A DNA stretch of 64,000 nt from Jiangella anatolica (GTDB taxonomy: Bacteria; Actinomycetota; Actinomycetes; Jiangellales; Jiangellaceae). Below are positions 1 to 64,000 of this stretch, one piece after another (within the stretch, counting starts at the first letter, position 1; every line of letters begins with the position of its first letter). The stretch is taken from positions 1 to 64,000 of the forward strand of contig NZ_POTW01000005.1 of the NCBI RefSeq assembly GCF_003236295.1, in the 5' to 3' direction. A model generated the notes under the pieces. The model made no database searches and had not been told where the DNA came from. It was given only the letters and a program-made list of their open reading frames with translations. The translations under genes were made by a program, and so were the position numbers.

Positions 1-1046
1 GGGCGGGGTGGCGGGCGGAGTACTTCCTGCGCATCGCCCGGGCCCTCCCGTCGCTGTTCTCGGTGCGGACGGTGGTGGCCCGCTCGTCGGCGCGAGGTGC
101 GGCGCTGCGGGACGCCTACGGGGTGCGGGTGGTCGACGACGTCGACGCGCTGCTGGCCGACGGCGCCGGTGCCGCCGCCGTCGTGGTGCTGCCCGCGGCC
201 GTCGCGCCGGAGGTGACGACGGCGCTGGTCAAGGCCGGCGTGCCGGTGCTGACGGAGACGCCGCCGGCGCTGGACGTCGCGGCCATGCAGGCGCTGTGGG
301 CGGTCGTCGGCGACGCGCCGGTGCTCGTCGCCGAGCAGTACCGGCACCAGCCGCACCACGCCGCTCGGCTGGCGCTGTCCGCGTCCGGCGTCATCGGGCC
401 GGTCGGCTACGCGCGGGTGTCCGTCGCGCACGGCTACCACGCGACCAGCCTGCTCCGGCTGGCGCTGTCCGCCGGGATGGAGTCGCCGCTGGTCCGAGCG
501 GTCGCGCACGCCGACCCGGTGGCGCGGGTGCATGGCCGCGACGACTGGCACGACGAGGTGGTCGTGCGGCCCGGCACGAACACGATCGCGACGCTGGACT
601 TCGGCGACCGGATGGGCGTCTACGAGTTCACCGGCGAGCAGTACCTCTCCCCGCTGCGCACCCGGCACCTGACCATCCGCGGCGAGCGCGGCGAGATCGC
701 CGACGACGCGGTCGCCTACGTCCGCGGCCCGCGCGACGTCGTCCGCACCCGGATCGTCCGCGACGACACCGGCCACGACGGCGACCTCGCCGGCGCCTGG
801 CTGCGCGGCCTGGACTGCGACGGCCGACGGGTGTGGGCGAACCCGTTCGGCCCGGCCCGGCTCTCCGACGACGAGCTGGCCGGCGCCGCCGTGCTGGCGG
901 AGCTGGCGTCGTTCCTCGACACCGGCGCCGGTGGCTACCGGCTGGCCGACGCCGCGCAGGACCAGTACCTGGCCACGCTGATCGACTCGGCGGCCGCGTC
1001 CGGCACGCCCGTCCGGGCCGAGCCGCAGCCGTGGGCGGGCCGGTGA
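1..1046 (+). CDS. Gfo/Idh/MocA-family oxidoreductase, 5' truncated by window edge
   Basis: The reading frame is already open at the window's first bases (residues read GWRAEYFLRIARALP), which is the stretch just after the GxGxxG dinucleotide motif in Gfo/Idh/MocA proteins, so the true start lies upstream and the motif itself is outside the window. About 347 residues are visible. The usual EKP motif is changed to ETPPAL near 'VLTETPPALD', so the catalytic lysine of the family appears to be missing. Family members oxidise or reduce sugars with NAD(P). The stop overlaps the GTG of the downstream GH36 gene by GTGA, so the two are translationally coupled; a role in processing a sugar released by that glycosidase is inferred. 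Confidence 0.85.
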   Translation, partial: AGWRAEYFLRIARALPSLFSVRTVVARSSARGAALRDAYGVRVVDDVDALLADGAGAAAVVVLPAAVAPEVTTALVKAGVPVLTETPPALDVAAMQALWAVVGDAPVLVAEQYRHQPHHAARLALSASGVIGPVGYARVSVAHGYHATSLLRLALSAGMESPLVRAVAHADPVARVHGRDDWHDEVVVRPGTNTIATLDFGDRMGVYEFTGEQYLSPLRTRHLTIRGERGEIADDAVAYVRGPRDVVRTRIVRDDTGHDGDLAGAWLRGLDCDGRRVWANPFGPARLSDDELAGAAVLAELASFLDTGAGGYRLADAAQDQYLATLIDSAAASGTPVRAEPQPWAGR

Positions 1047-3133
1047 GCGGCGACGTCATCGCGTGGGGCGCCGCGCCGCTGACCGTCACGATCGCGCTGG
1101 ACGACGACGACCGGCCGCGGCTGGTCGGCTTCGGGCGGGCTGCTGCCGCGTTGCTGCCGGTCGAGCGGGCGTTGCCGCCGGTCGAGCTGGAGCTGCGCGG
1201 CGCGGCCAAGGGCCGCGGCTCCCGTCACGTCGAGCAGGCCGCGTCGGCCCGGCTGCGCTACGCCGGGCACGACGCCTCCGACGACCGGCTGGAGCTGCGG
1301 CTGACCGACCCGGAGACGGGGCTGCAGGTGACGCAGACCTGGCAGCGCTCCGGCGACGCGCCGGTGCTGCGCTGCCATGCCGAGGTTTCCAACGACGGCA
1401 CTGCTCCCGTGACGCTGCGGTACGTGTCGTCGCTGGTCGTGGGCGGGTTCGGCGCCGGCGACGGGCCGCACTGGACCTCCCGGCTGCGGCTGTCGTACGC
1501 GTCGATGGACACCTGCGCGGAGTTCCAGTGGCGCACGGTGTCGCCCGCCGACCTGGGCCTGCTCGACGTCGGCATCGCCGGTTCCACCCGGCGCCGGATC
1601 GCGTTCACCGGCCTCGGCTCGACGCCGTCGGGTGAGTTCCTGCCCGCCGGCGCGATCACCGACACGGTGACCGGGACCGCCGTCGTCTGGCAGATCGAGC
1701 ACAACGGCGCCTGGCACTGGGAGGCCGGCGACCACCTGTCGAGCGGCTATCTCGCCGTCAGCGGGCCGACGGACCAGGAGCACGAGTGGCGGCAGGTGCT
1801 GCGGCCCGGTGACACGTTCCATTCGGTGCCCGTCGCGGTGACGGCGTCGGCGGACGGGCTGCCGGCCGCGCTGTCGGCCCTGACGCCCCACCGGCGGGCG
1901 ATCCGCCGTCCGCACCCGGACAACGACGCGCTCCCCGTCGTCTTCAACGACTACCTGAACTGCCTGTGGGGCGACCCCGCCGAGGAGAAGCTGCTGCCGA
2001 TCATCGACGCCGCCGCGAAGGCCGGCTGCGAGGTCTTCTGCGTCGACGCCGGCTGGTACAGCGACGAGCAGTCCTGGTGGTCGTCGGTCGGCGAATGGCT
2101 GCCGTCGGCGTCGCGGTTCCCGAGCGGGCTGCCGTCCGTGCTGGACCGGATCGCCGCGCTCGGCATGGTGCCCGGGCTCTGGCTGGAGCCCGAGGTCGTC
2201 GGCGTCGACAGCCCGGTCGCCGACCAGCTCCCGCTGGAGGCGTTCTTCCAGCGCGACGGGGAGCGGGTGAACGAGCGCGGCCGGTACCAGCTGGACCTGC
2301 GCCATCCGGCCGCCCGCGCCCATCTCGACGCCACGGTCGACCGGCTGGTGGCGCTCGGGGTCGGGTACCTGAAGTTCGACTACAACATCAACATCGGCGC
2401 CGGCACCGACGTCTCCGCGGACGGGGCAGGCGCTGGGCTGCTCGGGCACAACCGGGCCTACCTGCGCTGGGTCGAGGACCTGCTGGACCGGCATCCGGGG
2501 CTGACGATCGAGTCGTGCGCCGGCGGCGGCGCGCGGACCGACTACGCGACGCTGTCGCTGCACTCGATCCAGTCGACCAGCGACCAGGCCGACCACCTGC
2601 GCACCGTGCCGATCGCCGCCGCTGCCGCCACCGCGATCGCGCCCGAGCAGGCCGGCGTCTGGGTCAGCCCGCGCCCGGAGCTGTCGATCGCCGAGACCGA
2701 GCTCTGCGTCGTCAACGGGCTGCTGGGCCGCATGCACGTGAGCGGCCGCCCGGATCTGCTGTCCGACGAGCAGTTCGCGGCGGTGGCGTCCGGTCTGGCG
2801 GTGTACAAGATGCTGCGTGGGCTGGTCCGGGAGGGGCTGCCGCTGTGGCCGACGGGGCTGCCTGGCTGGACCGACGACTGGGTGAGCTACGGCCTGCGGG
2901 CGGGGCCGACGACGCTGCTGTCGGTGTGGCGCCGCGGCGGCGGTTCGGACTCGGTCGAGCTGCCGCTCCCCCACCTGCGCGGGGCGGCCGTCACCGTGAC
3001 CTGCGCCTACCCCGAGGCTGTCCCCGTCGAGCACCGTTGGGACCGCGAGGCCGGGGTGCTGACGGTGACGCTGCCTCATCCACAGGCGGCCCGGCTCCTG
3101 CGACTTGTCCACAGTCGGCCGGTCACCATTTGA
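1043..3133 (+). CDS. GH36 alpha-galactosidase, paralogue 1 (intracellular)
   Basis: A 696-residue glycoside hydrolase family 36 protein. It shows the N-terminal beta-sandwich region, then the (beta/alpha)8 catalytic domain with VVFNDYLNCLWGD, the nucleophile motif YLKFDYN (Asp about 446), the ESCAGGGARTD loop, and STSDQADH with the acid/base Asp about 514. No signal peptide is visible, so it acts in the cytoplasm on imported alpha-galactosides. The GTG at 1043 is chosen because it overlaps the stop of the oxidoreductase (GTGA); the open frame extends far upstream only through high GC. It is closely similar in length and motifs to the GH36 at 20732-22804, which indicates a duplicated pair flanking the catabolic island. 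Exact substrate (galactose, or a related sugar such as arabinopyranose) cannot be read from sequence. Confidence 0.92.
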   Translation: MSGDVIAWGAAPLTVTIALDDDDRPRLVGFGRAAAALLPVERALPPVELELRGAAKGRGSRHVEQAASARLRYAGHDASDDRLELRLTDPETGLQVTQTWQRSGDAPVLRCHAEVSNDGTAPVTLRYVSSLVVGGFGAGDGPHWTSRLRLSYASMDTCAEFQWRTVSPADLGLLDVGIAGSTRRRIAFTGLGSTPSGEFLPAGAITDTVTGTAVVWQIEHNGAWHWEAGDHLSSGYLAVSGPTDQEHEWRQVLRPGDTFHSVPVAVTASADGLPAALSALTPHRRAIRRPHPDNDALPVVFNDYLNCLWGDPAEEKLLPIIDAAAKAGCEVFCVDAGWYSDEQSWWSSVGEWLPSASRFPSGLPSVLDRIAALGMVPGLWLEPEVVGVDSPVADQLPLEAFFQRDGERVNERGRYQLDLRHPAARAHLDATVDRLVALGVGYLKFDYNINIGAGTDVSADGAGAGLLGHNRAYLRWVEDLLDRHPGLTIESCAGGGARTDYATLSLHSIQSTSDQADHLRTVPIAAAAATAIAPEQAGVWVSPRPELSIAETELCVVNGLLGRMHVSGRPDLLSDEQFAAVASGLAVYKMLRGLVREGLPLWPTGLPGWTDDWVSYGLRAGPTTLLSVWRRGGGSDSVELPLPHLRGAAVTVTCAYPEAVPVEHRWDREAGVLTVTLPHPQAARLLRLVHSRPVTI

Positions 3134-3159
3134 TCATCGTCCGCGGCGGCCGGTAGGCT
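3130..3159 (+). promoter_or_regulatory. predicted promoter of the HNH gene (leaderless type)
   Basis: A -35-like TTGATC (3130-3135), an 18-bp spacer and a -10-like TAGGCT (3154-3159) end 7 nt before the ATG at 3167. There is no ribosome-binding site, so transcription probably starts at or very near the start codon. It lies immediately after the GH36 stop. Confidence 0.5.
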
Positions 3160-3166
3160 TGGCCGC

Positions 3167-4648
3167 ATGTTCGAAGAAGCGCCACTAACTGCTACGTCGT
3201 CGCAGGGCTCGGGCCTTGCGGCGGGGCAGTACGTGGCGCTGCCGGCCGACGTCGAACGGATGCCGACGGGTCCGGAGCTGGCGGCCGCGCTGGCCGCTTT
3301 CGACCCCGAGGCCGACACCGCTGAGGCCTACGATCTCGTCGAGGCGGCTGCCGCATGGGCGCGGCTGGCCGCCTGGGTGGCGGGCAACGAGGCGCGGGTG
3401 CTGGCCGCCCTGGCGTCGCGAGCCGAGATGCGCCCGGACTTCTCCGGGTACCGCTCGGTCAGCCCGGTCACGAACACCGCGGTCGAAGTGGCCGGACGCT
3501 GCCAGGTCACCACCCGGCAGGCCGAGAACCATGTCGGCCACTCCCTGCAACTGGTGAACGACTTCCCCGCCACCCAGGCCGCCCTCACGGCCGGGCTGAT
3601 CGACCTGCGCCGCGCCCGGGTCCTCACCGACGAGCTCGGCGCGCAGGAGCCGGACGTGCGCGCCCGGGTCGAGGCCGCCGTGCTGCCGAAGGCGCCGGCG
3701 ATGGACGCGGTGGCGCTGCGCAAGCTGGTCAAACGGGTGCTCCACGAGCTCGCTCCGGTCGAGACCGCCGAGCGGCACCGGCTGGCCCGGGAGGGCCGCT
3801 ACGTCGCCGTGACACCGGCGTCGGACGGGATGGCCTTCCTCGAGGCGCTGCTGCCGGCCGAGGACGCCACGGCGCTCAACACCGTCCTGAAGGTCGCGGC
3901 CGCCGACGCGAAGCGTGCCGACACCGCGGCCGGCCGGCCGGTCCGCGGCTACGACCAACGTCGCGCGGACGCTCTCGCCGAGCTGGGCTGGGCCGCACTC
4001 GCCGCCTGCGCCGGCATGGAGCGTCGCCCCACCGGCCGCGAGGCCGCCGCGGAGGCCTCCACCGGCGACCAGCCGCCCGCGGACACGCGAACCTCCACCG
4101 GCCACCGGACGGACGCGCACACGCCAACCCCTACCGGTCACCGGCCGCGGCGGCCGGTCAGCGTGCACGTCACGGTCCCGTTCACCGCCCTCGCCGGCCT
4201 CACCGACGAGCCGGGCGAGCTGCGCGGCTACGGACCCATCTCCGCTCCGGTCGCCAGAGAACTGGCCGCCGCAGGGGTGTGGACCTGGCTGCGGACGGAT
4301 CCGGCGACCGGCCAGGTGCTCGACGCCGGCCGGCGTACCTACCGGCCGACCACGGCGCTCGCCGAGTTCATCGTCGCCCGCGACCGCACGTGCCGCGCGC
4401 CCGGATGTCATCAGCCGGCCGCGAACAGCGACATCGACCACGTCATCCCGTTCGCGGCCGGCGGCACCACCGTCAGGGCGAACTGCCAGGCGTTGTGCGA
4501 GACCCACCACCTGCTCAAACACCGCGGCCACTGGACGGTGCGACGGGGGCCCGGTGGCATCACCCGATGGCGCGGCCCCACCGGCCACCACTACACCAAG
4601 CCGCCAGAAGCCGTCGGCGCGCCGCTCGCCGACGCGCTGCCGCCCTGA
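3167..4648 (+). CDS. DUF222 / HNH endonuclease-domain protein (13E12 repeat family)
   Basis: A 493-residue member of the actinobacterial family with an N-terminal DUF222 helical domain (roughly residues 40-260) and a C-terminal HNH nuclease domain. The HNH part shows the two cysteines in RTCRAPGC, the DIDHVIPF core and CETHHLLKHRGHW, so the metal-binding and catalytic residues look intact. The region between the domains (about 285-325) is a low-complexity Thr/Pro/Arg-rich linker with a loosely repeated STG-RTDAHT pattern. Such genes occur in many copies in actinomycete genomes, often in one place in one strain and absent in another; their function is not established. It has its own leaderless promoter and seems unrelated to its catabolic neighbours. 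Confidence 0.9.
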   Translation: MFEEAPLTATSSQGSGLAAGQYVALPADVERMPTGPELAAALAAFDPEADTAEAYDLVEAAAAWARLAAWVAGNEARVLAALASRAEMRPDFSGYRSVSPVTNTAVEVAGRCQVTTRQAENHVGHSLQLVNDFPATQAALTAGLIDLRRARVLTDELGAQEPDVRARVEAAVLPKAPAMDAVALRKLVKRVLHELAPVETAERHRLAREGRYVAVTPASDGMAFLEALLPAEDATALNTVLKVAAADAKRADTAAGRPVRGYDQRRADALAELGWAALAACAGMERRPTGREAAAEASTGDQPPADTRTSTGHRTDAHTPTPTGHRPRRPVSVHVTVPFTALAGLTDEPGELRGYGPISAPVARELAAAGVWTWLRTDPATGQVLDAGRRTYRPTTALAEFIVARDRTCRAPGCHQPAANSDIDHVIPFAAGGTTVRANCQALCETHHLLKHRGHWTVRRGPGGITRWRGPTGHHYTKPPEAVGAPLADALPP

Positions 4649-4725
4649 CGGTCGCCCCACCATCGACGCTGCCGCCACCACCGCGCAAGCGCCGCCGCGG
4701 GAACGTCGCCGGCCACCTGCACGGC

Positions 4726-6096
<1,371 letters not shown>

Positions 6097-6108
6097 GTCG
6101 TCCCCTCG

Positions 6109-6125
6109 ATCTGAAATTCTGTTTT
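6109..6125 (+). promoter_or_regulatory. putative IclR operator, site 1
   Basis: ATCTGAAATTCTGTTTT matches ATCYGRAAY-N3-RTTYY, the weakest of five copies in the window. It lies just downstream of the predicted start of transcription of the aminotransferase gene, where a bound repressor would block elongation or open-complex formation. Confidence 0.5.
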
Positions 6126-6133
6126 GTATTTGG

Positions 6134-6163
6134 AGGCTAAGGATCCGGCCAGTTCCATGTCAA
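6134..6163 (-). promoter_or_regulatory. predicted promoter of the aminotransferase gene
   Basis: On the minus strand a perfect -35 TTGACA (6163-6158), an 18-bp spacer and TAGCCT (6139-6134) precede the gene. Transcription would start near 6127, directly next to operator site 1. Confidence 0.55.
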
Positions 6164-6174
6164 CCACGCATGTC

Positions 6175-6203
6175 TTGACACCGGTCGACGGAGACACCAG
6201 CAT
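6175..6203 (+). promoter_or_regulatory. predicted promoter of the catabolic operon
   Basis: A perfect TTGACA (6175-6180), 17-bp spacer and CAGCAT (6198-6203) put transcription start at about 6210, which is the GTG start codon itself. Operator site 2 covers the first codons. Confidence 0.5.
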
Positions 6204-6209
6204 CGGGGT

Positions 6210-7226
6210 GTGGAATCTAGTTCCGGATATGACCGGCCGGTCGGCGTTCTCGTCGTCGGGACCGGCGCCATCGCCGAGCTTCACCTCGCCGCCGTCCACG
6301 CGCACCCGGGTGCGACGCTCGCGGGTGTCGCCGACCTCGTCCCCGTCCGCGCCGCCGCGGCCGCCCGCGCGCACGGCGGCGTGCCGTGGGACACCGACCT
6401 CGCGACGGCGCTGGCCCGGCCCGGCGTCGACGCCGTCATCGCCTGCCCGCCCAACGACGCGCACGCCGAGGTCGGCCTCGCCGTCGCGGCCGCCGGCAAG
6501 CACCTGCTGATCGAGAAGCCGCTGGCGACCACCGTCGACGACGCGGACCGCCTGGTCGCGGCGTTCGCGGACCACGGCCTGACGCTGACCGCGGCGCACA
6601 CGCACCGCCACTACGACTACGCCCGCGCGGTGCACGCGGCCATCGCGGACGGAACCGTGGGCCGGCCCCGGCTGATCCGGCTGAGCGTGCTCGGCGGTTG
6701 GATCTGGCCGGACTGGCGCGCCTGGGTGCTCGACCCGGCCCGCTCCGGCGGCCACGAGCTGCACAACGGCGTGCACCTGCTGGACCTGGTGACCTGGTGG
6801 ATGGGCGACGATCCGGTCCGCGTGTACGCGCGCGGGCGCAAGCAGACCGCCGCCGAGCTGGAGATCCACGACTATCTGGAGCTCGTGGTCGAGTTCGCCG
6901 GCGGCGGTGTCGCGGTCTGCGAGATGAGCCGCGGCCACCGCCCGGCCACGCTCGGCTACCGCGACGTCCTCGTCGTCGGCGACGGCGGCAGCTACGCGAT
7001 CCCGTGGGACGGCGCCGCCGCGACGCTGTTCGGCGAGGCCGGCACCGCTCTGCTGCCGGTCGCGGAGTCCGACGGCTTCGCCACCCAGCTGGACGCCTGG
7101 CTGACGGCGATCCGCGGCGGCCCCGACCCGATGCCGGCCACCGACGCCGCGCGCGCGGTCGTCCTCGCCGTCGCCGCGCGCGAGTCGATCGCCACCGGCG
7201 CACCCGTCGAGGTGATGGCGGCGTGA
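6210..7226 (+). CDS. Gfo/Idh/MocA-family oxidoreductase
   Basis: A 338-residue NAD(P)-dependent sugar or inositol-type dehydrogenase. The Rossmann motif VVGTGAIAELH begins at about residue 15, and LIEKPLATT carries the family's EKP lysine. A typical C-terminal alpha/beta substrate domain follows, with GGHELHNGVHLLDL near the active-site histidine position. The GTG at 6210 is the only usable start in frame; no ribosome-binding site is seen, and the predicted promoter would give a leaderless message. It is the first gene of a seven-gene operon with 4-bp overlaps. Oxidation of a pyranose to its lactone would fit the downstream lactonase-like and dehydratase-like genes, but this is inference. Confidence 0.88.
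   Translation: MESSSGYDRPVGVLVVGTGAIAELHLAAVHAHPGATLAGVADLVPVRAAAAARAHGGVPWDTDLATALARPGVDAVIACPPNDAHAEVGLAVAAAGKHLLIEKPLATTVDDADRLVAAFADHGLTLTAAHTHRHYDYARAVHAAIADGTVGRPRLIRLSVLGGWIWPDWRAWVLDPARSGGHELHNGVHLLDLVTWWMGDDPVRVYARGRKQTAAELEIHDYLELVVEFAGGGVAVCEMSRGHRPATLGYRDVLVVGDGGSYAIPWDGAAATLFGEAGTALLPVAESDGFATQLDAWLTAIRGGPDPMPATDAARAVVLAVAARESIATGAPVEVMAA
6212..6228 (-). promoter_or_regulatory. putative IclR operator, site 2
   Basis: Read on the minus strand this is ATCCGGAACTAGATTCC, matching ATCYGRAAY-N3-RTTYY. It overlaps the start codon and first codons of the oxidoreductase gene, so here operator and coding sequence share bases. Confidence 0.6.
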
Positions 7227-7996
7227 GCGCCCGCCGGCTCACCGCCCGCCTCGTCGGCCTGACCGAGCAGCACCCGTACACGGCCGCCGTCCGCGCCCAC
7301 GCCGGTTTCGAACTCACGAACAGCGACGACGCCGACGTCGTCGTGCTGGCCGTCCCACTCGCCGACCGGCCGGCCGCCGTGGAGCAGACCGTCAAGGCCG
7401 GGAAGCACACCGTCGTGCACGGCGTGCTGGCCGAGGACCCGGACCAGGCCGCCGAGCTGGCCGCCCTCGCCCAGAACCAGGGCACCGTCTGCCTGCCGGA
7501 CTACCACGTCCGGTTCCAGCCGGCCGTCCGCGCGGCGAGGGCCGCCGTCGCCGCCGGCCGGGTCGGGCTGCCGTGGAACGTCCAGGGCGACCTGATCAGC
7601 TCCGACACGGCCGCGAAGCCGGCGTCGCTGGCCGTTCACGCGATCGACACCGTCCGGGCGCTCACCGGCCTGCCGGTCCGCACGGTCCGCCGCACCGACG
7701 CCGGCAGCGTGCTGCTGCTCCTGCTCACGCACGACCACGGCGTCACCAGCACGCTCGCCGTCGGGCACGCACCCGGCGCGGCCACGCACCGCTACCGGAT
7801 CAGCGGCTCGCACGGCATGCTCGACGTCGACGCGAGCAAGCCCGCCTGGGCCGGCGGCGCGTCGATGGCGGGGCTGCTCACCGAGCTGCACACCGCCGTC
7901 GTCACCGACCGGCCGGCCGAGCTGAGCCTCGACGACGCGGTCGCTGCGCAGCGGGTCCTCACCGACGTCAGAACCGCCGAGGGGAGCACGGCATGA
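7223..7996 (+). CDS. degenerate Gfo/Idh/MocA-like protein lacking key motifs
   Basis: A 257-residue protein that follows the Gfo/Idh/MocA fold pattern but is about 80-100 residues short. The N-terminal nucleotide-binding glycine motif is gone (the chain starts RLTARLVGLTEQH), and where an EKP motif should be it reads VVHGVLAEDP, so the catalytic lysine is absent. The middle (LPDYHVRFQPAVRAARAAV) and the C-terminal domain are recognisable. GTG at 7223 overlaps the stop of the preceding canonical oxidoreductase. It may be a non-catalytic partner subunit or an enzyme with altered chemistry. The frame is clean with no sign of decay, so it is probably functional rather than a pseudogene. Confidence 0.75.
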   Translation: MSARRLTARLVGLTEQHPYTAAVRAHAGFELTNSDDADVVVLAVPLADRPAAVEQTVKAGKHTVVHGVLAEDPDQAAELAALAQNQGTVCLPDYHVRFQPAVRAARAAVAAGRVGLPWNVQGDLISSDTAAKPASLAVHAIDTVRALTGLPVRTVRRTDAGSVLLLLLTHDHGVTSTLAVGHAPGAATHRYRISGSHGMLDVDASKPAWAGGASMAGLLTELHTAVVTDRPAELSLDDAVAAQRVLTDVRTAEGSTA

Positions 7997-8886
7997 GGCT
8001 GGTCAGCTACCGCCGCGACGGCGCGCTGCGACACGGCGTCCTCGCCGTCGGCACCGGCGTCGATGCCGCCGGCGTCGACCGCGCCGAGGTCGTCGAGCTG
8101 GGCGACGGCGACCTGAACGTCCTTCTGGACGAGCACGGCACGCTGCGCGGCTGGACCCCGCCGGACGGCCCGCGCCACCGGCTCGGCGACGTCCGCCTGA
8201 CCGCCCCGCTCACGCGCCCGGGCAAGCTGCTCGCGGCCGCCGCGAACTACCAGGCGCACGTCCTCGAGGCGGGGGCGGAGCCGCTGAACCGGTCGACGCT
8301 GGCGCCGCGGCTGTTCCTGATGCCGCCGACGGCGATCGCCGGCCCCGGCGACCCGATCGCGCTGCCCGCCGTCAGCACCCAGGTCGACTGGGAGGCCGAG
8401 CTGGTGGTCGTCGTCGGCGCGCGGGCCCGCGACCTCACCCCGGAGAACGCGCTGGACGTCGTCGCCGGGTACGCCGTCGGCAACGACGTGTCGGCGCGGT
8501 CGCTGGACTACGGTTTCCGGCGCGACGCGTCGGACCCGGCGACCGGCTTCTTCGACTGGCTCGCCGGCAAGTGGCCGGACGGGTTCTGCCCGTTCGGTCC
8601 CTACCTGGTGACGGCGGACGAGGTGCCCGACCCGCAGGACCTGCCGATCGAGCTGACCGTGAACGGGGCGCTGAAGCAGGCCGCGTCGACGAAGGACATG
8701 ATCTTCACCGTGGCCGAGCTGCTGGCGTTCGCGTCCCGGCTCATGACGCTGGAGCCGGGCGACGTGCTGCTCACCGGCACACCGGACGGCGTCGGGATGG
8801 CGAGCGGTGAGTTCCTGGCCGACGGCGACGAGGTCACCGTCCGCATCGGCGGGCTGGGCGAGCTGACCAACCGGATGGTCCGGTGA
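7993..8886 (+). CDS. fumarylacetoacetate hydrolase (FAH)-family protein
   Basis: A 297-residue member of the FAH family, which includes fumarylacetoacetases, 2,4-diketo-3-deoxy-sugar-acid hydrolases, and hydratases/decarboxylases of catechol pathways. The C-terminal catalytic domain has QVDWEAELVVVVG, supplying the metal-binding Glu pair, then GYAVGNDVSARSLDY, KWPDGFCPFGPYLV and LLTGTPDGVGM, all standard family signatures. ATG at 7993 overlaps the preceding stop (ATGA). In this operon, next to a galactonate-dehydratase-like enzyme, cleavage of a 2,4-diketo-3-deoxy acid is an attractive guess, but other beta-diketone substrates are equally possible from sequence alone. Confidence 0.88.
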   Translation: MRLVSYRRDGALRHGVLAVGTGVDAAGVDRAEVVELGDGDLNVLLDEHGTLRGWTPPDGPRHRLGDVRLTAPLTRPGKLLAAAANYQAHVLEAGAEPLNRSTLAPRLFLMPPTAIAGPGDPIALPAVSTQVDWEAELVVVVGARARDLTPENALDVVAGYAVGNDVSARSLDYGFRRDASDPATGFFDWLAGKWPDGFCPFGPYLVTADEVPDPQDLPIELTVNGALKQAASTKDMIFTVAELLAFASRLMTLEPGDVLLTGTPDGVGMASGEFLADGDEVTVRIGGLGELTNRMVR

Positions 8887-10424
8887 CCGTTGCGCTGCGG
8901 GGCGGCGACGTCCTGGACGGGCTCGGCGGGCCCGCCGTGCGGGCGGACGTGCTGGTCCGCGCCGGCGTCGTGGTGGCCCACGGGACGCCCGACACGGTCA
9001 TCGACGTCACCGGGCTGGTCGTCTGCCCGGGCTTCGTCGACCTGCACTCCCATTCGGACCTGACGCTGCTGTCCGCGCCGCGGGCGCCCAGCAAGGTGCG
9101 TCAGGGCGTCACCACCGAGGTCGTCGGGAACTGCGGTCTGGGCGTGGCGCCGATCGCCGCCGACGTCGCCGAGCTGCGCGCCGCCGCCGGCTACCTCGAC
9201 CTGGACCCGGCCGTGCCGCTGGACTGGCAGGGCTTCGGCGAGTACCTCGACGCGCTGGCCGCGGCCCGGACCAGCGTCAACGTCGCCGCCCTGGTGCCGC
9301 ACCTGCCGCTGCACGCGGCGGCGGCCGGCTGGGACGACGGCCCGGCCGACCTGGACCGGCTGCGCGGCCTGCTGGCCGAGTCGTTCGCGGCCGGCGCGGC
9401 GGGCGTGTCGACCGGCCTGTGCTACGGACCGCTCGTGCACGCCGGCGAGGACGAGCTGACGGCGATCGGCGCGGTCGCGGCCGAGCACGGCCGGGTGTTC
9501 GCCTGGCACCTGCGCGACTACGGCGCCGGCCTGCTCGACGCCGTCGACGAGGCGCTGCGGGTGGCCGAGCGGACCGGCTGCCGCACCCAGCTGTCGCACC
9601 TGGTCTCCGTCGGCCGGAAGAACTGGGGCGGCGTCGCGGCGGCGCTGGAGCGGGTCGACGCGGCCCGCGACCGCGGCCTGGACGTCGCCGTCGACGTCTA
9701 CCCGTACCTGGCCGGCAACGCGCCGCTGTCCCAGCTGCTGCCGGCGTGGGCACAGAACGGCGGCGCCGACGCGATGAAGGTGCGGCTGGCCGACCCCGAC
9801 GTCCGGGCACGCGTGGCCACAGAATGGCAGGACCTGCCGTGGACCTGGGACGAGATCACCGTCAGCCGGGTGCCGGCCGGCCCCGACGACGCCGCGACCG
9901 GCCGCACGCTGGCGCAGCTGGGTGACCACCCCGCGGACGTGGCGCTGGACCTGCTGCACCGGCACGGCAACGCCGTCCTCGCCGTCGGCACCGGCCGCAG
10001 CGAGGACGACCTGCTGGCCGCGCTGCGCCATCCCGCGTCGGTGATCGGCTCCGACGGCCTGGCGCTGGACCCGGACGGCCCGACCGGCGCCGGCCAGCCG
10101 CACCCGCGGTCCTACGGGACCTACCCGCGGCTGCTGCGCGACTATGTGGGCCCGGGCCGGCTGAGCCTGGCGGAGGCGGTGGCCAAGTGCACGTCCGCCC
10201 CCGCGGAAAGAGCCGGCCTGCGCGATCGCGGCGTGCTCGCGCCCGGCCGGCCCGCCGACATCGTCGTCCTGGACCCGGCCGCCGTCGCCGACCGGGCCAC
10301 ATACACCGACCCGCAGCGCTATCCGGGCGGGATCGCGCTGGTCATGGTCAACGGGACCGCCGTGGTGGACGGCCGCGGCCACACCGGCGCGCGGCCCGGC
10401 AGCGTCCTACGAGTCGAGGAGTAG
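8883..10424 (+). CDS. N-acyl-D-amino-acid deacylase (D-aminoacylase)-like amidohydrolase
   Basis: A 513-residue amidohydrolase-superfamily enzyme. GFVDLHSHSDLTL gives the metal-binding HxH, followed by VRQGVTTEVVGNCGLGVAP, which is characteristic of the D-aminoacylase branch (compare its usual GNCG motif), then FAWHLRDYG, QLSHL, and GSDGLALD with the catalytic Asp. The C terminus (LAPGRPADIVVLDP) closes the small beta-sandwich. These enzymes release a carboxylic acid from N-acyl-D-amino acids. GTG at 8883 overlaps the FAH stop. With the PLP enzyme downstream it suggests that D-configured or otherwise unusual N-acyl amino compounds are handled by this operon. Confidence 0.87.
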   Translation: MTVALRGGDVLDGLGGPAVRADVLVRAGVVVAHGTPDTVIDVTGLVVCPGFVDLHSHSDLTLLSAPRAPSKVRQGVTTEVVGNCGLGVAPIAADVAELRAAAGYLDLDPAVPLDWQGFGEYLDALAAARTSVNVAALVPHLPLHAAAAGWDDGPADLDRLRGLLAESFAAGAAGVSTGLCYGPLVHAGEDELTAIGAVAAEHGRVFAWHLRDYGAGLLDAVDEALRVAERTGCRTQLSHLVSVGRKNWGGVAAALERVDAARDRGLDVAVDVYPYLAGNAPLSQLLPAWAQNGGADAMKVRLADPDVRARVATEWQDLPWTWDEITVSRVPAGPDDAATGRTLAQLGDHPADVALDLLHRHGNAVLAVGTGRSEDDLLAALRHPASVIGSDGLALDPDGPTGAGQPHPRSYGTYPRLLRDYVGPGRLSLAEAVAKCTSAPAERAGLRDRGVLAPGRPADIVVLDPAAVADRATYTDPQRYPGGIALVMVNGTAVVDGRGHTGARPGSVLRVEE

Positions 10425-10428
10425 CCAG

Positions 10429-11256
10429 GTGATCGACGTACACACGCACTGCCTGCTGCGGGAGCACTGGGGCCACGAGTGGGAGGACCACTGGCAGCCG
10501 GTCTACGGCCGGGAGTGGACCGACGTCACCACCGAGCACTTCGACGAGTCCATGCAGGGCGTCACGACGGCGTTCGTGTTCGGGCTGCGCGCGAGCGCCC
10601 TCGGCGTGGCGACGCCGAACGACTTCGTCGCCTGGTTCTGCGCGAACACCGAGACCGACACCGTCGGCTTCATGGCGCTGGACCCGTCCGACCCCGACGT
10701 GCTGGACCAGCTCGCCGACGGCGTCGCGAAGGGGCTGCGCGGCATCAAGCTCTACCCCGTCCTGGCCCGGTTCGACCCGCGCGACACCGCGCACGACCCG
10801 TTCTACCGGGCCGCGGCCGACAACGGCCTGGTCGTGCTCTGGCACATGGGCGCGACGCCGAGCCCGGCCGGCGACCTGTCGCTGAGCGAGCCGTTGCTGG
10901 TCGACGACGTCGCCCGGCGGCACCCGGACCTGGTGCAGATCATCGCCCACCTGGGACACCCGTGGCAGCGCGAGACCATCGTCGTGCTGCGGAAGAACCG
11001 CCGGGTGTTCGCCGACGTCTCTGCGGCGTGGGCGCTGCCGTTCGACGGCTACCACGCGCTGGTCCGCGCCCAGGAGTGGAAGGTCGTGCCGAAGCTGCTG
11101 TTCGGCTCGGACTACCCGCTGTGGACGCCGGCCCAGGCCGCCGACGGGCTGCGGATGCTGGCCGCGATGCGCCCGGACGGGCTGCCGCGCATCGAGGCGT
11201 CGACGGTCGAGTGGCTGGTCGACGGCGACCCGCGGCCGGCGCTGGGACTGGCATGA
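10429..11256 (+). CDS. amidohydrolase-2 (PF04909-type) family metal hydrolase, possible lactonase
   Basis: A 275-residue TIM-barrel hydrolase starting with MIDVHTHC, the first metal-binding motif, with GIKLYP, HMGATPSPAG, IIAHLGHPW and the late GSDYPLW containing the catalytic Asp. The family covers decarboxylases, sugar-lactone hydrolases and related enzymes. The GTG start at 10429 follows GAGGAG 5 bp after the previous stop. Between a sugar oxidoreductase and a sugar-acid dehydratase-like enzyme, hydrolysis of a sugar lactone to the acid is a reasonable inference. Decarboxylase or amidase activity cannot be excluded. Confidence 0.83.
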   Translation: MIDVHTHCLLREHWGHEWEDHWQPVYGREWTDVTTEHFDESMQGVTTAFVFGLRASALGVATPNDFVAWFCANTETDTVGFMALDPSDPDVLDQLADGVAKGLRGIKLYPVLARFDPRDTAHDPFYRAAADNGLVVLWHMGATPSPAGDLSLSEPLLVDDVARRHPDLVQIIAHLGHPWQRETIVVLRKNRRVFADVSAAWALPFDGYHALVRAQEWKVVPKLLFGSDYPLWTPAQAADGLRMLAAMRPDGLPRIEASTVEWLVDGDPRPALGLA

Positions 11257-12350
11257 GGCTGGCCGACGTCGCGACGCCGGCGCTGCTGGCCGACCAGCCC
11301 CGGCTGGTGCGGAACCTGACGGCGATGGCGACGCTGCTGGCGAGGGCCGGGGTGGCGCACCGGCCGCACATCAAGACGTCGAAGTGCCTGGACGTGGTCC
11401 GGCGCCAGCTGGCGCTGGGCGCGACCGGCGTCACCTGCGCGACGCCGGCGGAGGTCAGGCTGCTGCTCGACGCCGGGGTCCAGGATGTGCTCTGGGCGCA
11501 CGCTCCGGTCGGCCCGGCCAAGGTCGCGTTCGCCGTGTCGGCCGCGGCGGGCGGACGGCTGACCGTCGCGCTGGACTCGGCCGCCGTCGCGGCGCCGCTG
11601 GCCGAGGCGGCCGATGCGGCCGGCGTGACGATCCCGTACCTGCTCGAGGTCGACACCGGGCTGGGCCGGATGGGCGTCGCGCCGGACGACGCGGCCGCCG
11701 CCGTCGCGGAGCTGGCGCCGTACCCGTCGCTGCGGCTGCGCGGGGTGATGACGCAGGAGGGCCACGTCGGCGCCGCCCTGGGCGACCGGGACGCGCAGGC
11801 GGCGGCGGGACGGCGGGCCGGCGAGGCGCTCGTCGGGGCGGCCGAGGCGCTGCGGGCCGCCGGCCACGAGTGCCCGGTCGTCTCCGTCGGCTCGACGCCC
11901 GGCGCGGCCAGCACGCCGTTCGTCCCCGGCGTCACCGAGGCCCGGCCCGGCACCTATGTCTACTACGACAGCAACCAGATCGCCGTCGGCGCCGCGACGC
12001 TCGCCGACTGCGCGCTGACCGTGCTGACCAGGGTCGTCAGCACCCGGCGCGGCGACCGGGTGATCGTCGACGCCGGGCTGAAGGCGATGAGCAACGACCC
12101 GGCCGCGACCGGCGGCGGGCTCGGCACCGTCTGCGACGCCGAGCTCAACCCCGTGGAGGATGTCGTGTTCGAGTACGCCCACGAGGAGCACGGCTTCCTC
12201 ACCGGCCCCGGCATCGCGAACCTCGCCGTCGGCGACCTGCTGCGGATCGTGCCGAACCACGCCTGCGGCACCGTGAACATGTTCGGCGGGGTGCACCTCG
12301 TCGAGGACGACCGGGTGCTGAACCGGTGGACGATCGGGGCGCGGCACTGA
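11253..12350 (+). CDS. D-threonine aldolase / D-serine dehydratase-like PLP enzyme (fold type III)
   Basis: A 365-residue enzyme of the alanine-racemase-like fold. The N terminus has the PLP lysine in RPHIKTSKC (about residue 37). LLEVDTGLGRMG and VSVGSTPGA are cofactor-contacting segments, and the C terminus has IVPNHACGTVN, where His and Cys bind the divalent metal in D-threonine aldolases and eukaryotic-type D-serine dehydratases. These enzymes act on D-beta-hydroxy-alpha-amino acids. ATG at 11253 overlaps the preceding stop. Together with the D-aminoacylase gene it argues for a D-amino-acid step in the pathway. Aldolase versus dehydratase activity cannot be decided from sequence. Confidence 0.85.
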   Translation: MRLADVATPALLADQPRLVRNLTAMATLLARAGVAHRPHIKTSKCLDVVRRQLALGATGVTCATPAEVRLLLDAGVQDVLWAHAPVGPAKVAFAVSAAAGGRLTVALDSAAVAAPLAEAADAAGVTIPYLLEVDTGLGRMGVAPDDAAAAVAELAPYPSLRLRGVMTQEGHVGAALGDRDAQAAAGRRAGEALVGAAEALRAAGHECPVVSVGSTPGAASTPFVPGVTEARPGTYVYYDSNQIAVGAATLADCALTVLTRVVSTRRGDRVIVDAGLKAMSNDPAATGGGLGTVCDAELNPVEDVVFEYAHEEHGFLTGPGIANLAVGDLLRIVPNHACGTVNMFGGVHLVEDDRVLNRWTIGARH

Positions 12351-13423
12351 TGCGCGTCACCGGCGTGACGACCGTCCTGCTGCGGGCCGGCGACAGCACC
12401 GCCGCGATCGTCGAGCTGCGCACCGACACCGAGGTGACCGGGCTGGGCGAGACCTACGCGGGCGTGTTCGTCCCGCACACCGTGCCGGCGATCGTCGACC
12501 GGTTCGGCGCGCTGCTGACCGGCCGCCGGATCGACCCCGAGGACCCGGCCGGGGAGCTGCGGCGGCTGCGCCGCGAGACCGCGTTCTGGGCGACGTCCGG
12601 GCTCGGCGCGGGCGTGCTCGCCGGAGTCGAGGCGGCGCTGTGGGACCTCGCCGGGAAGGCGCTCGGGATGCCCGTGCACCGGCTGCTCGGCGGGCCGCGG
12701 CACGAGCGGCTGCCGGTGCTGGCCACGGGCGGGCCGTCGCGGCCGGCCGGCGAGCTGTACCGGACCGTCGAGCACCACCTCGGACAGGGGTTCGCCGGCG
12801 TGCGGTTCGGGCTGGACCACGGCGACGACCTCGCCGAGGTGCTCGGGTCGCTGCGCGAGCGGTTCGGCGCCGGTCCGGAGCTGGCGGTCGACTGCCACGG
12901 GGAGATGCGCGAGCCGTCGCGGCGCTGGGACGTCGCGACGGCCGCCGCCGCGCTGGCCGCCGCGGCGCCGCACCGGCCGCTGTACGTCGAGGAGCCGCTG
13001 GCCTACGACGACCCGGCCGCCTACGCGGAGCTGCGCACCGCGACGGACCTCCTCGTCGCCGGCGGCGAGCGGCTGGCGAGCTACGCCGAGTTCGCCCCCT
13101 GGGTCCGGGCCGGTGCGTTCGGCGTGCCGCAGCCGGACGCGTCGTGGGCCGGCGTCACCGACGTGCTCGCCGTCGCCGCCGGCGGCGGCCGCATCGCGCC
13201 GCACAGCTGGAGCGCCGGCGTCGGCGCGCTGCAGAACGTGCACGCCGGGTTCGCCGCCGCGACCACGCTGACGCTCGAGCTGCCGGCGACGCCCGGGCCC
13301 CTGCGCACCGAGCTGTGGGGCGACGCCGTCGCCGTCCGGGACGGCCACCTCACCCCGCCGGAGGCGCCCGGCTGGGGCGCCGTCCTCACCGACGAGGTCA
13401 GGGAGCGGTACGCGCTGCGCTGA
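12350..13423 (+). CDS. enolase-superfamily sugar-acid dehydratase, D-galactonate dehydratase-like
   Basis: A 357-residue member of the mandelate racemase/muconate lactonising enzyme group. The usual KxK general base is replaced (GVRFG near 150). Instead VDCHGEM gives Asp 181 and His 183, a D-x-H arrangement like that of D-galactonate dehydratase, followed by YVEEPL (Glu 214/215), AGGERL (Glu 240) and APHSW (His 285). These positions agree with the DgoD layout as I remember it, so a galactonate-type acid is the best substrate guess. The ATG shares its A with the preceding TGA. Last gene of the operon; its 3' end overlaps the convergent MaoC gene by 26 bp. Confidence 0.85.
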   Translation: MRVTGVTTVLLRAGDSTAAIVELRTDTEVTGLGETYAGVFVPHTVPAIVDRFGALLTGRRIDPEDPAGELRRLRRETAFWATSGLGAGVLAGVEAALWDLAGKALGMPVHRLLGGPRHERLPVLATGGPSRPAGELYRTVEHHLGQGFAGVRFGLDHGDDLAEVLGSLRERFGAGPELAVDCHGEMREPSRRWDVATAAAALAAAAPHRPLYVEEPLAYDDPAAYAELRTATDLLVAGGERLASYAEFAPWVRAGAFGVPQPDASWAGVTDVLAVAAGGGRIAPHSWSAGVGALQNVHAGFAAATTLTLELPATPGPLRTELWGDAVAVRDGHLTPPEAPGWGAVLTDEVRERYALR

Positions 13424-14231
13424 GGCACATCGTGCCGACGGTCGTCAGCCGACCGGCGCCGTCGCGCACCCAGCAGTCGTCCCAGTGGTCAGCAGAGCCG
13501 GCCTCGGCCCAGACCGGCTCGCCCACGGCCAGCGGCGCGACGAACTTCACGTCCAGCCGGCCCGCGGTGAACCAGTCCGCGCCGTGCCGCTCGACCCCGA
13601 GCTCCAGCAGGTAGCAGGCCTGCTGCAGGCCCTGGACCAGCGGCCCGTCCAGCCCGGCGGCGTGCGCGACGCCGAGGTCGGTATGGATGTTGCGCTGGAA
13701 CTTGCCGGCGTTGGAGAACAGCACGACCTGGTCGGCGTGCGGCACCTTGCGCCTGGACTGCGCGGCCGCCGGCGGGGCGGACGGCCCGGCGCCGCGGCCG
13801 ACGAACTCCCCCGGCTGCGCGCTGAGGATCTCGACACCGCGGTGGCTCATCAGCAGCGTGCCGTCGGCGCCGTGGGCCTGCGCCTCCAGCACCACGTAGC
13901 CCTTGCCGCGCCGCTCGTACTTGTCGACGTAGCGGCCGCGGATCGTGACCTTCTCGCCCAGCCGCACCGGCGCGTGGAAGTCCAGCCGCTCGTGCGTGTG
14001 GATGTTCAGGCACTCCTCTTGCCGGTACTGGTGGTAGTAGACCAGCAGCAGCTCGTTGGCCAGCAGCCCCGGGTGCGCGATCCGGCCGCCGAACGGAGAC
14101 TCCTCCAGGTACCACGGGTGGCGGTCGTCCTGGACGAACGCGAACGCCTCGATCGCGTGCTCGTCCACCTCGACGACCGCCGGCCCCAGCTCCTCGCCGG
14201 CCTCGACCAGCTCCCAGCGCGGCGACTTCAC
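13398..14231 (-). CDS. MaoC-like double hot-dog dehydratase/thioesterase-fold protein
   Basis: A 277-residue protein with two hot-dog repeats. The first repeat shows DDRHPWY and GGRIAHPGLLANELLLVYYH, the second shows NIHTDLGVAHAAGLDGPLVQGLQQACYLLE and a final VWAEAGSADH region. Such proteins hydrate enoyl-CoAs or are related thioester enzymes. The GTG at 14231 overlaps the stop of the acyl-CoA ligase (GTGA) and places the start directly before KSPRWELVEAG. It is the last gene of the minus-strand ABC-transporter operon. Pairing with an acyl-CoA ligase suggests a role in breaking down an acyl chain carried by the imported substrate. Specificity is unknown. Confidence 0.8.
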   Translation of the reverse strand: MKSPRWELVEAGEELGPAVVEVDEHAIEAFAFVQDDRHPWYLEESPFGGRIAHPGLLANELLLVYYHQYRQEECLNIHTHERLDFHAPVRLGEKVTIRGRYVDKYERRGKGYVVLEAQAHGADGTLLMSHRGVEILSAQPGEFVGRGAGPSAPPAAAQSRRKVPHADQVVLFSNAGKFQRNIHTDLGVAHAAGLDGPLVQGLQQACYLLELGVERHGADWFTAGRLDVKFVAPLAVGEPVWAEAGSADHWDDCWVRDGAGRLTTVGTMCLSAARTAP

Positions 14232-15814
14232 CCGCGCAGCTCCCGCCGCAGCACCTTGCCGGTGGCCGTCTTCGGGATCTCCGGCAGGATCTCGACGTCG
14301 CGCGGGCACTTGTAGGCGGCCAGGTGCTCGCGGCAGAACGCGATCAGCTCGGCCGGCTCGGCCGACTCCCCCGCCCGCAGCGACACGAACGCCTTCACCG
14401 TCTCGCCGCGGTACTCGTCCGGCACCCCGACGACGGCGGCCTCGTGCACGGCCGGATGCTGGTACAGGACGTCCTCGACCTCGCGCGGCCACACCTTGAA
14501 GCCCGACGCGATGATCATGTCCTTCGACCGGTCCAGCAGGTAGAACCAGCCGCCGGCGTCGCGCTTGCCGACGTCGCCGGTGCGCAGCCAGCCGCCGTCG
14601 ACGATGGCCTCCGCGGTCGCCTCCGGGCGCTGCCAGTAGCCCGGCACGACCCCTTCGCCGCGGATCCAGAACTCGCCGACCTCACCGACCGGCACGTCGG
14701 CGCGGGTGTCCGGGTCGACGACGCGGACGTCGGTGTCCGGCACCGGCACGCCGATCGACAGCGCGCCGGTGTCCGCGTCGACCGGCGCGCGCCCGCCGAG
14801 CGGCACCATGTGCGTGGGCGACGTCGTCTCCGTCAGGCCGTAGCAGTTGTGGATGTAGCCGCCGGCGAGGTCCTGCCACTGCTCGACGGTGGCCGGCGGC
14901 ACCGGCGCGCCACCGCTGAACGTCTTCGCGAACGCCGTCAGGTCCCGGGTGGCGATGTCCGGGCAGGCCATCAGCGCGCGGAACGCGGTGATGCTGGCCA
15001 GCGTGAACGTGCCGCGGTGGCGTTCGAGCGCCCACAGGATCGTGGCCGGGTCGAACCGGTACGTCAGCACGATCGGCGCGCCCGCGGCGAACGCGACGCC
15101 GGTGATCGCGGTCGGCCCGATGATGTGGAACAGCGGCGCCAGCGCGGCCACCACGTCCCGCTCGTCGATGCGCGCCCAGGAGCGCCACAGCCCGGCGATG
15201 AAGGCCAGGTTGCGGTGCGTGTTCATCGCACCCTTCGGCCGGCCCGTGGTGCCGGACGTGTAGCTGAGCACGGCGACGTCGCCCGGCGCCGGGAGGTGCG
15301 GCGGCGGCCGCCGGCCGGCGTACTGCCGGGTCAGCGCCACCAGGTCCTCCGTGCCGTCCGGCCGGTCGCCGCGGGCGACGCCGGCGAGCAGCGGCGGGAC
15401 CGCGTCGAGGAAGTCCAGCTCGGACGTCGTGATGACGGTCTTGACGTCGGTCCGCCGGACCACGCCGGCCACCACGTCGCGGTACAGCGACTCCAGCACC
15501 ACCATCGCCGTCGCGCCGGAGTCGGTCAGGTGGTACTCGACCTCGGGCGGGCGGAACATCGGGTTCAGCGGCACCCAGATCGCGCCCAGCTTCCACACCG
15601 CCAGCTCGGCGAGGATGAACTGCGGCACGTTCTGGGTCATCAGCGCGACGCGGGACCCCGGGCCGACGCCGCGTTCGGACAGTGCGACGGCGAGCGCGCC
15701 GGACAGCTCGTCCACGGTCGCGTAGTCGAGGACGGTGTCGAAGTAGACCAGGCACGGTGCCGACGGCGTCCTGGTCGCGGACGCGGCGAAGTGCTCCAGG
15801 GAACTCGCGGCCAT
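14228..15814 (-). CDS. acyl-CoA synthetase (AMP-binding, ANL superfamily)
   Basis: A 528-residue ligase with the ANL signatures in order: the phosphate loop SYTSGTTGRPKG, GLTETTSPTHMV for adenine and substrate binding, GEFWIRGEGVVPGYW, WLRTGDVG, the hinge region LDRSKDMIIASGFKVWPREVE, and the catalytic lysine in PKTATGKVLRREL close to the C terminus. It activates a carboxylic acid to its CoA thioester with ATP. The start ATG has AGGAG upstream and lies 8 bp after the stop of the ABC ATPase gene, so it is part of the transporter operon. The chain length of the substrate cannot be predicted. Confidence 0.9.
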   Translation of the reverse strand: MAASSLEHFAASATRTPSAPCLVYFDTVLDYATVDELSGALAVALSERGVGPGSRVALMTQNVPQFILAELAVWKLGAIWVPLNPMFRPPEVEYHLTDSGATAMVVLESLYRDVVAGVVRRTDVKTVITTSELDFLDAVPPLLAGVARGDRPDGTEDLVALTRQYAGRRPPPHLPAPGDVAVLSYTSGTTGRPKGAMNTHRNLAFIAGLWRSWARIDERDVVAALAPLFHIIGPTAITGVAFAAGAPIVLTYRFDPATILWALERHRGTFTLASITAFRALMACPDIATRDLTAFAKTFSGGAPVPPATVEQWQDLAGGYIHNCYGLTETTSPTHMVPLGGRAPVDADTGALSIGVPVPDTDVRVVDPDTRADVPVGEVGEFWIRGEGVVPGYWQRPEATAEAIVDGGWLRTGDVGKRDAGGWFYLLDRSKDMIIASGFKVWPREVEDVLYQHPAVHEAAVVGVPDEYRGETVKAFVSLRAGESAEPAELIAFCREHLAAYKCPRDVEILPEIPKTATGKVLRRELRG

Positions 15815-15822
15815 TGCGGCTC

Positions 15823-16815
15823 CTACTGCTGCTCAGGGAAGTGACAGGCGACGCTCTGTGTGCCGGACTGCGTGGGCGTCAGGACCGGCTCCGTCGTCGC
15901 GCACACGTCCTGGGCCTTCCAGCAGCGGGTGCGGAACCGGCAGCCCGACGGCGGGTTGCGCGGGCTGGGCACGTCGCCGCTGAGCACGATCCGGTCCGGC
16001 CGGTCCCGCAGCGCCGGGTCGGGCAGCGGGATCGCCGACAGCAGCGCCCGCGTGTACGGGTGCGCCGGACGCTCGAAGATGTCGAGCTTGTCGCCGGACT
16101 CGACCACCTTGCCCAGGTACATGACGATGACGCGGTCGCAGCTGTGCCGCACCACCGACAGGTCATGCGAGATGAACAGGTACGCCAGGCCGAGCTCGCG
16201 CTGCAGTGTCGCCAGCTGGTTCACCACCTGTGCCCGGATCGACACGTCCAGCGCGGACACCGGTTCGTCCAGCACCAGCACGCTCGGGTCCAGCGCGAGC
16301 GCGCGGGCGATGCCCAGGCGCTGGCGCTGGCCGCCGGAGAACTCGTGCGCGTACCGGTTCAGGTGCTCGGCGGACAGCCCGACCATCTCCAGCAGCTCGA
16401 CCACCCGGTCGCGCCCGCCGGAGCGGTAGCCGCCCTGCACCCGCAGCGGCTCGGAGACCAGCTCGCGGGCGGTCATCCGCGGGCTCAGCGACGAGTACGG
16501 GTCCTGGAAGACGATCTGGATCGCGCAGCGCAGCTCGCGCCGGTCCGCCGCCGGCATCGTCTCGACGTCCACGCCGCGGAACCGCACCGTCCCCGACGTC
16601 GGCGTGGTCAGGCCGACGAGGATCTGGCCGACGGTGGACTTCCCGCAGCCGGACTCCCCCACCAGGCCGAGCGTCTCGCCGACGCGCAGCGAGAAGCTGA
16701 CACCGTCCAGCGCCCGGATCGCCGCGACCTGCCGGCGCAGCACGCCGCCGCGGACCGGGAAGAACTTGCGCAGGTCCTCGACGCCGACGATCTCGTCGGT
16801 CAGGGTCGCCGTCAT
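15823..16815 (-). CDS. oligopeptide/dipeptide-type ABC transporter ATPase (DppF-like)
   Basis: A 330-residue nucleotide-binding protein with Walker A GESGCGKST, Q-loop VFQDPYSSLSPRMT, signature FSGGQRQRLG, Walker B LVLDEPVSALD, H-loop FISHDLSVV, and the C-terminal oligopeptide-type extension (HPYTRALLSAIP and a Cys cluster around RFRTRCWKAQDVC). The start is the ATG at 16815, which overlaps the stop of the preceding ATPase gene (ATGA). It forms the second motor subunit of the four-gene importer. No periplasmic binding protein gene lies in the operon. Confidence 0.92.
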   Translation of the reverse strand: MTATLTDEIVGVEDLRKFFPVRGGVLRRQVAAIRALDGVSFSLRVGETLGLVGESGCGKSTVGQILVGLTTPTSGTVRFRGVDVETMPAADRRELRCAIQIVFQDPYSSLSPRMTARELVSEPLRVQGGYRSGGRDRVVELLEMVGLSAEHLNRYAHEFSGGQRQRLGIARALALDPSVLVLDEPVSALDVSIRAQVVNQLATLQRELGLAYLFISHDLSVVRHSCDRVIVMYLGKVVESGDKLDIFERPAHPYTRALLSAIPLPDPALRDRPDRIVLSGDVPSPRNPPSGCRFRTRCWKAQDVCATTEPVLTPTQSGTQSVACHFPEQQ

Positions 16816-17801
16816 CGGGCCATCACCAGCTCCTCGTGGAAGTGGCACGCCGACGCGTGCCCCGGCGCGAGCGGCACCAGGCCCGGGCGCTCCGTCACGC
16901 ACCGGTCCCGGCCGGCCGCGACCGGGCAACGAGCGGCGAACGTGCAGCCGACCGGCGGCGCGACCAGGTTCGGCGGGCTGCCCGAGATCGGGGTCAGCTC
17001 CTCGGTGTCGCGGTCCAGCCGGGGCAGGCTCTCCAGCAGGCCGAGCGTGTACGGATGCCGAGGCGCGGCGAACACCGTCGTGACGTCGCCCTGCTCGACG
17101 ATCGCGCCGCCGTACATCACCACGACCCGGTCGGCCATCTCGGCGACGACGCCGAGGTCGTGGGTGATGAGGATGGTGGCGGCGCCGGTCTCGCGCTGCG
17201 CCTTGCGCAGCAGGCCGAGCACCTGTGCCTGGATCGTCACGTCCAGCGCGGTGGTCGGCTCGTCGGCGATGAGCAGCGCCGGGTCGTTGGCGATCGCCAT
17301 CGCGATCATCACCCGCTGGCGCATGCCGCCGGAGAACTCGTGCGGGTACTGCCGGGCCCGCGAGTCCGGGTCCGGCACGCCGACCAGCGTCAGCAGGTCG
17401 ACGGCGCGCTGCCAGGCCTGCTTGCGGGTGACCGGCCGGTGCAGCCGGACCACCTCGGCGATCTGCTTGCCGACCCGGTGCACCGGGTTCAGCGCCGTCA
17501 TCGGGTCCTGGAAGATCACCGAGATGTCGTCGCCGCGCAGCGCCCGCAGCCGGTCCGGCGTCGCCGCCAGCAGGTCCTCGCCACGGAACCGGATGCCGCT
17601 CGCGCTCACCCGGGCCGGCGGGCGGCGCAGCAGGCCGAGCACGGCCATCGCCGTCACGCTCTTGCCGGAGCCGGACTCGCCGACGACGCACAGCATCTCG
17701 CCCGGCTCGACGTCGAACGAGACGCCGTTGACGGCGTGCACCGTGCCGGCCTCGGTGCCGAACTCGACCACGAGGTCACGGACCTCCAGCAGTGCGCTCA
17801 T
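16812..17801 (-). CDS. oligopeptide/dipeptide-type ABC transporter ATPase (DppD-like)
   Basis: A 329-residue ATPase with Walker A GESGSGKSV, Q-loop IFQDPMTALNPVH, signature FSGGMRQRVMIA, Walker B LIADEPTTALD, H-loop ITHDLGVV and the C-terminal HPYTLGLLESLP/Cys region of the oligopeptide subfamily. The ATG at 17801 overlaps the permease stop (ATGA). It pairs with the DppF-like subunit encoded next. Confidence 0.92.
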   Translation of the reverse strand: MSALLEVRDLVVEFGTEAGTVHAVNGVSFDVEPGEMLCVVGESGSGKSVTAMAVLGLLRRPPARVSASGIRFRGEDLLAATPDRLRALRGDDISVIFQDPMTALNPVHRVGKQIAEVVRLHRPVTRKQAWQRAVDLLTLVGVPDPDSRARQYPHEFSGGMRQRVMIAMAIANDPALLIADEPTTALDVTIQAQVLGLLRKAQRETGAATILITHDLGVVAEMADRVVVMYGGAIVEQGDVTTVFAAPRHPYTLGLLESLPRLDRDTEELTPISGSPPNLVAPPVGCTFAARCPVAAGRDRCVTERPGLVPLAPGHASACHFHEELVMAR

Positions 17802-18712
17802 CGCAGCGCCCCCAGCGTCGTGCGCGGGTCGAGCGCGTCGCGCAGCCCGTCGCCGACGAAGTTCACCGCGAGCACCGTCAGCGCGACCGCGATGCCCGGC
17901 GGCAGCCACATCCACGGCATCGAGCTGATCAGCGTGAGGTTCTGCGCGTCGGTGAGCATGTTCCCCCAGCTCGCGGCCGGCGGCTCGACGCCGAGGCCGA
18001 GGAAGGACAGCGTCGCCTCGGCCATGATCGCCTGGGCGACGCCGAGCGTCGCCACCACCGTCACCGGGCCGAGCGCGGCCGGCACCAGGTGCCGGGTGAT
18101 CAGCCACCAGCCGCCCGCGCCGAACGAGCGGGCCGCCTTGACGAACTCGCGCTCGCGCACCGACAGCGTGACGCCGCGGACGACGCGTCCGGCGGCCGGC
18201 CAGCCGAACACGCCCATCGCCAGCACCAGCGTGACGACGCTCGGCCCGAGCACCCCGGCCACGACGATGATCACCACCAGCGCCGGGAACGACAGCATGA
18301 TGTCCGCCGTCCGCATGATGACGGTGTCGGCCCAGCCGCGGAACAGCCCCGCGACGGCGCCGAGCAGCGTGCCGATCGCCACCGAGATCAGCGACGCGGC
18401 GATGCCGACGCCGAGCGAGATCCGGCCGGCGTGCAGCAGCCGGGCGAACACGTCGCGCCCGGCCGAGTCCGTGCCCAGCCAGTGCTCCGCGGACGGCGCC
18501 TGCCGGAACGCCGCCAGGTCCACCTCGTTCGGGTGGTGCGGCGCGATGACGTCGGCCAGCAGGGCGGCGACGACGATGACGCCCAGCGTCACCAGGCCCA
18601 CCATCGCCATGCGGTGACGGCGGAACCGGCGCCAGGCCAGGCCGGCCGGGCCGCGGGTGGACACCGGGGTGGTGGCGGCGAGCGCGGCCGCCGGCTCCAT
18701 GGCAGCGGTCAT
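17798..18712 (-). CDS. oligopeptide/dipeptide-type ABC permease (DppC-like)
   Basis: A 304-residue inner-membrane permease. The N-terminal RRFRRHRMAMVGLVTLG begins the first transmembrane segment, followed by the family's HWLGTDSAGRDVFARLLHAGR, about five further hydrophobic segments and the EAA-type loop near REREFVKAARSFGA. The C terminus NFVGDGLRDALDPR is typical for DppC. The ATG at 18712 overlaps the stop of the upstream permease. Confidence 0.92.
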   Translation of the reverse strand: MTAAMEPAAALAATTPVSTRGPAGLAWRRFRRHRMAMVGLVTLGVIVVAALLADVIAPHHPNEVDLAAFRQAPSAEHWLGTDSAGRDVFARLLHAGRISLGVGIAASLISVAIGTLLGAVAGLFRGWADTVIMRTADIMLSFPALVVIIVVAGVLGPSVVTLVLAMGVFGWPAAGRVVRGVTLSVREREFVKAARSFGAGGWWLITRHLVPAALGPVTVVATLGVAQAIMAEATLSFLGLGVEPPAASWGNMLTDAQNLTLISSMPWMWLPPGIAVALTVLAVNFVGDGLRDALDPRTTLGALR

Positions 18713-19668
18713 TGCAGGCTCACCCGTGGGTCGGCGATGGAGTACAGGACGTCCGCGAGCATGTTCGACAGCAGCACAAGGATCGCGACGAAGAACGCGA
18801 ACCCGATGATCACCGGGTAGTCCTGCTGGTTGACCGCGGAGATGACCAGCTGGCCCATGCCGGGCCAGGCGAAGATCTGCTCGACGACGACGGCGCCGAC
18901 CAGCAGCGCCGGCAGCGTCAGGCCGAGGATGGTGATCAGCGGGATCAGCGCGTTGCGCAGCACGTGGCCGAAGAGGATCCGCCGCGGCGTGGCGCCCTTC
19001 GACTCCGCCGTCTTCACGTACTCGGAACCGAGTTCCGCGATCACACCGCTGCGCACGTATCTGGTGAAGGGCCCGGCCACCCCGAACGTCAGGATCGCCA
19101 CCGGCATGACCAGGTGGTGCAGCGAGTCGCCGAGGCTCGGCGCGCCCGGCGTCGACATCCCCGCCGACGGCACCCAGCCCAGCTGCAGCGCGAACACGTA
19201 GATGGCCAGGATGCAGAGGAAGAAGCCGGGGATCGACACCGCGCCGAGGCTCAGCGCCGCGGTCCAGTAGTCGACGGCGGTGTTGCGGCGGACCGCGGCG
19301 AGCATGCCCAGCGGGATCGCGATCGCGATGCCGAGCGCCAGCCCCAGCCCCATCAGCTCGATCGTCGGGCCGAGCCGCTCGGCCAGCAGCTCCGACACCG
19401 GCCGGTTGTTGGTCAGCGAGTAGCCGAGGTCGCCGGTGGCCACGCCCTGCAGCCAGGACCAGTACTGCGCCGGCAGCGGCCGGTCCAGCCCCAGCTCGTG
19501 CCGCTTCTGCTCGATGAAGTCCGCGCTGTCGGCGCCGAGCTGCTCGACCGGCACCATCATCGTGACCGGGTCGCCCGGCGCGGCGTGCACCAGCCCGAAC
19601 AACCCGATCGTCACGAGGAACAGCACGAGCACGCTCACCGCGAAGCGCCGCACGAGGTACGCCGCCAT
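18709..19668 (-). CDS. oligopeptide/dipeptide-type ABC permease (DppB-like)
   Basis: A 319-residue permease with the DppB pattern: N-terminal YLVRRFAVSVLVLFLVTIG segment, HAAPGDPV, a periplasmic loop with LGLDRPLPAQYWSWL, then several membrane segments and an EAA loop near SEYVKTAESKGA. The ATG at 19668 (8 nt after GAGGA) is preferred; a GTG two codons upstream at 19674 is also possible but is too close to the ribosome-binding site. First gene of the importer operon, preceded by IclR site 3. Confidence 0.9.
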   Translation of the reverse strand: MAAYLVRRFAVSVLVLFLVTIGLFGLVHAAPGDPVTMMVPVEQLGADSADFIEQKRHELGLDRPLPAQYWSWLQGVATGDLGYSLTNNRPVSELLAERLGPTIELMGLGLALGIAIAIPLGMLAAVRRNTAVDYWTAALSLGAVSIPGFFLCILAIYVFALQLGWVPSAGMSTPGAPSLGDSLHHLVMPVAILTFGVAGPFTRYVRSGVIAELGSEYVKTAESKGATPRRILFGHVLRNALIPLITILGLTLPALLVGAVVVEQIFAWPGMGQLVISAVNQQDYPVIIGFAFFVAILVLLSNMLADVLYSIADPRVSLQ

Positions 19669-19684
19669 GATCACCGTCCTCGGA

Positions 19685-19701
19685 ATCTGAAACAGTGTTC
19701 C
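19685..19701 (+). promoter_or_regulatory. putative IclR operator, site 3
   Basis: ATCTGAAACAGTGTTCC is an excellent match to ATCYGRAAY-N3-RTTYY. It overlaps the predicted transcription start (about 19696) of the transporter operon. Confidence 0.65.
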
Positions 19702-19702
19702 A

Positions 19703-19731
19703 AGGATTGCGGCGGCTCAGGACGGTGTCAA
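19703..19731 (-). promoter_or_regulatory. predicted promoter of the transporter operon
   Basis: On the minus strand: -35 TTGACA (19731-19726), 17-bp spacer, -10 AATCCT (19708-19703). Operator site 3 follows at once. Confidence 0.5.
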
Positions 19732-19734
19732 GGG

Positions 19735-20574
19735 TCAGCCCACGGGCTCGATGGCCGATCGCATCAGGGACGAGCGCAGGTACTCCAGCACGGCGACCAC
19801 GTCGGCGTCGCCGGCCAGGCCGGACGCGACCCTGCCCAGCACGGTCAGGTAGCGCTTCTGCTCCTCCAGGCCGAACTCCGCGGCCGGGCCGGAGACGCTG
19901 ACCGCGGCCAGCACCTCGCCGCGCACCGAGACCGGCACCGCAAGGCAGCGCAGCCCGGTGCTGGACTCGTTGTCGTCGAACCCATAACCCCTGCGCAACG
20001 TCGTGCGCAGCTCGCGCTGGAACGCCGCCAGCGAGGTGATGGTGCGGTCGGTGTAGGCGGGGAAGGGCTCGGCCGGGACGTGCGCCGCGACCTCGTCGGC
20101 GTCGAGGACGGCCAGCAGCACCTTGCCCAGCCCGCTGACGTAGGCCGGCGCGCGGTGGCCGGCGGCGCTGGCGTAGCGCAGCGCGCGGTCGGGCTCGCGG
20201 ACGCACACGTGCAGCACCTGGTCGCCGTCGAGCAGGCCGAGGTTGCCGGTCTGCGAGGTCTCCCCGGCCAGCTCCTCCAGGTAGTGGCCGGCCACCTGGG
20301 AGATGTCCAGCTGCGCCACGTAGGCGTCGGAGAGCAGCTGCACCTTGTGCCCCAGCCGGTAGGCCGGCCGCTCGTCTACCCGGACCACGTACTCCTCCCG
20401 GTCCAGCACGCTGAGCAGCCGGACCAGGGTGCTCTTCGGCATCCCGGTGTGCTCGTGGAAGTCGGCGATCGTCTGCGGCGACCGGCCGCGGGCCAGGATC
20501 TCCAGCACGTTCAGGCCGCGGGACAGCGCCTGCGCGTGGTAGTGGACGGCGTCGGTCTCGCTGTTGCGGGCCAT
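19735..20574 (-). CDS. IclR-family transcriptional regulator (predicted regulator of the island)
   Basis: A 279-residue protein with an N-terminal winged helix-turn-helix (ALSRGLNVLEILARG, GMPKSTLVRLLSVLDREEYV) and a C-terminal IclR effector domain (LAGETSQTGNLGLLDGDQVLHV, YVSGLGKVLLAVL, CLAVPVSVRGEVLAAVSVSGP). The ATG at 20574 has GGAGG 7 nt upstream. It lies between the transporter operon and the second GH36 gene, and a copy of the 17-bp motif lies in its own leader and in front of each neighbouring unit, so autoregulation and control of the whole island are inferred. The effector is unknown. Confidence 0.9.
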   Translation of the reverse strand: MARNSETDAVHYHAQALSRGLNVLEILARGRSPQTIADFHEHTGMPKSTLVRLLSVLDREEYVVRVDERPAYRLGHKVQLLSDAYVAQLDISQVAGHYLEELAGETSQTGNLGLLDGDQVLHVCVREPDRALRYASAAGHRAPAYVSGLGKVLLAVLDADEVAAHVPAEPFPAYTDRTITSLAAFQRELRTTLRRGYGFDDNESSTGLRCLAVPVSVRGEVLAAVSVSGPAAEFGLEEQKRYLTVLGRVASGLAGDADVVAVLEYLRSSLMRSAIEPVG

Positions 20575-20602
20575 AAGGCGACCTCCGGCGGAAGCTTGAA
20601 CA

Positions 20603-20619
20603 GGAATAGCGTTTCAGAT
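20603..20619 (-). promoter_or_regulatory. putative IclR operator, site 4 (iclR leader)
   Basis: Read on the minus strand: ATCTGAAACGCTATTCC. It lies directly downstream of a TAGCCT -10-like hexamer (20629-20624), the same hexamer as in the aminotransferase promoter, and suggests autoregulation. Confidence 0.6.
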
Positions 20620-20658
20620 GAAGAGGCTAGCAGCGGAAGCGTCCGCGGCCCTTCACCC

Positions 20659-20688
20659 TTGACGCCGCCCTCGTCGCGACCGGATCAT
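20659..20688 (+). promoter_or_regulatory. predicted promoter of the second GH36 gene
   Basis: TTGACG (20659-20664), 18-bp spacer, GATCAT (20683-20688), with the predicted start near 20695 immediately before operator site 5. Confidence 0.5.
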
Positions 20689-20696
20689 CTGACGTT

Positions 20697-20713
20697 GGAA
20701 CGCTGTTTCGGAT
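20697..20713 (-). promoter_or_regulatory. putative IclR operator, site 5
   Basis: Read on the minus strand: ATCCGAAACAGCGTTCC, a strong match to the shared motif, placed over the predicted transcription start of the second GH36 gene. Confidence 0.65.
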
Positions 20714-20731
20714 TTGACTGGTGGAGGCACG

Positions 20732-22804
20732 GTGGCGGAGGACGCGGAGACGATCGAGTGGCGCGCGCCCGGCGTCCGGCTGCTGCTGTCGGCGCCGCCG
20801 GACGGTGCGGTGCGGGTCCGCGGGCTGGCCGCCGGCGACGTCTCCCCCGGCGTGACGCATCCGCTGGTCGAGCTGGCCGTCGACGGGCAGGGGCGGGTGG
20901 ACCGCAGCGCGCACGCGCAGCACCGGTTCACCGCCGCCGGGCAGCGGCTGCGGTACCGCTCGCACGGCGCCGACGGCGCGCGCTTCTCCGTCACGCAGGC
21001 CGATCCTGCCTCCGGACTCGTCGTGACCAGCGTCGTCGAGGCGACGGCGCCCGGCGTCGTCCGGGCGTGGAACGAGGTCCGCAACGACGGTCCGGCCCCC
21101 GTCACGCTGGACTTCGTCTCGTCGCTGGTGCTCACCGGGTTCGGCACGGTCGGGCCGGAGCTGCGCCTGCACCACGCCCGCAACGCGTGGTGCGCCGAGG
21201 CCCGCTGGCACGAGCTGTCGCTGGAGGACGCGGGCATCGTCGCGGTGGGCCGGCTGCACCGACCCGCGGACACCTCGCTCGGCCAGTTCGCCGTCACCAC
21301 CACCGGGTCCTGGTCGACCGGCGACCACCTGCCGATGGGCGCGCTGGTCCGGCGCGACACCGGACACGCCTGGCTGTGGCAGCTGGAGCACAACGGGCCC
21401 ACGCACTGGGCGGCCGGCGATCACGACGACGACGTGTTCCTGCTCTGCTCCGGGCCCACGGCGGCCGAGCACCAGTGGCGCCGGCGGCTGGCTCCGGGTG
21501 CGGTGCTCGGCTCCGTCCCGGTGGTGGTCGTCGTGTCCGCCGACGGCCTGGAGCACGCGTTCGGCCTGCTGACCGAGCACCGGCGGCGGGTGCGCCGGCC
21601 GCACGACGACAACGAGCGGCTGCCGGTCGTCTTCAACGACTACATGAACTGTCTCAAGGGCGACCCGACCGAGGCCACCGTCGCGCCGCTGATCGAGGCC
21701 GCGGCCGCCGCCGGCGCGGAGTACTACGTCATGGACGCGGGCTGGCACGCCGTTCCGAAGCCGTGGTGGGACGAGGTCGGCGCGTGGGAGGAGTCGCGCG
21801 ACCGGTTCCCCGGCGGGCTGGCCGCGACGATGGACCGGATCCGGGCCGCCGGCATGATCCCGGGCCTGTGGATCGAGCCGGAGGTCGTCGGCGTGCGCAG
21901 CCCGGCCGCGGCGGCTCTGCCGGACGAGGCGTTCTTCCAGCGCGACGGCCGCCGCCTGGTCGAGGTCAGCCGCTACCACCTGGACCTTCGGCACCCGGCC
22001 GCCCGCGCCCACCTGGACACGACGGTGGACCGGCTGGTCCGCGACTACGGACTCGGCTACCTCAAGCTCGACTATAACATCGACGTAGGCGCCGGCACTG
22101 ACCACGCGTCGGACAGCCTCGGCGACGGCCTGCTCGGCCACCAGCAGGCGCTGCTGGCCTGGCTGGACGACGTCCTGGACCGGCACCCCGGGCTGGTGAT
22201 CGAGAACTGCGCCTCCGGCGGCATGCGCTCCGACGCGGCGATGCTGTCGAGGCTGAGCATCCACTCCACCAGCGACCAGACCGACCACCGCCGCTACCCG
22301 GCGATCGCGGCCGCCGCACCCACCGTCGTCACGCCCGAGCAAGGAGCGGTGTGGGCCTATCCGCAGCCGTTCCTGTCCGCCGAGGAGAACGCGTTGACGC
22401 TGGTCAACCCGCTGCTCGGCCGCGTGCACCTGAGCGGGCGGATCGACCAGCTGGACGACGCGCAGGCGGCGTCGGTGGCCGCCGCGGTCGCCGCCTACAA
22501 GGAGTACCGGCACCGGCTGCCACGGGCCCGGCCGCGCTGGCCGCTGGGGCTGCCGCGCTGGTCCGACCCGTGGGTGGCGCTGGCCCTGGACGACGAGCAG
22601 GGGACGCTGCTGGCGGTGTGGCGGCGCGAGGGCCCGGACTCGGTGACGCTCCCGCTGCCCTGGCTGGCCGGCGCCGGCGTGACGCCTGTCGTCCGCTACC
22701 CCGCCGACCTCCCGACGGCGCTGGACTGGTCCGACGCCACCGGCACGCTGGACGTCACCCTCCCTGGTCCCTACGCCGCCCGCCTGATCGAGCTCCGCCG
22801 CTAG
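20732..22804 (+). CDS. GH36 alpha-galactosidase, paralogue 2 (intracellular)
   Basis: A 690-residue paralogue of the GH36 at 1043-3133. It keeps VVFNDYMNCLKGD, the nucleophile motif YLKLDYN (Asp about 447), ENCASGGMRSD and STSDQTDH with the acid/base Asp about 515. No signal peptide is visible. The GTG at 20732 is preferred because GGAGG stands 4 nt upstream; a TTG six codons earlier has no ribosome-binding site. It is divergent from iclR and has its own promoter with operator site 5. Two similar enzymes at the edges of one island may split substrates or stereochemistry. Confidence 0.92.
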   Translation: MAEDAETIEWRAPGVRLLLSAPPDGAVRVRGLAAGDVSPGVTHPLVELAVDGQGRVDRSAHAQHRFTAAGQRLRYRSHGADGARFSVTQADPASGLVVTSVVEATAPGVVRAWNEVRNDGPAPVTLDFVSSLVLTGFGTVGPELRLHHARNAWCAEARWHELSLEDAGIVAVGRLHRPADTSLGQFAVTTTGSWSTGDHLPMGALVRRDTGHAWLWQLEHNGPTHWAAGDHDDDVFLLCSGPTAAEHQWRRRLAPGAVLGSVPVVVVVSADGLEHAFGLLTEHRRRVRRPHDDNERLPVVFNDYMNCLKGDPTEATVAPLIEAAAAAGAEYYVMDAGWHAVPKPWWDEVGAWEESRDRFPGGLAATMDRIRAAGMIPGLWIEPEVVGVRSPAAAALPDEAFFQRDGRRLVEVSRYHLDLRHPAARAHLDTTVDRLVRDYGLGYLKLDYNIDVGAGTDHASDSLGDGLLGHQQALLAWLDDVLDRHPGLVIENCASGGMRSDAAMLSRLSIHSTSDQTDHRRYPAIAAAAPTVVTPEQGAVWAYPQPFLSAEENALTLVNPLLGRVHLSGRIDQLDDAQAASVAAAVAAYKEYRHRLPRARPRWPLGLPRWSDPWVALALDDEQGTLLAVWRREGPDSVTLPLPWLAGAGVTPVVRYPADLPTALDWSDATGTLDVTLPGPYAARLIELRR

Positions 22805-22806
22805 CC

Positions 22807-22864
22807 CCCATGATCATCAACCTTTGGCGTCGTGATGACAGCCCAGAAGGTTGATGATCATGGG
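22807..22864. terminator. perfect 18-bp inverted repeat, probable bidirectional terminator
   Basis: CCCATGATCATCAACCTT (22807-22824) is perfectly complementary to 22847-22864, with a 22-nt loop. It sits between the convergent GH36 and alcohol dehydrogenase genes and overlaps the last codon and stop of the latter. There is no U-tract. The stem is much less GC-rich than its surroundings, which marks it as a distinct element rather than chance. Confidence 0.6.
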
Positions 22865-23868
22865 AGGCGGGGGTCGACGTGGACCTTGGAGGCCGGGCCG
22901 GTGGGGTGGGCGCCGGCCAGGACCGCGGCGACGTCGGCGAGGCCGACGGTGGCGCCGACCAGCGGCCGCGGGTCGACGGCGCCGCTCGCGTACGCCTCGA
23001 TCGTCGCGTCCAGGCCGGGCGACGCGGACAGGATGCCGACCGCCGTCACGTCGTCGAGCACGAGCCTCCGGGTGTCGAGCAGGCTCGGCGTCGCGGACAG
23101 CCCGATGTAGACGACCCGGCCGCCGGGCTCGACCAGCTCGACCGCCTTCGCGGGCAGCGGCGCGGCGTTGGTGGCGTCGACGACGGCGTCGAACGGCAGG
23201 TCCGGCAGCTCGTCCTCGGTCCAGGTGTGCTCGAACCCCAGCGACCGGGCGAACCGCAGCGACTCGTCGGTGCGCCCCATCAGGTGGACCTCGGCGCCGT
23301 CGGCGCGGGCGAACATCGCCACCAGCAGGCCGATCGTGCCCGGCCCGAACACCAGCACCCGGTCCCCCGCGCCGGCGCCGGTCGCCCGGGCCGCCCGCAG
23401 CGCGTTCCCGCCCGGCTCCACCAGCGCGCCCAGCACGGCGTCGACGGCGTCCGGCAGCACGTGCAGCGACGACACCGGGACGGCGAGCTGCTCGGCCAGC
23501 GCGCCGGGCCGGCCGTCGCGGACGCCGACCTCCTGCCGCGCCTCGCACACGTGCTGCTGACCGCGCCGGCACCGGCGGCAGGTCCCGTCGCCGATCATCG
23601 TGTCGCCCATGACCCGGCGGCCCAGCCACGCGTCGTCCACGCCGGAACCGACGGACGTGACGACGCCGGCCCACTCGTGGCCGGGCCGCAGCGGATACGT
23701 GGTGTGGCCGGAACGCAGGTAGGCCATGTCGCCGGAGAAGAACTCCGCGTCGGTGCCGCAGACGCCGGCCCGCTCGACGTCGACGACGACCTCGCCGGGC
23801 GCCGCGACCGGCGGTGGCACGTCCTGCACCGCGCCCGCTCCCGGCCCGGTCAGCACGAACGCCCTCAT
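22858..23868 (-). CDS. zinc-dependent medium-chain alcohol/polyol dehydrogenase
   Basis: A 336-residue MDR-family enzyme. AGVCGTDAEFF holds the catalytic-zinc Cys, PLRPGHEWAGVV the zinc His/Glu, and GDGTCRRCRRGQQHVC four structural-zinc ligands. The Rossmann part is VLVFGPGTIGLLVAMFAR. It oxidises a secondary alcohol, probably a polyol or sugar acid. Its ATG overlaps the stop of the IclR gene upstream (ATGA), so regulator and enzyme are co-transcribed. Confidence 0.9.
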   Translation of the reverse strand: MRAFVLTGPGAGAVQDVPPPVAAPGEVVVDVERAGVCGTDAEFFSGDMAYLRSGHTTYPLRPGHEWAGVVTSVGSGVDDAWLGRRVMGDTMIGDGTCRRCRRGQQHVCEARQEVGVRDGRPGALAEQLAVPVSSLHVLPDAVDAVLGALVEPGGNALRAARATGAGAGDRVLVFGPGTIGLLVAMFARADGAEVHLMGRTDESLRFARSLGFEHTWTEDELPDLPFDAVVDATNAAPLPAKAVELVEPGGRVVYIGLSATPSLLDTRRLVLDDVTAVGILSASPGLDATIEAYASGAVDPRPLVGATVGLADVAAVLAGAHPTGPASKVHVDPRLP

Positions 23869-24644
23869 GAGCTCTCCCCCAGGCGGCCGAGCACGGCGCG
23901 CACCTCGTCGACGGCGTCGACGAGCGTGGCCAGCGGCGTGCGGTAGGTCAGCGCGCTGATGCTGATCGCGCCCGACGGCGTGCCCGGCGCCAGCGCGTAC
24001 ACCGGCAGCGCCAGGCAGGCGACGCCGGGCTCGTTCTCCTCGTCGTCCAGCGCGTAGCCGCGCTCCCGGATGAGCGCGAGCTCGCGGCGCAGCGCGGCCG
24101 CGGAGACGATCGTGCTCGGTGTCCGGCGCTCCAGCGGCCCGTCCACAAAGCCCAGGCCGTACGCCAGCAGCAGCTTGCCCACCCCGGTCGAGTGCGCCGG
24201 GTTGCGTCCGCCGACGGTCGACGTGAGCCGGGCGGCCCCGGTGGGCGGGTCGACCTTGGCGCGGTACACGACCTCGCGGCCGTCGAGCACCGCGTAGTGC
24301 GTCGTCTCGCCGAACCGCTCAGCCAGCGTCTCCAGCACCGGCCGCAGCCGGACGTGCTCGGGCCGGGCCTCGTGGTGCGCGAACGCCAGCCGCAGGAACT
24401 CGTCGCCCAGCAGATAGTGCCCGCGCGCGTCCTGACCGGCCAGCCCGGCCCGGCGCAGCGACCGCAGCGCCCGGTGCACGGTCGGCTTCGGGCTGCCGAC
24501 GGCGCGGGTCAGCTCGTCCAGGCCGACGCCGCCGGGGTGCCCGGCCAGCTCCTTCAGCACGACGAGCACCCGGTCGGAGCCGACGACCCGGTCGCCCTCT
24601 TGACCCGGACGGTCCGCGCCCGCCACGATGTCCGCGTCGCTCAC
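23865..24644 (-). CDS. IclR-family transcriptional regulator
   Basis: A 259-residue IclR regulator: HTH around GVGLDELTRAVGSPKPTVHRALRSLRRAGL, then the effector domain (TLAERFGETTHYAVLDGREVVY, HSTGVGKLLLA, CLALPVYALAPGTPSGAISIS). The GTG at 24644 is chosen because a TACTAT -10-like hexamer (24657-24652) ends 7 nt upstream and there is no ribosome-binding site, so it is probably leaderless; the open frame runs far upstream only because of GC content. It is co-transcribed with the alcohol dehydrogenase and divergent from the SDR gene, which are its likely targets. TTCCG half-sites lie in the 55-bp gap. Confidence 0.87.
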   Translation of the reverse strand: MSDADIVAGADRPGQEGDRVVGSDRVLVVLKELAGHPGGVGLDELTRAVGSPKPTVHRALRSLRRAGLAGQDARGHYLLGDEFLRLAFAHHEARPEHVRLRPVLETLAERFGETTHYAVLDGREVVYRAKVDPPTGAARLTSTVGGRNPAHSTGVGKLLLAYGLGFVDGPLERRTPSTIVSAAALRRELALIRERGYALDDEENEPGVACLALPVYALAPGTPSGAISISALTYRTPLATLVDAVDEVRAVLGRLGESS

Positions 24645-24699
24645 GTTCCGAATAGTAGAGCGCCGTGTCGTTAACCGGAAGAGCATCGGAGGACGGGCC

Positions 24700-25386
24700 G
24701 TGACCGGTACCGAAGGCAGGACGGCGATCGTCACCGGCGGCGGCAGCGGCCTCGGCGCGGCGGCGGCGCAGCGGCTGCGCGCCGACGGGCTGAGGGTCGT
24801 CACGCTCGACCTGCGCGGCGCCGACGTCGAGGCCGACGTCACCGACGACGCCGCGCTGGCCCATATCGCCGCCGACGTCGGCCCGGTGGACGTGCTGGTG
24901 AACTCCGCCGGCATCGTCGGGCCGAACCGGCCGCTGGTCGAGACGACGGCGGACGAGTGGCGCCGCACCTTCGACGTCAACGTCATCGGCACCGTCAACA
25001 CGATGCGGGCGTTCGTCCCCGGCATGGCCGAGCGGGGCTGGGGCCGCGTCGTCAACCTCGCCAGCATGGCCGGCAAGGACGGCAACCCGAACCTGGCCGC
25101 GTACTCCGCGTCGAAGGCCGCCGTCATCGGCCTCACCAAGGCCGCCGGCAAGGAGCTGGCCACCAGCGGCGTCCTGGTCAACGCGATCGCGCCCGCGGTC
25201 ATCGCGACGCCGATGAACGAGACCACCGCGCCGGACGTGCTCGCGCACATCACCAGCCTGATCCCGATGCAACGGGTCGGGCGCCCGGAGGAGGTCGCCG
25301 AGCTGATCGCGTTCCTCTGCTCCGAGCGGGTCAGCTTCTCCACCGGGGCGGTGTACGACATCAGCGGCGGGCGAGCGACCTACTGA
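24700..25386 (+). CDS. short-chain dehydrogenase/reductase (SDR)
   Basis: A 228-residue classical SDR with TGGGSGLGAAAAQRL (the TGxxxGxG motif), NSAGIVGPNRP, the catalytic Ser in NLASMAGKDG, YSASKAA with Tyr and Lys, and a C-terminal GAVYDISGGRATY. It oxidises or reduces a hydroxyl with NAD(P). GTG at 24700 follows GGAGG by 7 nt. It is divergent from the IclR-alcohol dehydrogenase pair, so the two dehydrogenases may act on one pathway. Its end overlaps the convergent enolase paralogue by 26 bp. Confidence 0.9.
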   Translation: MTGTEGRTAIVTGGGSGLGAAAAQRLRADGLRVVTLDLRGADVEADVTDDAALAHIAADVGPVDVLVNSAGIVGPNRPLVETTADEWRRTFDVNVIGTVNTMRAFVPGMAERGWGRVVNLASMAGKDGNPNLAAYSASKAAVIGLTKAAGKELATSGVLVNAIAPAVIATPMNETTAPDVLAHITSLIPMQRVGRPEEVAELIAFLCSERVSFSTGAVYDISGGRATY

Positions 25387-26650
25387 GCGCGGCCGCCCCG
25401 GCGAACTCCGTCGGCCCCGCGGTGGCCTCGATCTCCAGCAGCCGGTTCCACTTCGCCGTCCGCTCCGAGCGCATCGTGCTGCCGACCTTCAGCTGCCCGG
25501 TGCGCCAGCCGACGGCGAGGTCGGCCAGCCAGTCGTCCTCGGTGTCGCCGGACCGGGCGGAGATGACGGTGGCGTAGCCGGCCGCGCGGGCCAGCTCGGT
25601 GACGGCGCGGGCGCGGCTGACGGTGCCGGCCTGGTTCGGCTTGACGAGGACGGCGTTCGCGACGCCCTGGTCGATGCCCTGGCGCAGCCGGCCGGCGTTG
25701 GTGGCGAACAGGTCGTCGCCGAGCAGCTGCCGGTCCGCGCCGAGCGCCGGGGTGGCCGCGGCCCAGCCGGCCCAGTCGTCCTCGACCAGCACGTCCTCCA
25801 GCGAGACCACCGGATAGTCGCGGCACCACCGCTCCAGCCGCGCACGCCAGGCGGCGGCGTCCAGCGTCTCGCCGTCCAGCCGGTAGCCGGTCCCGTCGTG
25901 CAGCTGGTTGGCGGCCAGGTCGACGGCGAGGCCGACGTGCTCGCCCGGCGCCAGGCCCGCGTGCTCGACGGCGTCGGTGACCAGCGCGAGCGCCGCCTCG
26001 TTGTCCGCCAGCCCGCCGGCCAGCCCGCCCTCGTCGGCGACGAGCGCGGTCGTCGTCCCGCCCCGTTGCGCCAGCAGCTCGCCGGCGGCCGCGCGGACCC
26101 GCGACACCCACTCCAGCGCCTGCGCGAAGCTCGTCGCGCCGACCGGGACGGCGAGGACGTCCTGGATGTCCAGCGCCCGGCCCGCGTGCGCGCCGCCGGA
26201 CACGATGTTCACCATCGGCAGCGGCAGCAGCGGGACGGCGTCGCCCGACACGTGCCGCCAGAGCGGCCGGCCGGACCCGGCGGCCGCCGCGAGCAGCGTC
26301 GCCAGCGACACGGCGAGGACGGCGTTCGCCCCGACGGCGCCGAGCAGCGGGTCGTCGTCGGCGGACTCGAGCGCGGCGTCGACGGCCTCCTGGTCGGCCG
26401 CGTCCAGGCCGATGACCAGCGGCGCGAGCGTCGTACGCACCGCGTCGACCGCGCCGCGCACGCCGTGGCCGCCGTACCGGTCCGGGTCGCCGTCGCGCCG
26501 CTCGCGCGCCTCGTGCCCGCCGGTCGACGCGCCGGACGGGACGGTGGCCCGGCCGCTCGCGCCGTCGGCCAGGATCACCCGGCAGCCGACCGTCGGCCGG
26601 CCGCGCGAGTCCAGCGCCTCCCAGGCCAGCACCTCGCTGATCGTCGTCAT
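25361..26650 (-). CDS. enolase paralogue with altered active site
   Basis: A 429-residue protein of the enolase proper family: EALDSRGRPTVG, PSGASTG, NIVSGGAHAG, VADEGGLAG, LGDDLFATN, LVKPNQAGT and LKVGSTMRSERTAKWN. Against E. coli enolase, the lysines near 341 and 392, His 158 and Glu 208 have counterparts, but the SHRSGETED loop reads SARSGDTED, so the His 369 equivalent is alanine. With a kinase and GntR regulator in one operon, it is likely a specialised enzyme rather than the glycolytic enolase. ATG at 26650 overlaps the kinase stop (ATGA). Confidence 0.88.
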   Translation of the reverse strand: MTTISEVLAWEALDSRGRPTVGCRVILADGASGRATVPSGASTGGHEARERRDGDPDRYGGHGVRGAVDAVRTTLAPLVIGLDAADQEAVDAALESADDDPLLGAVGANAVLAVSLATLLAAAAGSGRPLWRHVSGDAVPLLPLPMVNIVSGGAHAGRALDIQDVLAVPVGATSFAQALEWVSRVRAAAGELLAQRGGTTTALVADEGGLAGGLADNEAALALVTDAVEHAGLAPGEHVGLAVDLAANQLHDGTGYRLDGETLDAAAWRARLERWCRDYPVVSLEDVLVEDDWAGWAAATPALGADRQLLGDDLFATNAGRLRQGIDQGVANAVLVKPNQAGTVSRARAVTELARAAGYATVISARSGDTEDDWLADLAVGWRTGQLKVGSTMRSERTAKWNRLLEIEATAGPTEFAGAAALSRSLARR

Positions 26651-27624
26651 CGCCCCTCCGGGAACAGGTCGTCCAGGCTCCTGACGGCGCCGGTGAGCAG
26701 GTCCACGCCGAGCCGCCAGGCGGTGTCGCGTCCGGCCGCGGTCAGGTACTCGGCCGGCGACGCGCCGCGCACCCGGGCCAGCACGAGGCAGCCGGTGTGC
26801 CGCAGCACGTACGGCCAGTCGATCGTGCCCTTGGCTCCGTACGCCGTCGCGAACGCCGTCGCGCAACGGGCGTAGCCGGCCGCCGACGCGGGCCGGTGCA
26901 CCGCCTTCAGCGCCAGGTGGCACAGCAGGAAGGCCAGGTCGAAGGCCGGGTCGCCACGGTGCGCGACCTCGAAGTCGATCACCCACAACCCCTGCCCGAC
27001 CAGCACGTTCTTCGGCGAGAAGTCGCCATGCACGAGGCAGGCCGGGTGCTGCGTCATCGCGTCCGCCGTCGCGAGGATCGCCTCGCCCAGCTCGCCCGGC
27101 AGCTGCGCGGCGACGCGGCGGTAGAACGGCTCCACCCGCAGCCGCTCGAACGCGTCGCCGCCGTCACGAATCCGCCCCGGCAGCGTCGCCGGGTCCGTCG
27201 TCGCGGTGTGCCAGCGGGCCAGCACCTCGCCGAGCCGCGCCGCGGTGCTCGCGTCGACGACGCCGGCCAGCAGGTCGGCCTTCCAGTCGCGCCAGCCGTC
27301 CGGCGCGTGCTCCAGCACCAGCACGTGCCGCTCGTCGTCGCGGTCGATCACGGCCGGGACGGCGCCCGGCGTCAGCCCGGCGGTCAGCACCAGAGCGTCG
27401 GCCTCGGTGAGCGTGCGGTCGGTCGGCGCGGTCCACTCGGCGGCGACGCGCAGCCGCGGCAGCGCCTGCTTCACGACCAGCCGACGGTGCCCGTCTGCGA
27501 CGGCCAGCACGACGTTGCTCACCCCGCCGCCGAGCGCCGTCACCGTCACCGGTCCGGCGCCGAGCACCCCGCGGCCGCGCAGGTGCGCGACCACCGACGT
27601 CTCGTCCAGCAGCTCGATCGTCAC
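26647..27624 (-). CDS. aminoglycoside phosphotransferase (APH)-family small-molecule kinase
   Basis: A 325-residue kinase of the APH/choline kinase fold. GGGVSNVVLAV forms the nucleotide loop, RRLVVKQALP carries the ATP-binding lysine, CLVHGDFSPKNVLV the catalytic loop with Asp and Asn, and WVIDFEVAHRGDPAFDLA the metal-binding Asp. Methylthioribose kinases and several sugar kinases share this pattern, and the family also contains resistance enzymes, but the neighbours argue for metabolism. GTG at 27624 overlaps the stop of the GntR gene. Phosphorylation of a sugar or hydroxy acid ahead of an enolase-like dehydration is inferred. Confidence 0.83.
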   Translation of the reverse strand: MTIELLDETSVVAHLRGRGVLGAGPVTVTALGGGVSNVVLAVADGHRRLVVKQALPRLRVAAEWTAPTDRTLTEADALVLTAGLTPGAVPAVIDRDDERHVLVLEHAPDGWRDWKADLLAGVVDASTAARLGEVLARWHTATTDPATLPGRIRDGGDAFERLRVEPFYRRVAAQLPGELGEAILATADAMTQHPACLVHGDFSPKNVLVGQGLWVIDFEVAHRGDPAFDLAFLLCHLALKAVHRPASAAGYARCATAFATAYGAKGTIDWPYVLRHTGCLVLARVRGASPAEYLTAAGRDTAWRLGVDLLTGAVRSLDDLFPEGR

Positions 27625-28331
27625 GTCGCCGCCTCGATCGCGGCCCGCAGGTCGCGCTCGACCTGCCGCAGGTGCGCCCGCATCGCCCGCTCCGCCCCGG
27701 CGACGTCGCGGTCGCGCACGGCGTCGAGGATCGCCCGGTGCGCGGCGACCACCTCGTCGAACCCTCCGCCGCGGGCGACGTGGCCGCGGTAGCTGGCGGC
27801 GAAGCTGCGGTGCAGCGCGTCCTCGAACCCGGACAGCACGAACGACAGCATGCGGCTGCCGCCGGCCAGCGCCAACGTCTCGTGGAACGTCGCGTCGGCC
27901 TCGTGGAAGCGGCGCTCCCGCTCGGGCTCGTCGAGCGCGACCGCGGCGGCCATCCGGTCCACGGCCGTCTCCAGCGCCGCGACGGCGGCCCGGCCGGGCC
28001 GCGCGGCCGCCTTCCCGGCCGCCAGCGCCTCCAGCGAGCGGCGGATCTCGCACAGCTCCAGCAGCGCGCTCGGGTCGCGCCGGACGGCCAGCGCGAAATG
28101 CCCGGACAGCACCGAGCCGTCCGGCTCGCGCACCGTCGGCCGGCGGCCGCGGGTGAGGTCCAGCAGCCCGCGCCCGGCCAGCACCTTGAGCGCCTCGCGC
28201 ACCGTCAGCCGGCTCACCCCGAACCGCTGTGCCAGCTCCGTCTCGCCGGGCAGCCGCGCGCCCGGCCCGAGCTCGTCGACGACCAGCCGCTCGGCCGCGA
28301 CGACCGCCTGCTCCAGCGCAGTCGTGACCAT
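27621..28331 (-). CDS. GntR-family regulator, FadR/FCD type
   Basis: A 236-residue regulator: N-terminal winged HTH (GARLPGETELAQRFGVSRLTVREALKVL) and an all-helical FCD effector domain (EIRRSLEALAAGKAA, FHEADATFHETLALAGGSRML, VVAAHRAILDAVRDRD) with its metal-binding Asp/His residues. The ATG at 28331 follows TAAGTT (28344-28339) by 7 nt without a ribosome-binding site, so a leaderless start is likely. A dyad overlaps that -10 element. It heads the kinase-enolase operon and probably represses it until a small carboxylic acid binds. Confidence 0.9.
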   Translation of the reverse strand: MVTTALEQAVVAAERLVVDELGPGARLPGETELAQRFGVSRLTVREALKVLAGRGLLDLTRGRRPTVREPDGSVLSGHFALAVRRDPSALLELCEIRRSLEALAAGKAAARPGRAAVAALETAVDRMAAAVALDEPERERRFHEADATFHETLALAGGSRMLSFVLSGFEDALHRSFAASYRGHVARGGGFDEVVAAHRAILDAVRDRDVAGAERAMRAHLRQVERDLRAAIEAAT

Positions 28332-28334
28332 GGC

Positions 28335-28359
28335 GGCGAACTTATCAGCAACCTTCGCC
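28335..28359. promoter_or_regulatory. candidate GntR operator over the leaderless promoter
   Basis: GGCGAA (28335-28340) and TTCGCC (28354-28359) form a perfect 6-bp dyad with 13 bp between. It covers the TAAGTT -10-like hexamer of the GntR gene, the expected position for autorepression. Confidence 0.4.
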
Positions 28360-28375
28360 GCCGCCTAGGTCGTTC

Positions 28376-28690
28376 TCACGCTTGCTGAGCTGAAAGTGTC
28401 AGATTCCTTTCGCGCAGCACACGGCGCTCGAACCACACGGTCATGAACGGCGGGATCGCCGACGCGAGACCGAGGATCGTCGTCGTGAAGGACCAGCGCT
28501 CGGACCGCCAGGCGGCGAGCACCGTCACGAGGTAGACGAGGAAGATGCCGCCGTGGATCGGGCCGAAGATCTGCACCCCGATCTCGTTCTCGACGACGAC
28601 GTACTTGAAGAACATCCCGACGAGCAGGCCGGCCCAGGAGATCCCCTCGGCGATGGCGGCGATGCGGAACCAGCGAAGCGCAGCACTCAC
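28376..28690 (-). CDS. DUF3817 small integral membrane protein
   Basis: A 104-residue protein with three hydrophobic segments (AIAEGISWAGLLVGMFFKY, GGIFLVYLVTVLAAW, ILGLASAIPPFMTVW) and the conserved FGPIHGGIF motif of DUF3817, a family common in actinobacteria. Function is not known. GTG at 28690 is preceded by TAGGGT (28702-28697) 6 nt away and no ribosome-binding site, so it is probably leaderless. Confidence 0.9.
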   Translation of the reverse strand: MSAALRWFRIAAIAEGISWAGLLVGMFFKYVVVENEIGVQIFGPIHGGIFLVYLVTVLAAWRSERWSFTTTILGLASAIPPFMTVWFERRVLRERNLTLSAQQA

Positions 28691-28733
28691 CCCGTCACCC
28701 TACGGGCCGGCCCGCCGTCGAGACGTCCGAGGG

Positions 28734-30047
28734 TCAGCCGGCAGGCGCGAACGTGAGCCGGTGGATCGCGCCGGCGCCCGGGGCGATCGCGTCGGTGACG
28801 AAGTAGACCTCGCCGTCGGCGTCGGCGCCGAACGAGGTGATCCGGGCCGGCAGCATGCCGACGGCGTCGTTGACGTCGTGCCGGCCGCGGCGCCCCTCCT
28901 GGATCGCGAACGCCTGCCCGGTGCAGTAGTCGGCGGCGACGTAGGTGCCGTCGGCGATGTCCTCGAACTCCTCGCCGCGGTACACCAGGCCGCCCATCAC
29001 GGCGCACCGGTCGTTGCCGGCCAGGCCGTAGGCGTAGACGGGGTCGGTGTACTCGGCGCGCGGGTTGCAGCGGATGTCGAGGAACGGGTCCGGCCCCTCG
29101 CCGGCGTTGGCGGGCTGCCGGTGCAGGTCGTCGCCCTCGCGGCAGGACCAGCCGAAGTTCCAGCCGTCGCGCGGCTGGTCGTCGTCGTCGATGGAGACGT
29201 GGTTGATCTCCTCCCAGCGGTTCTGGCCGACGTCGCCGATCCACATCGAGTCGCTGCGCTCGTCGATGGAGAACCGCCACGGGTTGCGCAGGCCCCACGC
29301 CCAGATCTCCGGACGGGCGATCGTGCTGCGGGCGAACGGGTTGTCCTTCGGGATGCAGTAGAGCCGGCCGTCGCACTCGCGCATGACGTCGATCCGGACG
29401 ATCTTGCCCAGCAGCGTGCTGAGGTTCTGCGCGCCGTACAGCGGGTCGTCCGCGCTGCCGCCGTCGCCGGTGCTCCAGTAGAGGTAGCCGTCGGGGCCGA
29501 ACATCAGGTCGCCGCCGTTGTGGTTGGAGTTGAGGTTGTGCTGCTGGCGGATGACGCGCTGCTCGGTGGCCGGGTCGATGATCGTCTGGCCGGCGTCGTC
29601 GAGCACGAACCGCGAGACGGTGAGCGCGCCGTTCTCGACCCCGGTGCCGATCGCGGTGTAGCTGACGAACAACGTGTGTGTCTCCTCGAAGTCCGGCGAC
29701 GGCGCGACGCCGAGCAGGCCGCGCTCGTTGCCGGCCGTGCTGACCCGGCCGGTGAGGTCGAGCAGCGGCTGCGCGTCGACGACACCGGTATCAGGGTGGA
29801 AGACGAGGACGCGGCCGGCCTTGTCGACGACGAACAGCCGGCCGCTGCCGTCGTCGGGGGTGCCGATCGCGGACAGCCGGAGCCCGGTCGTCGCGACGAC
29901 CTCGCTGCCGACCTGGAGCTCGGAGACGGGCAACGGGCCGTCGTCACGGTCGGCCTGAGCAGCCGCGGACGTCGCCACGGCGGCGACCAGCAACAGCGGC
30001 GGCATCAGCGCGAGACGGAGCCTGCGGAGGACGGGGGTGGCGGACAT
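28734..30047 (-). CDS. secreted PQQ-dependent sugar dehydrogenase-like beta-propeller protein
   Basis: A 437-residue protein with a Sec signal peptide (basic RRLRLALMPPLLLVAAV, cleavage near ATSAAAQA) followed by the six-bladed propeller of the soluble glucose dehydrogenase family. Family signatures include ERGLLGVAPSPDF, NHNGGDLMFGPDGYLY with the catalytic His, GLRNPWRFSID, GDVGQNRWEEINH and GWNFGWSCREG. Members oxidise sugars with PQQ or a similar quinone outside the cell. The ATG at 30047 has GGGAG upstream. Cysteines in RECDGRLYCIP may form a disulphide. Whether this host makes PQQ cannot be judged here. Confidence 0.87.
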   Translation of the reverse strand: MSATPVLRRLRLALMPPLLLVAAVATSAAAQADRDDGPLPVSELQVGSEVVATTGLRLSAIGTPDDGSGRLFVVDKAGRVLVFHPDTGVVDAQPLLDLTGRVSTAGNERGLLGVAPSPDFEETHTLFVSYTAIGTGVENGALTVSRFVLDDAGQTIIDPATEQRVIRQQHNLNSNHNGGDLMFGPDGYLYWSTGDGGSADDPLYGAQNLSTLLGKIVRIDVMRECDGRLYCIPKDNPFARSTIARPEIWAWGLRNPWRFSIDERSDSMWIGDVGQNRWEEINHVSIDDDDQPRDGWNFGWSCREGDDLHRQPANAGEGPDPFLDIRCNPRAEYTDPVYAYGLAGNDRCAVMGGLVYRGEEFEDIADGTYVAADYCTGQAFAIQEGRRGRHDVNDAVGMLPARITSFGADADGEVYFVTDAIAPGAGAIHRLTFAPAG

Positions 30048-30184
30048 GGCATCTCCCTTGGACGATGAGTCGATCGCTAGGGCGGCCGGTAATACGTGAC
30101 ACGGCACTCGATGGATTGCCCTTTGCGCGGATGCAACTTCGGCCCACCCGCTCGCGTCTTGAGGGGTGACCCGAAGGGGGTGGG

Positions 30185-30721
30185 ATGGACGTCGACGCGA
30201 ACGCGGCACTCGTCGCGATGGGCCGGGACCGGGCCTTCGAGCAGTACGTCGAGGCCCGGCAGGCGGCGCTGCTGCGCCTGGCGTACCTGCTCACCGGCGA
30301 GCAGCACGCGGCTGAGGACCTCGTGCAGACCGCCCTCGCCAAGCTGTACCTGGCCTGGAACCGGCTGGAGCGGGCCGACTCCGTCGACGCCTACACGAAA
30401 CGGATCATGGTCAACGAGCACGCGAGCTGGTGGCGGCGGGCCTGGCGACGGGCCGAGCGGAGCACCGACGCCGTCCCCGAGCGGCCGGCCGGCCCGGACT
30501 TCGGCCAGGCGCTGGCCGACCGCGACGCGCTGTGGACCGTGGTGCAGGGGCTGCCACCGCGGCAGCGCGCCGCCGTCGTCCTCCGCTTCTACGAGGACAT
30601 GAGCGAGCAGGACGTCGCCGCCGCGCTCGGCTGCTCGGTCGGCACCGTGAAGTCACAGACCAGCCGGGCGCTGGCGACCCTGCGAACCCGGCTCGAGGAG
30701 CGAGGGGGGAACGACCGATGA
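30185..30721 (+). CDS. SigE-family (ECF) RNA polymerase sigma factor
   Basis: A 178-residue sigma factor: region 2 (LLRLAYLLTGEQHAAEDLVQTALAKLYLAW) and region 4 (LPPRQRAAVVLRFYEDMSEQDVAAALGCSVGTVKSQTSRAL). This layout is typical of the actinobacterial SigE-family of short ECF factors. ATG at 30185 follows a GGGGGTGGG ribosome-binding site; a second in-frame ATG at 30218 is less likely. The next gene overlaps by 4 bp and encodes a membrane protein probably controlling it. Confidence 0.92.
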   Translation: MDVDANAALVAMGRDRAFEQYVEARQAALLRLAYLLTGEQHAAEDLVQTALAKLYLAWNRLERADSVDAYTKRIMVNEHASWWRRAWRRAERSTDAVPERPAGPDFGQALADRDALWTVVQGLPPRQRAAVVLRFYEDMSEQDVAAALGCSVGTVKSQTSRALATLRTRLEERGGNDR

Positions 30722-31911
30722 ACGAGTTCGACGACCTCGAGAACACGCTCGCGACCGAGCTCCGCCGCCGCTCCGGCGACGTGCTCACCACCCCCGGGCT
30801 GGCCGGGCGGGCCCGGCGGCAGGCCCGGACGCTCCGGCGCCGCCGCGCCGTGGCCGCCGGCGCCGCGACCGCGCTCGCGCTGGTCGTCGCCGTCCCGGCG
30901 GTGCTCTCCCTGCGCGACGGCCCGCAGACCGCGCCACCGGTCCGGCCGGCGCCGACGTCGTCGACGACGACCGAGCTGGTCGTGGACGGGATGCGCGTCG
31001 GGGCGCCGCCGTCGATCGGGTATCTGGCCGGCGACACCTTCCACCGGACCGACGGGAGCACCGTCGAGCTGCCGGCGGGCCTGCGCGACGTGCTGGAGGT
31101 GCCCGGCGGCTTCTACGGCACCTCGCTGACCGCCACGGGTCCAGAGATCCAGAACTTCGACGAGTCCGGGCGGTACCAGTCGACCCTGGACGGGGCCGGT
31201 CCTGTGCTCTCCCCCGACGGCGCGCTGATGGCGTACTACGACGCGAACTCCGGCGTGGTCTGGGCCGGCCCGCCCGACGGCGGGACCGGGCCGCTCAGCC
31301 ACGCCGTGCCGCCGGGCCAGCGGGTGGACCCCGTCGGCTTCCTCGACGACCACCGCCTGGTGTCCAACGTCGAGACCGACGCCGAGCCGTGGGCCGGCGT
31401 GCACATCGACGGCTTCGGCGTGGGCCCGGACGACGGCGCGTGGGAGACGCCGCCGTGGGACGTGCTGCGCGTCGGCGCCGTGTCGACGGGGGCCGGGCTG
31501 GTCGCCGGGATGACCGAGTCGTCGGACACCGGCAGTTGCTGGGCGGTGTTCGAGGACGGTGCGGCCGAGCCCCTGTGGCGGACCTGCGACTACTCGTTCA
31601 CGCGCTTCAGCCTCGACGGACGCCACCTGCTCGGCACGGCGCCCTCCCCCGACGACGAGGGAAACCCGTTCGCCGTCATCGTCAACGCCCGCACCGGCGC
31701 CGTCGTCCATACCTACACCGGCCGGTTCGTCCACGACGCCGCCTTCGAGGACAACGAGCACGTGCTGATCTCCGTCGTTCTGGATGGCGGCGGCGAGCGG
31801 GAGGCGGCGCTGCTGCGGTGCGACCTCGACGGCGCGTGCGAGCTGGCCGCGCCGGTGGTCCCCGCCGACCAGAACGGGTACGCATACGAGCTGGCGCGCC
31901 AGTTCTGGTGA
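30718..31911 (+). CDS. membrane-anchored beta-propeller-like protein, likely anti-sigma partner
   Basis: A 397-residue protein with a short N-terminal cytoplasmic part (about 45 residues, rich in Arg), one transmembrane helix (AVAAGAATALALVVAVPAVLSL) and a long extracytoplasmic domain. The outer domain has repeated short motifs such as LSPDGALMAYYDANSG and FSLDGRHLLGTAPSPDDE, suggesting WD40/TolB-like blades. It overlaps the sigma gene (ATGA), which is the usual arrangement for SigE-family membrane partners, although no classical zinc anti-sigma motif is present. Confidence 0.75.
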   Translation: MNEFDDLENTLATELRRRSGDVLTTPGLAGRARRQARTLRRRRAVAAGAATALALVVAVPAVLSLRDGPQTAPPVRPAPTSSTTTELVVDGMRVGAPPSIGYLAGDTFHRTDGSTVELPAGLRDVLEVPGGFYGTSLTATGPEIQNFDESGRYQSTLDGAGPVLSPDGALMAYYDANSGVVWAGPPDGGTGPLSHAVPPGQRVDPVGFLDDHRLVSNVETDAEPWAGVHIDGFGVGPDDGAWETPPWDVLRVGAVSTGAGLVAGMTESSDTGSCWAVFEDGAAEPLWRTCDYSFTRFSLDGRHLLGTAPSPDDEGNPFAVIVNARTGAVVHTYTGRFVHDAAFEDNEHVLISVVLDGGGEREAALLRCDLDGACELAAPVVPADQNGYAYELARQFW

Positions 31912-31954
31912 CGCCTTCCTGCGGCGGCGCGGGCCGGCGGGCGATAATGCCCTG

Positions 31955-32947
31955 GTGACCGATCCCGCGACGCCGCAGGCAGTGCTCGGATCGCTGACCG
32001 AGGCCGCGATCTTCCTCGTGGCCACCGTCGACGAGGGCGGCGAGGACGTGGTCCGCGGGCTGCTCGCCGACGTCGGCGGGCTGACCCGGGCGGTCGGGTT
32101 CCGCAGCGCCGACGGCGACCTCACCTGCGTCACCGCCATCGGCGCCGCCGTCTGGCCGCGGCTGCGTCTGGGCGACGCGCCGTCCGGCCTGCACCCGTTC
32201 CGCGAGTTCCACGGCGCTCGGCACACCGCCATCGCCACCCCAGGTGACCTGCTGTTCCACATCCGGGCGCGGCGCATGGACCTGTGCTTCGAGCTGGCCT
32301 CGCTGATCGCGGCGCGGCTGGCCGGCGCCGTCACCGTCGTCGACGAGGTGCACGGGTTCCGCTACTTCGAGCAGCGCGACCTGCTGGGCTTCGTCGACGG
32401 GACGGAGAACCCGGTCGGCGCGGGCGCCGCTGCCGCCGTCCTCACCGACGAGCCGGGGTTCGAGGGCGGCAGCTACGTCATCGTGCAGAAGTACCTGCAC
32501 GACATGGAGGCGTGGAACGCGCTCACGACCGAGGACCAGGAGCGGGTGATCGGGCGCCGCAAGCTCTCCGACGTCGAGCTGTCCGACGACGAGCAGCCGG
32601 CCGACTCGCACGTCGCGCTGACGTCGATCACCGACGACGACGGCGAGGAGCTGGAGATCCTGCGCGACAACATGCCGTTCGGCCGTCCCGGCGCCGGCGA
32701 GTTCGGCACCTACTTCATCGGCTACGCCGCCGACCCGGCCGTCACCGAGCGGATGCTGGAGAACATGTTCATCGGCGACCCGCCCGGCCGGCACGACCGG
32801 ATCCTCGACTTCTCGGTCGCGGTGACCGGCGGGCTGTTCTTCGCGCCGCACAGCGAGTTCCTGGCCGATCTCGGCGATCCGCCCGCCCCGCCGGCCACCG
32901 CCCGTAGCCTGAACATCGGCAGTCTCAGGAGGAGCGACGCCTCATGA
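31955..32947 (+). CDS. B-type dye-decolourising (DyP) peroxidase, encapsulin cargo
   Basis: A 330-residue haem peroxidase. LLGFVDGTENP holds the catalytic Asp, PADSHVAL the proximal haem His, and ILRDNMPFG the distal Arg. The C terminus ends with SLNIGSLRR plus a short tail, which matches the encapsulin cargo-loading peptide pattern, so the enzyme is packaged in the shell encoded next. GTG at 31955 is taken because GATAAT (31943-31948) ends 6 nt upstream and there is no ribosome-binding site, indicating a leaderless transcript. Overlaps encapsulin by 4 bp. Confidence 0.93.
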   Translation: MTDPATPQAVLGSLTEAAIFLVATVDEGGEDVVRGLLADVGGLTRAVGFRSADGDLTCVTAIGAAVWPRLRLGDAPSGLHPFREFHGARHTAIATPGDLLFHIRARRMDLCFELASLIAARLAGAVTVVDEVHGFRYFEQRDLLGFVDGTENPVGAGAAAAVLTDEPGFEGGSYVIVQKYLHDMEAWNALTTEDQERVIGRRKLSDVELSDDEQPADSHVALTSITDDDGEELEILRDNMPFGRPGAGEFGTYFIGYAADPAVTERMLENMFIGDPPGRHDRILDFSVAVTGGLFFAPHSEFLADLGDPPAPPATARSLNIGSLRRSDAS

Positions 32948-33744
32948 ACAACCTGCACCGCGAACTCGCGCCCGTCTCGGCGGCCGCCTGGGCCGACATC
33001 GAGGCCGAGGCCCGCCGCACCTTCGTCCAGTACGTCGCCGCCCGCCGCGTCGTCGACGTCATCGGCCCCGGCGACGACGTCCTGCACGGGGTCGGCACCG
33101 GGCACCTGCGGCTGCTCGACGGTCCCGGCGAGGGCGTGCTGGCGCGCAGCCGCGAGGTCCGGCCGGTGGTCGAGCTGCGCGTCCCCTTCACCGTCGACCG
33201 CCAGGCCGTCGACGACGTCGAGCGGGGTGCGAAGGACGCGGACTGGCAGCCGGTGAAGGACGCGGCGAAGCGGATCGCCTATGCCGAGGACCGCGCCATC
33301 GTCGCCGGCTTCGCGGCGGCCGGCATCGAGGGCATCGTCGCGGGCACGACGAACGCGCCGGTCACGTTGCCGTCGGACGTCCGGGAGGTGCCCGACGCGG
33401 TCGCCCAGGCACTCACCACGCTCCGGCTCGCCGGCGTCGGCGGCCCGTACAGCCTGCTGCTCTCGGCCGACGTCTACACCGCGGTCGAGGAGACCACCGA
33501 CCACGGCTACCCCATCCGCGAGCACGTCGCCCGCGTCCTGCACGACGGCGAGATCATCTTCGCCCCCGCCATCGACGGCGGGCTGCTGCTGTCCGCCCGC
33601 GGCGGCGACTACGAGCTGCACCTCGCCCAGGACCTCTCCATCGGCTACCTCTCCCACGACGCCGACACGGTCGAGCTCTACTTCGAGGAGGCCTTCACCT
33701 TCCTCCTCCAGACCGGCGAATCCGGCGTCGCCCTGCACGGGTAA
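32944..33744 (+). CDS. encapsulin nanocompartment shell protein (family 1)
   Basis: A 266-residue HK97-fold shell protein of the linocin M18/encapsulin family: MNNLHRELAPVSAAAW, ARRVVDVIGPGD, REVRPVVELRVPFTVDRQ, GPYSLLLSADVYTAVEET, the E-loop region and C-terminal HDADTVELYFEEAFTFLL. It assembles into a hollow capsid that stores the DyP peroxidase through its C-terminal peptide, usually as an oxidative-stress system. ATG at 32944 overlaps the peroxidase stop (ATGA), so the two are made together. Confidence 0.95.
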   Translation: MNNLHRELAPVSAAAWADIEAEARRTFVQYVAARRVVDVIGPGDDVLHGVGTGHLRLLDGPGEGVLARSREVRPVVELRVPFTVDRQAVDDVERGAKDADWQPVKDAAKRIAYAEDRAIVAGFAAAGIEGIVAGTTNAPVTLPSDVREVPDAVAQALTTLRLAGVGGPYSLLLSADVYTAVEETTDHGYPIREHVARVLHDGEIIFAPAIDGGLLLSARGGDYELHLAQDLSIGYLSHDADTVELYFEEAFTFLLQTGESGVALHG

Positions 33745-33773
33745 CGGACGGCCGACCGGCCTAGACTGGCCAC

Positions 33774-34007
33774 ATGACGAGCCACGCTGAGGACCTGCTG
33801 CGCGCGGCGCTGGCACTGCCTCGCAGCGACCGTGCCGACGTCGCGGCCGGACTGCTCGCCAGCCTGGACGAGTCCGACGAAGCGGATCGGCAAGCCGTTG
33901 AGGACTCGTGGGCTCGCGAGATCGAGTTGCGGGCCCGCCGCGTGCTGTCGGGCGAGTCCAACGGTGAGGACTGGGGTGCGGTCCGCGATCGTCTCGCCGA
34001 CCGTTGA
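33774..34007 (+). CDS. addiction-module antitoxin
   Basis: A 77-residue acidic protein (MTSHAEDLLRAALALPRSD, LLASLDESDEADRQAVEDSWAREIELR) of the small antitoxin family often annotated as 'putative addiction module component'. ATG at 33774 is preceded by TAGACT (33762-33767) at 6 nt, so it is likely leaderless. Its stop overlaps the TTG start of the RelE/ParE-like toxin gene. Confidence 0.82.
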   Translation: MTSHAEDLLRAALALPRSDRADVAAGLLASLDESDEADRQAVEDSWAREIELRARRVLSGESNGEDWGAVRDRLADR

Positions 34008-34336
34008 CTCGTAAGGTCCGGATCGAGCCGGAGGCCGCGGCCGAGCTCGAAGGCGCGGTCCACTGGTACGACAGGCACCGCCACGGCCTGGGGGCCGACT
34101 TCCTCGCGGCTGTCGACAACACCGTCGCGCACATCAGCCGCTGGCCGGTGGCGGGAGCTCCCGTGCCGGGCGTCGCGGACGACATCCCGGCCCGCAGGGC
34201 CCCAGTGCCGAGGTTCCCCTACACAGTCGTGTATCTCGTCCTCGACGACACGATCAGCGTCCTCGCCGTTGCCCATGACAAGCGCCGGCCGGGCTATTGG
34301 CGGCGCGATCGACCAGGTCCGGACACGACGCCCTGA
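34004..34336 (+). CDS. RelE/ParE-family toxin
   Basis: A 110-residue basic protein: KVRIEPEAAAELEGAVHWYD, GLGADFLAAVDNTVAHI, FPYTVVYLVLDDTISVLAVAH and KRRPGYWRRR give the full RelE/ParE core. The TTG start (34004) overlaps the antitoxin stop. Whether it cleaves mRNA (RelE) or poisons gyrase (ParE) cannot be told. Classical type II toxin-antitoxin order, antitoxin first. Confidence 0.85.
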   Translation: MTRKVRIEPEAAAELEGAVHWYDRHRHGLGADFLAAVDNTVAHISRWPVAGAPVPGVADDIPARRAPVPRFPYTVVYLVLDDTISVLAVAHDKRRPGYWRRDRPGPDTTP

Positions 34337-34390
34337 GGCCGGCCCGACCCGGTCTTCCCTCGCTTGCACGCCGTGTGGGATCGTTGCCAC

Positions 34391-35650
34391 ATGAAGCTCA
34401 CCATCGTCGGCGGCGGGTCCACCTACACCCCCGAGATCGTGGCCGGCCTCGTGCGGCTGCGCGACGCCCTGGACGTGACGGAGCTGGCGCTGCACGACGT
34501 CGCGGCGGAGCGGTTGGACGTGCTGGCCGGGGTCAGCCGGCGCATGCTCCGAGCCGGCGGCCACCCGGCCGCCGTCACCACCCACACCGACCTCGCGGCC
34601 GCGGCCGACGGCGCCGGGATCGTGCTCGTCCAGCTGCGGGTCGGCGGGCAGGACGCGCGCCTGAGCGACGAGACGATCCCGCTGAGCTGCGACTGCCTCG
34701 GCCAGGAGACCACCGGCGCCGGCGGGCTGGCCAAGGCTCTGCGGACCGTCCCCGTGATGCTCGACGTCGTCGAGGGCGTGCGCAAGGTCAACCCCGACGC
34801 CTGGATCATCGACTTCACCAACCCCGTCGGCATCGTCACCCGCGCCCTGCTGCGGGCCGGGCACGACCGCGTCGCCGGTCTGTGCAGCGCCGCCGCGGTG
34901 TTCCAGCGGCACTTCGCCAGGATCCTCGACGTGGACCCGGCCCGGATCGCGCTCGACCACGTCGGACTCAACCACCTCACCTGGGAACGACGCGTCTGGC
35001 TGGACGGAGAGGACGTGCTGCCGCGGCTGCTGGCCGAACACGCCCACCGGGTCGCGCCGGCCACCGGCCTGCCCGCCGGCCTGGTCCGCCGGCTCGGCAC
35101 GGTGCCGTCGTACTACCTGCACTACTACTACGCGCACGACGAGGTCGTCGCCCGGCAGCAGGAGCACGGCGTCCGCGCGCAGGAGGTCATGGCGATCGAG
35201 GCCGAGCTGCTGCGCCAGTACGCCGACGAGTCCGTCACGGCCAAGCCGGAGCTGCTCACCCGCCGCGGCGGCGCGCACTACTCCGACGCGGCGCTGGACC
35301 TGATGAACTCCCTGCTGAGCGGCGACGGCCGGACGCACGTGCTGAACGTACGCAACGGCTCGACGCTGCCGTTCCTGCCCGTCGACGCGGTGGTCGAGGT
35401 CCCGGCGGCGGTGACGGCGGACGCGGTCGCGCCGCTGCCCGTCGACCCGGTCGAGCCGCTGGTCGCCGGGCTGATCGCGCACGTGACGGCGTACGAGGAC
35501 CTCGCGCTGGACGCCGCGGTGCACGGCGGCCGCGACCGCGTCTTCAAGGCGCTGCTCGCGCACCCGCTGATCGGCCAGTACGCCGTCGCCGACGAGCTGA
35601 CCGACCTGCTGCTGGCGGCCAACCGCGACCACCTCGCGTGGCTGCGGTGA
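34391..35650 (+). CDS. GH4-family 6-phospho-glycosidase or alpha-glucosidase/galactosidase
   Basis: A 419-residue NAD- and metal-dependent GH4 enzyme: VGGGSTYTPEIVAGL (Rossmann), QLRVGGQDARLSDETIPL, FTNPVGIVTRALL, GLCSAA with the metal Cys, and DHVGLNHLTWERR with the metal His. The Cys and His are those used by 6-phospho-beta-glucosidase-type members. ATG at 34391 is preceded by GATCGT (34379-34384) 6 nt away and by no good ribosome-binding site. First gene of a three-gene operon with a sugar kinase and a NagB-like enzyme, pointing to amino-sugar or glycoside breakdown. Confidence 0.88.
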   Translation: MKLTIVGGGSTYTPEIVAGLVRLRDALDVTELALHDVAAERLDVLAGVSRRMLRAGGHPAAVTTHTDLAAAADGAGIVLVQLRVGGQDARLSDETIPLSCDCLGQETTGAGGLAKALRTVPVMLDVVEGVRKVNPDAWIIDFTNPVGIVTRALLRAGHDRVAGLCSAAAVFQRHFARILDVDPARIALDHVGLNHLTWERRVWLDGEDVLPRLLAEHAHRVAPATGLPAGLVRRLGTVPSYYLHYYYAHDEVVARQQEHGVRAQEVMAIEAELLRQYADESVTAKPELLTRRGGAHYSDAALDLMNSLLSGDGRTHVLNVRNGSTLPFLPVDAVVEVPAAVTADAVAPLPVDPVEPLVAGLIAHVTAYEDLALDAAVHGGRDRVFKALLAHPLIGQYAVADELTDLLLAANRDHLAWLR

Positions 35651-36627
35651 CGCTCGTCCTCGGCGTCGACGGCGGCAACTCCAAGACCGACGTCGCGGTC
35701 GTGACGGGCGACGGCGAGCTGCGCGCGTGGGTGCGCGGACCGGGCAGCGCGACCGGGCCGGACCGGGCCGCGGCGATCGTCGCGGATCTCGTCCAGCGGA
35801 CCGGGCTGGACCTGAGCGACGCGACCGGCGGCTGCCACCTCGCCGGCGTCGACCTGCCGTTCCAGGCCGACGCGGTCCGGGCGGCGCTGGCCCGGCGCGG
35901 CGTCGTCGCCGAGGTGGCGAACGACGCGTGGGCGCTGCTGCGCGCGGGCGCGCCGCCGTCGGCCCCGGCGGTCGCCGTGGTGGGTGGGGCGGGGCTGAAG
36001 TGCGTCGCCCGGGCCGGCGCGACCACCGTCGAGTTCCCGGGCCTCGGCTGGCAGTCCGGCGACCTCAGCGGCGCCGGCGACCACCTGGCCCGGGAGGCGG
36101 TCCGGGCGGCCGCCCGCGCGGAGGACGGCCGCGGTCCGGCGACCGCCCTGGTCGACGCGGTCCGCGGCCTGCTCGGGCTGCCGTCGGTCGCCGTGCTTGC
36201 CGAGCGGCTGCTGCGCGGCGAGCTGACCGAGCGTGACCTCGACGGCCTCGTCCCGGCCGTCCTCGACGCCTGGCGCGACGGCGACCCGGTCGCGTCCGCG
36301 CTGGTGAGCGGCCTGGCCGAGGAGATCGCGGTGTCCGCCCGAGCGGCCCGGCGGGCGGCGGGCGCGTCCGGCGCGTCCGGCGCGTCCGGCGCCGAGGGAC
36401 GGGCCGACTGGACGCTCGTCCTCGGCGGCGGCCTGCTGGCCGACCCGGCCGGCCGGCTGCTCGCCGCGCTGCCCACGGACCTGTGGGACGAGTTCGCGCC
36501 GAGCGTCGTGACCGGCCCGCCGGTCGCCGGTGCCGTGCTGCTCGGCCTGGACCGGCTCGGCGTCACGGGCCGCGACGACGACGTCCGGCGGGCCTTCCGC
36601 GACGCCGAGCCGAAGGTGCTGCCGTGA
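35647..36627 (+). CDS. BadF/BadG-type ATPase, N-acetylglucosamine kinase-like
   Basis: A 326-residue ASKHA-fold kinase: VLGVDGGNSKTDVAVV (phosphate 1), EVANDAWALLRAG, AVVGGAGLKCVAR and GGGLLADPAGRLLAALP. This group includes N-acetylglucosamine kinase. GTG at 35647 overlaps the GH4 stop (GTGA). A 9-bp tandem repeat encodes (GAS)3 in a surface loop. It likely phosphorylates the sugar released by, or fed to, the GH4 enzyme. Confidence 0.85.
   Translation: MTLVLGVDGGNSKTDVAVVTGDGELRAWVRGPGSATGPDRAAAIVADLVQRTGLDLSDATGGCHLAGVDLPFQADAVRAALARRGVVAEVANDAWALLRAGAPPSAPAVAVVGGAGLKCVARAGATTVEFPGLGWQSGDLSGAGDHLAREAVRAAARAEDGRGPATALVDAVRGLLGLPSVAVLAERLLRGELTERDLDGLVPAVLDAWRDGDPVASALVSGLAEEIAVSARAARRAAGASGASGASGAEGRADWTLVLGGGLLADPAGRLLAALPTDLWDEFAPSVVTGPPVAGAVLLGLDRLGVTGRDDDVRRAFRDAEPKVLP
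36361..36387 (+). repeat. 3 x 9-bp in-frame tandem repeat
   Basis: GGCGCGTCC occurs three times in a row inside the kinase gene and encodes GAS-GAS-GAS. Being a multiple of 3 it could vary in copy number without breaking the frame. Confidence 0.7.
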
Positions 36628-37385
36628 CGACGACCCGGGTGTTCCCCGACGCCGACGCGCTCGGCCGGGCGCTGGCCGCCGAGATCCTCGCCGACCTGGA
36701 CCGCGCCGGCGGCCGGTACCTGCTCGGCTGCCCCGGCGGCCGCAGCCTGATGCCGACGTACCGGGCGGTCGCCGCAGCCCTCGCCGAACGACCGCGCGAC
36801 CTGTCCGGCCTGGTCATCGTCATGATGGACGACTACTTGGCCGGGCCCGGCCGCCGCGTCGGCATCGACCGGGCGCACAGCTGCGAGCGGTTCGGCCGGG
36901 AGCACATCGCCACGCCCTGGAGCGACGCCGTAGCGCCGCTGCCCGGCGTCGCCGAGGTCTGGCTGCCCGACCCGGCCGACCCCGCCGCGTACGACGAGCG
37001 GATCGCCGCGGCCGGCGGCGTCGACCTGTTCCTGCTGGCCAGCGGCGTCTCCGACGGCCACGTCGCGTTCAACCCGCCGGGCTGCGACCGCGCCGACCGC
37101 ACCCGGGTGATCGACCTCGCCGAGACCACCCGTCGCGACAACCTCGCGACGTTCCCGCACCTGCGCACGCTCGACGCGGTCCCACGCCAGGGCGTCAGCG
37201 TTGGACCGGCGACGATCGTCGAGCTGTCGCGGCGGGTCCGCCTGGTCGCGACCGGCGCGGCGAAGGCGCACACCGTCCGACGAACCCGGGCCGCGTCCGG
37301 CTGGCAGGCCGACTGGCCCGCCACGCTCGTCCACGAGTGCCGCGACCCGCAGCTGTGGGTCGACGAGGCCGCCGCCCAGGGCTGA
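36624..37385 (+). CDS. NagB/6-phosphogluconolactonase-family sugar isomerase-deaminase homologue
   Basis: A 253-residue protein of the glucosamine-6-phosphate deaminase/6-phosphogluconolactonase fold. MMDDYLAG corresponds to the catalytic Asp loop, and SGVSDGHVAFNPPG to the GxxxDGHxAFNEPG loop; Asp and His are kept but the usual Glu (E148 in E. coli NagB) is a proline. Its place behind a GlcNAc-kinase-like gene favours an amino-sugar phosphate substrate. GTG at 36624 overlaps the kinase stop. Ends the operon before a hairpin. Confidence 0.78.
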   Translation: MTTTRVFPDADALGRALAAEILADLDRAGGRYLLGCPGGRSLMPTYRAVAAALAERPRDLSGLVIVMMDDYLAGPGRRVGIDRAHSCERFGREHIATPWSDAVAPLPGVAEVWLPDPADPAAYDERIAAAGGVDLFLLASGVSDGHVAFNPPGCDRADRTRVIDLAETTRRDNLATFPHLRTLDAVPRQGVSVGPATIVELSRRVRLVATGAAKAHTVRRTRAASGWQADWPATLVHECRDPQLWVDEAAAQG

Positions 37386-37390
37386 CGGGT

Positions 37391-37411
37391 CCACGGCCGC
37401 CCTGGCCGTGG
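37391..37411 (+). terminator. hairpin terminator after the GH4-kinase-NagB operon
   Basis: CCACGGCC (37391-37398) pairs with GGCCGTGG (37404-37411) around a 5-nt loop, 5 bp after the last stop codon. No T-run follows, as is common in high-GC actinomycetes. Confidence 0.5.
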
Positions 37412-37493
37412 CACTGTTCCGGACGTCACACTCAGACTCGTCACGAACGGGCACCGCTACGCCGTCGTCATGGTGAGAACACGAGGAGGAGCG

Positions 37494-38834
37494 ATGCGCA
37501 GGATCCTGATCGTCGGCGGCGGGTACGCCGGGTTCTACACCGCGTGGCGGCTGGAGAAGAAGCTGCGCCGCGGCGAGGCGGAGGTCACGATCGTCGACCC
37601 GCGGCCGTACATGACCTACCAGCCGTTCCTGCCGGAGGTGACGGCCGGCTCGGTCGAGGCCCGGCACGTCGCGGTGTCGCTGCGCCGGCACCTGCGCCGC
37701 ACCCGGATCATCGCCGGCACCGTCGTCGGCATCGACCACGCGCACCGGACGGCCACCGTCAGCACGCCGGACGCGCCGGACCGGGAGCTGGAGTACGACG
37801 TCATCGTCGTCACCGCCGGCGCGGTGACCAGGACGTTCCCGATCCCGGGCGTCGCACGCGAGGCGATCGGCCTCAAGCACGTCGAGGAGGCCGTCGCGAT
37901 CCGCGACCGGCTGCTGACGGCCTTCGAGCGGGCCGCGGCGCTGCCGCCCGGCCCGGACCGCAAGCGGCTGCTCACGGTGACGGTGGTCGGCGGCGGCTTC
38001 ACCGGCGTCGAGGGCTTCGGCGAGCTGTTGTCGCTGGCCACCGCGCTGCTGAAGCGGTACCCCGAGCTCAGCTTCGACGACCTCGGCTTCCACCTGGTCG
38101 AGCTGCGCGACCGCATCCTGCCGGAGGTGACGGACAAGCCCGGCGCGTGGGTGGTCCGGCACCTGGAGAAGCGCGGCGGGCACGTGCACCTGGAGACCAA
38201 GCTCGTGTCCGCCGAGAACGGCCACGTCGTGCTCTCCGACGGCACCGAGTACGACAACCACCTGCTCGTGTGGGCCGCCGGCAATCAGAGCAACCCGGTC
38301 GTCGCGCACCACACCGACCTGCCGGTGGACGAGCAGGGGCTGTTCCGGGTCCGCGCCGACCTGCGCATCGGCACCGACGACGCGCCGGTGGCGGACGCGT
38401 GGGCGGCCGGCGACAACGCCGCCGTCCCGGACCTGGCGTCGGACCGGCCGGGCGCGCTCGTCGTCCCGAACGCGCAGAACGCGGTCCGCGAGGGCAAGCG
38501 GCTGGCCAAGAACCTCGTCGCCGACCTGCGCGGCCGCAGGACCAAGCCGTACGTGCACCACAGCCTCGGCACGGTCGCCACACTCGGCCTGGGCAAGGGC
38601 ATCTTCCAGTACCGCCGCATCGTCATCACCGGCCTGCTGGCCTGGCTGATGCACCGCGGCTACCACGTCCTCGCGGTCCCGACGTGGGAGCGCAAGGTCC
38701 GGGTGTTCCTGGTGTGGGCGGCGGCCGCGTTCTACGGCCGCGACATCGTCTCGCTGCTGTCGGTGCAGCACCCGCGCGCGGAGTTCGTCGCCGCCACGCT
38801 CGGCGACCGGGACCGCCGCGTCAGCCGGCAGTGA
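37494..38834 (+). CDS. ndh: type II NADH dehydrogenase (NDH-2) / FAD-dependent oxidoreductase
   Basis: A 446-residue flavoprotein: FAD motif RRILIVGGGYAGFYTAWRL, NADH motif TVVGGGFTGVEGFGEL, and AWAAGDNAAVP for the second FAD contact. A C-terminal amphipathic or hydrophobic stretch (YRRIVITGLLAWLMHRGYH) would attach it to the membrane. NDH-2 passes electrons from NADH to menaquinone without pumping protons. ATG at 37494 has a strong GAGGAGGAG site upstream. It overlaps the convergent lipoprotein gene by 14 bp. Confidence 0.87.
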   Translation: MRRILIVGGGYAGFYTAWRLEKKLRRGEAEVTIVDPRPYMTYQPFLPEVTAGSVEARHVAVSLRRHLRRTRIIAGTVVGIDHAHRTATVSTPDAPDRELEYDVIVVTAGAVTRTFPIPGVAREAIGLKHVEEAVAIRDRLLTAFERAAALPPGPDRKRLLTVTVVGGGFTGVEGFGELLSLATALLKRYPELSFDDLGFHLVELRDRILPEVTDKPGAWVVRHLEKRGGHVHLETKLVSAENGHVVLSDGTEYDNHLLVWAAGNQSNPVVAHHTDLPVDEQGLFRVRADLRIGTDDAPVADAWAAGDNAAVPDLASDRPGALVVPNAQNAVREGKRLAKNLVADLRGRRTKPYVHHSLGTVATLGLGKGIFQYRRIVITGLLAWLMHRGYHVLAVPTWERKVRVFLVWAAAAFYGRDIVSLLSVQHPRAEFVAATLGDRDRRVSRQ

Positions 38835-40152
38835 GTGCCGAGCGGTCCGCGAGCAGGCCGGCGTCAGGGACGGGCAGGGCGTCGGTCGCGGGCCGCTCGG
38901 GCGTGTCCGGCAGCGGCTCCGGGACGGCGGTCAGGTCGCCCTCCATGCCCGGTTGCGGCCCCGGCAGCGTCACGTCCAGGAACGGGACGCCGGGCGGGGC
39001 GGCCGGGACGTCGGTCAGCGTGACGCCGGAGATCGCCGGCGTGCCGGCCGGGCAGACGGCGGTCGCGATCGCCTCTGGCAGAACCGACGCGAACCCGTTG
39101 CCGTCCAGGCAGGTCCCGGTCGACGGCGCCCGGTCGGTGGAGATGTCGGCGATGTCGTATCGGTTCGCGCTGAACGTGTTCGCGACGAACCGGTTGTCCA
39201 GCGCCGGCACGTCCTCGGCGCTGCTGATCAGCGTGCCGGCGGTGGTGTTGCCGCCGATCAGGTTCCGCTCGATGACGTTCTGCTGGCCGCCGGCGATGCC
39301 GATCCCGACACCGAACCCGCCCTCGGCCTGCGCCGGCGAGTCGGCCTGCACGTTGTCGGTGATGACGTTGCCGACGACGAGGTTGTCGCGCTGCGGGACG
39401 AACGCCTCCTGGTAGTCCGACGTCAGCGTCAGCCCGACCCGGTTGCCGGCGAACCGGTTCCCGGTGATCAGCACGCCGCCCGAGGCGTTCGCGTTCTCGA
39501 AGCCGACGGCGTTGCGCTCGGCCACGTTGCCGGTGACGACGGCGTCGCAGTCGACGCACTGGCCGAGATAGAACCCGGAGTCCGCGCCCCCGGAGGCGTA
39601 GCTGTCGACGATCGCGCCGTGCTGGGAGTGGAACGCGTAGATCCCGTACAGGCCGTTGTTGGTCGAGGTGACGTTGCGGACCTCGTAGCGCTGCAGCAGC
39701 TCCTCCTCCGGCTCCTCGCTCGTGTACGCGTCGCCGGGCACGTTGCCGGTCTCGTCGTGCACGCCGGAGATCAGCACGCCGGCCAGCGTGTGCCGGGTCG
39801 CGGTGAGGTTCTGCACCCGCACGCCGTCGGCGATGCCGAGGATCCCGATCGCCCGCTCCCCCTCGCCGTCGACGACGACGGCGTTGCGGTCCGCGCCGCG
39901 GATGGTGACGTCGGCCTTGTCGACGACGACCGCCTCCGGGTACGTCCCCGCGTCGACCAGCACCAGGCCGCCCTCCGCGACCGCGCCGACGGCCTCGGTG
40001 ATCGTCGCCGCGTCCGCCGGCACCCGCACCACCTCCGCGCCGCCGCCCGCCGAGGTCGTCTCGGCCGAGGAGGGCTCGTCCTCGCCGGAACAGGCGGCGG
40101 ACAGGACGAGGGCGAGGACGAGTGGGGCCGCGTAGCGGAGGCGTGGTCTCAC
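38821..40152 (-). CDS. secreted lipoprotein with right-handed parallel beta-helix
   Basis: A 443-residue protein with a lipoprotein signal (LVLALVLSAAC) and a repeated beta-helix made of short units such as DVTIRGADRNAVVVDGE, VTGNVAERNAVGF, ITGNRFAGNRVGL and NRFVANTFSANRY. The fold is shared by pectate-lyase-like and NosD-type proteins; no catalytic site is obvious. GTG at 40152 is preceded by TACCGT (40164-40159) 6 nt away, without a ribosome-binding site. Cys pairs (GQCVDCD) occur in the helix. Function unknown; carbohydrate binding or surface lysis are possibilities. Confidence 0.78.
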   Translation of the reverse strand: MRPRLRYAAPLVLALVLSAACSGEDEPSSAETTSAGGGAEVVRVPADAATITEAVGAVAEGGLVLVDAGTYPEAVVVDKADVTIRGADRNAVVVDGEGERAIGILGIADGVRVQNLTATRHTLAGVLISGVHDETGNVPGDAYTSEEPEEELLQRYEVRNVTSTNNGLYGIYAFHSQHGAIVDSYASGGADSGFYLGQCVDCDAVVTGNVAERNAVGFENANASGGVLITGNRFAGNRVGLTLTSDYQEAFVPQRDNLVVGNVITDNVQADSPAQAEGGFGVGIGIAGGQQNVIERNLIGGNTTAGTLISSAEDVPALDNRFVANTFSANRYDIADISTDRAPSTGTCLDGNGFASVLPEAIATAVCPAGTPAISGVTLTDVPAAPPGVPFLDVTLPGPQPGMEGDLTAVPEPLPDTPERPATDALPVPDAGLLADRSALTAG

Positions 40153-40239
40153 TGCCGCACGGTAACCGGGCCGCCACGCCGCCCGCGGCCGATTCCGTCG
40201 AAATGTGATCAGTGCGGCACCCAGTGGTAGCCGGTTGAT

Positions 40240-41450
40240 GCCCCTATGGATGTCAAGCGGCTGCAGCGGCTGGTGATGGCGATCGTCTGGCGGTGGTGAT
40301 GTCGCGATAGATCTCTCGGGCGATGTAGCGCTTGAGGCAACGGATCGCTTCGCGTCGGGTCTTGCCCTCTTCGGTGCGTCGTCGAACGTAGTCCTGGGTG
40401 TGCTTGTCCCAGCGCAGCCGGGCGATGGTGATCGTGTAGAGCGCGGAGTTGGCTTGTCGGTCTCCGCCCCGGTTGAGCCGGCGGCGGTGCGTCTTGCCCG
40501 ATGACGCTTCGATCGGACTGACACCGCAGAGCGCAGCGAAGGATGCCTCGCTGGTCAGCCGTTCAGGGTTGTCGCCGGCAGCGAGCAGCAACGCGGCAGC
40601 CGTGTCCGGGCCGACGCCGTAGCGCTGCAGCAGCGCCGGTGCGTGAGCCTGGATGGCGGTGGTGATCTGGTTGTTGAGCTCGTCGATTTCGCTGGTCAAC
40701 TCGATGATGCGACGGGCGAGCAGTCGCAGGGTGAACGCGGCCGCTCCGGTCGGATCGATGGGGCTTGCCGCGCTCAGCTCGGCGCATCGGCGGAACAGGG
40801 CCGGGTTGCTCAGACCGGTCATCGCCTCGCGTAGGGCAGGGTCGGCGCGGACCAGGACTGCCTTGAGCTGGTTGATCGCCTGGCTGCGGGACTTGATGGC
40901 CGAGGCCTTGGCCAGTTTGAACATCCGCAGCATCTCGACCTGCCCGTCGCCGGACTTCGCGACTGCGGTGGCGCGTCCGGACAGCACGGCTCGGGCTGCT
41001 GTCTCGGCATCAAGGGTGTCGGTCTTTCCGCGGCGCCGTCGTTCGCTGCGGTCACCGCGGTTGACCTCGATCACGCTGACCGCCTCGGCGCTCAGATAGC
41101 GGGCCAGCGCAGCGCCATAGGAACCGGTGCACTCCACCCCAGCGCGGCGCACCGGCCCGAACCCACGCGCCCACGCCAGCAGCTGCCGGTAGCCGGCCGC
41201 CGTTGTCGGGAACGTGGCGGTGGCCAGCAAGACACCCACCGCGGTGAGCGCCGCCGCGACGTGCACGTCCTTGTGCGTATCAACCCCCAGCACGACCTCG
41301 GCAGAGTCGGACGGAATCGCCGGTGCAGTTGGGTAGGGCATGCTGGGCAAGGTCGTTCGTCTCCTGACGGCTCGGGAACGGATGGCCGTCGTCGGGTCGG
41401 CCCAGGCGGTCAGGACTGTGGCGGTGCCCTGTTGCGAGCAAGGCCCCTAT
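40240..41450 (-). mobile_element. IS110-family insertion sequence, about 1.2 kb
   Basis: One transposase gene is flanked by near-identical 11-bp direct sequences, GCCCCTATGGA (40240-40250) and GCCCCTATAGA (41443-41453), with no long inverted repeats. This fits IS110 elements, which leave a short direct repeat of the recombination core (often containing CT) at each end. The base composition is visibly less GC-rich than the neighbours. The longer non-coding end lies upstream of the transposase. Exact borders are an inference from the repeats. Confidence 0.65.
40253..41350 (-). CDS. IS110-family transposase (DEDD recombinase)
   Basis: A 365-residue recombinase. The N-terminal RuvC-like DEDD domain has LGVDTHKDVHVAA, GVECTGSYGAALARYL and KTDTLDAETAAR; the C-terminal Transposase_20 domain has RYGVGPDTAAALLLAAGDN, ALCGVSPIEASSGKTHRRRL and the serine-bearing NRGGDRQANSALY. 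These elements recombine under guidance of a non-coding bridge RNA. The gene is intact. An alternative start three codons on (MPYPTAP) is possible. Confidence 0.95.
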   Translation of the reverse strand: MPSMPYPTAPAIPSDSAEVVLGVDTHKDVHVAAALTAVGVLLATATFPTTAAGYRQLLAWARGFGPVRRAGVECTGSYGAALARYLSAEAVSVIEVNRGDRSERRRRGKTDTLDAETAARAVLSGRATAVAKSGDGQVEMLRMFKLAKASAIKSRSQAINQLKAVLVRADPALREAMTGLSNPALFRRCAELSAASPIDPTGAAAFTLRLLARRIIELTSEIDELNNQITTAIQAHAPALLQRYGVGPDTAAALLLAAGDNPERLTSEASFAALCGVSPIEASSGKTHRRRLNRGGDRQANSALYTITIARLRWDKHTQDYVRRRTEEGKTRREAIRCLKRYIAREIYRDITTARRSPSPAAAAA

Positions 41451-41652
41451 AGAGACACGCCTGGCCGACCCGACGGCAGCAAGCACCGCCCCGGACGCGC
41501 AGTCGACAGATCAAACACAAGGCACCCAAGGCCAGTCGTAACGCGGGTCAGACCACGATCCGGGGCGGCACCATCTCATCCTCACAGTCGTAACGGGGCA
41601 CTCGTCGTTCGTCTCCTGGGTAGAAGGACTCTCGAAGACCCAGGAGGACCAG
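41351..41652. other. 302-bp non-coding stretch: IS110 left end and upstream region of the VOC gene
   Basis: 41351-41450 is the upstream end of the IS110 element, where the bridge RNA of this family is normally encoded; I cannot fold it here. A 15-bp sequence, GTCGTTCGTCTCCTG, occurs at 41352-41366 and again at 41604-41618, and CAGTCGTAACG at 41533-41543 and 41585-41595. The region after 41450 holds the promoter of the VOC-DGPF-sigma genes, with a GGAGG ribosome-binding site just before 41653. No gene is seen. Confidence 0.5.
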
Positions 41653-42120
41653 ATGAGCGTGACCCCGATCCCGGACACCTACCGCCGCATCACCCCCTGC
41701 CTCGTCGTGAACGGAGCGGCGCAGGCGCTGGAGTTCTACGCCGACGTGTTCGGCGCGGCCGAGCGGATGCGCTTCCCCGGTCCCGGCGGCAGCGTGGCGC
41801 ACGCCGAGATCGTCATCGGCGACTCGGTGCTCATTGTCGAGGACGCGTCGCCGATGATGGGCACCGAGGCGCCGCCGCCCGACGGGGTGCCCGGCACGCC
41901 GTCGTTCCTCTTCCTCTACGTGGAGGACGTCGACGCGACGGTGGCGCGGGCGGTGGAGAAGGGCGCGACGCTCAAGCGGGCGCCGGAGGACCAGTTCTAC
42001 GGCGACCGCGACGCGTTCGTCATCGACCCGTTCGGGCACGGCTGGACCGTCGCGACGCACGTCGAGGACGTGCCGGAGGACGAGCTCGCGCGCCGCCTGA
42101 GCGCCGTCATGGGAGCCTGA
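41653..42120 (+). CDS. VOC/glyoxalase-fold protein (PhnB-like)
   Basis: A 155-residue metal-binding-fold protein with two beta-alpha-beta modules: ITPCLVVNGAAQALEFYADVFGA, HAEIVIGDSVLIVEDAS, SFLFLYVEDVDATVARAVEKGA and DRDAFVIDPFGHGWTVATH. It resembles PhnB-type proteins often found beside ECF42 sigma genes. First of a three-gene unit with a DGPF protein and that sigma factor; the start has GGAGG upstream. Enzyme function is not known. Confidence 0.87.
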   Translation: MSVTPIPDTYRRITPCLVVNGAAQALEFYADVFGAAERMRFPGPGGSVAHAEIVIGDSVLIVEDASPMMGTEAPPPDGVPGTPSFLFLYVEDVDATVARAVEKGATLKRAPEDQFYGDRDAFVIDPFGHGWTVATHVEDVPEDELARRLSAVMGA

Positions 42121-42124
42121 CGGG

Positions 42125-42466
42125 ATGAAGTACGTGCTGCTGTTCGTCGACACCGAGCAGTTCCACGCCGACCTCCAGGCGCTGACGCCGGACGACCGCG
42201 CTCGTGCGTTCGCCAAGGTGGACGAGTGGATGGCCGAGCACCGCCGGGTCATCCGCGGCGGCAACAAGCTGCAGGACCCGGACACCGCGACCACCGTCCG
42301 CCTCGACGGGCCGGAGCCGATCGTCACCGACGGCCCGTTCGTCGAGGGCAAGGAGGTGGTCAGCGGCTACCTCGAGATCGAGGTCGCCGACCTGGACGAG
42401 GCGCTGGCGATGGTGCGGACGTGGCCCGGCTGCCCGGTCGTGGAGATCCGGCCGCTGGAGTCATGA
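42125..42466 (+). CDS. YCII/DGPF-domain protein
   Basis: A 113-residue protein of the YCII-related group with the signature VTDGPFVEGKEVVSGYLEIEV. DGPF proteins are the standard partner of ECF42 sigma factors. It overlaps the sigma gene by 4 bp. Its biochemical role is unclear. Confidence 0.9.
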   Translation: MKYVLLFVDTEQFHADLQALTPDDRARAFAKVDEWMAEHRRVIRGGNKLQDPDTATTVRLDGPEPIVTDGPFVEGKEVVSGYLEIEVADLDEALAMVRTWPGCPVVEIRPLES

Positions 42467-43659
42467 CCCGCGAGGCGCCGCAGGACGAGCTGGCCCGGAC
42501 GGTGCGGGAGCACGCGGGCCGGCTCGCGGCCGCGCTGGTCCGGCTGATCGGCGATTTCTCCGCCGCCGAGGACCTGGTCCAGGACGCCGTCGTCGCCGCG
42601 CTGGAACGGTGGCCGGTCGACGGCATCCCGGACCGCCCGGACGCCTGGCTGTTCACCGTCGCCCGGCGGCGCGGGCTGGATGTGCTGCGCCGCGAGGCCC
42701 GGTACCGGGAGAAGCTCGACCGGCTGCAGTGGCCGGTCCCGGCCGAGCCGGACGAGCGGCTGCGGCTGATCTTCACCTGCTGCCACCCGGCGCTGCCCCG
42801 GTCCGCGCAGGTCGCGCTGACGCTGCGGCTGGTGTGCGGGCTGACGACGGCGCAGATCGGCCGGGCGTTCCTGGTGCCGGAGGCGACGGTGGCGCAGCGG
42901 ATCACGAGGGCGAAGCGGAAGATCGCCGCCACGGCGATCCCGTACCGGCTGCCCGCCGAGGCGGACCTTCGGTCGCGGACGGCCGAGGTGCTCACCGTCG
43001 TCTACCTGATGCTGAACGAGGGCTACCTGTCGACCGGCGGCGAGGTGGCCTCGCAGCGGCTGGTCGACGACGCGGAGTGGCTGGCGGCGCTGCTGCACGA
43101 GCTGCTGCCGGACGAGCCGGAGGTGGCCGGGCTGCTGGCGCTGATCCGGCTGCACCGGGCCCGCTCCGGCGGCCGCTTCGGCGCCGACGGCGGACTGGTC
43201 CGGCTGGCCGACCAGGACCGGTCCCGCTGGGACCACGCGGCCATCGCCGACGCCGTCGCGCTGCTCACCCGGGCGGCGCGGCGTCATCGGCCGGGGCCGT
43301 ACCAGCTGCAGGCGGCGATCGTCGCCTGTCACGCCGAGGCGGCCCGCTGGGAGGACACCGACTGGGAGCAGATCGTGCTGCTCTATGACCTGCTGCTGCA
43401 CCTCGCGCCGTCACCGGTGACGCGGCTGCACCGGGCCGTCGCGCTGCGCTACACCGCCGGGGCCCGGGCCGCGTTGGACGAACTGGACGAGCTGGCCGAG
43501 CCGCTGGCCGGCTACCACCTGCTGCACGCCACGCGGGCGGACCTGCTGCGCGACCTCGGCCGGCCGGACGAGGCCCGGACGGCGGACGCGCGGGCACTGC
43601 GGCTGACGCAGAACCCGGCGGAGCAGGCCGTCCTGCACGACCGCCTCCGCTGGACCTGA
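42463..43659 (+). CDS. ECF42-group RNA polymerase sigma factor with C-terminal extension
   Basis: A 398-residue sigma factor. Region 2: LIGDFSAAEDLVQDAVVAALERW; region 4: LTLRLVCGLTTAQIGRAFLVPEATVAQRITRAKRKI. A long C-terminal TPR-like extension carries VVYLMLNEGY, HRPGPYQLQAAIVACHAEA and RLHRAVAL, as in the ECF42 group, where it is needed for activity. ATG at 42463 overlaps the DGPF stop. No anti-sigma gene is nearby, in line with the group. Confidence 0.93.
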   Translation: MTREAPQDELARTVREHAGRLAAALVRLIGDFSAAEDLVQDAVVAALERWPVDGIPDRPDAWLFTVARRRGLDVLRREARYREKLDRLQWPVPAEPDERLRLIFTCCHPALPRSAQVALTLRLVCGLTTAQIGRAFLVPEATVAQRITRAKRKIAATAIPYRLPAEADLRSRTAEVLTVVYLMLNEGYLSTGGEVASQRLVDDAEWLAALLHELLPDEPEVAGLLALIRLHRARSGGRFGADGGLVRLADQDRSRWDHAAIADAVALLTRAARRHRPGPYQLQAAIVACHAEAARWEDTDWEQIVLLYDLLLHLAPSPVTRLHRAVALRYTAGARAALDELDELAEPLAGYHLLHATRADLLRDLGRPDEARTADARALRLTQNPAEQAVLHDRLRWT

Positions 43660-43666
43660 CCGCCCG

Positions 43667-44473
43667 TCAGGCGGTGTAGAACGCCGCCAGCTTCGGGGCC
43701 AGCAGGGCCGGGTCGGCGACGTGGCCGGCAACCTCCACGGTGAGCCGGTGGGCGTTGGGCAGGCTCGCGGCGGCCGCGTCGGCGGCGGCGCCGAAGAAGT
43801 CGACCGGCAACCCGGCCGAGTGCGGGTCGACGGTCACACCGGTCGACAGCAGCACCGGCTGCGTGACGTTCGCCAGCCGGTCCGCGGGCGGCGGGCCGGC
43901 GCCGAGGCAGGCGGCGTCGTAGCGCAGCGTCGGCGCCAGCTCGCGCAACGCCGGCCACACCGGCGCCGCCTCGGCCGCGGCGATCTGCTCCTCCGGCGAG
44001 CCGGCCAGACGCATGAACAGCCGCAGCGCCTCGTCACGGTCGCCGCGGCCCAGAGCGGCGTCGAGGCCGGCGACGTACCCACGCCAGGCCGCGACCATCG
44101 GCTCGTCCACCAGGTACGGCACCTCGTGGACGGCGATCCGGTCCACCGCCAGCCCGGCGACCGCGGCCTCCAGCGCCAGCGCCCCACCGGACGACGCGCC
44201 GAACAGGTGCGCCCGCCCGCCGGCCGCGTCGATCACCGCGGCGAGGTCCTCCACCTCCCGTGCGACGGCATACGGCGGGCGGTCGCCGCTGTCGCCCCGG
44301 CCGCGGCGCCGGTAGTTGACGACGGCGAGCCCGGCGGCGGCGAGGTGCTCGCCCAGCGGTGCGTTCTCGCTGCCGTCGTCCAGCCCGCCACCGACGAGGA
44401 CCACCACCGGCCCGTCGTCGCCGATCCGGTCGTAGCCGATCGCGGTGCCGTCGGCCGAGGTCACGTGCGGCAT
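43667..44473 (-). CDS. alpha/beta-hydrolase
   Basis: A 268-residue hydrolase with oxyanion region VVLVGGGLDDGS, nucleophile elbow GASSGGALAL and a late His in VEVAGHVADPALL. The Ser, an Asp and the His form a normal triad. The ATG at 44473 follows GGGAGG and is preferred over a start ten codons earlier. It is followed closely (7 bp) by the convergent end of the sigma gene and preceded by a TetR gene on the same strand. Substrate unknown. Confidence 0.85.
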   Translation of the reverse strand: MPHVTSADGTAIGYDRIGDDGPVVVLVGGGLDDGSENAPLGEHLAAAGLAVVNYRRRGRGDSGDRPPYAVAREVEDLAAVIDAAGGRAHLFGASSGGALALEAAVAGLAVDRIAVHEVPYLVDEPMVAAWRGYVAGLDAALGRGDRDEALRLFMRLAGSPEEQIAAAEAAPVWPALRELAPTLRYDAACLGAGPPPADRLANVTQPVLLSTGVTVDPHSAGLPVDFFGAAADAAAASLPNAHRLTVEVAGHVADPALLAPKLAAFYTA

Positions 44474-44504
44474 GGCGCCTCCCTCACAGGTTCGTCGTCC
44501 CAAT

Positions 44505-45185
44505 CTAGGAGGAACGACCGGCGAGCTCCGCGGGCGGGAGCAGGGCGTGGATCAGGGTGTCGCCGATCCATCGCTCGTACTCCTCGTGGGTCCAGCCGCA
44601 CGCCAGGACGAGCGCGTCGTAGGTCGCCTGCCCGCACACGGTCCAGATGATGTCCGCCGCCCGATCCGCCGAGACCTCCGGCCGCAGTGCGCCCCGCGAC
44701 TCCAGCAGCCCGGCGAACCGGCGCAGACCCGCATGCCGGAACTCGCCCTGCTGCGTCCGCAACGCCTGCAGCGCGTCGTCGGTAGGTGCGGCCGCGTCGA
44801 GCACGCGCAGCAGCGGACCGACGCGGTCCCAGATGCCCGGCTGCGTCGCGGCGTAGGCGCGCAGCTGGCGGCGCGGGTCGGGCTCGGCGATGATCCGCTG
44901 GATCGCCGGGCGCTGCTCCACCGGGACGTCAGAGCGCTCGACGCCGCCGGCGACAGCGGCCAGCACGGCCGCCTCGAGCAGGCCGGCCTTACCCGTGGCC
45001 GAGCGGTACACCGTCTCCACGGCGACGCCTGCCTCGGCGGCGATCCGCGGGATCGTTGCCCGCGCGTACCCGTGCTCGACGAAGACCCGGGCGGCCGCCT
45101 CGACGATGCGGGACCGGGTCTCGGCGGCGCGGGCGCGCCGGTTCGTCGAGTCGTACCGGCGCTTGGCACTTGCGGTCTGAGACAT
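44505..45185 (-). CDS. TetR-family regulator
   Basis: A 226-residue regulator with HTH ARVFVEHGYARATIPRIAAEAGVAVETVYRSATGK at the N terminus and a C-terminal helical ligand domain. ATG at 45185 is chosen: TATCCT (45199-45194) ends 8 nt upstream and no ribosome-binding site exists; an ATG 7 codons earlier lies inside the promoter-like sequence. It is co-directional with the alpha/beta-hydrolase gene (31-bp gap) and divergent from the SnoaL-like gene, either of which may be its target. Confidence 0.87.
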   Translation of the reverse strand: MSQTASAKRRYDSTNRRARAAETRSRIVEAAARVFVEHGYARATIPRIAAEAGVAVETVYRSATGKAGLLEAAVLAAVAGGVERSDVPVEQRPAIQRIIAEPDPRRQLRAYAATQPGIWDRVGPLLRVLDAAAPTDDALQALRTQQGEFRHAGLRRFAGLLESRGALRPEVSADRAADIIWTVCGQATYDALVLACGWTHEEYERWIGDTLIHALLPPAELAGRSS

Positions 45186-45257
45186 TAGGGAGAAGGATAC
45201 TGTCATGAATTAGTCGGAGCCGGCCCGACACGCCGGCACTCAGAAACGGGGGACATC

Positions 45258-45680
45258 ATGAGCACCGAAATCAAGGAGCGCGCCCGGCGCGTGCTGGAGG
45301 AGATCTTCCCGGCGAACGACGAGGCCGCACTGGCCGAGCTCATCGGCGACGACTTCGTCAACCACGAGGCGCCGCCCGGCACGCCGCCGGGGCTGGGCAG
45401 CGTCGCGTTCTACATGCACGCGCTCGCGAACGCCTTCGCCGACCAGAAGTGGACCGTCCACCAGGCCCTGGCCGACGGCGACACCGTCGCCCTCTTCTGC
45501 ACGCACAGCGGCCGCCACATCGGCGACTTCTTCGGCCTCGCGCCCACCGGCCGGTCGTTCAGCTACCGGCAGATGCACTTCATCCGCTTCTCCGGCGGCA
45601 AGGGCGTCGAGCACTGGGCCGTCCGCGACGACGCGGGCCTGATGCGCCAGCTGACCGGGCCGGCGCAGGGGCCGGCCTGA
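45258..45680 (+). CDS. SnoaL-like polyketide-cyclase-fold protein
   Basis: A 140-residue NTF2-like protein: RARRVLEEIFPANDEAALAELIGDDFVNHEAPPG, ADGDTVALFCTHSGRH and FSYRQMHFIRFSGGKGVEHW. SnoaL-like proteins are small ester cyclases or of unknown function. ATG at 45258 has GGGGGA upstream. Divergent from TetR, which likely controls it. Confidence 0.85.
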   Translation: MSTEIKERARRVLEEIFPANDEAALAELIGDDFVNHEAPPGTPPGLGSVAFYMHALANAFADQKWTVHQALADGDTVALFCTHSGRHIGDFFGLAPTGRSFSYRQMHFIRFSGGKGVEHWAVRDDAGLMRQLTGPAQGPA

Positions 45681-45708
45681 GCCGGCGCCTCCGCGACGAC
45701 CGTCCGGG

Positions 45709-47034
45709 TCAGCGCGTGAGCAGCCGCCGCGTCGTCTCGAGGCCCCACTCGTCGAGCCCGAGCAGACGGTCACTGCTGACCACGGCCCCGCCGACCCGGG
45801 AGACGTGGGCGGCCCACGTCTCCCGGTTCTCCATCTTCGGCCCCACGAGCAAGCAGTCCGGGTCGTTCGCGAAGAACACCCCGTTCATGAACTGACGCCC
45901 CTCAGCACTGAGAACGGCCGCCTCCTGGCTCGGCGAGCACATGTCGCCGTCCTCCGGAGCGAACGTGTGCCCGGTGTCGGCGCTCACCCGAATGGAATCG
46001 ACCAGCCCCACCGACGGCAGCACCGGCGCCCCGCACCCCAGGATGTGGGCGGACGGCCCGACGGCGGACCGGATCAGCGCCAGCCCGTCCCGGTACGCCG
46101 TCACCGGATCCGCACCGGACGACCGCTCCCCCGGGATCGCCCCCGCCGCGATGAAGTCGATCTTGAAGTAGTCGATCCCCCACGACGCGAACGTCGAGAA
46201 CACGGTGTGCATCCACTCCGCGGCGCCGGGGTGCGACAGATCGAGCGAGTACAGGTCCTGGTTCCAGTTGTGCCCGGCGTGCAGCGGCCCGCCGTGCGGG
46301 TGCCGCAGCAGCCAGTCGGGGTGCTCGGCGGCGATCCGGGACCGGGCGCCGGCGAAGAACGGGGCCAGCCAGATGCCGGCCCGGCGGCCCTCGGCGCGGA
46401 TCTGCTCGACGAGACCGCACAGGTCCGGGAACGTGGCCGACGGGCTCAGCCAGTCGCCGATCTCGGTGAAGTAGCCGTCGTCGAGCTGGACGACGTCGAC
46501 GGGCAGGTCCAGCGCGCGCATCGCGCCCAGGTTCTCCACGACGTCCTGCTCGCGGACGTCGCCCCAGTACTCGTACCAGGTGCACCACGCCGTCGGCGCG
46601 GGACGAGCCGCCGCCAGCCCCGCGGCCGACGCGGCCGACACCGCCCACGACCGCAGCGCCGCCTGCACGTCGGACCCGGACGTTGCGGTCACGAGCACGG
46701 GCCCGTCGGCGCCGATCACGACCGACGACCCGGTGACGGCGGCCTGGATCCGCACCCCGGTGGCGAACGGGTCCGCGGCCGCCACGACGTGGACGGAGCC
46801 GTGACCGTCGGCCACCGCGAGCACGCCCTCGCCGAAGTAGCGCGACGCGTCGGGGTGGGAGGACTGGCGGTAGTTGAGCATCCGGTTGCGCTCGGTCGCC
46901 GGCCGGTGCGGCCGTCCGCCGAGCGGATACGTGGTGGTCGGACTGAAGGACTGCCAGCCGTGCTCGAAGACCGCGGACCCCTCGGAGGAGACCGCAACCT
47001 CGTGGACGACGTCGAAACCGGGCGAGAGAGACAT
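45709..47034 (-). CDS. short GH36-like alpha-galactosidase (clan GH-D)
   Basis: A 441-residue glycosidase with a reduced N-terminal domain. WCTWYEYWGDV, VQLDDGYFTEIGDW, IWLAPFF, YFKIDF (predicted nucleophile Asp 293) and SIRVSADTGH (predicted acid/base Asp 353) are clan GH-D signatures. It is much shorter than the two 690-residue GH36 enzymes in the window and belongs to another subgroup. The last gene of the ROK operon, 26 bp after the permease; ATG at 47034 follows GAGG. No signal peptide, so it acts on sugars after import. Confidence 0.87.
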   Translation of the reverse strand: MSLSPGFDVVHEVAVSSEGSAVFEHGWQSFSPTTTYPLGGRPHRPATERNRMLNYRQSSHPDASRYFGEGVLAVADGHGSVHVVAAADPFATGVRIQAAVTGSSVVIGADGPVLVTATSGSDVQAALRSWAVSAASAAGLAAARPAPTAWCTWYEYWGDVREQDVVENLGAMRALDLPVDVVQLDDGYFTEIGDWLSPSATFPDLCGLVEQIRAEGRRAGIWLAPFFAGARSRIAAEHPDWLLRHPHGGPLHAGHNWNQDLYSLDLSHPGAAEWMHTVFSTFASWGIDYFKIDFIAAGAIPGERSSGADPVTAYRDGLALIRSAVGPSAHILGCGAPVLPSVGLVDSIRVSADTGHTFAPEDGDMCSPSQEAAVLSAEGRQFMNGVFFANDPDCLLVGPKMENRETWAAHVSRVGGAVVSSDRLLGLDEWGLETTRRLLTR

Positions 47035-47060
47035 GAAGAGAACCTCAGGAGTTGGGGCCG

Positions 47061-47888
47061 TCAGGCCTTGATTCCGGACATCGCGATGCCGCGGATGAAC
47101 TGTTTCTGCAGCAGGACGAAGACCAGCACCATCGGCAGAATCGTCAGCAGCGAGCCCGCCATCAGGACGGGGTAGTCGGTGCCCTGGGCGCCCTGCAACG
47201 TGGCCAGCCCGACCGGCAGCGTCATCCGGTCCGGGACGGTGTTGACGATCAGCGGCCAGAGCAGGTCGTTCCAGGAGAACAGGGACGTGAGGATGGTCAG
47301 CGCCGCCAGCGCCGGCCGGCACAGCGGCAGGATGATCCGCAGGTAGATCTGGAGCGGGTTGGCGCCGTCCATCCGGGCCGCCTCGTCCAGCTCCGGCGGC
47401 AGCGTCCGCATGAACTGGTAGAGGACGAACACGCCGAACGCGCTGAACATGCCGGGCAGCGCCAGCGCCTGGACCGAGTTCAGCCAGCCCATCGCGCGGA
47501 TCACCTCGTACTGCGGTATCACGAACAGCTGCGGCGGCACCATCAGCACGACGAGGAAGCCGGCCAGCAGCGGCCCGCGGAACCGGAACCGCAGCCGGGC
47601 GAACACGTACGCCGCCAGCGACGCCACCAGCAGCTGCCCGGCCACGCGCAGCACCAGGGCCAGCACGCTGTTCACCGCCATCGACCCGACCGGGACGACG
47701 TCGAAGAAGGCCGAGTAGTTGCCCCACTCCGGCGACGACGGCAGCACCGTCGGCGGGATCCGGGTGGACTCCCCCAGCGTCTTCAGCGACGTTAGGAACT
47801 GCCACACGAACGGCGACACCATGAGCAGCGCGCCGGCCATCAGCAGGACGTGCGTCACGAGGTGCCGGGAACGAAGCCGCTCACGCAT
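47061..47888 (-). CDS. carbohydrate ABC permease (MalG-type)
   Basis: A 275-residue permease with about six membrane segments (LLMAGALLMVSPFVWQFL at the start) and the EAA loop ELDEAARMDGANPLQIYLRIILPL typical of the CUT1 family. Overlaps the upstream permease gene by 8 bp. It takes up oligosaccharides together with the next two gene products. Confidence 0.92.
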   Translation of the reverse strand: MRERLRSRHLVTHVLLMAGALLMVSPFVWQFLTSLKTLGESTRIPPTVLPSSPEWGNYSAFFDVVPVGSMAVNSVLALVLRVAGQLLVASLAAYVFARLRFRFRGPLLAGFLVVLMVPPQLFVIPQYEVIRAMGWLNSVQALALPGMFSAFGVFVLYQFMRTLPPELDEAARMDGANPLQIYLRIILPLCRPALAALTILTSLFSWNDLLWPLIVNTVPDRMTLPVGLATLQGAQGTDYPVLMAGSLLTILPMVLVFVLLQKQFIRGIAMSGIKA

Positions 47889-48768
47889 AGGTCACCCACC
47901 GTCGCTGCAGGCGGAACTGCACGGCCGTCACCGCGAGCGTCACGACCAGCGTGACCAGCGCGATCACCGCGCCGAGCGGGCGGTCGTTGCGCACGAACGC
48001 CTCCTCGTAGAACAGGTAGACGATCGTCCTGGAGTCGGCCAACGCCGGGTTGGTCCGGCCGAGCATGATGAACAGCAGGTCGAACATCTGCAGCGACCCG
48101 ATCACCGACAGCACCGACACCAGGAAGATCGACGGCGTCAGCAGCGGCACGGTGACGGAGAAGAACCGCCGCACCGGGCCGGCGCCGTCGAGCATCGCCG
48201 CCTCTTCCAGAGACGGCGGGACCGACTCCAGCCCGGCCGCCAGGATGATCAGGTTCGTGCCCAGCGCCATCCAGATCCCGACGACGGCGACGGCGTACAG
48301 CGCGGTGTCCGGGTCGGCCACCCACGCCCGCGTCGGCCCGCCGACGGCGTCGAGCACCTCGTTGAGCAGCCCGAAGTCGCCGTTGTAGATGTAGCGCCAG
48401 ACCATCGCGACGGCCACCGGCATCGTGACCACCGGGACGAAGTACAGCGTCCGGTAGAACGAGCGGCCGCCCAGCCCGCGCTGGTGCAGCAGCGCCGCGA
48501 TCACCATCGCGATCGGCACGCCGAGCAGCACGATCGCGGCATACACGAGTGTGTTGAGCAGCGCCCGCCACACGTCGTCGCCGTTCTCGAACAGCTGCCG
48601 CCAGTTCTCGAACCCGGTGATCGTGTAGCCGGTGAACGCGGTGCCCTCGGAGAAGCTGAGCAGGACCGTGCGCAGCAGCGGCCACAGGTAGAAGATCACC
48701 AGCCCGCCGAACGGCACCGCGAGCAGGATCGCCGCCCACGCGTTGTCCGGGTACCGGTTCGGCCTCAT
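47881..48768 (-). CDS. carbohydrate ABC permease (MalF-type)
   Basis: A 295-residue permease: NAWAAILLAVPFGGLVIFYLWPLL opens the first segment, and SLEEAAMLDGAGPVRRFFSVTVPLL is the EAA loop. ATG at 48768 overlaps the stop of the binding-protein gene (ATGA). The ATPase for this CUT1 importer is not in the operon; in actinomycetes a shared MsiK-type ATPase usually serves. Confidence 0.92.
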   Translation of the reverse strand: MRPNRYPDNAWAAILLAVPFGGLVIFYLWPLLRTVLLSFSEGTAFTGYTITGFENWRQLFENGDDVWRALLNTLVYAAIVLLGVPIAMVIAALLHQRGLGGRSFYRTLYFVPVVTMPVAVAMVWRYIYNGDFGLLNEVLDAVGGPTRAWVADPDTALYAVAVVGIWMALGTNLIILAAGLESVPPSLEEAAMLDGAGPVRRFFSVTVPLLTPSIFLVSVLSVIGSLQMFDLLFIMLGRTNPALADSRTIVYLFYEEAFVRNDRPLGAVIALVTLVVTLAVTAVQFRLQRRWVTYA

Positions 48769-50051
48769 TCCTGCGCCAGCGCCTCGTTCATCGCAGCGGC
48801 CAGCCCGGCGGCGGCCTCCTCGACGGTCTGCTCGCCGGTCCACGCCGGGGTGAGGAACTCGCCCTCGCGGCTGGCCCACGCGTCGGTGTTGCGCGACACC
48901 GGCAGCACGACGCCGTTCTCTGCCTGGTCGAGGAACGCCTGCAGGTTGAACTGCGGGAACGCGTCCACGAAGGCCTGCTCCGTGCCGGCGTAGGAGCCGA
49001 TGACGGTGCCGGTCTCGCTGGAGATCCGCGAGGCCTCCTCGCCGCTCAGGAAGACGGCCAGCTCGGCGGCCTCCTCCGGGTGCTCGGTCGAGGCCAGCGC
49101 GACGTTGCCGATGCCGTTGATGATGGTCGCCTCCTGGGCGCCGGCCGGCAGCTCGGTGACGTCGAAGTTCTGCGACGAGTACTCGTCGTTGGCGAACCGG
49201 ATCGCGTAGAACGAGCCGGTCGTCAGCATCGCCAGCCGGCCGGACATGAACTGCGCGACGGACTCGGTGTCGGCGAAGGACTCCAGCGTCGGCGAGACGT
49301 GGTGCACGTTGATCAGGTCGGTCCAGAACTTGATGCCCTCGATCGCCTCCGGGCTGTCGTAGCCCGACGTCGTGCCGTCCTCGCTGATCACCTCGCCGCC
49401 GGCCTGGTAGATCGTGTTGTAGTACGTGGCCTGCGGGTCCATCGGCGCGCCGATGCCGTAGACGCTGCCGTCGGGCTTGGTCAGCGCCTTCGCGTTGGTG
49501 ATGACGTCGTCCCAGGTCCAGTCCGGCGTCGGGTACGGCAGGCCGGCCTCGTCGAAGAGCGCCTTGTTGTACCAGAGCCCGATCGTGTCGAAGTCCTTGG
49601 GCAGCGCGTACGTGGTGCCGTCGTCGACGAACAGGTCGACCAGCTGCTCCGGGTAGTTCTCGATGTCCAGGCCGGACGCCTCGAACGCGTCGTCCAGCGG
49701 CAGCAGCACACCGCCGTCGATGTACGCGCCGATCTTCGCGCCGAGCATCCAGGCGACGTCCGGTCCGGTGCCGCCGGCGGTCGACGTCTGCAGCGTGCTC
49801 CAGTAGTCGGTCCACGGGATGATCTGGATCTCGACCGTGACGCCGGGATTCTGCTCCTCGTACACGTCGAGGATCTGCCGGATGGCCGGCTCCTGGTCCG
49901 GCGAGAACGTCGCGAAGGTGAGGTTGACCTCCTCACCGTCGCCGCCGTCGCCGCCGGAGCCACCGGCCGAGGCGCCGTTGTCGCCGCAGGCGGCCAGCGT
50001 CAGGACGGCCGCGGTGGCCGCCAGGGCCAGCAAGATCTTCGTCGACTTCAT
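48765..50051 (-). CDS. extracellular sugar-binding lipoprotein (CUT1 family)
   Basis: A 428-residue binding protein with lipobox LAAC (MKSTKILLALAATAAVLTLAAC), a Gly/Asp-rich linker and the SBP_bac_1 fold (LTFATFSPDQEPAIRQIL, DVAWMLGAKIGAYIDGG, TIGLWYNKALFDEAGL). ATG at 50051 follows AGAGG; an earlier ATG in frame is in the ribosome-binding site. It delivers an oligosaccharide, probably an alpha-galactoside given the flanking glycosidases. Confidence 0.93.
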   Translation of the reverse strand: MKSTKILLALAATAAVLTLAACGDNGASAGGSGGDGGDGEEVNLTFATFSPDQEPAIRQILDVYEEQNPGVTVEIQIIPWTDYWSTLQTSTAGGTGPDVAWMLGAKIGAYIDGGVLLPLDDAFEASGLDIENYPEQLVDLFVDDGTTYALPKDFDTIGLWYNKALFDEAGLPYPTPDWTWDDVITNAKALTKPDGSVYGIGAPMDPQATYYNTIYQAGGEVISEDGTTSGYDSPEAIEGIKFWTDLINVHHVSPTLESFADTESVAQFMSGRLAMLTTGSFYAIRFANDEYSSQNFDVTELPAGAQEATIINGIGNVALASTEHPEEAAELAVFLSGEEASRISSETGTVIGSYAGTEQAFVDAFPQFNLQAFLDQAENGVVLPVSRNTDAWASREGEFLTPAWTGEQTVEEAAAGLAAAMNEALAQE

Positions 50052-50062
50052 CGTCGTGCCTC

Positions 50063-52561
50063 TCATGAGTGGGACGTTGCGGGTCGCACGTGCGGGTCGA
50101 TCCAGTCCAGGTGCGCGGGCTCGGCGCCGTCGGGCGACCGCACGACCAGTCGCAGCCGGGTGACGCCGGCCAGATCCAGGTCGAGCTCCCGTGCCGGGTC
50201 GCCCGCGGTGAGCTCGACGGTCGTGAGCACACGGCCGTCGCCGACGACGGAGCAGGTGGCCGTCGTGCCGGCGGGGCTCTCGTCGTCGACGCCGACGGAC
50301 GCGGTGAGCCGCGCCGGGACGCCGTCGAGGACCCAGGTGACGTCCGAGGGAGCGCAGACGCCGAGGCCGTGCGGGTGGTGCACGCCGGCCACGGACATCG
50401 GCCGGCCGTCGGCGGGGTTGCCCTCGCCGTTGGACATGTCCCGCTCGACCGGGCCGCTGCCGTTGGTGGCGGCGACCGGGGTGAGCGCGACGAGCGACGC
50501 GGGGTCCGCGCCGAGAGGGCTGACGACGCGCACGTGCGCGAGGGTGGAGCGGCGGGCGCCGAGCGGGTCGCCGGCGTGCACGGCGAGGACGGCGACGTGG
50601 CCGGGCTCGGTGCCGGCGGGGACGGTGACCGTCCAGGCGCCGTCGCCGGCGGGCAACGGCGGGTCCCAGCCGGGCGGCACGACGAGGTGCGCCTCGGCGC
50701 CGGTGACGACGGCGGCGATCTCCACGGCCTCGCCGGGTACGCCGCGGACGATCGGCTCGGCCACGGTGACCGTGGGCCGCGGGGCCGGCGCCGGGCGTGC
50801 GTGCCCGGCCGTCGCCGGCGCCAGCAGCACCAGCGTGCCGCCGTTCGGCCGCAGCGTGACGTCGATCGTGTCCGCCGCTGTGACCGGCCGCGTCTCCTGG
50901 GTGAGCCGGTCGGCGTCGTCGTCGGTGATGACCGTGGCGACGTGCTCGCCGGCGCCGAGCCCGAGCGACGCGAGGTCGACGGTGACCGTCGTCGCCTCGG
51001 TGAGCGCCGACAGCGCGCCGACGAACCACTCGTCGCCCGAGCGGCGGGCCAGCACGACGTGCTCCCCCGGCCGCCCGGCCAGCAGCTTCGTCTCGTCCCA
51101 GGCCGCCCGGATCCGCTCGATCGCCGCCTCCGCGATCGGCCGCTTCGCGTACTCGTCCACGTCGTCGGCGTAGTTCAGCAACCCGGACTCCAGCACGACC
51201 GCCAGCGCCAGCTCGTGCGCCTCGGTGGTGAGCCGCGGCGGCGCCGAGAACGTCACCGGCGTGTAGTCCGCCGACCCGACGACGTTGCGGGTGAACGGCA
51301 CGATCGTGTTGTGCTCGGGTGTCAGCGGCTCGCTGTAGAAGACGTAGTACTCCGCGCCGCGGACCGCCTCGTAGCTCATGACGTGCGGATACGTACGGGC
51401 CCAGCCGCGCGGGATGACCGAGCCGTGGAAGTTGATCATCAGGCCGACTCGGGCGCACTCGGCGATGACCTCGTCGTACCAGCGGTAGCGTTCCTGCGCC
51501 TCGGACTCCATGAAGTCGACCTTGACGCCGGCCACGCCCCACGACGCCCACTCGGCGAGCTTGCGCCGCTGCTCCGGCGTCGCGAGGTGGTCCCAGACGA
51601 CCCAGACGAACACGCCGACGCCGCGCTCGCTGGCCGCCGACACCAACTCGGGCATCCAGACGCCGTCCCAGCCGCAGTCGACCAGCACGTACTCCCAGCC
51701 GCGGGCGGCGGCGTAGTCGAGCATCCGCAGCTGCTTGGTCAGCTGGGCGCCGCTGTAGAAGTCCGACCACCACGACCAGGCCGCCCGGCCCGGCCGCGCC
51801 CACGCCGGCGGCGCTGCGTCGGCGGCCGGGGCGAGGTCGTCGACCAGGTGCGACGCGACGACGGTGGCGAGGTCGCCGAGGATCAGCACCCGCCACGGCG
51901 TCGCCACGCTGTCGCCGTCGAGCACGACGTCGTTGGCCAGCGTGACGGTGAGCGCGCCGCCGCCGGCATACCGGGCGAGCGAGCCGCCGTAGCGGCCGTC
52001 CAGGTCCGCCTCGGTGACCAGCGCGAACGTGTCGTCCGCCAGCTCGGCGAGGAACGGGAAGCCGTAGTCGCCGGGCTCGAGCGCGTCCAGCGTGCTGCTG
52101 AACCGGGTGGTCTCGTACCAGGGCGTGTAGGTGAGCGGCCAGACCGCGGCCGTCGCCGGGAGCCGCAGGCCGACGTCGCCGCCGGTCACCGTCACACCGT
52201 CCAGGCCGCCGAGGACGAACCGCAGTGCGACACCGTCGGGCGCGGCCCGCAGCACCACGGCGACCTCGCCGCCGTCCGCGCAGGCGAACCGGACGGTGCG
52301 CTCCCGGTGGTCGACGGTGTGCCGGCCGACCCGCTTGCCGACGACCAGCTCGTACTCCTCGGCCACCTCGCGGCTCTCGTCGGCCACGTACGTGACGCCG
52401 GAGAGCAGGTCCCGGCCGTCGGCCGTGTGCAGGTGCAGCGGCGCCGGCGGCGTCGCCTCGACGCCGTCGCGCAGCGCGGTCCAGGTGAGCCGGCCGCGGA
52501 ACCACGTCACCGCGATGGTGTGGCCGCCGTGCCGCACGGACCAGGTGGTGGACTCAGACAC
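50063..52561 (-). CDS. GH97 glycosidase with C-terminal NPCBM-like region
   Basis: An 832-residue GH97 enzyme. N-terminal beta-sandwich, then WSWWSDFYSGAQLTKQLRMLDYA, EYVLVDCGWDG, and GVKVDFMESE, where Asp 349 sits at the nucleophile position of the retaining alpha-galactosidase branch. The C-terminal 200 residues (GVHHPHGLGVCAPSDVTWVLDG) resemble an NPCBM/NEW2 galactose-binding domain. No signal peptide. GTG at 52561 overlaps the ROK stop by 8 bp. Second gene of the operon. Confidence 0.88.
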   Translation of the reverse strand: MSESTTWSVRHGGHTIAVTWFRGRLTWTALRDGVEATPPAPLHLHTADGRDLLSGVTYVADESREVAEEYELVVGKRVGRHTVDHRERTVRFACADGGEVAVVLRAAPDGVALRFVLGGLDGVTVTGGDVGLRLPATAAVWPLTYTPWYETTRFSSTLDALEPGDYGFPFLAELADDTFALVTEADLDGRYGGSLARYAGGGALTVTLANDVVLDGDSVATPWRVLILGDLATVVASHLVDDLAPAADAAPPAWARPGRAAWSWWSDFYSGAQLTKQLRMLDYAAARGWEYVLVDCGWDGVWMPELVSAASERGVGVFVWVVWDHLATPEQRRKLAEWASWGVAGVKVDFMESEAQERYRWYDEVIAECARVGLMINFHGSVIPRGWARTYPHVMSYEAVRGAEYYVFYSEPLTPEHNTIVPFTRNVVGSADYTPVTFSAPPRLTTEAHELALAVVLESGLLNYADDVDEYAKRPIAEAAIERIRAAWDETKLLAGRPGEHVVLARRSGDEWFVGALSALTEATTVTVDLASLGLGAGEHVATVITDDDADRLTQETRPVTAADTIDVTLRPNGGTLVLLAPATAGHARPAPAPRPTVTVAEPIVRGVPGEAVEIAAVVTGAEAHLVVPPGWDPPLPAGDGAWTVTVPAGTEPGHVAVLAVHAGDPLGARRSTLAHVRVVSPLGADPASLVALTPVAATNGSGPVERDMSNGEGNPADGRPMSVAGVHHPHGLGVCAPSDVTWVLDGVPARLTASVGVDDESPAGTTATCSVVGDGRVLTTVELTAGDPARELDLDLAGVTRLRLVVRSPDGAEPAHLDWIDPHVRPATSHS

Positions 52562-53783
52562 GACGGGCTCCTGGACGGCGGCGGATGTCGGCGGCGACCC
52601 GCTGACGGGACGGGAAGACGAGCTCCTGGATGGCGACCGCGGCGGCGCCGCGGGCCCACTCCTCGAACGGCAGGTCGCGCACGTGGATCGGCACCTGGTG
52701 GGCGGCGCCGAAGGCCTGCTCGGCGAACGCCTCGCGGATGGCGGCCTCGAACAGGTCGTAGCTCGACACGCCCTCACCGGCGACGATGACGCGCTCCGGG
52801 CCGAGCAGGTTCGCCACCGAGGCCAGCGCCAGCCCGATCAGCCGGCCGGCCCGGGCGAAGATCGCGCGGACGCCGTCGTCGCCGGAGCGGGCCAGCTCGA
52901 CCGCGGACTCGATGGTGAGGTCGTCGCGGCCGGTGGCGGACCGGCAGCGCTCCAGCAGCGCCGTCGTCGACGCCTCGGCCTCGACGCAGCCGTGGGCGCC
53001 GCAGTGGCACTGGACGGACGGGTCGCCGAGCGGCAGGTGGCCGATCTCGCCGGCGACGCTGTGCGCGCCGCGGACCAGGCCGCCGTCGACGACGATGGCG
53101 CAGCCGATGCCGGTGCCGATCGTCACGACGGCGAAGTTCGTGATGCCCTGGCCCAGCCCGAACCACTGCTCGGCGACGGTGAGCGCCTTGACGTCGTTCT
53201 CCACGACGACCGGCGCGCCGACGGTCTGGCTCACCGCGGTGCCGAGGTCGACGTCGCGCCAGCCGAGGAACGGCGAGTAGCGGACGTAGCCGGTGTCGTG
53301 GTCGATGTCGCCGGAGAGGCTCAGCCCCAGGTCGTGCGGCGCGACGACGAAGCCGGCGCCCTCCGCGCGCTGGACCAGCTCGCGGTAGAAGGCGGCGATG
53401 GCGGCGATCGTGGCGGCGACGGAGTTGTCGTCCAGCGGGCGGCGCTCGGCCACCAGCGGCGCGCCGGCCAGGTCGCACACGACGCCGATCAGCTCGTCGC
53501 GCCGGACGATGATGCCGAACGAGCCGGTCTGCCGCGCGTGCACCCGCAGCGGGCTGCTCGGCCGGCCCATCCGGGTCTCGTCGGCGCTGGCCGGCTGGTC
53601 CGGCGCGTACTCGAGGTAGCCCTCGTCGATGAGCAGCTTCGCGACCCGGGTGACGGCGGCCGACGACAGCCCGGTCTCGCGGGCGATGTCGACGCGGGCG
53701 ATGGGGCCGGCGGTCAGCGCGGTGAGGAAGACGGCGCCCTCGGCCGGAGTCCCCTCGACCGGGCCGCCTCGTTGGATCGGCAC
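52554..53783 (-). CDS. ROK-family transcriptional repressor
   Basis: A 409-residue regulator: winged HTH (GPIARVDIARETGLSSAAVTRVAKLLIDEGYL) joined to an ASKHA ROK domain with VVENDVKALTVAEQWFG, TIGTGIGCAIVVDGGLV and the zinc motif CHCGAHGC. GTG at 53783 follows TACCGT (53796-53791) by 7 nt, so the mRNA is likely leaderless. It heads a six-gene operon for alpha-galactoside uptake and cleavage and presumably represses it through the 21-bp palindrome in its promoter. Confidence 0.92.
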   Translation of the reverse strand: MPIQRGGPVEGTPAEGAVFLTALTAGPIARVDIARETGLSSAAVTRVAKLLIDEGYLEYAPDQPASADETRMGRPSSPLRVHARQTGSFGIIVRRDELIGVVCDLAGAPLVAERRPLDDNSVAATIAAIAAFYRELVQRAEGAGFVVAPHDLGLSLSGDIDHDTGYVRYSPFLGWRDVDLGTAVSQTVGAPVVVENDVKALTVAEQWFGLGQGITNFAVVTIGTGIGCAIVVDGGLVRGAHSVAGEIGHLPLGDPSVQCHCGAHGCVEAEASTTALLERCRSATGRDDLTIESAVELARSGDDGVRAIFARAGRLIGLALASVANLLGPERVIVAGEGVSSYDLFEAAIREAFAEQAFGAAHQVPIHVRDLPFEEWARGAAAVAIQELVFPSRQRVAADIRRRPGARRV

Positions 53784-53801
53784 GTCGCCGACGGTACGGA
53801 G

Positions 53802-53822
53802 ACTTAATAAACTTTGTCAAGT
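53802..53822. promoter_or_regulatory. 21-bp palindrome in the shared ROK/AraC promoter region, candidate ROK operator
   Basis: ACTTAATAAACTTTGTCAAGT is palindromic at 17 of 21 positions around C 53812. It overlaps both divergent -35 elements: TTGACA on the minus strand for the ROK gene (53820-53815) and TTGTCA on the plus strand for the AraC gene (53814-53819). Its low GC content stands out. One bound protein could control both genes. Confidence 0.6.
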
Positions 53823-53848
53823 ATGTAACTCGTGCCATACTCGGAGCC

Positions 53849-54733
53849 GTGCCAGCCCGCGACGGTCTCCGCCCGCAGCGGCTGTACGCCGTCCCCCGGC
53901 GGCAGGTCACCGCGGCGCTGACGGCGCCGGTCACGCGGCGGCTGGTGGTCACCGACGCCGGGTACTCCCCCGCCGCGGCGCCGTTCGCCGCGTCCCGCCC
54001 GGCCGCGTCGCGGCACACCGTCCTCGCCGTGTGCGCGAGTGGCAGCGGCTGGGCCCAGCTGGGCGGACGCCGGCACGGCGTCGGCGCCGGCGCGGCGCTG
54101 GTCGTCCCTGCCGGGACGCCGCACGCCTACGGCGGCTCGCCGTCGTCGCCGTGGACCGTGTGGTGGTGCCACCTGCGCGGCAGTGACGTGCCCGAGGTGG
54201 TCGAGGCGCTCGGCGCGCCGGTGGTGCCGATCCGCCAGCTGGACCGCGCCGTCGCGCTGGCCGACGAGATCGTCGCGCGGCTGGCCCGCGAGGTCGACGC
54301 GGACGGCGACGGCCGCGGCGCGGCCCGGCTGGTCGGCGTCGCCGGGGCGGCGTGGAAGCTGCTGACCCAGCTGATCGCGGACCGGTCGCCGGCGCCGGAG
54401 GCCGCGTCCGACCCGCTGCGGCGGGCGATGGACTACCTGGCCTCACGGCTGGACGGGACGGTCCGGGTGCCGGAGCTGGCCGCGCTGGTCGGCGTGTCGC
54501 CGTCGCATCTGACGGCGCTGTTCCGGCGCGCCACCGGCGGCGGCGTGCACGCCTACCAGACGACGCTGCGGATGGAGCGGGCCCGCCACCTGCTGACGAC
54601 GACGCAGGCGACCGTCAGCGAGATCGCCCGCGACGTCGGCTACGGCGACCCGTTCCACTTCTCCCGCCAGTTCCGCCAGCTCCACACGATGAGCCCGACC
54701 GACTACCGCCGCGCCGCGCACCCCGCTCCCTGA
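53849..54733 (+). CDS. AraC-family regulator
   Basis: A 294-residue regulator with an N-terminal cupin sugar-binding domain (GAALVVPAGTPHAYGG, WTVWWCHLRGSDV) and two C-terminal HTH motifs (VPELAALVGVSPSHLTALFRRATGGG and VSEIARDVGYGDPFHFSRQFRQL). GTG at 53849 follows CATACT (53836-53841) by 7 nt and no ribosome-binding site: likely leaderless. Divergent from the ROK operon; together they probably activate and repress the alpha-galactoside genes. Confidence 0.92.
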   Translation: MPARDGLRPQRLYAVPRRQVTAALTAPVTRRLVVTDAGYSPAAAPFAASRPAASRHTVLAVCASGSGWAQLGGRRHGVGAGAALVVPAGTPHAYGGSPSSPWTVWWCHLRGSDVPEVVEALGAPVVPIRQLDRAVALADEIVARLAREVDADGDGRGAARLVGVAGAAWKLLTQLIADRSPAPEAASDPLRRAMDYLASRLDGTVRVPELAALVGVSPSHLTALFRRATGGGVHAYQTTLRMERARHLLTTTQATVSEIARDVGYGDPFHFSRQFRQLHTMSPTDYRRAAHPAP

Positions 54734-54750
54734 CCTAACCCGCCCGCTGT

Positions 54751-54902
54751 GTCACCTGATCGTTTTCCGGAAGATGATCAGGTGACGAACACGCCGAGGA
54801 AGGGGGCCGGCACGTCACCTGATCATCTCCACGATGTGGACGCGAAACGATCAGGTGACGTAGCGGCCGCCATCCGGGGCCGTACGTCACCTGATCGTTT
54901 CG
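54751..54902. repeat. array of five alternating GTCACCTGATC arms between convergent genes
   Basis: GTCACCTGATC occurs at 54751-54761, 54814-54824 and 54886-54896, and its complement GATCAGGTGAC at 54776-54786 and 54849-54859, in strict alternation. Each neighbouring pair can form a hairpin. The last two form a perfect 20-bp inverted repeat (54842-54861 with 54883-54902). It lies between the convergent AraC and GH97 genes and may act as a bidirectional terminator, but the copy number is unusual. Confidence 0.75.
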
Positions 54903-54921
54903 GGCGGGCGCTCGGCCGGGG

Positions 54922-57576
54922 TCAGTTGGTGACGGTGACCCGGTCGATGTCGGGTGCCGCGCCGGAGCCGCCGGCGATCCGGATCGTGTTCGAAGCGCCT
55001 GCGTTGACGCCGAGCCCGAGCGTGACCGTCGCGGTCGCCGTCGCGCCGCCCGTCGACGGGAACGCGACGGTGACCGGGGCGCCACCGTTGACGCTGACCT
55101 GCGCCGTGCTGTCCGCCGTCGCCGCATAGTCGACACGGACGGTGTGGTTGCCGGCCGCGGTCGCCGTCACCCCGTTCACCGTCACCGAGCCGCCGCCGGA
55201 CAGCCCCGTCACCTTCGAGCCGCCCGAGCACCCGCCGCAGGCGGCCACCGCCGCGCCGCCGGCGAGCGTGTTGCCGGATGCCTCCGCCTCCGTCCGCCGC
55301 GACAGGATGAGGGCGTCGATGTCAGGCCCGAACGCCGCCGGGTTGGAGAAGCGGATCGTGTTCGCGCCGGCGTTGAGCGGCACGTCGATCGTCCACTTGT
55401 TCACGAACTCCCAGCCGCCGGAGTCCTTGAGGTTCTCGGTGCTGACGACGGACCCGTTGACCTCGATCTGGATCGAGCGCGGGTCGCCGGAGGTGTAGGT
55501 GAAGGTCAGCTCGTGGGTGCCGGCGGCCCCGGCCATCACGTTGTTGAACTGCACCGCCCCGCCGTTGCCGAGGAACCCGACCTTCGAGCCGCCGGAGCAG
55601 CCCTTGCAGTTGTCGGTCCCCGCGCCGCCGGAGATCGTGTTGCCCGGCGCCTCCGCCTCGTACCGGACGTCGGCGCTGCCGATCTGCGCGAGCGGCGTCT
55701 TGGAGATGTGCACGGCCACGCCGCCGGTGGCGATCATCGGCAGCGACAGCGTCGACGCGCTGGTCACCGTCTGCGTCGTCACCGACGACACCCGCCCGGC
55801 GGCGTTGTCGGCGAAGATCGTCGCGGTGTACGTCCCGGAGCCGAGGAACGAGAGCGGCACCGTCGCCGTCCGGGCCGGGTCGGTGATCGCGCCGACGAAC
55901 CAGTCGGTCCCGCTGCGCCGGGCCATCGTCACGTGGTCGCCGGGGAAGCCCTCGACGACGCGGGTCTCGTCCCACACCGTCGGGACGGCGCGCATCAGGT
56001 GCCGGCCCGGCCACTGCTCGTACGCGGCGGCGGAGTCGGAGTAGTTGACCATCGCCGAGGTGAACACGATCGACTGCGCCAGCGTGTGCGCCTGGGTGAG
56101 GATCGACCCGTTCAGCGAGATCATCGTCGGCGTGTAGTCCATGCCGCCGATCGGGTTGCGGACGAACGGGAACGTCGCGTCCAGCCGGGCCGTCGTCGGC
56201 GGCGGGTACAGGTAGTGCTCGGTGCCGGCGACCGCCTCGGACGTGACGACCCACGGCCAGGTGCGGTTCTCGCCACCGGGCTTGGTGCTGCCGTGGAAGT
56301 TGAGCATCAGCTCGTGCTCGCCGGCGGCGTCGCCGATCGACTGGTACCAGCCCATGACGTTCTGCGAGTCGTTGAGGAAGAAGTCGACCTTCAGCCCGAC
56401 GACGCCGTACGCCTTGTGCTCGGCGACCAGCGCGTCGGCCTGCGTGGGCGTGGCGAACGGCTCGGCCGTCACCCAGGCGAAGATGCCGACGTCGCGCTGG
56501 GCGGCGTACTGCGAGATCGCCGGCAGGTCGACGTCGGGGTCGTAGCAGCAGTCGACCGTCACGTACTCGAAGCCCATCGACGCGGCGAAGTCGACCATCT
56601 GCTTCTGCTTGTCCAGGTCCGCCGCGCTGTCGCCGTCGCTGAACCAGGACCACGCGGCCCGGCCCGGCTTCACCCAGTCCGCGTTCTGCGTGGCCGGCGG
56701 GTTGAGGTGCTGGACGAGGTCGGAGTTGACCAGCGTGTCCAGGTCACCGGCGATGATCGCGGCCCGCCACGGGGTCTGGAACGGGTACGTGCTGGCGATC
56801 GGGAACGACTGGTCCGGAGTCCGCCTCACGTTCAGCAGGCCGTCGTTGGCCTGGCTGCCCTTGAGCAGCGCCGGCGCGAAGCTCGCCCCGGCGTTGTAGA
56901 CGTTCGCCTCGGAGATCACGGTGAAGTAGGCGTTGTTGTCGATCGACGCCAGCAGCGGCATCGTCAGCTCGGTGCCGTCGTTGAGGCCGGCGGCGGACCG
57001 GTAGATGTAGTCCTGCTCGTAGTTCCCGTTCCACACCGCGGCCCAGCCGCCGGTCGGCGCGGGCAGCCGGAAGCCGCTCTTCTCGTCGGTGATGCTGACG
57101 GCGCCGGAGCCGCCCGGCAGCACGTACCGGTACGCGACCCCGTCGTCGTAGGCGCGCACGACCAGCTGCATCGTCTGGCCGCCCTTGGTGTAGCTGAGCA
57201 CCAGCTGGTTGGCGTGGTCGCGATAGGACGGCTTGGTGCCGGCCGGCAGCGTGTAGGTCTGGTCGATGGTCGTCCGGGCCTGCGACGCGTACGTCAGCCC
57301 GGTGGAGAAGTCGACGGCGCTGGTCGCGATGCCCAGCGGCGACTCCTCGAAGATCGTCGTGGTGCCGGCGGTGACCTCGTAGGTCAGCGCGCCGGAGGCC
57401 TGTTCGTGGACGGCGAAGGTGATCGCGCCGTCCGGTGAGGTGACGGTGTGCGTGGTCAGCGCCTGCGCCGGGACGACACCGACGTCGGTCGCCGTCAGCG
57501 CCGCGACGACGGACGCGGTGACGGCGACGGTGGCCAGGGCGAGGGTCGATCGGCGGCGTTTCGAGCCTGCGAACAC
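54922..57576 (-). CDS. secreted GH97 glycosidase with two C-terminal carbohydrate-binding modules
   Basis: An 884-residue enzyme with a Sec signal (KRRRSTLALATVAVTASVVA, cleavage near PAQA). GH97 core: WSWFSDGDSAADLDKQKQMVDFA, EYVTVDCCYDP, GLKVDFFLND with Asp 398 at the retaining nucleophile position. Two tandem CBM35-like modules follow, each opening with EAE and sharing a CxxCSGGSKV motif (NCKGCSGGSKV and ACGGCSGGSKV). GTG at 57576 has GGAGGAG 5 nt upstream. It should cleave an alpha-galactoside polymer outside the cell and feed the ROK operon importer. Confidence 0.88.
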   Translation of the reverse strand: MFAGSKRRRSTLALATVAVTASVVAALTATDVGVVPAQALTTHTVTSPDGAITFAVHEQASGALTYEVTAGTTTIFEESPLGIATSAVDFSTGLTYASQARTTIDQTYTLPAGTKPSYRDHANQLVLSYTKGGQTMQLVVRAYDDGVAYRYVLPGGSGAVSITDEKSGFRLPAPTGGWAAVWNGNYEQDYIYRSAAGLNDGTELTMPLLASIDNNAYFTVISEANVYNAGASFAPALLKGSQANDGLLNVRRTPDQSFPIASTYPFQTPWRAAIIAGDLDTLVNSDLVQHLNPPATQNADWVKPGRAAWSWFSDGDSAADLDKQKQMVDFAASMGFEYVTVDCCYDPDVDLPAISQYAAQRDVGIFAWVTAEPFATPTQADALVAEHKAYGVVGLKVDFFLNDSQNVMGWYQSIGDAAGEHELMLNFHGSTKPGGENRTWPWVVTSEAVAGTEHYLYPPPTTARLDATFPFVRNPIGGMDYTPTMISLNGSILTQAHTLAQSIVFTSAMVNYSDSAAAYEQWPGRHLMRAVPTVWDETRVVEGFPGDHVTMARRSGTDWFVGAITDPARTATVPLSFLGSGTYTATIFADNAAGRVSSVTTQTVTSASTLSLPMIATGGVAVHISKTPLAQIGSADVRYEAEAPGNTISGGAGTDNCKGCSGGSKVGFLGNGGAVQFNNVMAGAAGTHELTFTYTSGDPRSIQIEVNGSVVSTENLKDSGGWEFVNKWTIDVPLNAGANTIRFSNPAAFGPDIDALILSRRTEAEASGNTLAGGAAVAACGGCSGGSKVTGLSGGGSVTVNGVTATAAGNHTVRVDYAATADSTAQVSVNGGAPVTVAFPSTGGATATATVTLGLGVNAGASNTIRIAGGSGAAPDIDRVTVTN

Positions 57577-57766
57577 GGATCCTCCTCCGAGTGCTGCGGT
57601 TCCCCTGTCGCGTGACGCTAACCGTGACCGCGCGTCGCGCGGAATGACGAAAACGCGACCGCACCTGGAGAAAGCGATCGAACCGCCGACGGCGCCGGAA
57701 ACAGGGACGAAGCGGTGGGTGAACAACGCGTCCCGGGCTGGATTCGGGCACGACCGTCCGGCAAGA

Positions 57767-57789
57767 TGCGACTGAGTCGCACATGCGAC
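57767..57789. promoter_or_regulatory. palindromic operator with three TGCGAC half-sites
   Basis: TGCGACTGAGTCGCA (57767-57781) is a perfect 7+1+7 palindrome, and another TGCGAC follows at 57784-57789. It lies 18 bp before the start codon of the importer operon, well placed to repress it. The regulator is not in the window. Confidence 0.55.
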
Positions 57790-57807
57790 GTTGTCTCCGG
57801 AGGTGCT

Positions 57808-58899
57808 GTGAGTCTGACCGACACGCTCGTTCTCGACGAGGACGACGACCTCGGCCAGGTCGCGCAACGGCGGCGGACCGCGCTGTGGATCGGCGGGCTG
57901 TCCGCCGGGCTGCTGGTCACCGTCGTGCTGGCGGTCGGCATCGGCGCCGTCGGCATCTCCCCCGGCACCGTCGGGCGGATCGTCGGGCACCACACGCTGG
58001 GCAGCCCGGACGCCATCACGTGGACGCAGGCCGAGGACTCCATCGTCTGGCAGGTCCGGCTCCCCCGGGTGCTGCTCGGCGTCGTCGTCGGCGCGGCCCT
58101 GGCCGTGTGCGGCGTCGCGCTGCAGGCGATGGTGCGCAATCTGCTGGCCGACCCGTACCTGCTCGGCGTCACGTCCGGCGCGTCGACCGGCGCGGCGGCG
58201 GCGATCCTGTTCGGCCTCGGCGCCGGGCTCGGCGAGAACGCCCTCTCGGCGAGCGCGTTCGTCGGCGCGCTGGCCGCGTCGGCCGCGGTGTTCGTGGTGG
58301 CCCGGGCGGGTGGGCGGATCACGTCGCTGCGGCTGCTGATGGCCGGAGTCGCCGTCGGCTACGCGCTCTACGCCGCGACCAGCTTCCTGATCTTCGCCTC
58401 CGACTCCGCCGAGGGCGCCCGCTCGGTGCTGTTCTGGCTGCTCGGCTCGCTCGGGCTGGCCCGCTGGGGCCTGCCGCTCGCGATCGTCGTCGTGGTGGTG
58501 ACGCTGACGCTGGCCGCGCTGCTGCTGTGGAGCCGGCGGCTGGACGCGCTGGCGATCGGCGACGAGACCGCGCGCACGCTCGGCGTGCCGCCGACGCGGT
58601 TCCGGATCCAGCTGCTGATCGTCGTGTCGCTGTGCGTCGGCGCGGTCGTCGCGGCGTCCGGCGGCATCGGCTTCGTCGGCCTGGTCATCCCGCACGTCGC
58701 CCGCCGCTTCGTCGGCGCGGCGCACGGCCGGGTGGTGCCGGTCGCGGCGCTGATCGGCGCGATCTTCCTGGTCTGGGCCGACGTCGCCGCCCGGACCGTG
58801 CTGGAGCCCCGGGAGCTGCCGATCGGCATCATCACCGCGCTCGTCGGCGCACCGTTCCTGCTCATCCTCGTCCGGCGGTTCCACGCCGCCGGCGCCTGA
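57808..58899 (+). CDS. FecCD-type ABC transporter permease
   Basis: A 363-residue permease of the siderophore/cobalamin/haem importer type, with about ten membrane segments. Signatures: LPRVLLGVVVGAALAVCGVALQAMVRNLLADPYLLGVTSGASTGA, LLMAGVAVGYALYA, and GGIGFVGLVIPHVARRFVGAAHGRVVPVAALIGA. GTG at 57808 has GGAGG 4 nt upstream. First gene of a five-gene operon with a binding protein, ATPase and two methyltransferases. Confidence 0.92.
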   Translation: MSLTDTLVLDEDDDLGQVAQRRRTALWIGGLSAGLLVTVVLAVGIGAVGISPGTVGRIVGHHTLGSPDAITWTQAEDSIVWQVRLPRVLLGVVVGAALAVCGVALQAMVRNLLADPYLLGVTSGASTGAAAAILFGLGAGLGENALSASAFVGALAASAAVFVVARAGGRITSLRLLMAGVAVGYALYAATSFLIFASDSAEGARSVLFWLLGSLGLARWGLPLAIVVVVVTLTLAALLLWSRRLDALAIGDETARTLGVPPTRFRIQLLIVVSLCVGAVVAASGGIGFVGLVIPHVARRFVGAAHGRVVPVAALIGAIFLVWADVAARTVLEPRELPIGIITALVGAPFLLILVRRFHAAGA

Positions 58900-58912
58900 C
58901 CTGAGGAGCACC

Positions 58913-59884
58913 ATGCGTTACCTGCCGCCCGTCGCCGTCGCCCTGGTCCTGGTGGCCGCGGCCTGCGGGTCCGACGACACCAGGGAGACCGCCGCAACCA
59001 GCGGCGGCTATCCGGTCACCGTCGAGAACTGCGGCGTCGACGTGACGTTCGACGCGCCGCCGGAGCGGGTGGTGCTGCTGGAGAGCGCGCCGGTGACGAT
59101 CATGCACGAGCTGGGCGTGCTGGACGCTGCCGTGCTGCGGGCCGGAGCGTTCCCGGAGGAGTACTACGACGACGAGACCGACGCGGCGATCGCCGGCATC
59201 GAGTCGCTCGGCGAGGACCTCGACACCAGCGGCCATCTGCAGATCTCGCAGGAGGTCATCATCGCCCAGCAGCCCGACCTGGTCATGGGGCTGCCCGACG
59301 GCATCACCCGCGAGGGGCTGGACGGCGTCGGCATCGAAGCGCTGGTGCAGCCGGTGATGTGCCCCGAGGGCGTCGACGCGACCACGTTCGACGACGTCTA
59401 CGAGCAGATCGAGACCTACGGCCGGATCTTCGACCGCGCCGACGAGGCCGGCGCGCTGGTCGCCGACCTGCAGGCGCGGGTCGCCGCCGTCGAGGAGTCC
59501 GTCGCTGCCGCCCCCGAGCGCACCGCCGCGGTGCTGTACCCGACCGTCGGCGGCGGCAGCGGCTACGCCTACGGCAACCGCAGCATGGCGCACCCGCAGC
59601 TGGAGGCGGCCGGCTTCACGAACGTCTTCGCCGACGTCGACGAGCGGGTCTTCGAGGTGACGCTGGAGCAGATCATCGCCGCCGACCCGGACGTGCTGAT
59701 CCTGCTCCACGTCGACGGCGACCCCGCCGCCGTCAAGGACGCCGTCGTCGGCCTGCCGGGCGCGGACGACCTGCGCGCGGTCCAGAACGACGACATCCTC
59801 GTGCAGCTGTTCAACTTCACCGAGCCGCCCACGCCGCTGTCGATCGACGGGCTGGAGCGGATCGCCGAGCGGTTCGCGCCGTGA
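58913..59884 (+). CDS. ABC-importer substrate-binding lipoprotein (BtuF/FepB type)
   Basis: A 323-residue lipoprotein (lipobox VAAAC at the end of VALVLVAAAC) of the helical-backbone cluster A binding-protein fold: VENCGVDVTFDAPPERVVLLES, ISQEVIIAQQPDLVMG and IIAADPDVLILLHV. Such proteins bind Fe-siderophores, haem, B12 or similar chelates. ATG at 58913 has GAGGAG upstream; the stop overlaps the ATPase GTG. A member of the proposed F420-0 importer clade is one possibility that I cannot test. Confidence 0.9.
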   Translation: MRYLPPVAVALVLVAAACGSDDTRETAATSGGYPVTVENCGVDVTFDAPPERVVLLESAPVTIMHELGVLDAAVLRAGAFPEEYYDDETDAAIAGIESLGEDLDTSGHLQISQEVIIAQQPDLVMGLPDGITREGLDGVGIEALVQPVMCPEGVDATTFDDVYEQIETYGRIFDRADEAGALVADLQARVAAVEESVAAAPERTAAVLYPTVGGGSGYAYGNRSMAHPQLEAAGFTNVFADVDERVFEVTLEQIIAADPDVLILLHVDGDPAAVKDAVVGLPGADDLRAVQNDDILVQLFNFTEPPTPLSIDGLERIAERFAP

Positions 59885-60663
59885 TCGGCGCCGACGGCGT
59901 CTCGTTCGCCTACGGCGACACGCTGGTGCTCGACGGCGCCCGCGTCACCGCCGGTCCCGGCCGCGTCGTCGGGCTGATCGGGCCGAACGGCAGCGGCAAG
60001 ACCACGCTGCTCCGGACGCTCTACGGCGCGCTGGCGCCGAGGGCCGGACTGGTCACGCTGGACCAGACGCCCGTCGGCGAGCTGAAGCCGCGCGACCTGG
60101 CCCGGCGGCTGGCCGTCGTCGTGCAGGAGGGCTCCGGCGAGCTGCCGCTGACGGTGACCGAGACGGTGCTGCTCGGCCGCACGCCGCACCTGTCGACGTT
60201 CCAGCGGCACGACCGGTCCGACTACCGGATCGCGGCCGCGGCGCTGGCCCGGGTCGGCGCCCGGCACCTGGCCGGCCGGGTGTTCGCCGGGCTGTCCGGC
60301 GGGGAGAAGCAGCGGGTGCTGATCGCCCGCGCGCTGGCCCAGCAGGCCGACCACCTGTTGCTCGACGAGCCCACCAACCACCTGGACATCCGCTACCAGC
60401 ACGAGGTGCTGCAGCTGGTCAGCCGGCTGGACGTGACCACCGTCGTGGTGCTGCACGACCTCAACCTGGCCGCCCGCTACTGCGACGAGCTGGTGCTGCT
60501 CGACGGCGGCCGGGTCGCCGCCGCGGGCACGCCGGACGACGTCCTGCGCGCGGAGGTGCTGGAGCCGGTGTACCGGATCGGCGTCCAGCGCATCGACACC
60601 GGCGACGGCGTCCAGCTGCTGTTCCGTCCGCTCGACTCCGTACCCGAAGGAGCGCCCGTATGA
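59881..60663 (+). CDS. FepC-type ABC transporter ATPase
   Basis: A 260-residue ATPase: Walker A GPNGSGKTT, Q-loop VVVQEGSGELPLTV, signature LSGGEKQRVLIARAL, Walker B LLLDEPTNHLD, H-loop VVLHDLNLAARYC. GTG at 59881 overlaps the binding-protein stop. It powers the FecCD permease encoded upstream; its own stop overlaps the methyltransferase gene. Confidence 0.93.
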   Translation: MIGADGVSFAYGDTLVLDGARVTAGPGRVVGLIGPNGSGKTTLLRTLYGALAPRAGLVTLDQTPVGELKPRDLARRLAVVVQEGSGELPLTVTETVLLGRTPHLSTFQRHDRSDYRIAAAALARVGARHLAGRVFAGLSGGEKQRVLIARALAQQADHLLLDEPTNHLDIRYQHEVLQLVSRLDVTTVVVLHDLNLAARYCDELVLLDGGRVAAAGTPDDVLRAEVLEPVYRIGVQRIDTGDGVQLLFRPLDSVPEGAPV

Positions 60664-61358
60664 CCGACGTCGCCACCGCTCAGGACAGCATCAACCGGTA
60701 CTGGACCGAGCGCGCCGACTCCTACGACGCCCACCACCTGAAGCAGCTCGGCAACGCCGAGATCAAGGCCGGCTGGACCGGCGTGTGGCGGCGCGCGCTG
60801 CCCGCCCCGCCGACCCGCGTGCTCGACGTCGGCACCGGCACCGGTCATGTCGCGCTGCTCCTCGCCGAGCTGGGCTACGACGTCGTCGGCACCGACCTCG
60901 CCGAGGGCATGCTGGACAAGGCTCGCGCGAAGGCAGCCACGCTGGCGACGCCGCCGAAGCTGCTGATCGGCGACGCCGTCACGCCGGACTTCCCCGATGC
61001 GAGCTTCGACGTGCTCACCAGCCGGTACCTGCTGTGGACGCTGCGCACGCCGGAGCTGGCCCTGGCCAACTGGCGGGCGGTGCTGCGGCCTGGCGGTCTG
61101 CTGGCGGCGGTCGACAGCACCTGGTTCCCGGCCGGCGTCGGGCCGGACCCGCTGTACGACCGGACGGCGATGTCGCTGCTGCCGCTGGCGGAGGCGGCCA
61201 GCATCGACGAGTCGGCGGCGCTGGTCCGCGCGGCCGGCTTCGCCGACGTCGCCGTCACGCCGCTGCCGCAGATCCTCGACCTCGACCGCCGCTTCGGCGT
61301 CGCCGACGGGCACGAGGTGCAGCTGCAGTTCCTCATCACCGGGCGGGCCGTCGCATGA
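60660..61358 (+). CDS. class I SAM-dependent methyltransferase
   Basis: A 232-residue methyltransferase: RVLDVGTGTGHVALLLAELG (motif I), VVGTDLAEGMLDKARAK, and VLRPGGLLAAVDSTWF. It has a Methyltransf_25/11-like core and a small C-terminal part. Coupled to the ATPase gene by ATGA. It may modify the imported compound, or act on a related ligand; no substrate is evident. Confidence 0.87.
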   Translation: MTDVATAQDSINRYWTERADSYDAHHLKQLGNAEIKAGWTGVWRRALPAPPTRVLDVGTGTGHVALLLAELGYDVVGTDLAEGMLDKARAKAATLATPPKLLIGDAVTPDFPDASFDVLTSRYLLWTLRTPELALANWRAVLRPGGLLAAVDSTWFPAGVGPDPLYDRTAMSLLPLAEAASIDESAALVRAAGFADVAVTPLPQILDLDRRFGVADGHEVQLQFLITGRAVA

Positions 61359-62098
61359 GCTGGCTGGAGCGCTGGGACCGCCAGCAGGAGGTCTACATCC
61401 GCGACCGGGAGCGGCGCTACGACGCCATGCTGGCGTTCCTGGAGGACCTCGCGCCGAAGGACCCGGTCGTGCTCGACCTCGCCGCCGGCCCCGGGTCGAC
61501 GGCGGTCCGCGTTCTGGACCGGCTGCCGGGCACCCGCTGCCTCGCCGTCGACGTCGACCCGGTGCTGCAGCGGCTCGGCAAGGACGCGTACGGCGACGCC
61601 GGCGGCCGGCTGACCTGGGTCACCGCCGATCTGCGCGACCCGTCGTGGCCGTCGGCGCTGGGCGTGGACGGCGTCGACGCGGTGGTCTCGACGACGGCGC
61701 TGCACTGGCTGCGGCCGGAGGAGCTCACGCCCTTGTACCGGACGCTGCGCGAACTGCTGGCCGCGTCGGGCGGGCCGTTCCTCAACGGCGACCACCTGCC
61801 GTTCCCGCGCGAGACGCCACGGATCGGGGCCGCCGCCGAGCGCGTCGACCAGGCCCGCCGCGACGCCGCCGTCGAGGCCGGCGCCGAGGACTGGGCCGCC
61901 TGGTGGGACGCGCTGCGGGCCGACCCCGCGCTGGCCGCCGAGCACGCCGCCCGCGAGGCGCTCTGGCCCGCCGACGGCCGCGGCTCCGCGGCGGCGTCGC
62001 TCGCCTACCACCAGGCGGCGCTCGACGCGGCCGGGTTCGCCGAGTCCGCGATCGTCTGGCAGGACCTGGACGAGCGGGTGCTGCTCGCGCTGCCCTGA
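61355..62098 (+). CDS. class I SAM-dependent methyltransferase
   Basis: A 247-residue protein: VVLDLAAGPGSTAVRVLDRLPGTRCLAVDVDP is the SAM-binding core, and DAVVSTTALHWLRPEELTPLYRTL matches the trans-aconitate methyltransferase-like branch. It overlaps the first methyltransferase gene (ATGA). Its sequence differs clearly from its neighbour, so the two are not a recent duplication. Its stop directly abuts the stop of the convergent flavoprotein gene. Confidence 0.87.
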   Translation: MSWLERWDRQQEVYIRDRERRYDAMLAFLEDLAPKDPVVLDLAAGPGSTAVRVLDRLPGTRCLAVDVDPVLQRLGKDAYGDAGGRLTWVTADLRDPSWPSALGVDGVDAVVSTTALHWLRPEELTPLYRTLRELLAASGGPFLNGDHLPFPRETPRIGAAAERVDQARRDAAVEAGAEDWAAWWDALRADPALAAEHAAREALWPADGRGSAAASLAYHQAALDAAGFAESAIVWQDLDERVLLALP

Positions 62099-63823
62099 CT
62101 ACTCGACCAGCTTGCCCTCGGTGGAGACGTCGCGGATGAGGCCGGCGATCTCGTCCGGCACCGGCGGGATCTCCTCGCGGACCACCCCGGTCGCCGGCGA
62201 CCACACGAGGTTCACCCGCAGCGCGGGGTCCAGCTCGGGGTGGTCCGCGCGGTTGTGGCAGCCGCGGGTCTCGCGCCGCTCCAGCGCGGCCTCCAGCGTC
62301 GCCCGGGCGGCCAGCGCGGACGCCTTCAGGTCGAACGCGTGCGCGAGGTCCTGGAAGCCGGCGATGTCGGGATGGATCCCGACGTCGGCCATGCGGTCCT
62401 CGATGCGGCCGAGCTCGGCCAGCCCGGTCTTCAGGCCGGTCTCGTCGCGGACGACGCCGGCGTGCTCGGTCATCGTGTTGCGGATGGAGCGCTGCAGCGC
62501 CCGCACGTTCTCGCGCCCGTCCGCCGCCAGCAGGTCGTCGACCTCGGCCCGAGCCTGCGCCACCGCACCGGGCGAGCGGCGCTGGGCGTCCAGGCCGGCC
62601 GCGTGCTCGACGGCGGCCCGGCCGACGATGCGGCCGAACACGAGCAGCTCGATCAGCGAGTTGCCGCCGAGCCGGTTGGCGCCGTGCAGCCCGCTGGACG
62701 CCTCGCCGATTGCGTAGAGGCCGTCGACATCGGTGCGGTGATCCTCGGGCCGGACCCACACCCCGCCCATCGAGTAGTGCGCGGTCGGCGCCACCTCGAT
62801 CGGGTCGGTGGTGATGTCGAGCATCTGCACCTCGAGCATCGTCTGGTAGACGCGCGGCAGCCGGGACATGATCGTCTCGCGCGGCAGGTGCGACACGTCC
62901 AGCCAGACGCCGCCCTTCTCGGTGCCGCGGCCCTCCTTGATCTCGGTGTACGCGGCCAGCGCGACGCGGTCGCGGGTGGACAGCTCCATGCGCTGCGGGT
63001 CGTAACGCTCCATGAACCGCTGGCCGAGCGCGTTGCGCAGGATGCCGCCCTCGCCGCGGGCGGCCTCGGAGATCAGCGTCCCGGCCGCGTTCTCCGGCTC
63101 GATGATGCCGGACGGGTGGAACTGGACCAGCTCCGGATCGCGCAGCCGGGCGCCGGCCTCGACGGCGAGCCGGAACGAGTCGCCGGTGTTCTCGTCGCGC
63201 CGCGACGAGGTGCGCCGCCAGATGCGGTTGTGGCCGCCGGCGGCCAGGATCACGGCGTCGGCGTGGATGCGGTAGCGGGTGCCGTCGCGCAGGTCGAAGC
63301 CGTACGCGCCGAACACCACGTTGTCGCGGACGAGGATGCGGGTGACGTAGACGCTGTCGAGGATCGGGACCGCCAGCTGCTCGGCACGCCGCACCAGCGT
63401 GCGCTGGATCTCCAGCCCGGTGTAGTCGCCGGCGAACGCGGTGCGCCGGTACGTGTGGGCGCCGAAGAAGCGCTGGGAGATGCGGCCGTCGGTCTCCCTG
63501 GCGAACTCCATGCCGTAGCGCTCGAGGTCGCGGATGCCGCGCTCGGCGCCGCGGGTGACGATCTCGACCGTGTGCGGGTGGGCGAGGAGGTAGCTCTCCT
63601 TGATCGTGTCGGCGGCGTGCTGCTGCCAGCTGTCGGCGGCGTCCATGGTGCCCAGCGCCGCGTTGATGCCGCCGGCCGCGAGCGCGGTGTGCGCGTCGTC
63701 GCGTGGCCGCTTGCCGACGGCGAGGACGTCGACGCCCTGCTCGGCGACCTCGATGGCGGCCCGCAGGCCGGAGCCTCCGGTCCCGATCACGAGCACGGTG
63801 GTGGACAGCTGTCGTTCCGTCAT
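62099..63823 (-). CDS. succinate dehydrogenase/fumarate reductase-type flavoprotein subunit
   Basis: A 574-residue flavoprotein: VLVIGTGGSGLRAAIEVAEQGVDVLAVGK (FAD motif), DDAHTALAAGGINAALG with the His-Thr of the FAD-attachment region, and LYAIGEASSGLHGANRLGGNSLIELLVFGR. Length and motifs suit SdhA/FrdA, and L-aspartate oxidase (NadB) is also related. ATG at 63823 is chosen (GAGAAG upstream) rather than a start 14 codons earlier. No iron-sulphur subunit gene lies on its downstream side; it could function alone. A LysR gene diverges from it. Confidence 0.83.
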   Translation of the reverse strand: MTERQLSTTVLVIGTGGSGLRAAIEVAEQGVDVLAVGKRPRDDAHTALAAGGINAALGTMDAADSWQQHAADTIKESYLLAHPHTVEIVTRGAERGIRDLERYGMEFARETDGRISQRFFGAHTYRRTAFAGDYTGLEIQRTLVRRAEQLAVPILDSVYVTRILVRDNVVFGAYGFDLRDGTRYRIHADAVILAAGGHNRIWRRTSSRRDENTGDSFRLAVEAGARLRDPELVQFHPSGIIEPENAAGTLISEAARGEGGILRNALGQRFMERYDPQRMELSTRDRVALAAYTEIKEGRGTEKGGVWLDVSHLPRETIMSRLPRVYQTMLEVQMLDITTDPIEVAPTAHYSMGGVWVRPEDHRTDVDGLYAIGEASSGLHGANRLGGNSLIELLVFGRIVGRAAVEHAAGLDAQRRSPGAVAQARAEVDDLLAADGRENVRALQRSIRNTMTEHAGVVRDETGLKTGLAELGRIEDRMADVGIHPDIAGFQDLAHAFDLKASALAARATLEAALERRETRGCHNRADHPELDPALRVNLVWSPATGVVREEIPPVPDEIAGLIRDVSTEGKLVE

Positions 63824-63857
63824 GCTTCTCACGCTAGGCGCGCTGCGTCGATGACGC

Positions 63858-63867
63858 CAATGCATTG
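63858..63867. promoter_or_regulatory. 10-bp palindrome in the LysR/flavoprotein divergent promoter
   Basis: CAATGCATTG is a perfect palindrome in the 78-bp gap between the flavoprotein gene and the LysR gene, where LysR proteins usually bind. It lies just upstream of the predicted LysR promoter (TTGTTC 63865-63870, 18 bp, TAGGCT 63889-63894). Confidence 0.45.
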
Positions 63868-63901
63868 TTCGAGTCGTTTCGATGCGCCTAGGCTATGGAG
63901 A

Positions 63902-64000
63902 ATGAACCTCGAGCAGTTGCGCGGCTTCGTCGAGGTGGCGCGGCTCGGCCACTTCACCCGGGCCGCGGAGCACCTGCACCTCGCCCAGCCGTCGCTCAGC
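63902..64000 (+). CDS. LysR-family regulator, 3' truncated by window edge
   Basis: Only the first 33 codons are visible: NLEQLRGFVEVARLGHFTRAAEHLHLAQPSLS, written here as two parts, NLEQLRGFVEVARLGHF and TRAAEHLHLAQPSLS, which is a textbook LysR helix-turn-helix start. ATG at 63902 follows TAGGCT by 7 nt, so it is probably leaderless although GGAG is close. Divergent from the flavoprotein gene, its likely target. Confidence 0.9.
   Translation, partial: MNLEQLRGFVEVARLGHFTRAAEHLHLAQPSLS

Follow-up and report, generated by a model that had tools for sequence, protein, structure and literature searches.

A predicted local IclR regulon controlling genes for sugar and amine degradation in Jiangella anatolica

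Introduction

Group 2 regulators of the IclR family recognize the consensus TGRAACA-N1-2-TGTTYCA (Suvorova and Gelfand 2021, PMC8222616). According to that paper, group 2 regulons are mostly small, with sites near gene starts, and recurrently contain Dpp-type importers and genes for sugars or sugar acids. Many IclR-family sites, though not all, come in tandem with a spacing of 18-22 nt. The island described here resembles these regulons in its consensus, sugar-type genes, importer, and near-start sites. By contrast, each of its sites is extended by RGAT on one side and stands alone rather than as one of two sites 18-22 nt apart. Neither the island nor its IclR was met in the abstract, first half of the Results, or Discussion of PMC8222616, and a limited search of the open-access literature, which is no proof of absence, returned no description of such a regulon.

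A second point of comparison is the Ong pathway for oxidised chitin (PMC9537276, PMC12017989), which, as outlined in parts of these papers, pairs the D-aminoacylase-like deacetylase OngB with the fold-III PLP deaminase OngC under a local repressor. The Ong route was considered for the island, which may have a similar combination, but the Ong repressor belongs to the MurR/RpiR family rather than to IclR, and for the Ong cluster no Gfo/Idh, FAH, GH36, or Opp importer is mentioned in the same parts.

Results

The island lies in a 64-kb window, by which we mean the whole stretch of DNA analysed. Its adjacent genes are as a preliminary description had them: an aminotransferase, seven ORFs, an importer operon, an IclR gene, and a second GH36 gene (Table 1). 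That description also reported five copies of a 17-bp operator. Searching both strands of the window with the pattern ATCYGRAAYNNNRTTYY recovered all five as exact matches and no others, while 100 dinucleotide shuffles of the window gave a mean of 0.00 matches. The frequency check that the description had proposed came out in its favor, as the exact pattern is not frequent: across the full genome (7,005,973 bases, 256 contigs), the only matches were the five inside the island, and a reversed-pattern control gave 0 matches over the same 7,005,973 bases. The source genome (G000) has 14 further places with one mismatch, 2 of which are sites on contig C29, considered below. Still, the rarity of the exact pattern does not extend to all genomes: 18 of the 60 relatives scanned had at least one match, and G051 (8 matches) and G045 (4 matches) carry it without the island IclR.

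Table 1. Coordinates of genes, operators, and promoter elements in the window. Identities are to the sister species.
Feature	Position	Strand	Remarks
gfo1	63..1046	+	probably begins on contig C29; likely part of an operon with its promoter on C29
gh36a, GH36 glycosidase	1043..3133	+	~52% identical to gh36b
amt, class-III aminotransferase	4726..6096	-	resembles glutamate-1-semialdehyde aminomutase
amt operator	6109..6125	+ (gene on -)	exact match; 15/17 identical directly, 16/17 in gapped alignment
amt -35 TTGACA	6158..6163	-	32 nt from site
gfo2 -35 TTGACA	6175..6180	+	31 nt from site
gfo2 (seven-gene-operon) operator	6212..6228	-	exact match; 16/17 identical
Seven-gene catabolic operon, gfo2 to mle	6210-13423	+	seven ORFs
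gfo2, Gfo/Idh/MocA dehydrogenase	6210..7226	+	
gfo3, short Gfo/Idh-like protein	7223..7996	+	under Pfam gathering score
fah, fumarylacetoacetate-hydrolase family	7993..8886	+	
daa, amidohydrolase	8883..10424	+	like D-aminoacylase and N-acyl-D-glutamate deacylase; more weakly OngB
ah2, Amidohydro_2 hydrolase	10429..11256	+	
dta, PLP enzyme	11253..12350	+	like D-threo-3-hydroxyaspartate dehydratase and D-threonine aldolase
mle, enolase-superfamily dehydratase-like	12350..13423	+	final gene of seven-gene operon
Importer operon, oppB to maoC	19674 down to 13398	-	
maoC	13398..14231	-	final gene of importer operon
acs, acyl-CoA ligase-like	14228..15814	-	
oppF, ABC ATPase	15823..16815	-	
oppD, ABC ATPase	16812..17801	-	
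oppC, permease	17798..18712	-	
oppB, permease	18709..19674	-	opening gene of importer operon
oppB (importer-operon) operator	19685..19701	+ (gene on -)	exact match; 17/17 identical
oppB -35 TTGACA	19726..19731	-	24 nt from site
iclR, IclR-family regulator	19735..20574	-	HTH_IclR + IclR_C
iclR operator	20603..20619	-	exact match; 13/17 identical, degenerate positions alone changed
gh36b -35 TTGACG	20659..20664	+	32 nt from site
gh36b -10 GATCAT	20683-20688		
gh36b operator	20697..20713	-	exact match; 12/17 identical, degenerate positions alone changed
gh36b, GH36 glycosidase	20732..22804	+	putative start GTG 20732, not TTG 20714

The operator core is a 13-bp imperfect palindrome, GRAAY-NNN-RTTYC (AAAAC at amt). 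By visual comparison, the site of oppB, TGGAACACTGTTTCA, matches the group 2 consensus TGRAACA-N-TGTTYCA exactly, and the other four deviate from it at some inner or outer positions. Judged by its sequence, the motif is an IclR-family "group 2" operator, one of a known type. Relative to its gene, the iclR site is oriented opposite to the other four. The gfo2 site falls within coding sequence, at approximately codons 1-7 from the GTG start at 6210, whereas the gh36b start that we infer from comparison with the sister species places that operator in a leader. In the source genome, the divergent site pairs are 103 and 94 bp apart.

As previously described, four of the five sites share an upstream -35 element, TTGACA in three cases and TTGACG in one. 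The accompanying claim that the sites are placed the same way in every unit was true of amt, gfo2, and gh36b (32, 31, and 32 nt from the -35), but not of oppB or iclR. The oppB site is ~8 nt closer to its -35 (24 nt), and no -35 within 2 mismatches was found for the iclR site in the source genome. In four cases, a proposed -10 precedes the site by 1-8 nt; TAGCCT (TAGCAT in the sister species), read by eye, stands 4 nt upstream of the iclR site. However, the -10 boxes are poor (2-3 mismatches), and a strict sigma-70 scan accepted one promoter of the five, that of gh36b, which was the only one at 19640-20800, with 0 at 6040-6300. The transcription starts must therefore be read as deductions.

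The regulator itself falls clearly within the IclR family, scoring 47.2 bits with PF09339 (cut-off 22) and 122.2 bits with PF01614 (cut-off 24). It shares its domain architecture with its best-scoring NCBIfam models but remains far under their cut-offs: BhcR (NF045644) leads with 161.2 bits against 350, followed by PcaR/PcaU/PobR with 148 against 285 and KdgR with 114 against 275. An unrelated IclR gene at 23865-24635 adjoins the island, which counts against the island IclR as the sole candidate regulator. Its recognition helix is different, SPKPTVHR. A ten-site matrix found no place above 9.5 in window positions 23001-64000, and an operator common to this neighbor was rejected on that basis. 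Elsewhere, in a background of 426,249 bases that includes overlapping loci, the matrix gave one site of at least 16 (17.5, L077:2005); it lies beside TTGACA sequences and may be real.

Conservation could be followed in a sister species (G001), where the island is present and the IclR is 93% identical. This genome, the sole other one with the island among the 12 genus genomes compared, has exactly five exact matches, one before each orthologous unit, so the proposed check at orthologous units succeeded in 5 of 5 cases. The divergent pairs are spaced almost as in the source genome (102 and 94 bp). Between the two species, none of the 40 fixed operator bases changed, compared to 12 of the 45 degenerate positions (Y/R 5/30, N 7/15), and identity in the intergenic DNA around the sites, not counting gaps, is 60-77%. 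The 10 remaining genus genomes lack the island IclR and have 0 or 1 match to ATCYGRAAYNNNRTTYY each, and we therefore rejected the sites as a genus-wide motif. Since just one of the other 11 genus genomes carries the island, the case for conservation comes from a single pair of species. A search of 393 genomes of the class, drawn evenly from a larger group and including 12 of the genus, yielded no ortholog from outside the genus within an E-value limit of 1e-45. A related-locus search, from which near records may be missing, returned one distant match at 32%.

The genes of the island serve the degradation of sugars and amines. GH36, Gfo/Idh, D-aminoacylase-like, PLP, enolase-family, and FAH proteins occur together here, and from this gene content we speculate that the likely substrate is a glycoside with a sugar that undergoes oxidation and cleavage but no phosphorylation, and possibly with an N-acylated amino group. 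The nearest NCBIfam model for fah is 2,4-didehydro-3-deoxy-L-rhamnonate hydrolase, although the score is under the model cut-off. The daa product has HSHSD, GNCG, and GSDG and scores higher with D-aminoacylases than with OngB, while its specificity loop falls at the edge of the alignment. The dta product is nearest to D-threo-3-hydroxyaspartate dehydratase. An HNH gene at 3167-4648 has no operator of its own in the exact-pattern scan of the window. Contig C29, which abuts the left end of the window, carries the substrate-binding protein that the window lacks, together with a lyase-like operon and another gene of the enolase family. Its candidate sites are weaker and partly conserved.

A second IclR, R2, is 55-58% identical to the island IclR and occurs in 11 of the 12 genus members: on contig C204 of the source genome, around C1:11000-24000 in the sister species, and in nine other genomes, some of them cut by contig ends. 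The R2 cluster has a different conserved operator, ATGGCAMGNCRTTCCRT, and R2 and ATGGCAMGNCRTTCCRT sites co-occur in the same 11 of 12 genomes. The cluster is like the island in its amt / gfo2-gfo3-fah / oppBCDF / daa / iclR / ah2 content, in its TTGACA promoters followed by operators near the gene start, and, in the source genome and sister species, in a GH36-family gene beside a further operator. It differs in its operator half-site (GGCA vs. GRAA) and in the position of iclR2, which follows daa in the same direction. In addition, it carries its own substrate-binding protein in the source genome and sister species, and a comparison of R2 loci turned up no homolog of dta, mle, maoC, or acs. 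Use of the island operator, in its written form, by this cluster was rejected, with 0 GRAAYNNNRTTYC matches in those loci.

The recognition-helix residues PKSTLVR are common to the island IclR, R2, and R3, a further IclR on contig C247 of the source genome that is 43-44% identical to the island protein. In our alignment, the position matching TtgV Gln15, where helix 1 begins, is Gln in the island IclR, Asn in R2, and His in R3, and specificity could, for example, reside there. We tentatively raise the possibility, itself rather doubtful, that a single cell has two paralogous IclR regulons with identical PKSTLVR helices, different asymmetric operators (GRAA/GGCA), and partly duplicated clusters, their specificity being set outside the recognition helix. 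If so, the island IclR and R2 would be a naturally occurring pair in which to study how cross-talk between IclR proteins is prevented. The R2 cluster, with the same helix residues but another operator, is a test case for specificity divergence in the family.

Discussion

We consider it highly likely that the island is a local catabolic regulon, repressed by the IclR at 19735-20574 through its five operators. By the exact pattern, sites stand before iclR and the neighboring operons and nowhere else, as in a local autoregulated regulon. Because the operator is absent elsewhere in the genome and conserved in the sister species, the whole block is very probably under the control of one local repressor. 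The preliminary description called this a new regulon. Exclusivity and the sister species support the local regulon, but the motif type was already known for the IclR family, and the island is better regarded as a clear example of a familiar control circuit.

We infer three things from the DNA, namely this IclR as the binder, repression, and a pathway metabolite as inducer. The IclR would bind the 13-bp palindrome as a dimer or tetramer and block amt, the seven-gene operon, the importer operon, gh36b, and iclR itself. With sites so close downstream of the -10, the bound protein would obstruct transcription, and this placement fits repression of both the island and iclR. A metabolite of the imported glycoside would then release it. 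The inducer should be the substrate or a pathway intermediate, and assigning regulator, operator, and genes to one switch makes that substrate findable.

Repression by the island IclR has to be weighed against three other explanations. A different IclR (R2, R3, or the protein at 23865-24635) might read the operators, alone or with the island IclR. The paralogous R2 regulon, with its related but different operator, means that cross-talk must be considered; R2 and R3 have the same PKSTLVR residues, so another IclR could bind, and the third candidate is encoded close by. Yet the five strict sites occur solely in 2 of 12 genus genomes, those with the island IclR, whereas R2 is in 11 of 12 and tracks its own ATGGCAMGNCRTTCCRT sites. 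One strict site also precedes iclR itself, the 23865-24635 protein has the SPKPTVHR helix, and the ten-site matrix scores nowhere above 9.5 at window positions 23001-64000. We therefore regard another reader as improbable. Slightly less probable still is that the regulator activates. The IclR family does include activators, such as PobR and PcaU, and by eye a site seems to lie between the -35 and -10 of the probable lyase promoter on C29, as well as of the GH36 promoter of the sister species' paralogous regulon. Within the island, however, sites just past the proposed -10 in four cases, and 4 nt past it by eye in the fifth, suit occlusion, and four of the five promoters have a near-consensus -35.

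Coincidence, or some DNA element that has nothing to do with IclR (a repeat, for instance), is hardly credible, and we rejected it. The pattern was indeed chosen only once the sites had been seen. Against this stand the shuffles and genome-wide exclusivity, the position of the sites between genes or at a start codon, and the recurrence in the sister species with a matching substitution pattern, though the pattern was defined on the source genome alone.

Repression by the island IclR probably extends onto the adjoining contig C29, judging from its candidate sites. The C29 promoters so covered would be those of the substrate-binding protein and of the lyase-like operon leading into gfo1 and gh36a, which would bring these two genes into the regulon through the upstream operon promoter. 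On this reading, one switch would cover ~25 genes, distributed over some eight transcription units of which three have weaker sites, and the second enolase-family gene of C29 is possibly among them.

Operator copies and their conservation

All five exact matches to ATCYGRAAYNNNRTTYY in the window fell at the sites proposed in the preliminary description, one per island unit, and 100 dinucleotide shuffles of the window gave a mean of 0.00. At two or fewer mismatches, 9 matches were observed vs. 1.34 expected. Of the four added by this relaxation, three were opposite-strand readings of three of the five sites, and the remaining one was at 19020. The exact motif was not frequent elsewhere, as the same five were the only exact matches in the 7.0-Mb genome, with 14 more places at one mismatch and 246 in all at two or fewer vs. 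48 for a reversed control.

The island IclR is carried by only 2 of 12 genus genomes, Jiangella anatolica and a sister species (G001), whose proteins are 93% identical; the best IclR in the other genus genomes is 46–58% identical. Conservation at orthologous loci held in the sister genome (7.2 Mb), which had exactly five exact matches, ahead of the same five units. Because the pattern was defined on J. anatolica alone, this constitutes an independent test, resting on one species pair. Between the two species, substitutions affected 0 of 40 fixed, 5 of 30 Y/R, and 7 of 15 N positions, and identity in the intergenic DNA outside the sites, not counting gaps, was 76, 77, and 60%. Still, this rarity does not hold across all genomes, since 18 of 60 relatives (own genome counted in) had at least one match, and G051 and G045, which do not have the island IclR, had eight and four exact matches.

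Positions of genes and sites in the window and on the adjoining contig C29 (L090, C29 DNA; L053, sister-species DNA); paired values are J. anatolica; sister species
Feature	Gene position (strand)	Content	Site (strand)	−35 to site (nt)	Matrix score
gfo1, gh36a	window's left edge
DUF222/HNH gene	3167-4648 (+)
amt	4726-6096 (-)	class-III aminotransferase near glutamate-1-semialdehyde aminomutase	6109-6125 (+)	32; 32
gfo2-mle	6210-13423 (+)	gfo2, gfo3, fah, daa, ah2, dta, mle; gene ends overlapping or almost touching	6212-6228 (-)	31; 30
oppB-maoC	19674-13398 (-)	importer operon: oppB, oppC, oppD, oppF, acs, maoC	19685-19701 (+)	24; 24
iclR	19735-20574 (-)	further island unit	20603-20619 (-)	; 20 (GTGACA)
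gh36b	20732-22804 (+)	further island unit	20697-20713 (-)	32; 32
Zinc alcohol dehydrogenase	22858-23868
Other IclR-family gene	23865-24635 (-)
SDR	24628-25386
C29, before lyase-like ORF			L090:7704-7720		20.3; 16.4, same strand
C29, further site			L090:7779-7795		18.2; no counterpart scoring ≥8
C29, palindrome before SBP					best 13.9; 16.2, opposite strands
C29, marginal, before mle2					10.9; 11.0, opposite strands
Short ORF before lyase-like ORF	L090:7845-8057 (70 aa); L053:13785-13970 (61 aa)

Operator form and placement

Read in gene orientation, four of the five sites have the form GRAAY-NNN-RTTYC-RGAT, the amt one of these opening with AAAAC. The operator is asymmetric, because all 10 sites of the two species have RGAT on one side and none has its mirror image on the other. 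The oppB site is an exact fit to the group 2 IclR-family consensus given in PMC8222616 (TGRAACA-N1-2-TGTTYCA); therefore, the motif and its way of use belong to a known kind.

The suggestion that every unit carries its site in the same place was only partly sustained. The amt, gfo2, and gh36b sites lie 31–32 nt from the −35, but the oppB site lies at 24 nt, and the iclR site is inverted relative to its gene compared with the other four, with no −35 found at two or fewer mismatches in the J. anatolica iclR promoter. The gfo2 site overlaps approximately the first seven gfo2 codons. Transcription starts are putative, since a strict promoter scan accepted only the gh36b promoter. DNA looping between the divergent operator pairs is possible.

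Island genes

Gene calls came from Pfam and NCBIfam searches, and the short gene names were coined in this analysis. daa scored higher with D-aminoacylases than with OngB, and dta was nearest to D-threo-3-hydroxyaspartate dehydratase; OngC is described in PMC9537276 as a fold-III PLP enzyme and a distant relative of D-threonine aldolases. Taken together, the genes suggest that a glycoside sugar, possibly N-acylated, would be degraded by an oxidative route without phosphorylation.

Probable extension beyond the window

The regulon is probably larger than these five units. Base 1 of the window is also base 1 of contig C212. In the sister genome, the DNA directly left of the island is matched by contig C29 of J. 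anatolica, with the C29 end reaching L053:17733 and the window's match starting at 17738. Judged from this arrangement, C29 would abut the window's left end, and gfo1 probably starts on C29 (window 1–62 being the junction). C29 encodes a family-5 solute-binding protein (SBP), which a search of the window with the R2-cluster protein did not find; mle2, a divergent enolase-family gene with a 2-hydroxyacid dehydrogenase gene after it; and a lyase-like ORF (its sister copy scored weakly with PF12708, 26.7 bits, below the cut-off of 27), followed by a Gfo/Idh gene and continuing into gfo1 and gh36a.

We scored C29 sites with a matrix built from the 10 sites of the two species. Two places in L090 reached at least 16 vs. 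0.025 per random sequence of matching dinucleotide make-up, as did two in L053 vs. 0.01. On 426 kb of other DNA (with overlaps), one place reached at least 16, two at least 14, eleven at least 10, and none at least 18. The lyase and SBP sites are likely operators, and the mle2 site is a possible one.

In both species, the lyase-like ORF is preceded by a short ORF whose start looks twin-arginine-like by eye. In G006, another genus member, L077:2005-2021 scored 17.5 and adjoins TTGACA sequences.

Paralogous regulators

R2, an IclR 55–58% identical to that of the island, occurs in 11 of the 12 genus genomes; G005 carries a second R2-like copy (54% identical). Where contig ends allow, its neighbors are homologs of amt, gfo2, gfo3, fah, oppBCDF, daa, and ah2, joined in J. 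anatolica and the sister species by a substrate-binding protein. The amt-gfo2 intergenic alignment of nine R2 genomes contains two invariant blocks, ATGGCAAGACGTTCCAT and ATGGCACGCCATTCCGT, and ATGGCAMGNCRTTCCRT occurs in two to three copies per genome in precisely the 11 R2-bearing genomes, being absent from G003, which has no R2. In J. anatolica and the sister species alike, the third copy is placed directly upstream of a GH36-family gene, in J. anatolica between this gene and a divergent ORF; four other genomes also have third copies. Since R3, another paralog (43–44% identical), is present in six genomes only among the matches listed, R2 is the likelier reader of ATGGCAMGNCRTTCCRT. The IclR of G003 is 46% identical to that of the island, and this genome has a related cluster bearing two TGGAATGAARTTCCA sites and one TGAAATTATGTTCCA.

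The recognition helix contains PKSTLVR in the island IclR, R2, R3, and the G003 protein (17 of 17 aligned rows), which by the correspondence in Table 5 of PMC8222616 covers TtgV Pro46–Arg52, DNA-contacting positions among them. The position aligned to TtgV Gln15, found by counting back from Arg19, is Q in the island IclR, N in R2, and H in both R3 and the G003 protein; one truncated row does not include it. The residue here may set the differing operators.

Divergent operator pairs are spaced 103 bp (6109-6228) and 94 bp (20603-20713) center to center in J. anatolica, 102 and 94 bp in the sister species, and 92 bp in the J. anatolica R2 cluster. The DUF222/HNH gene between gh36a and amt has no operator and is 62% identical in the sister species, below its neighbors. 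The other IclR-family gene in the window is unrelated to the island iclR; it and the adjacent dehydrogenase and SDR genes have homologs in the sister species. J. anatolica has a third GH36 gene of the gh36b subgroup (C4:5200-7179, 48% to gh36b), and relatives at 48–52% are present in five further genus genomes.
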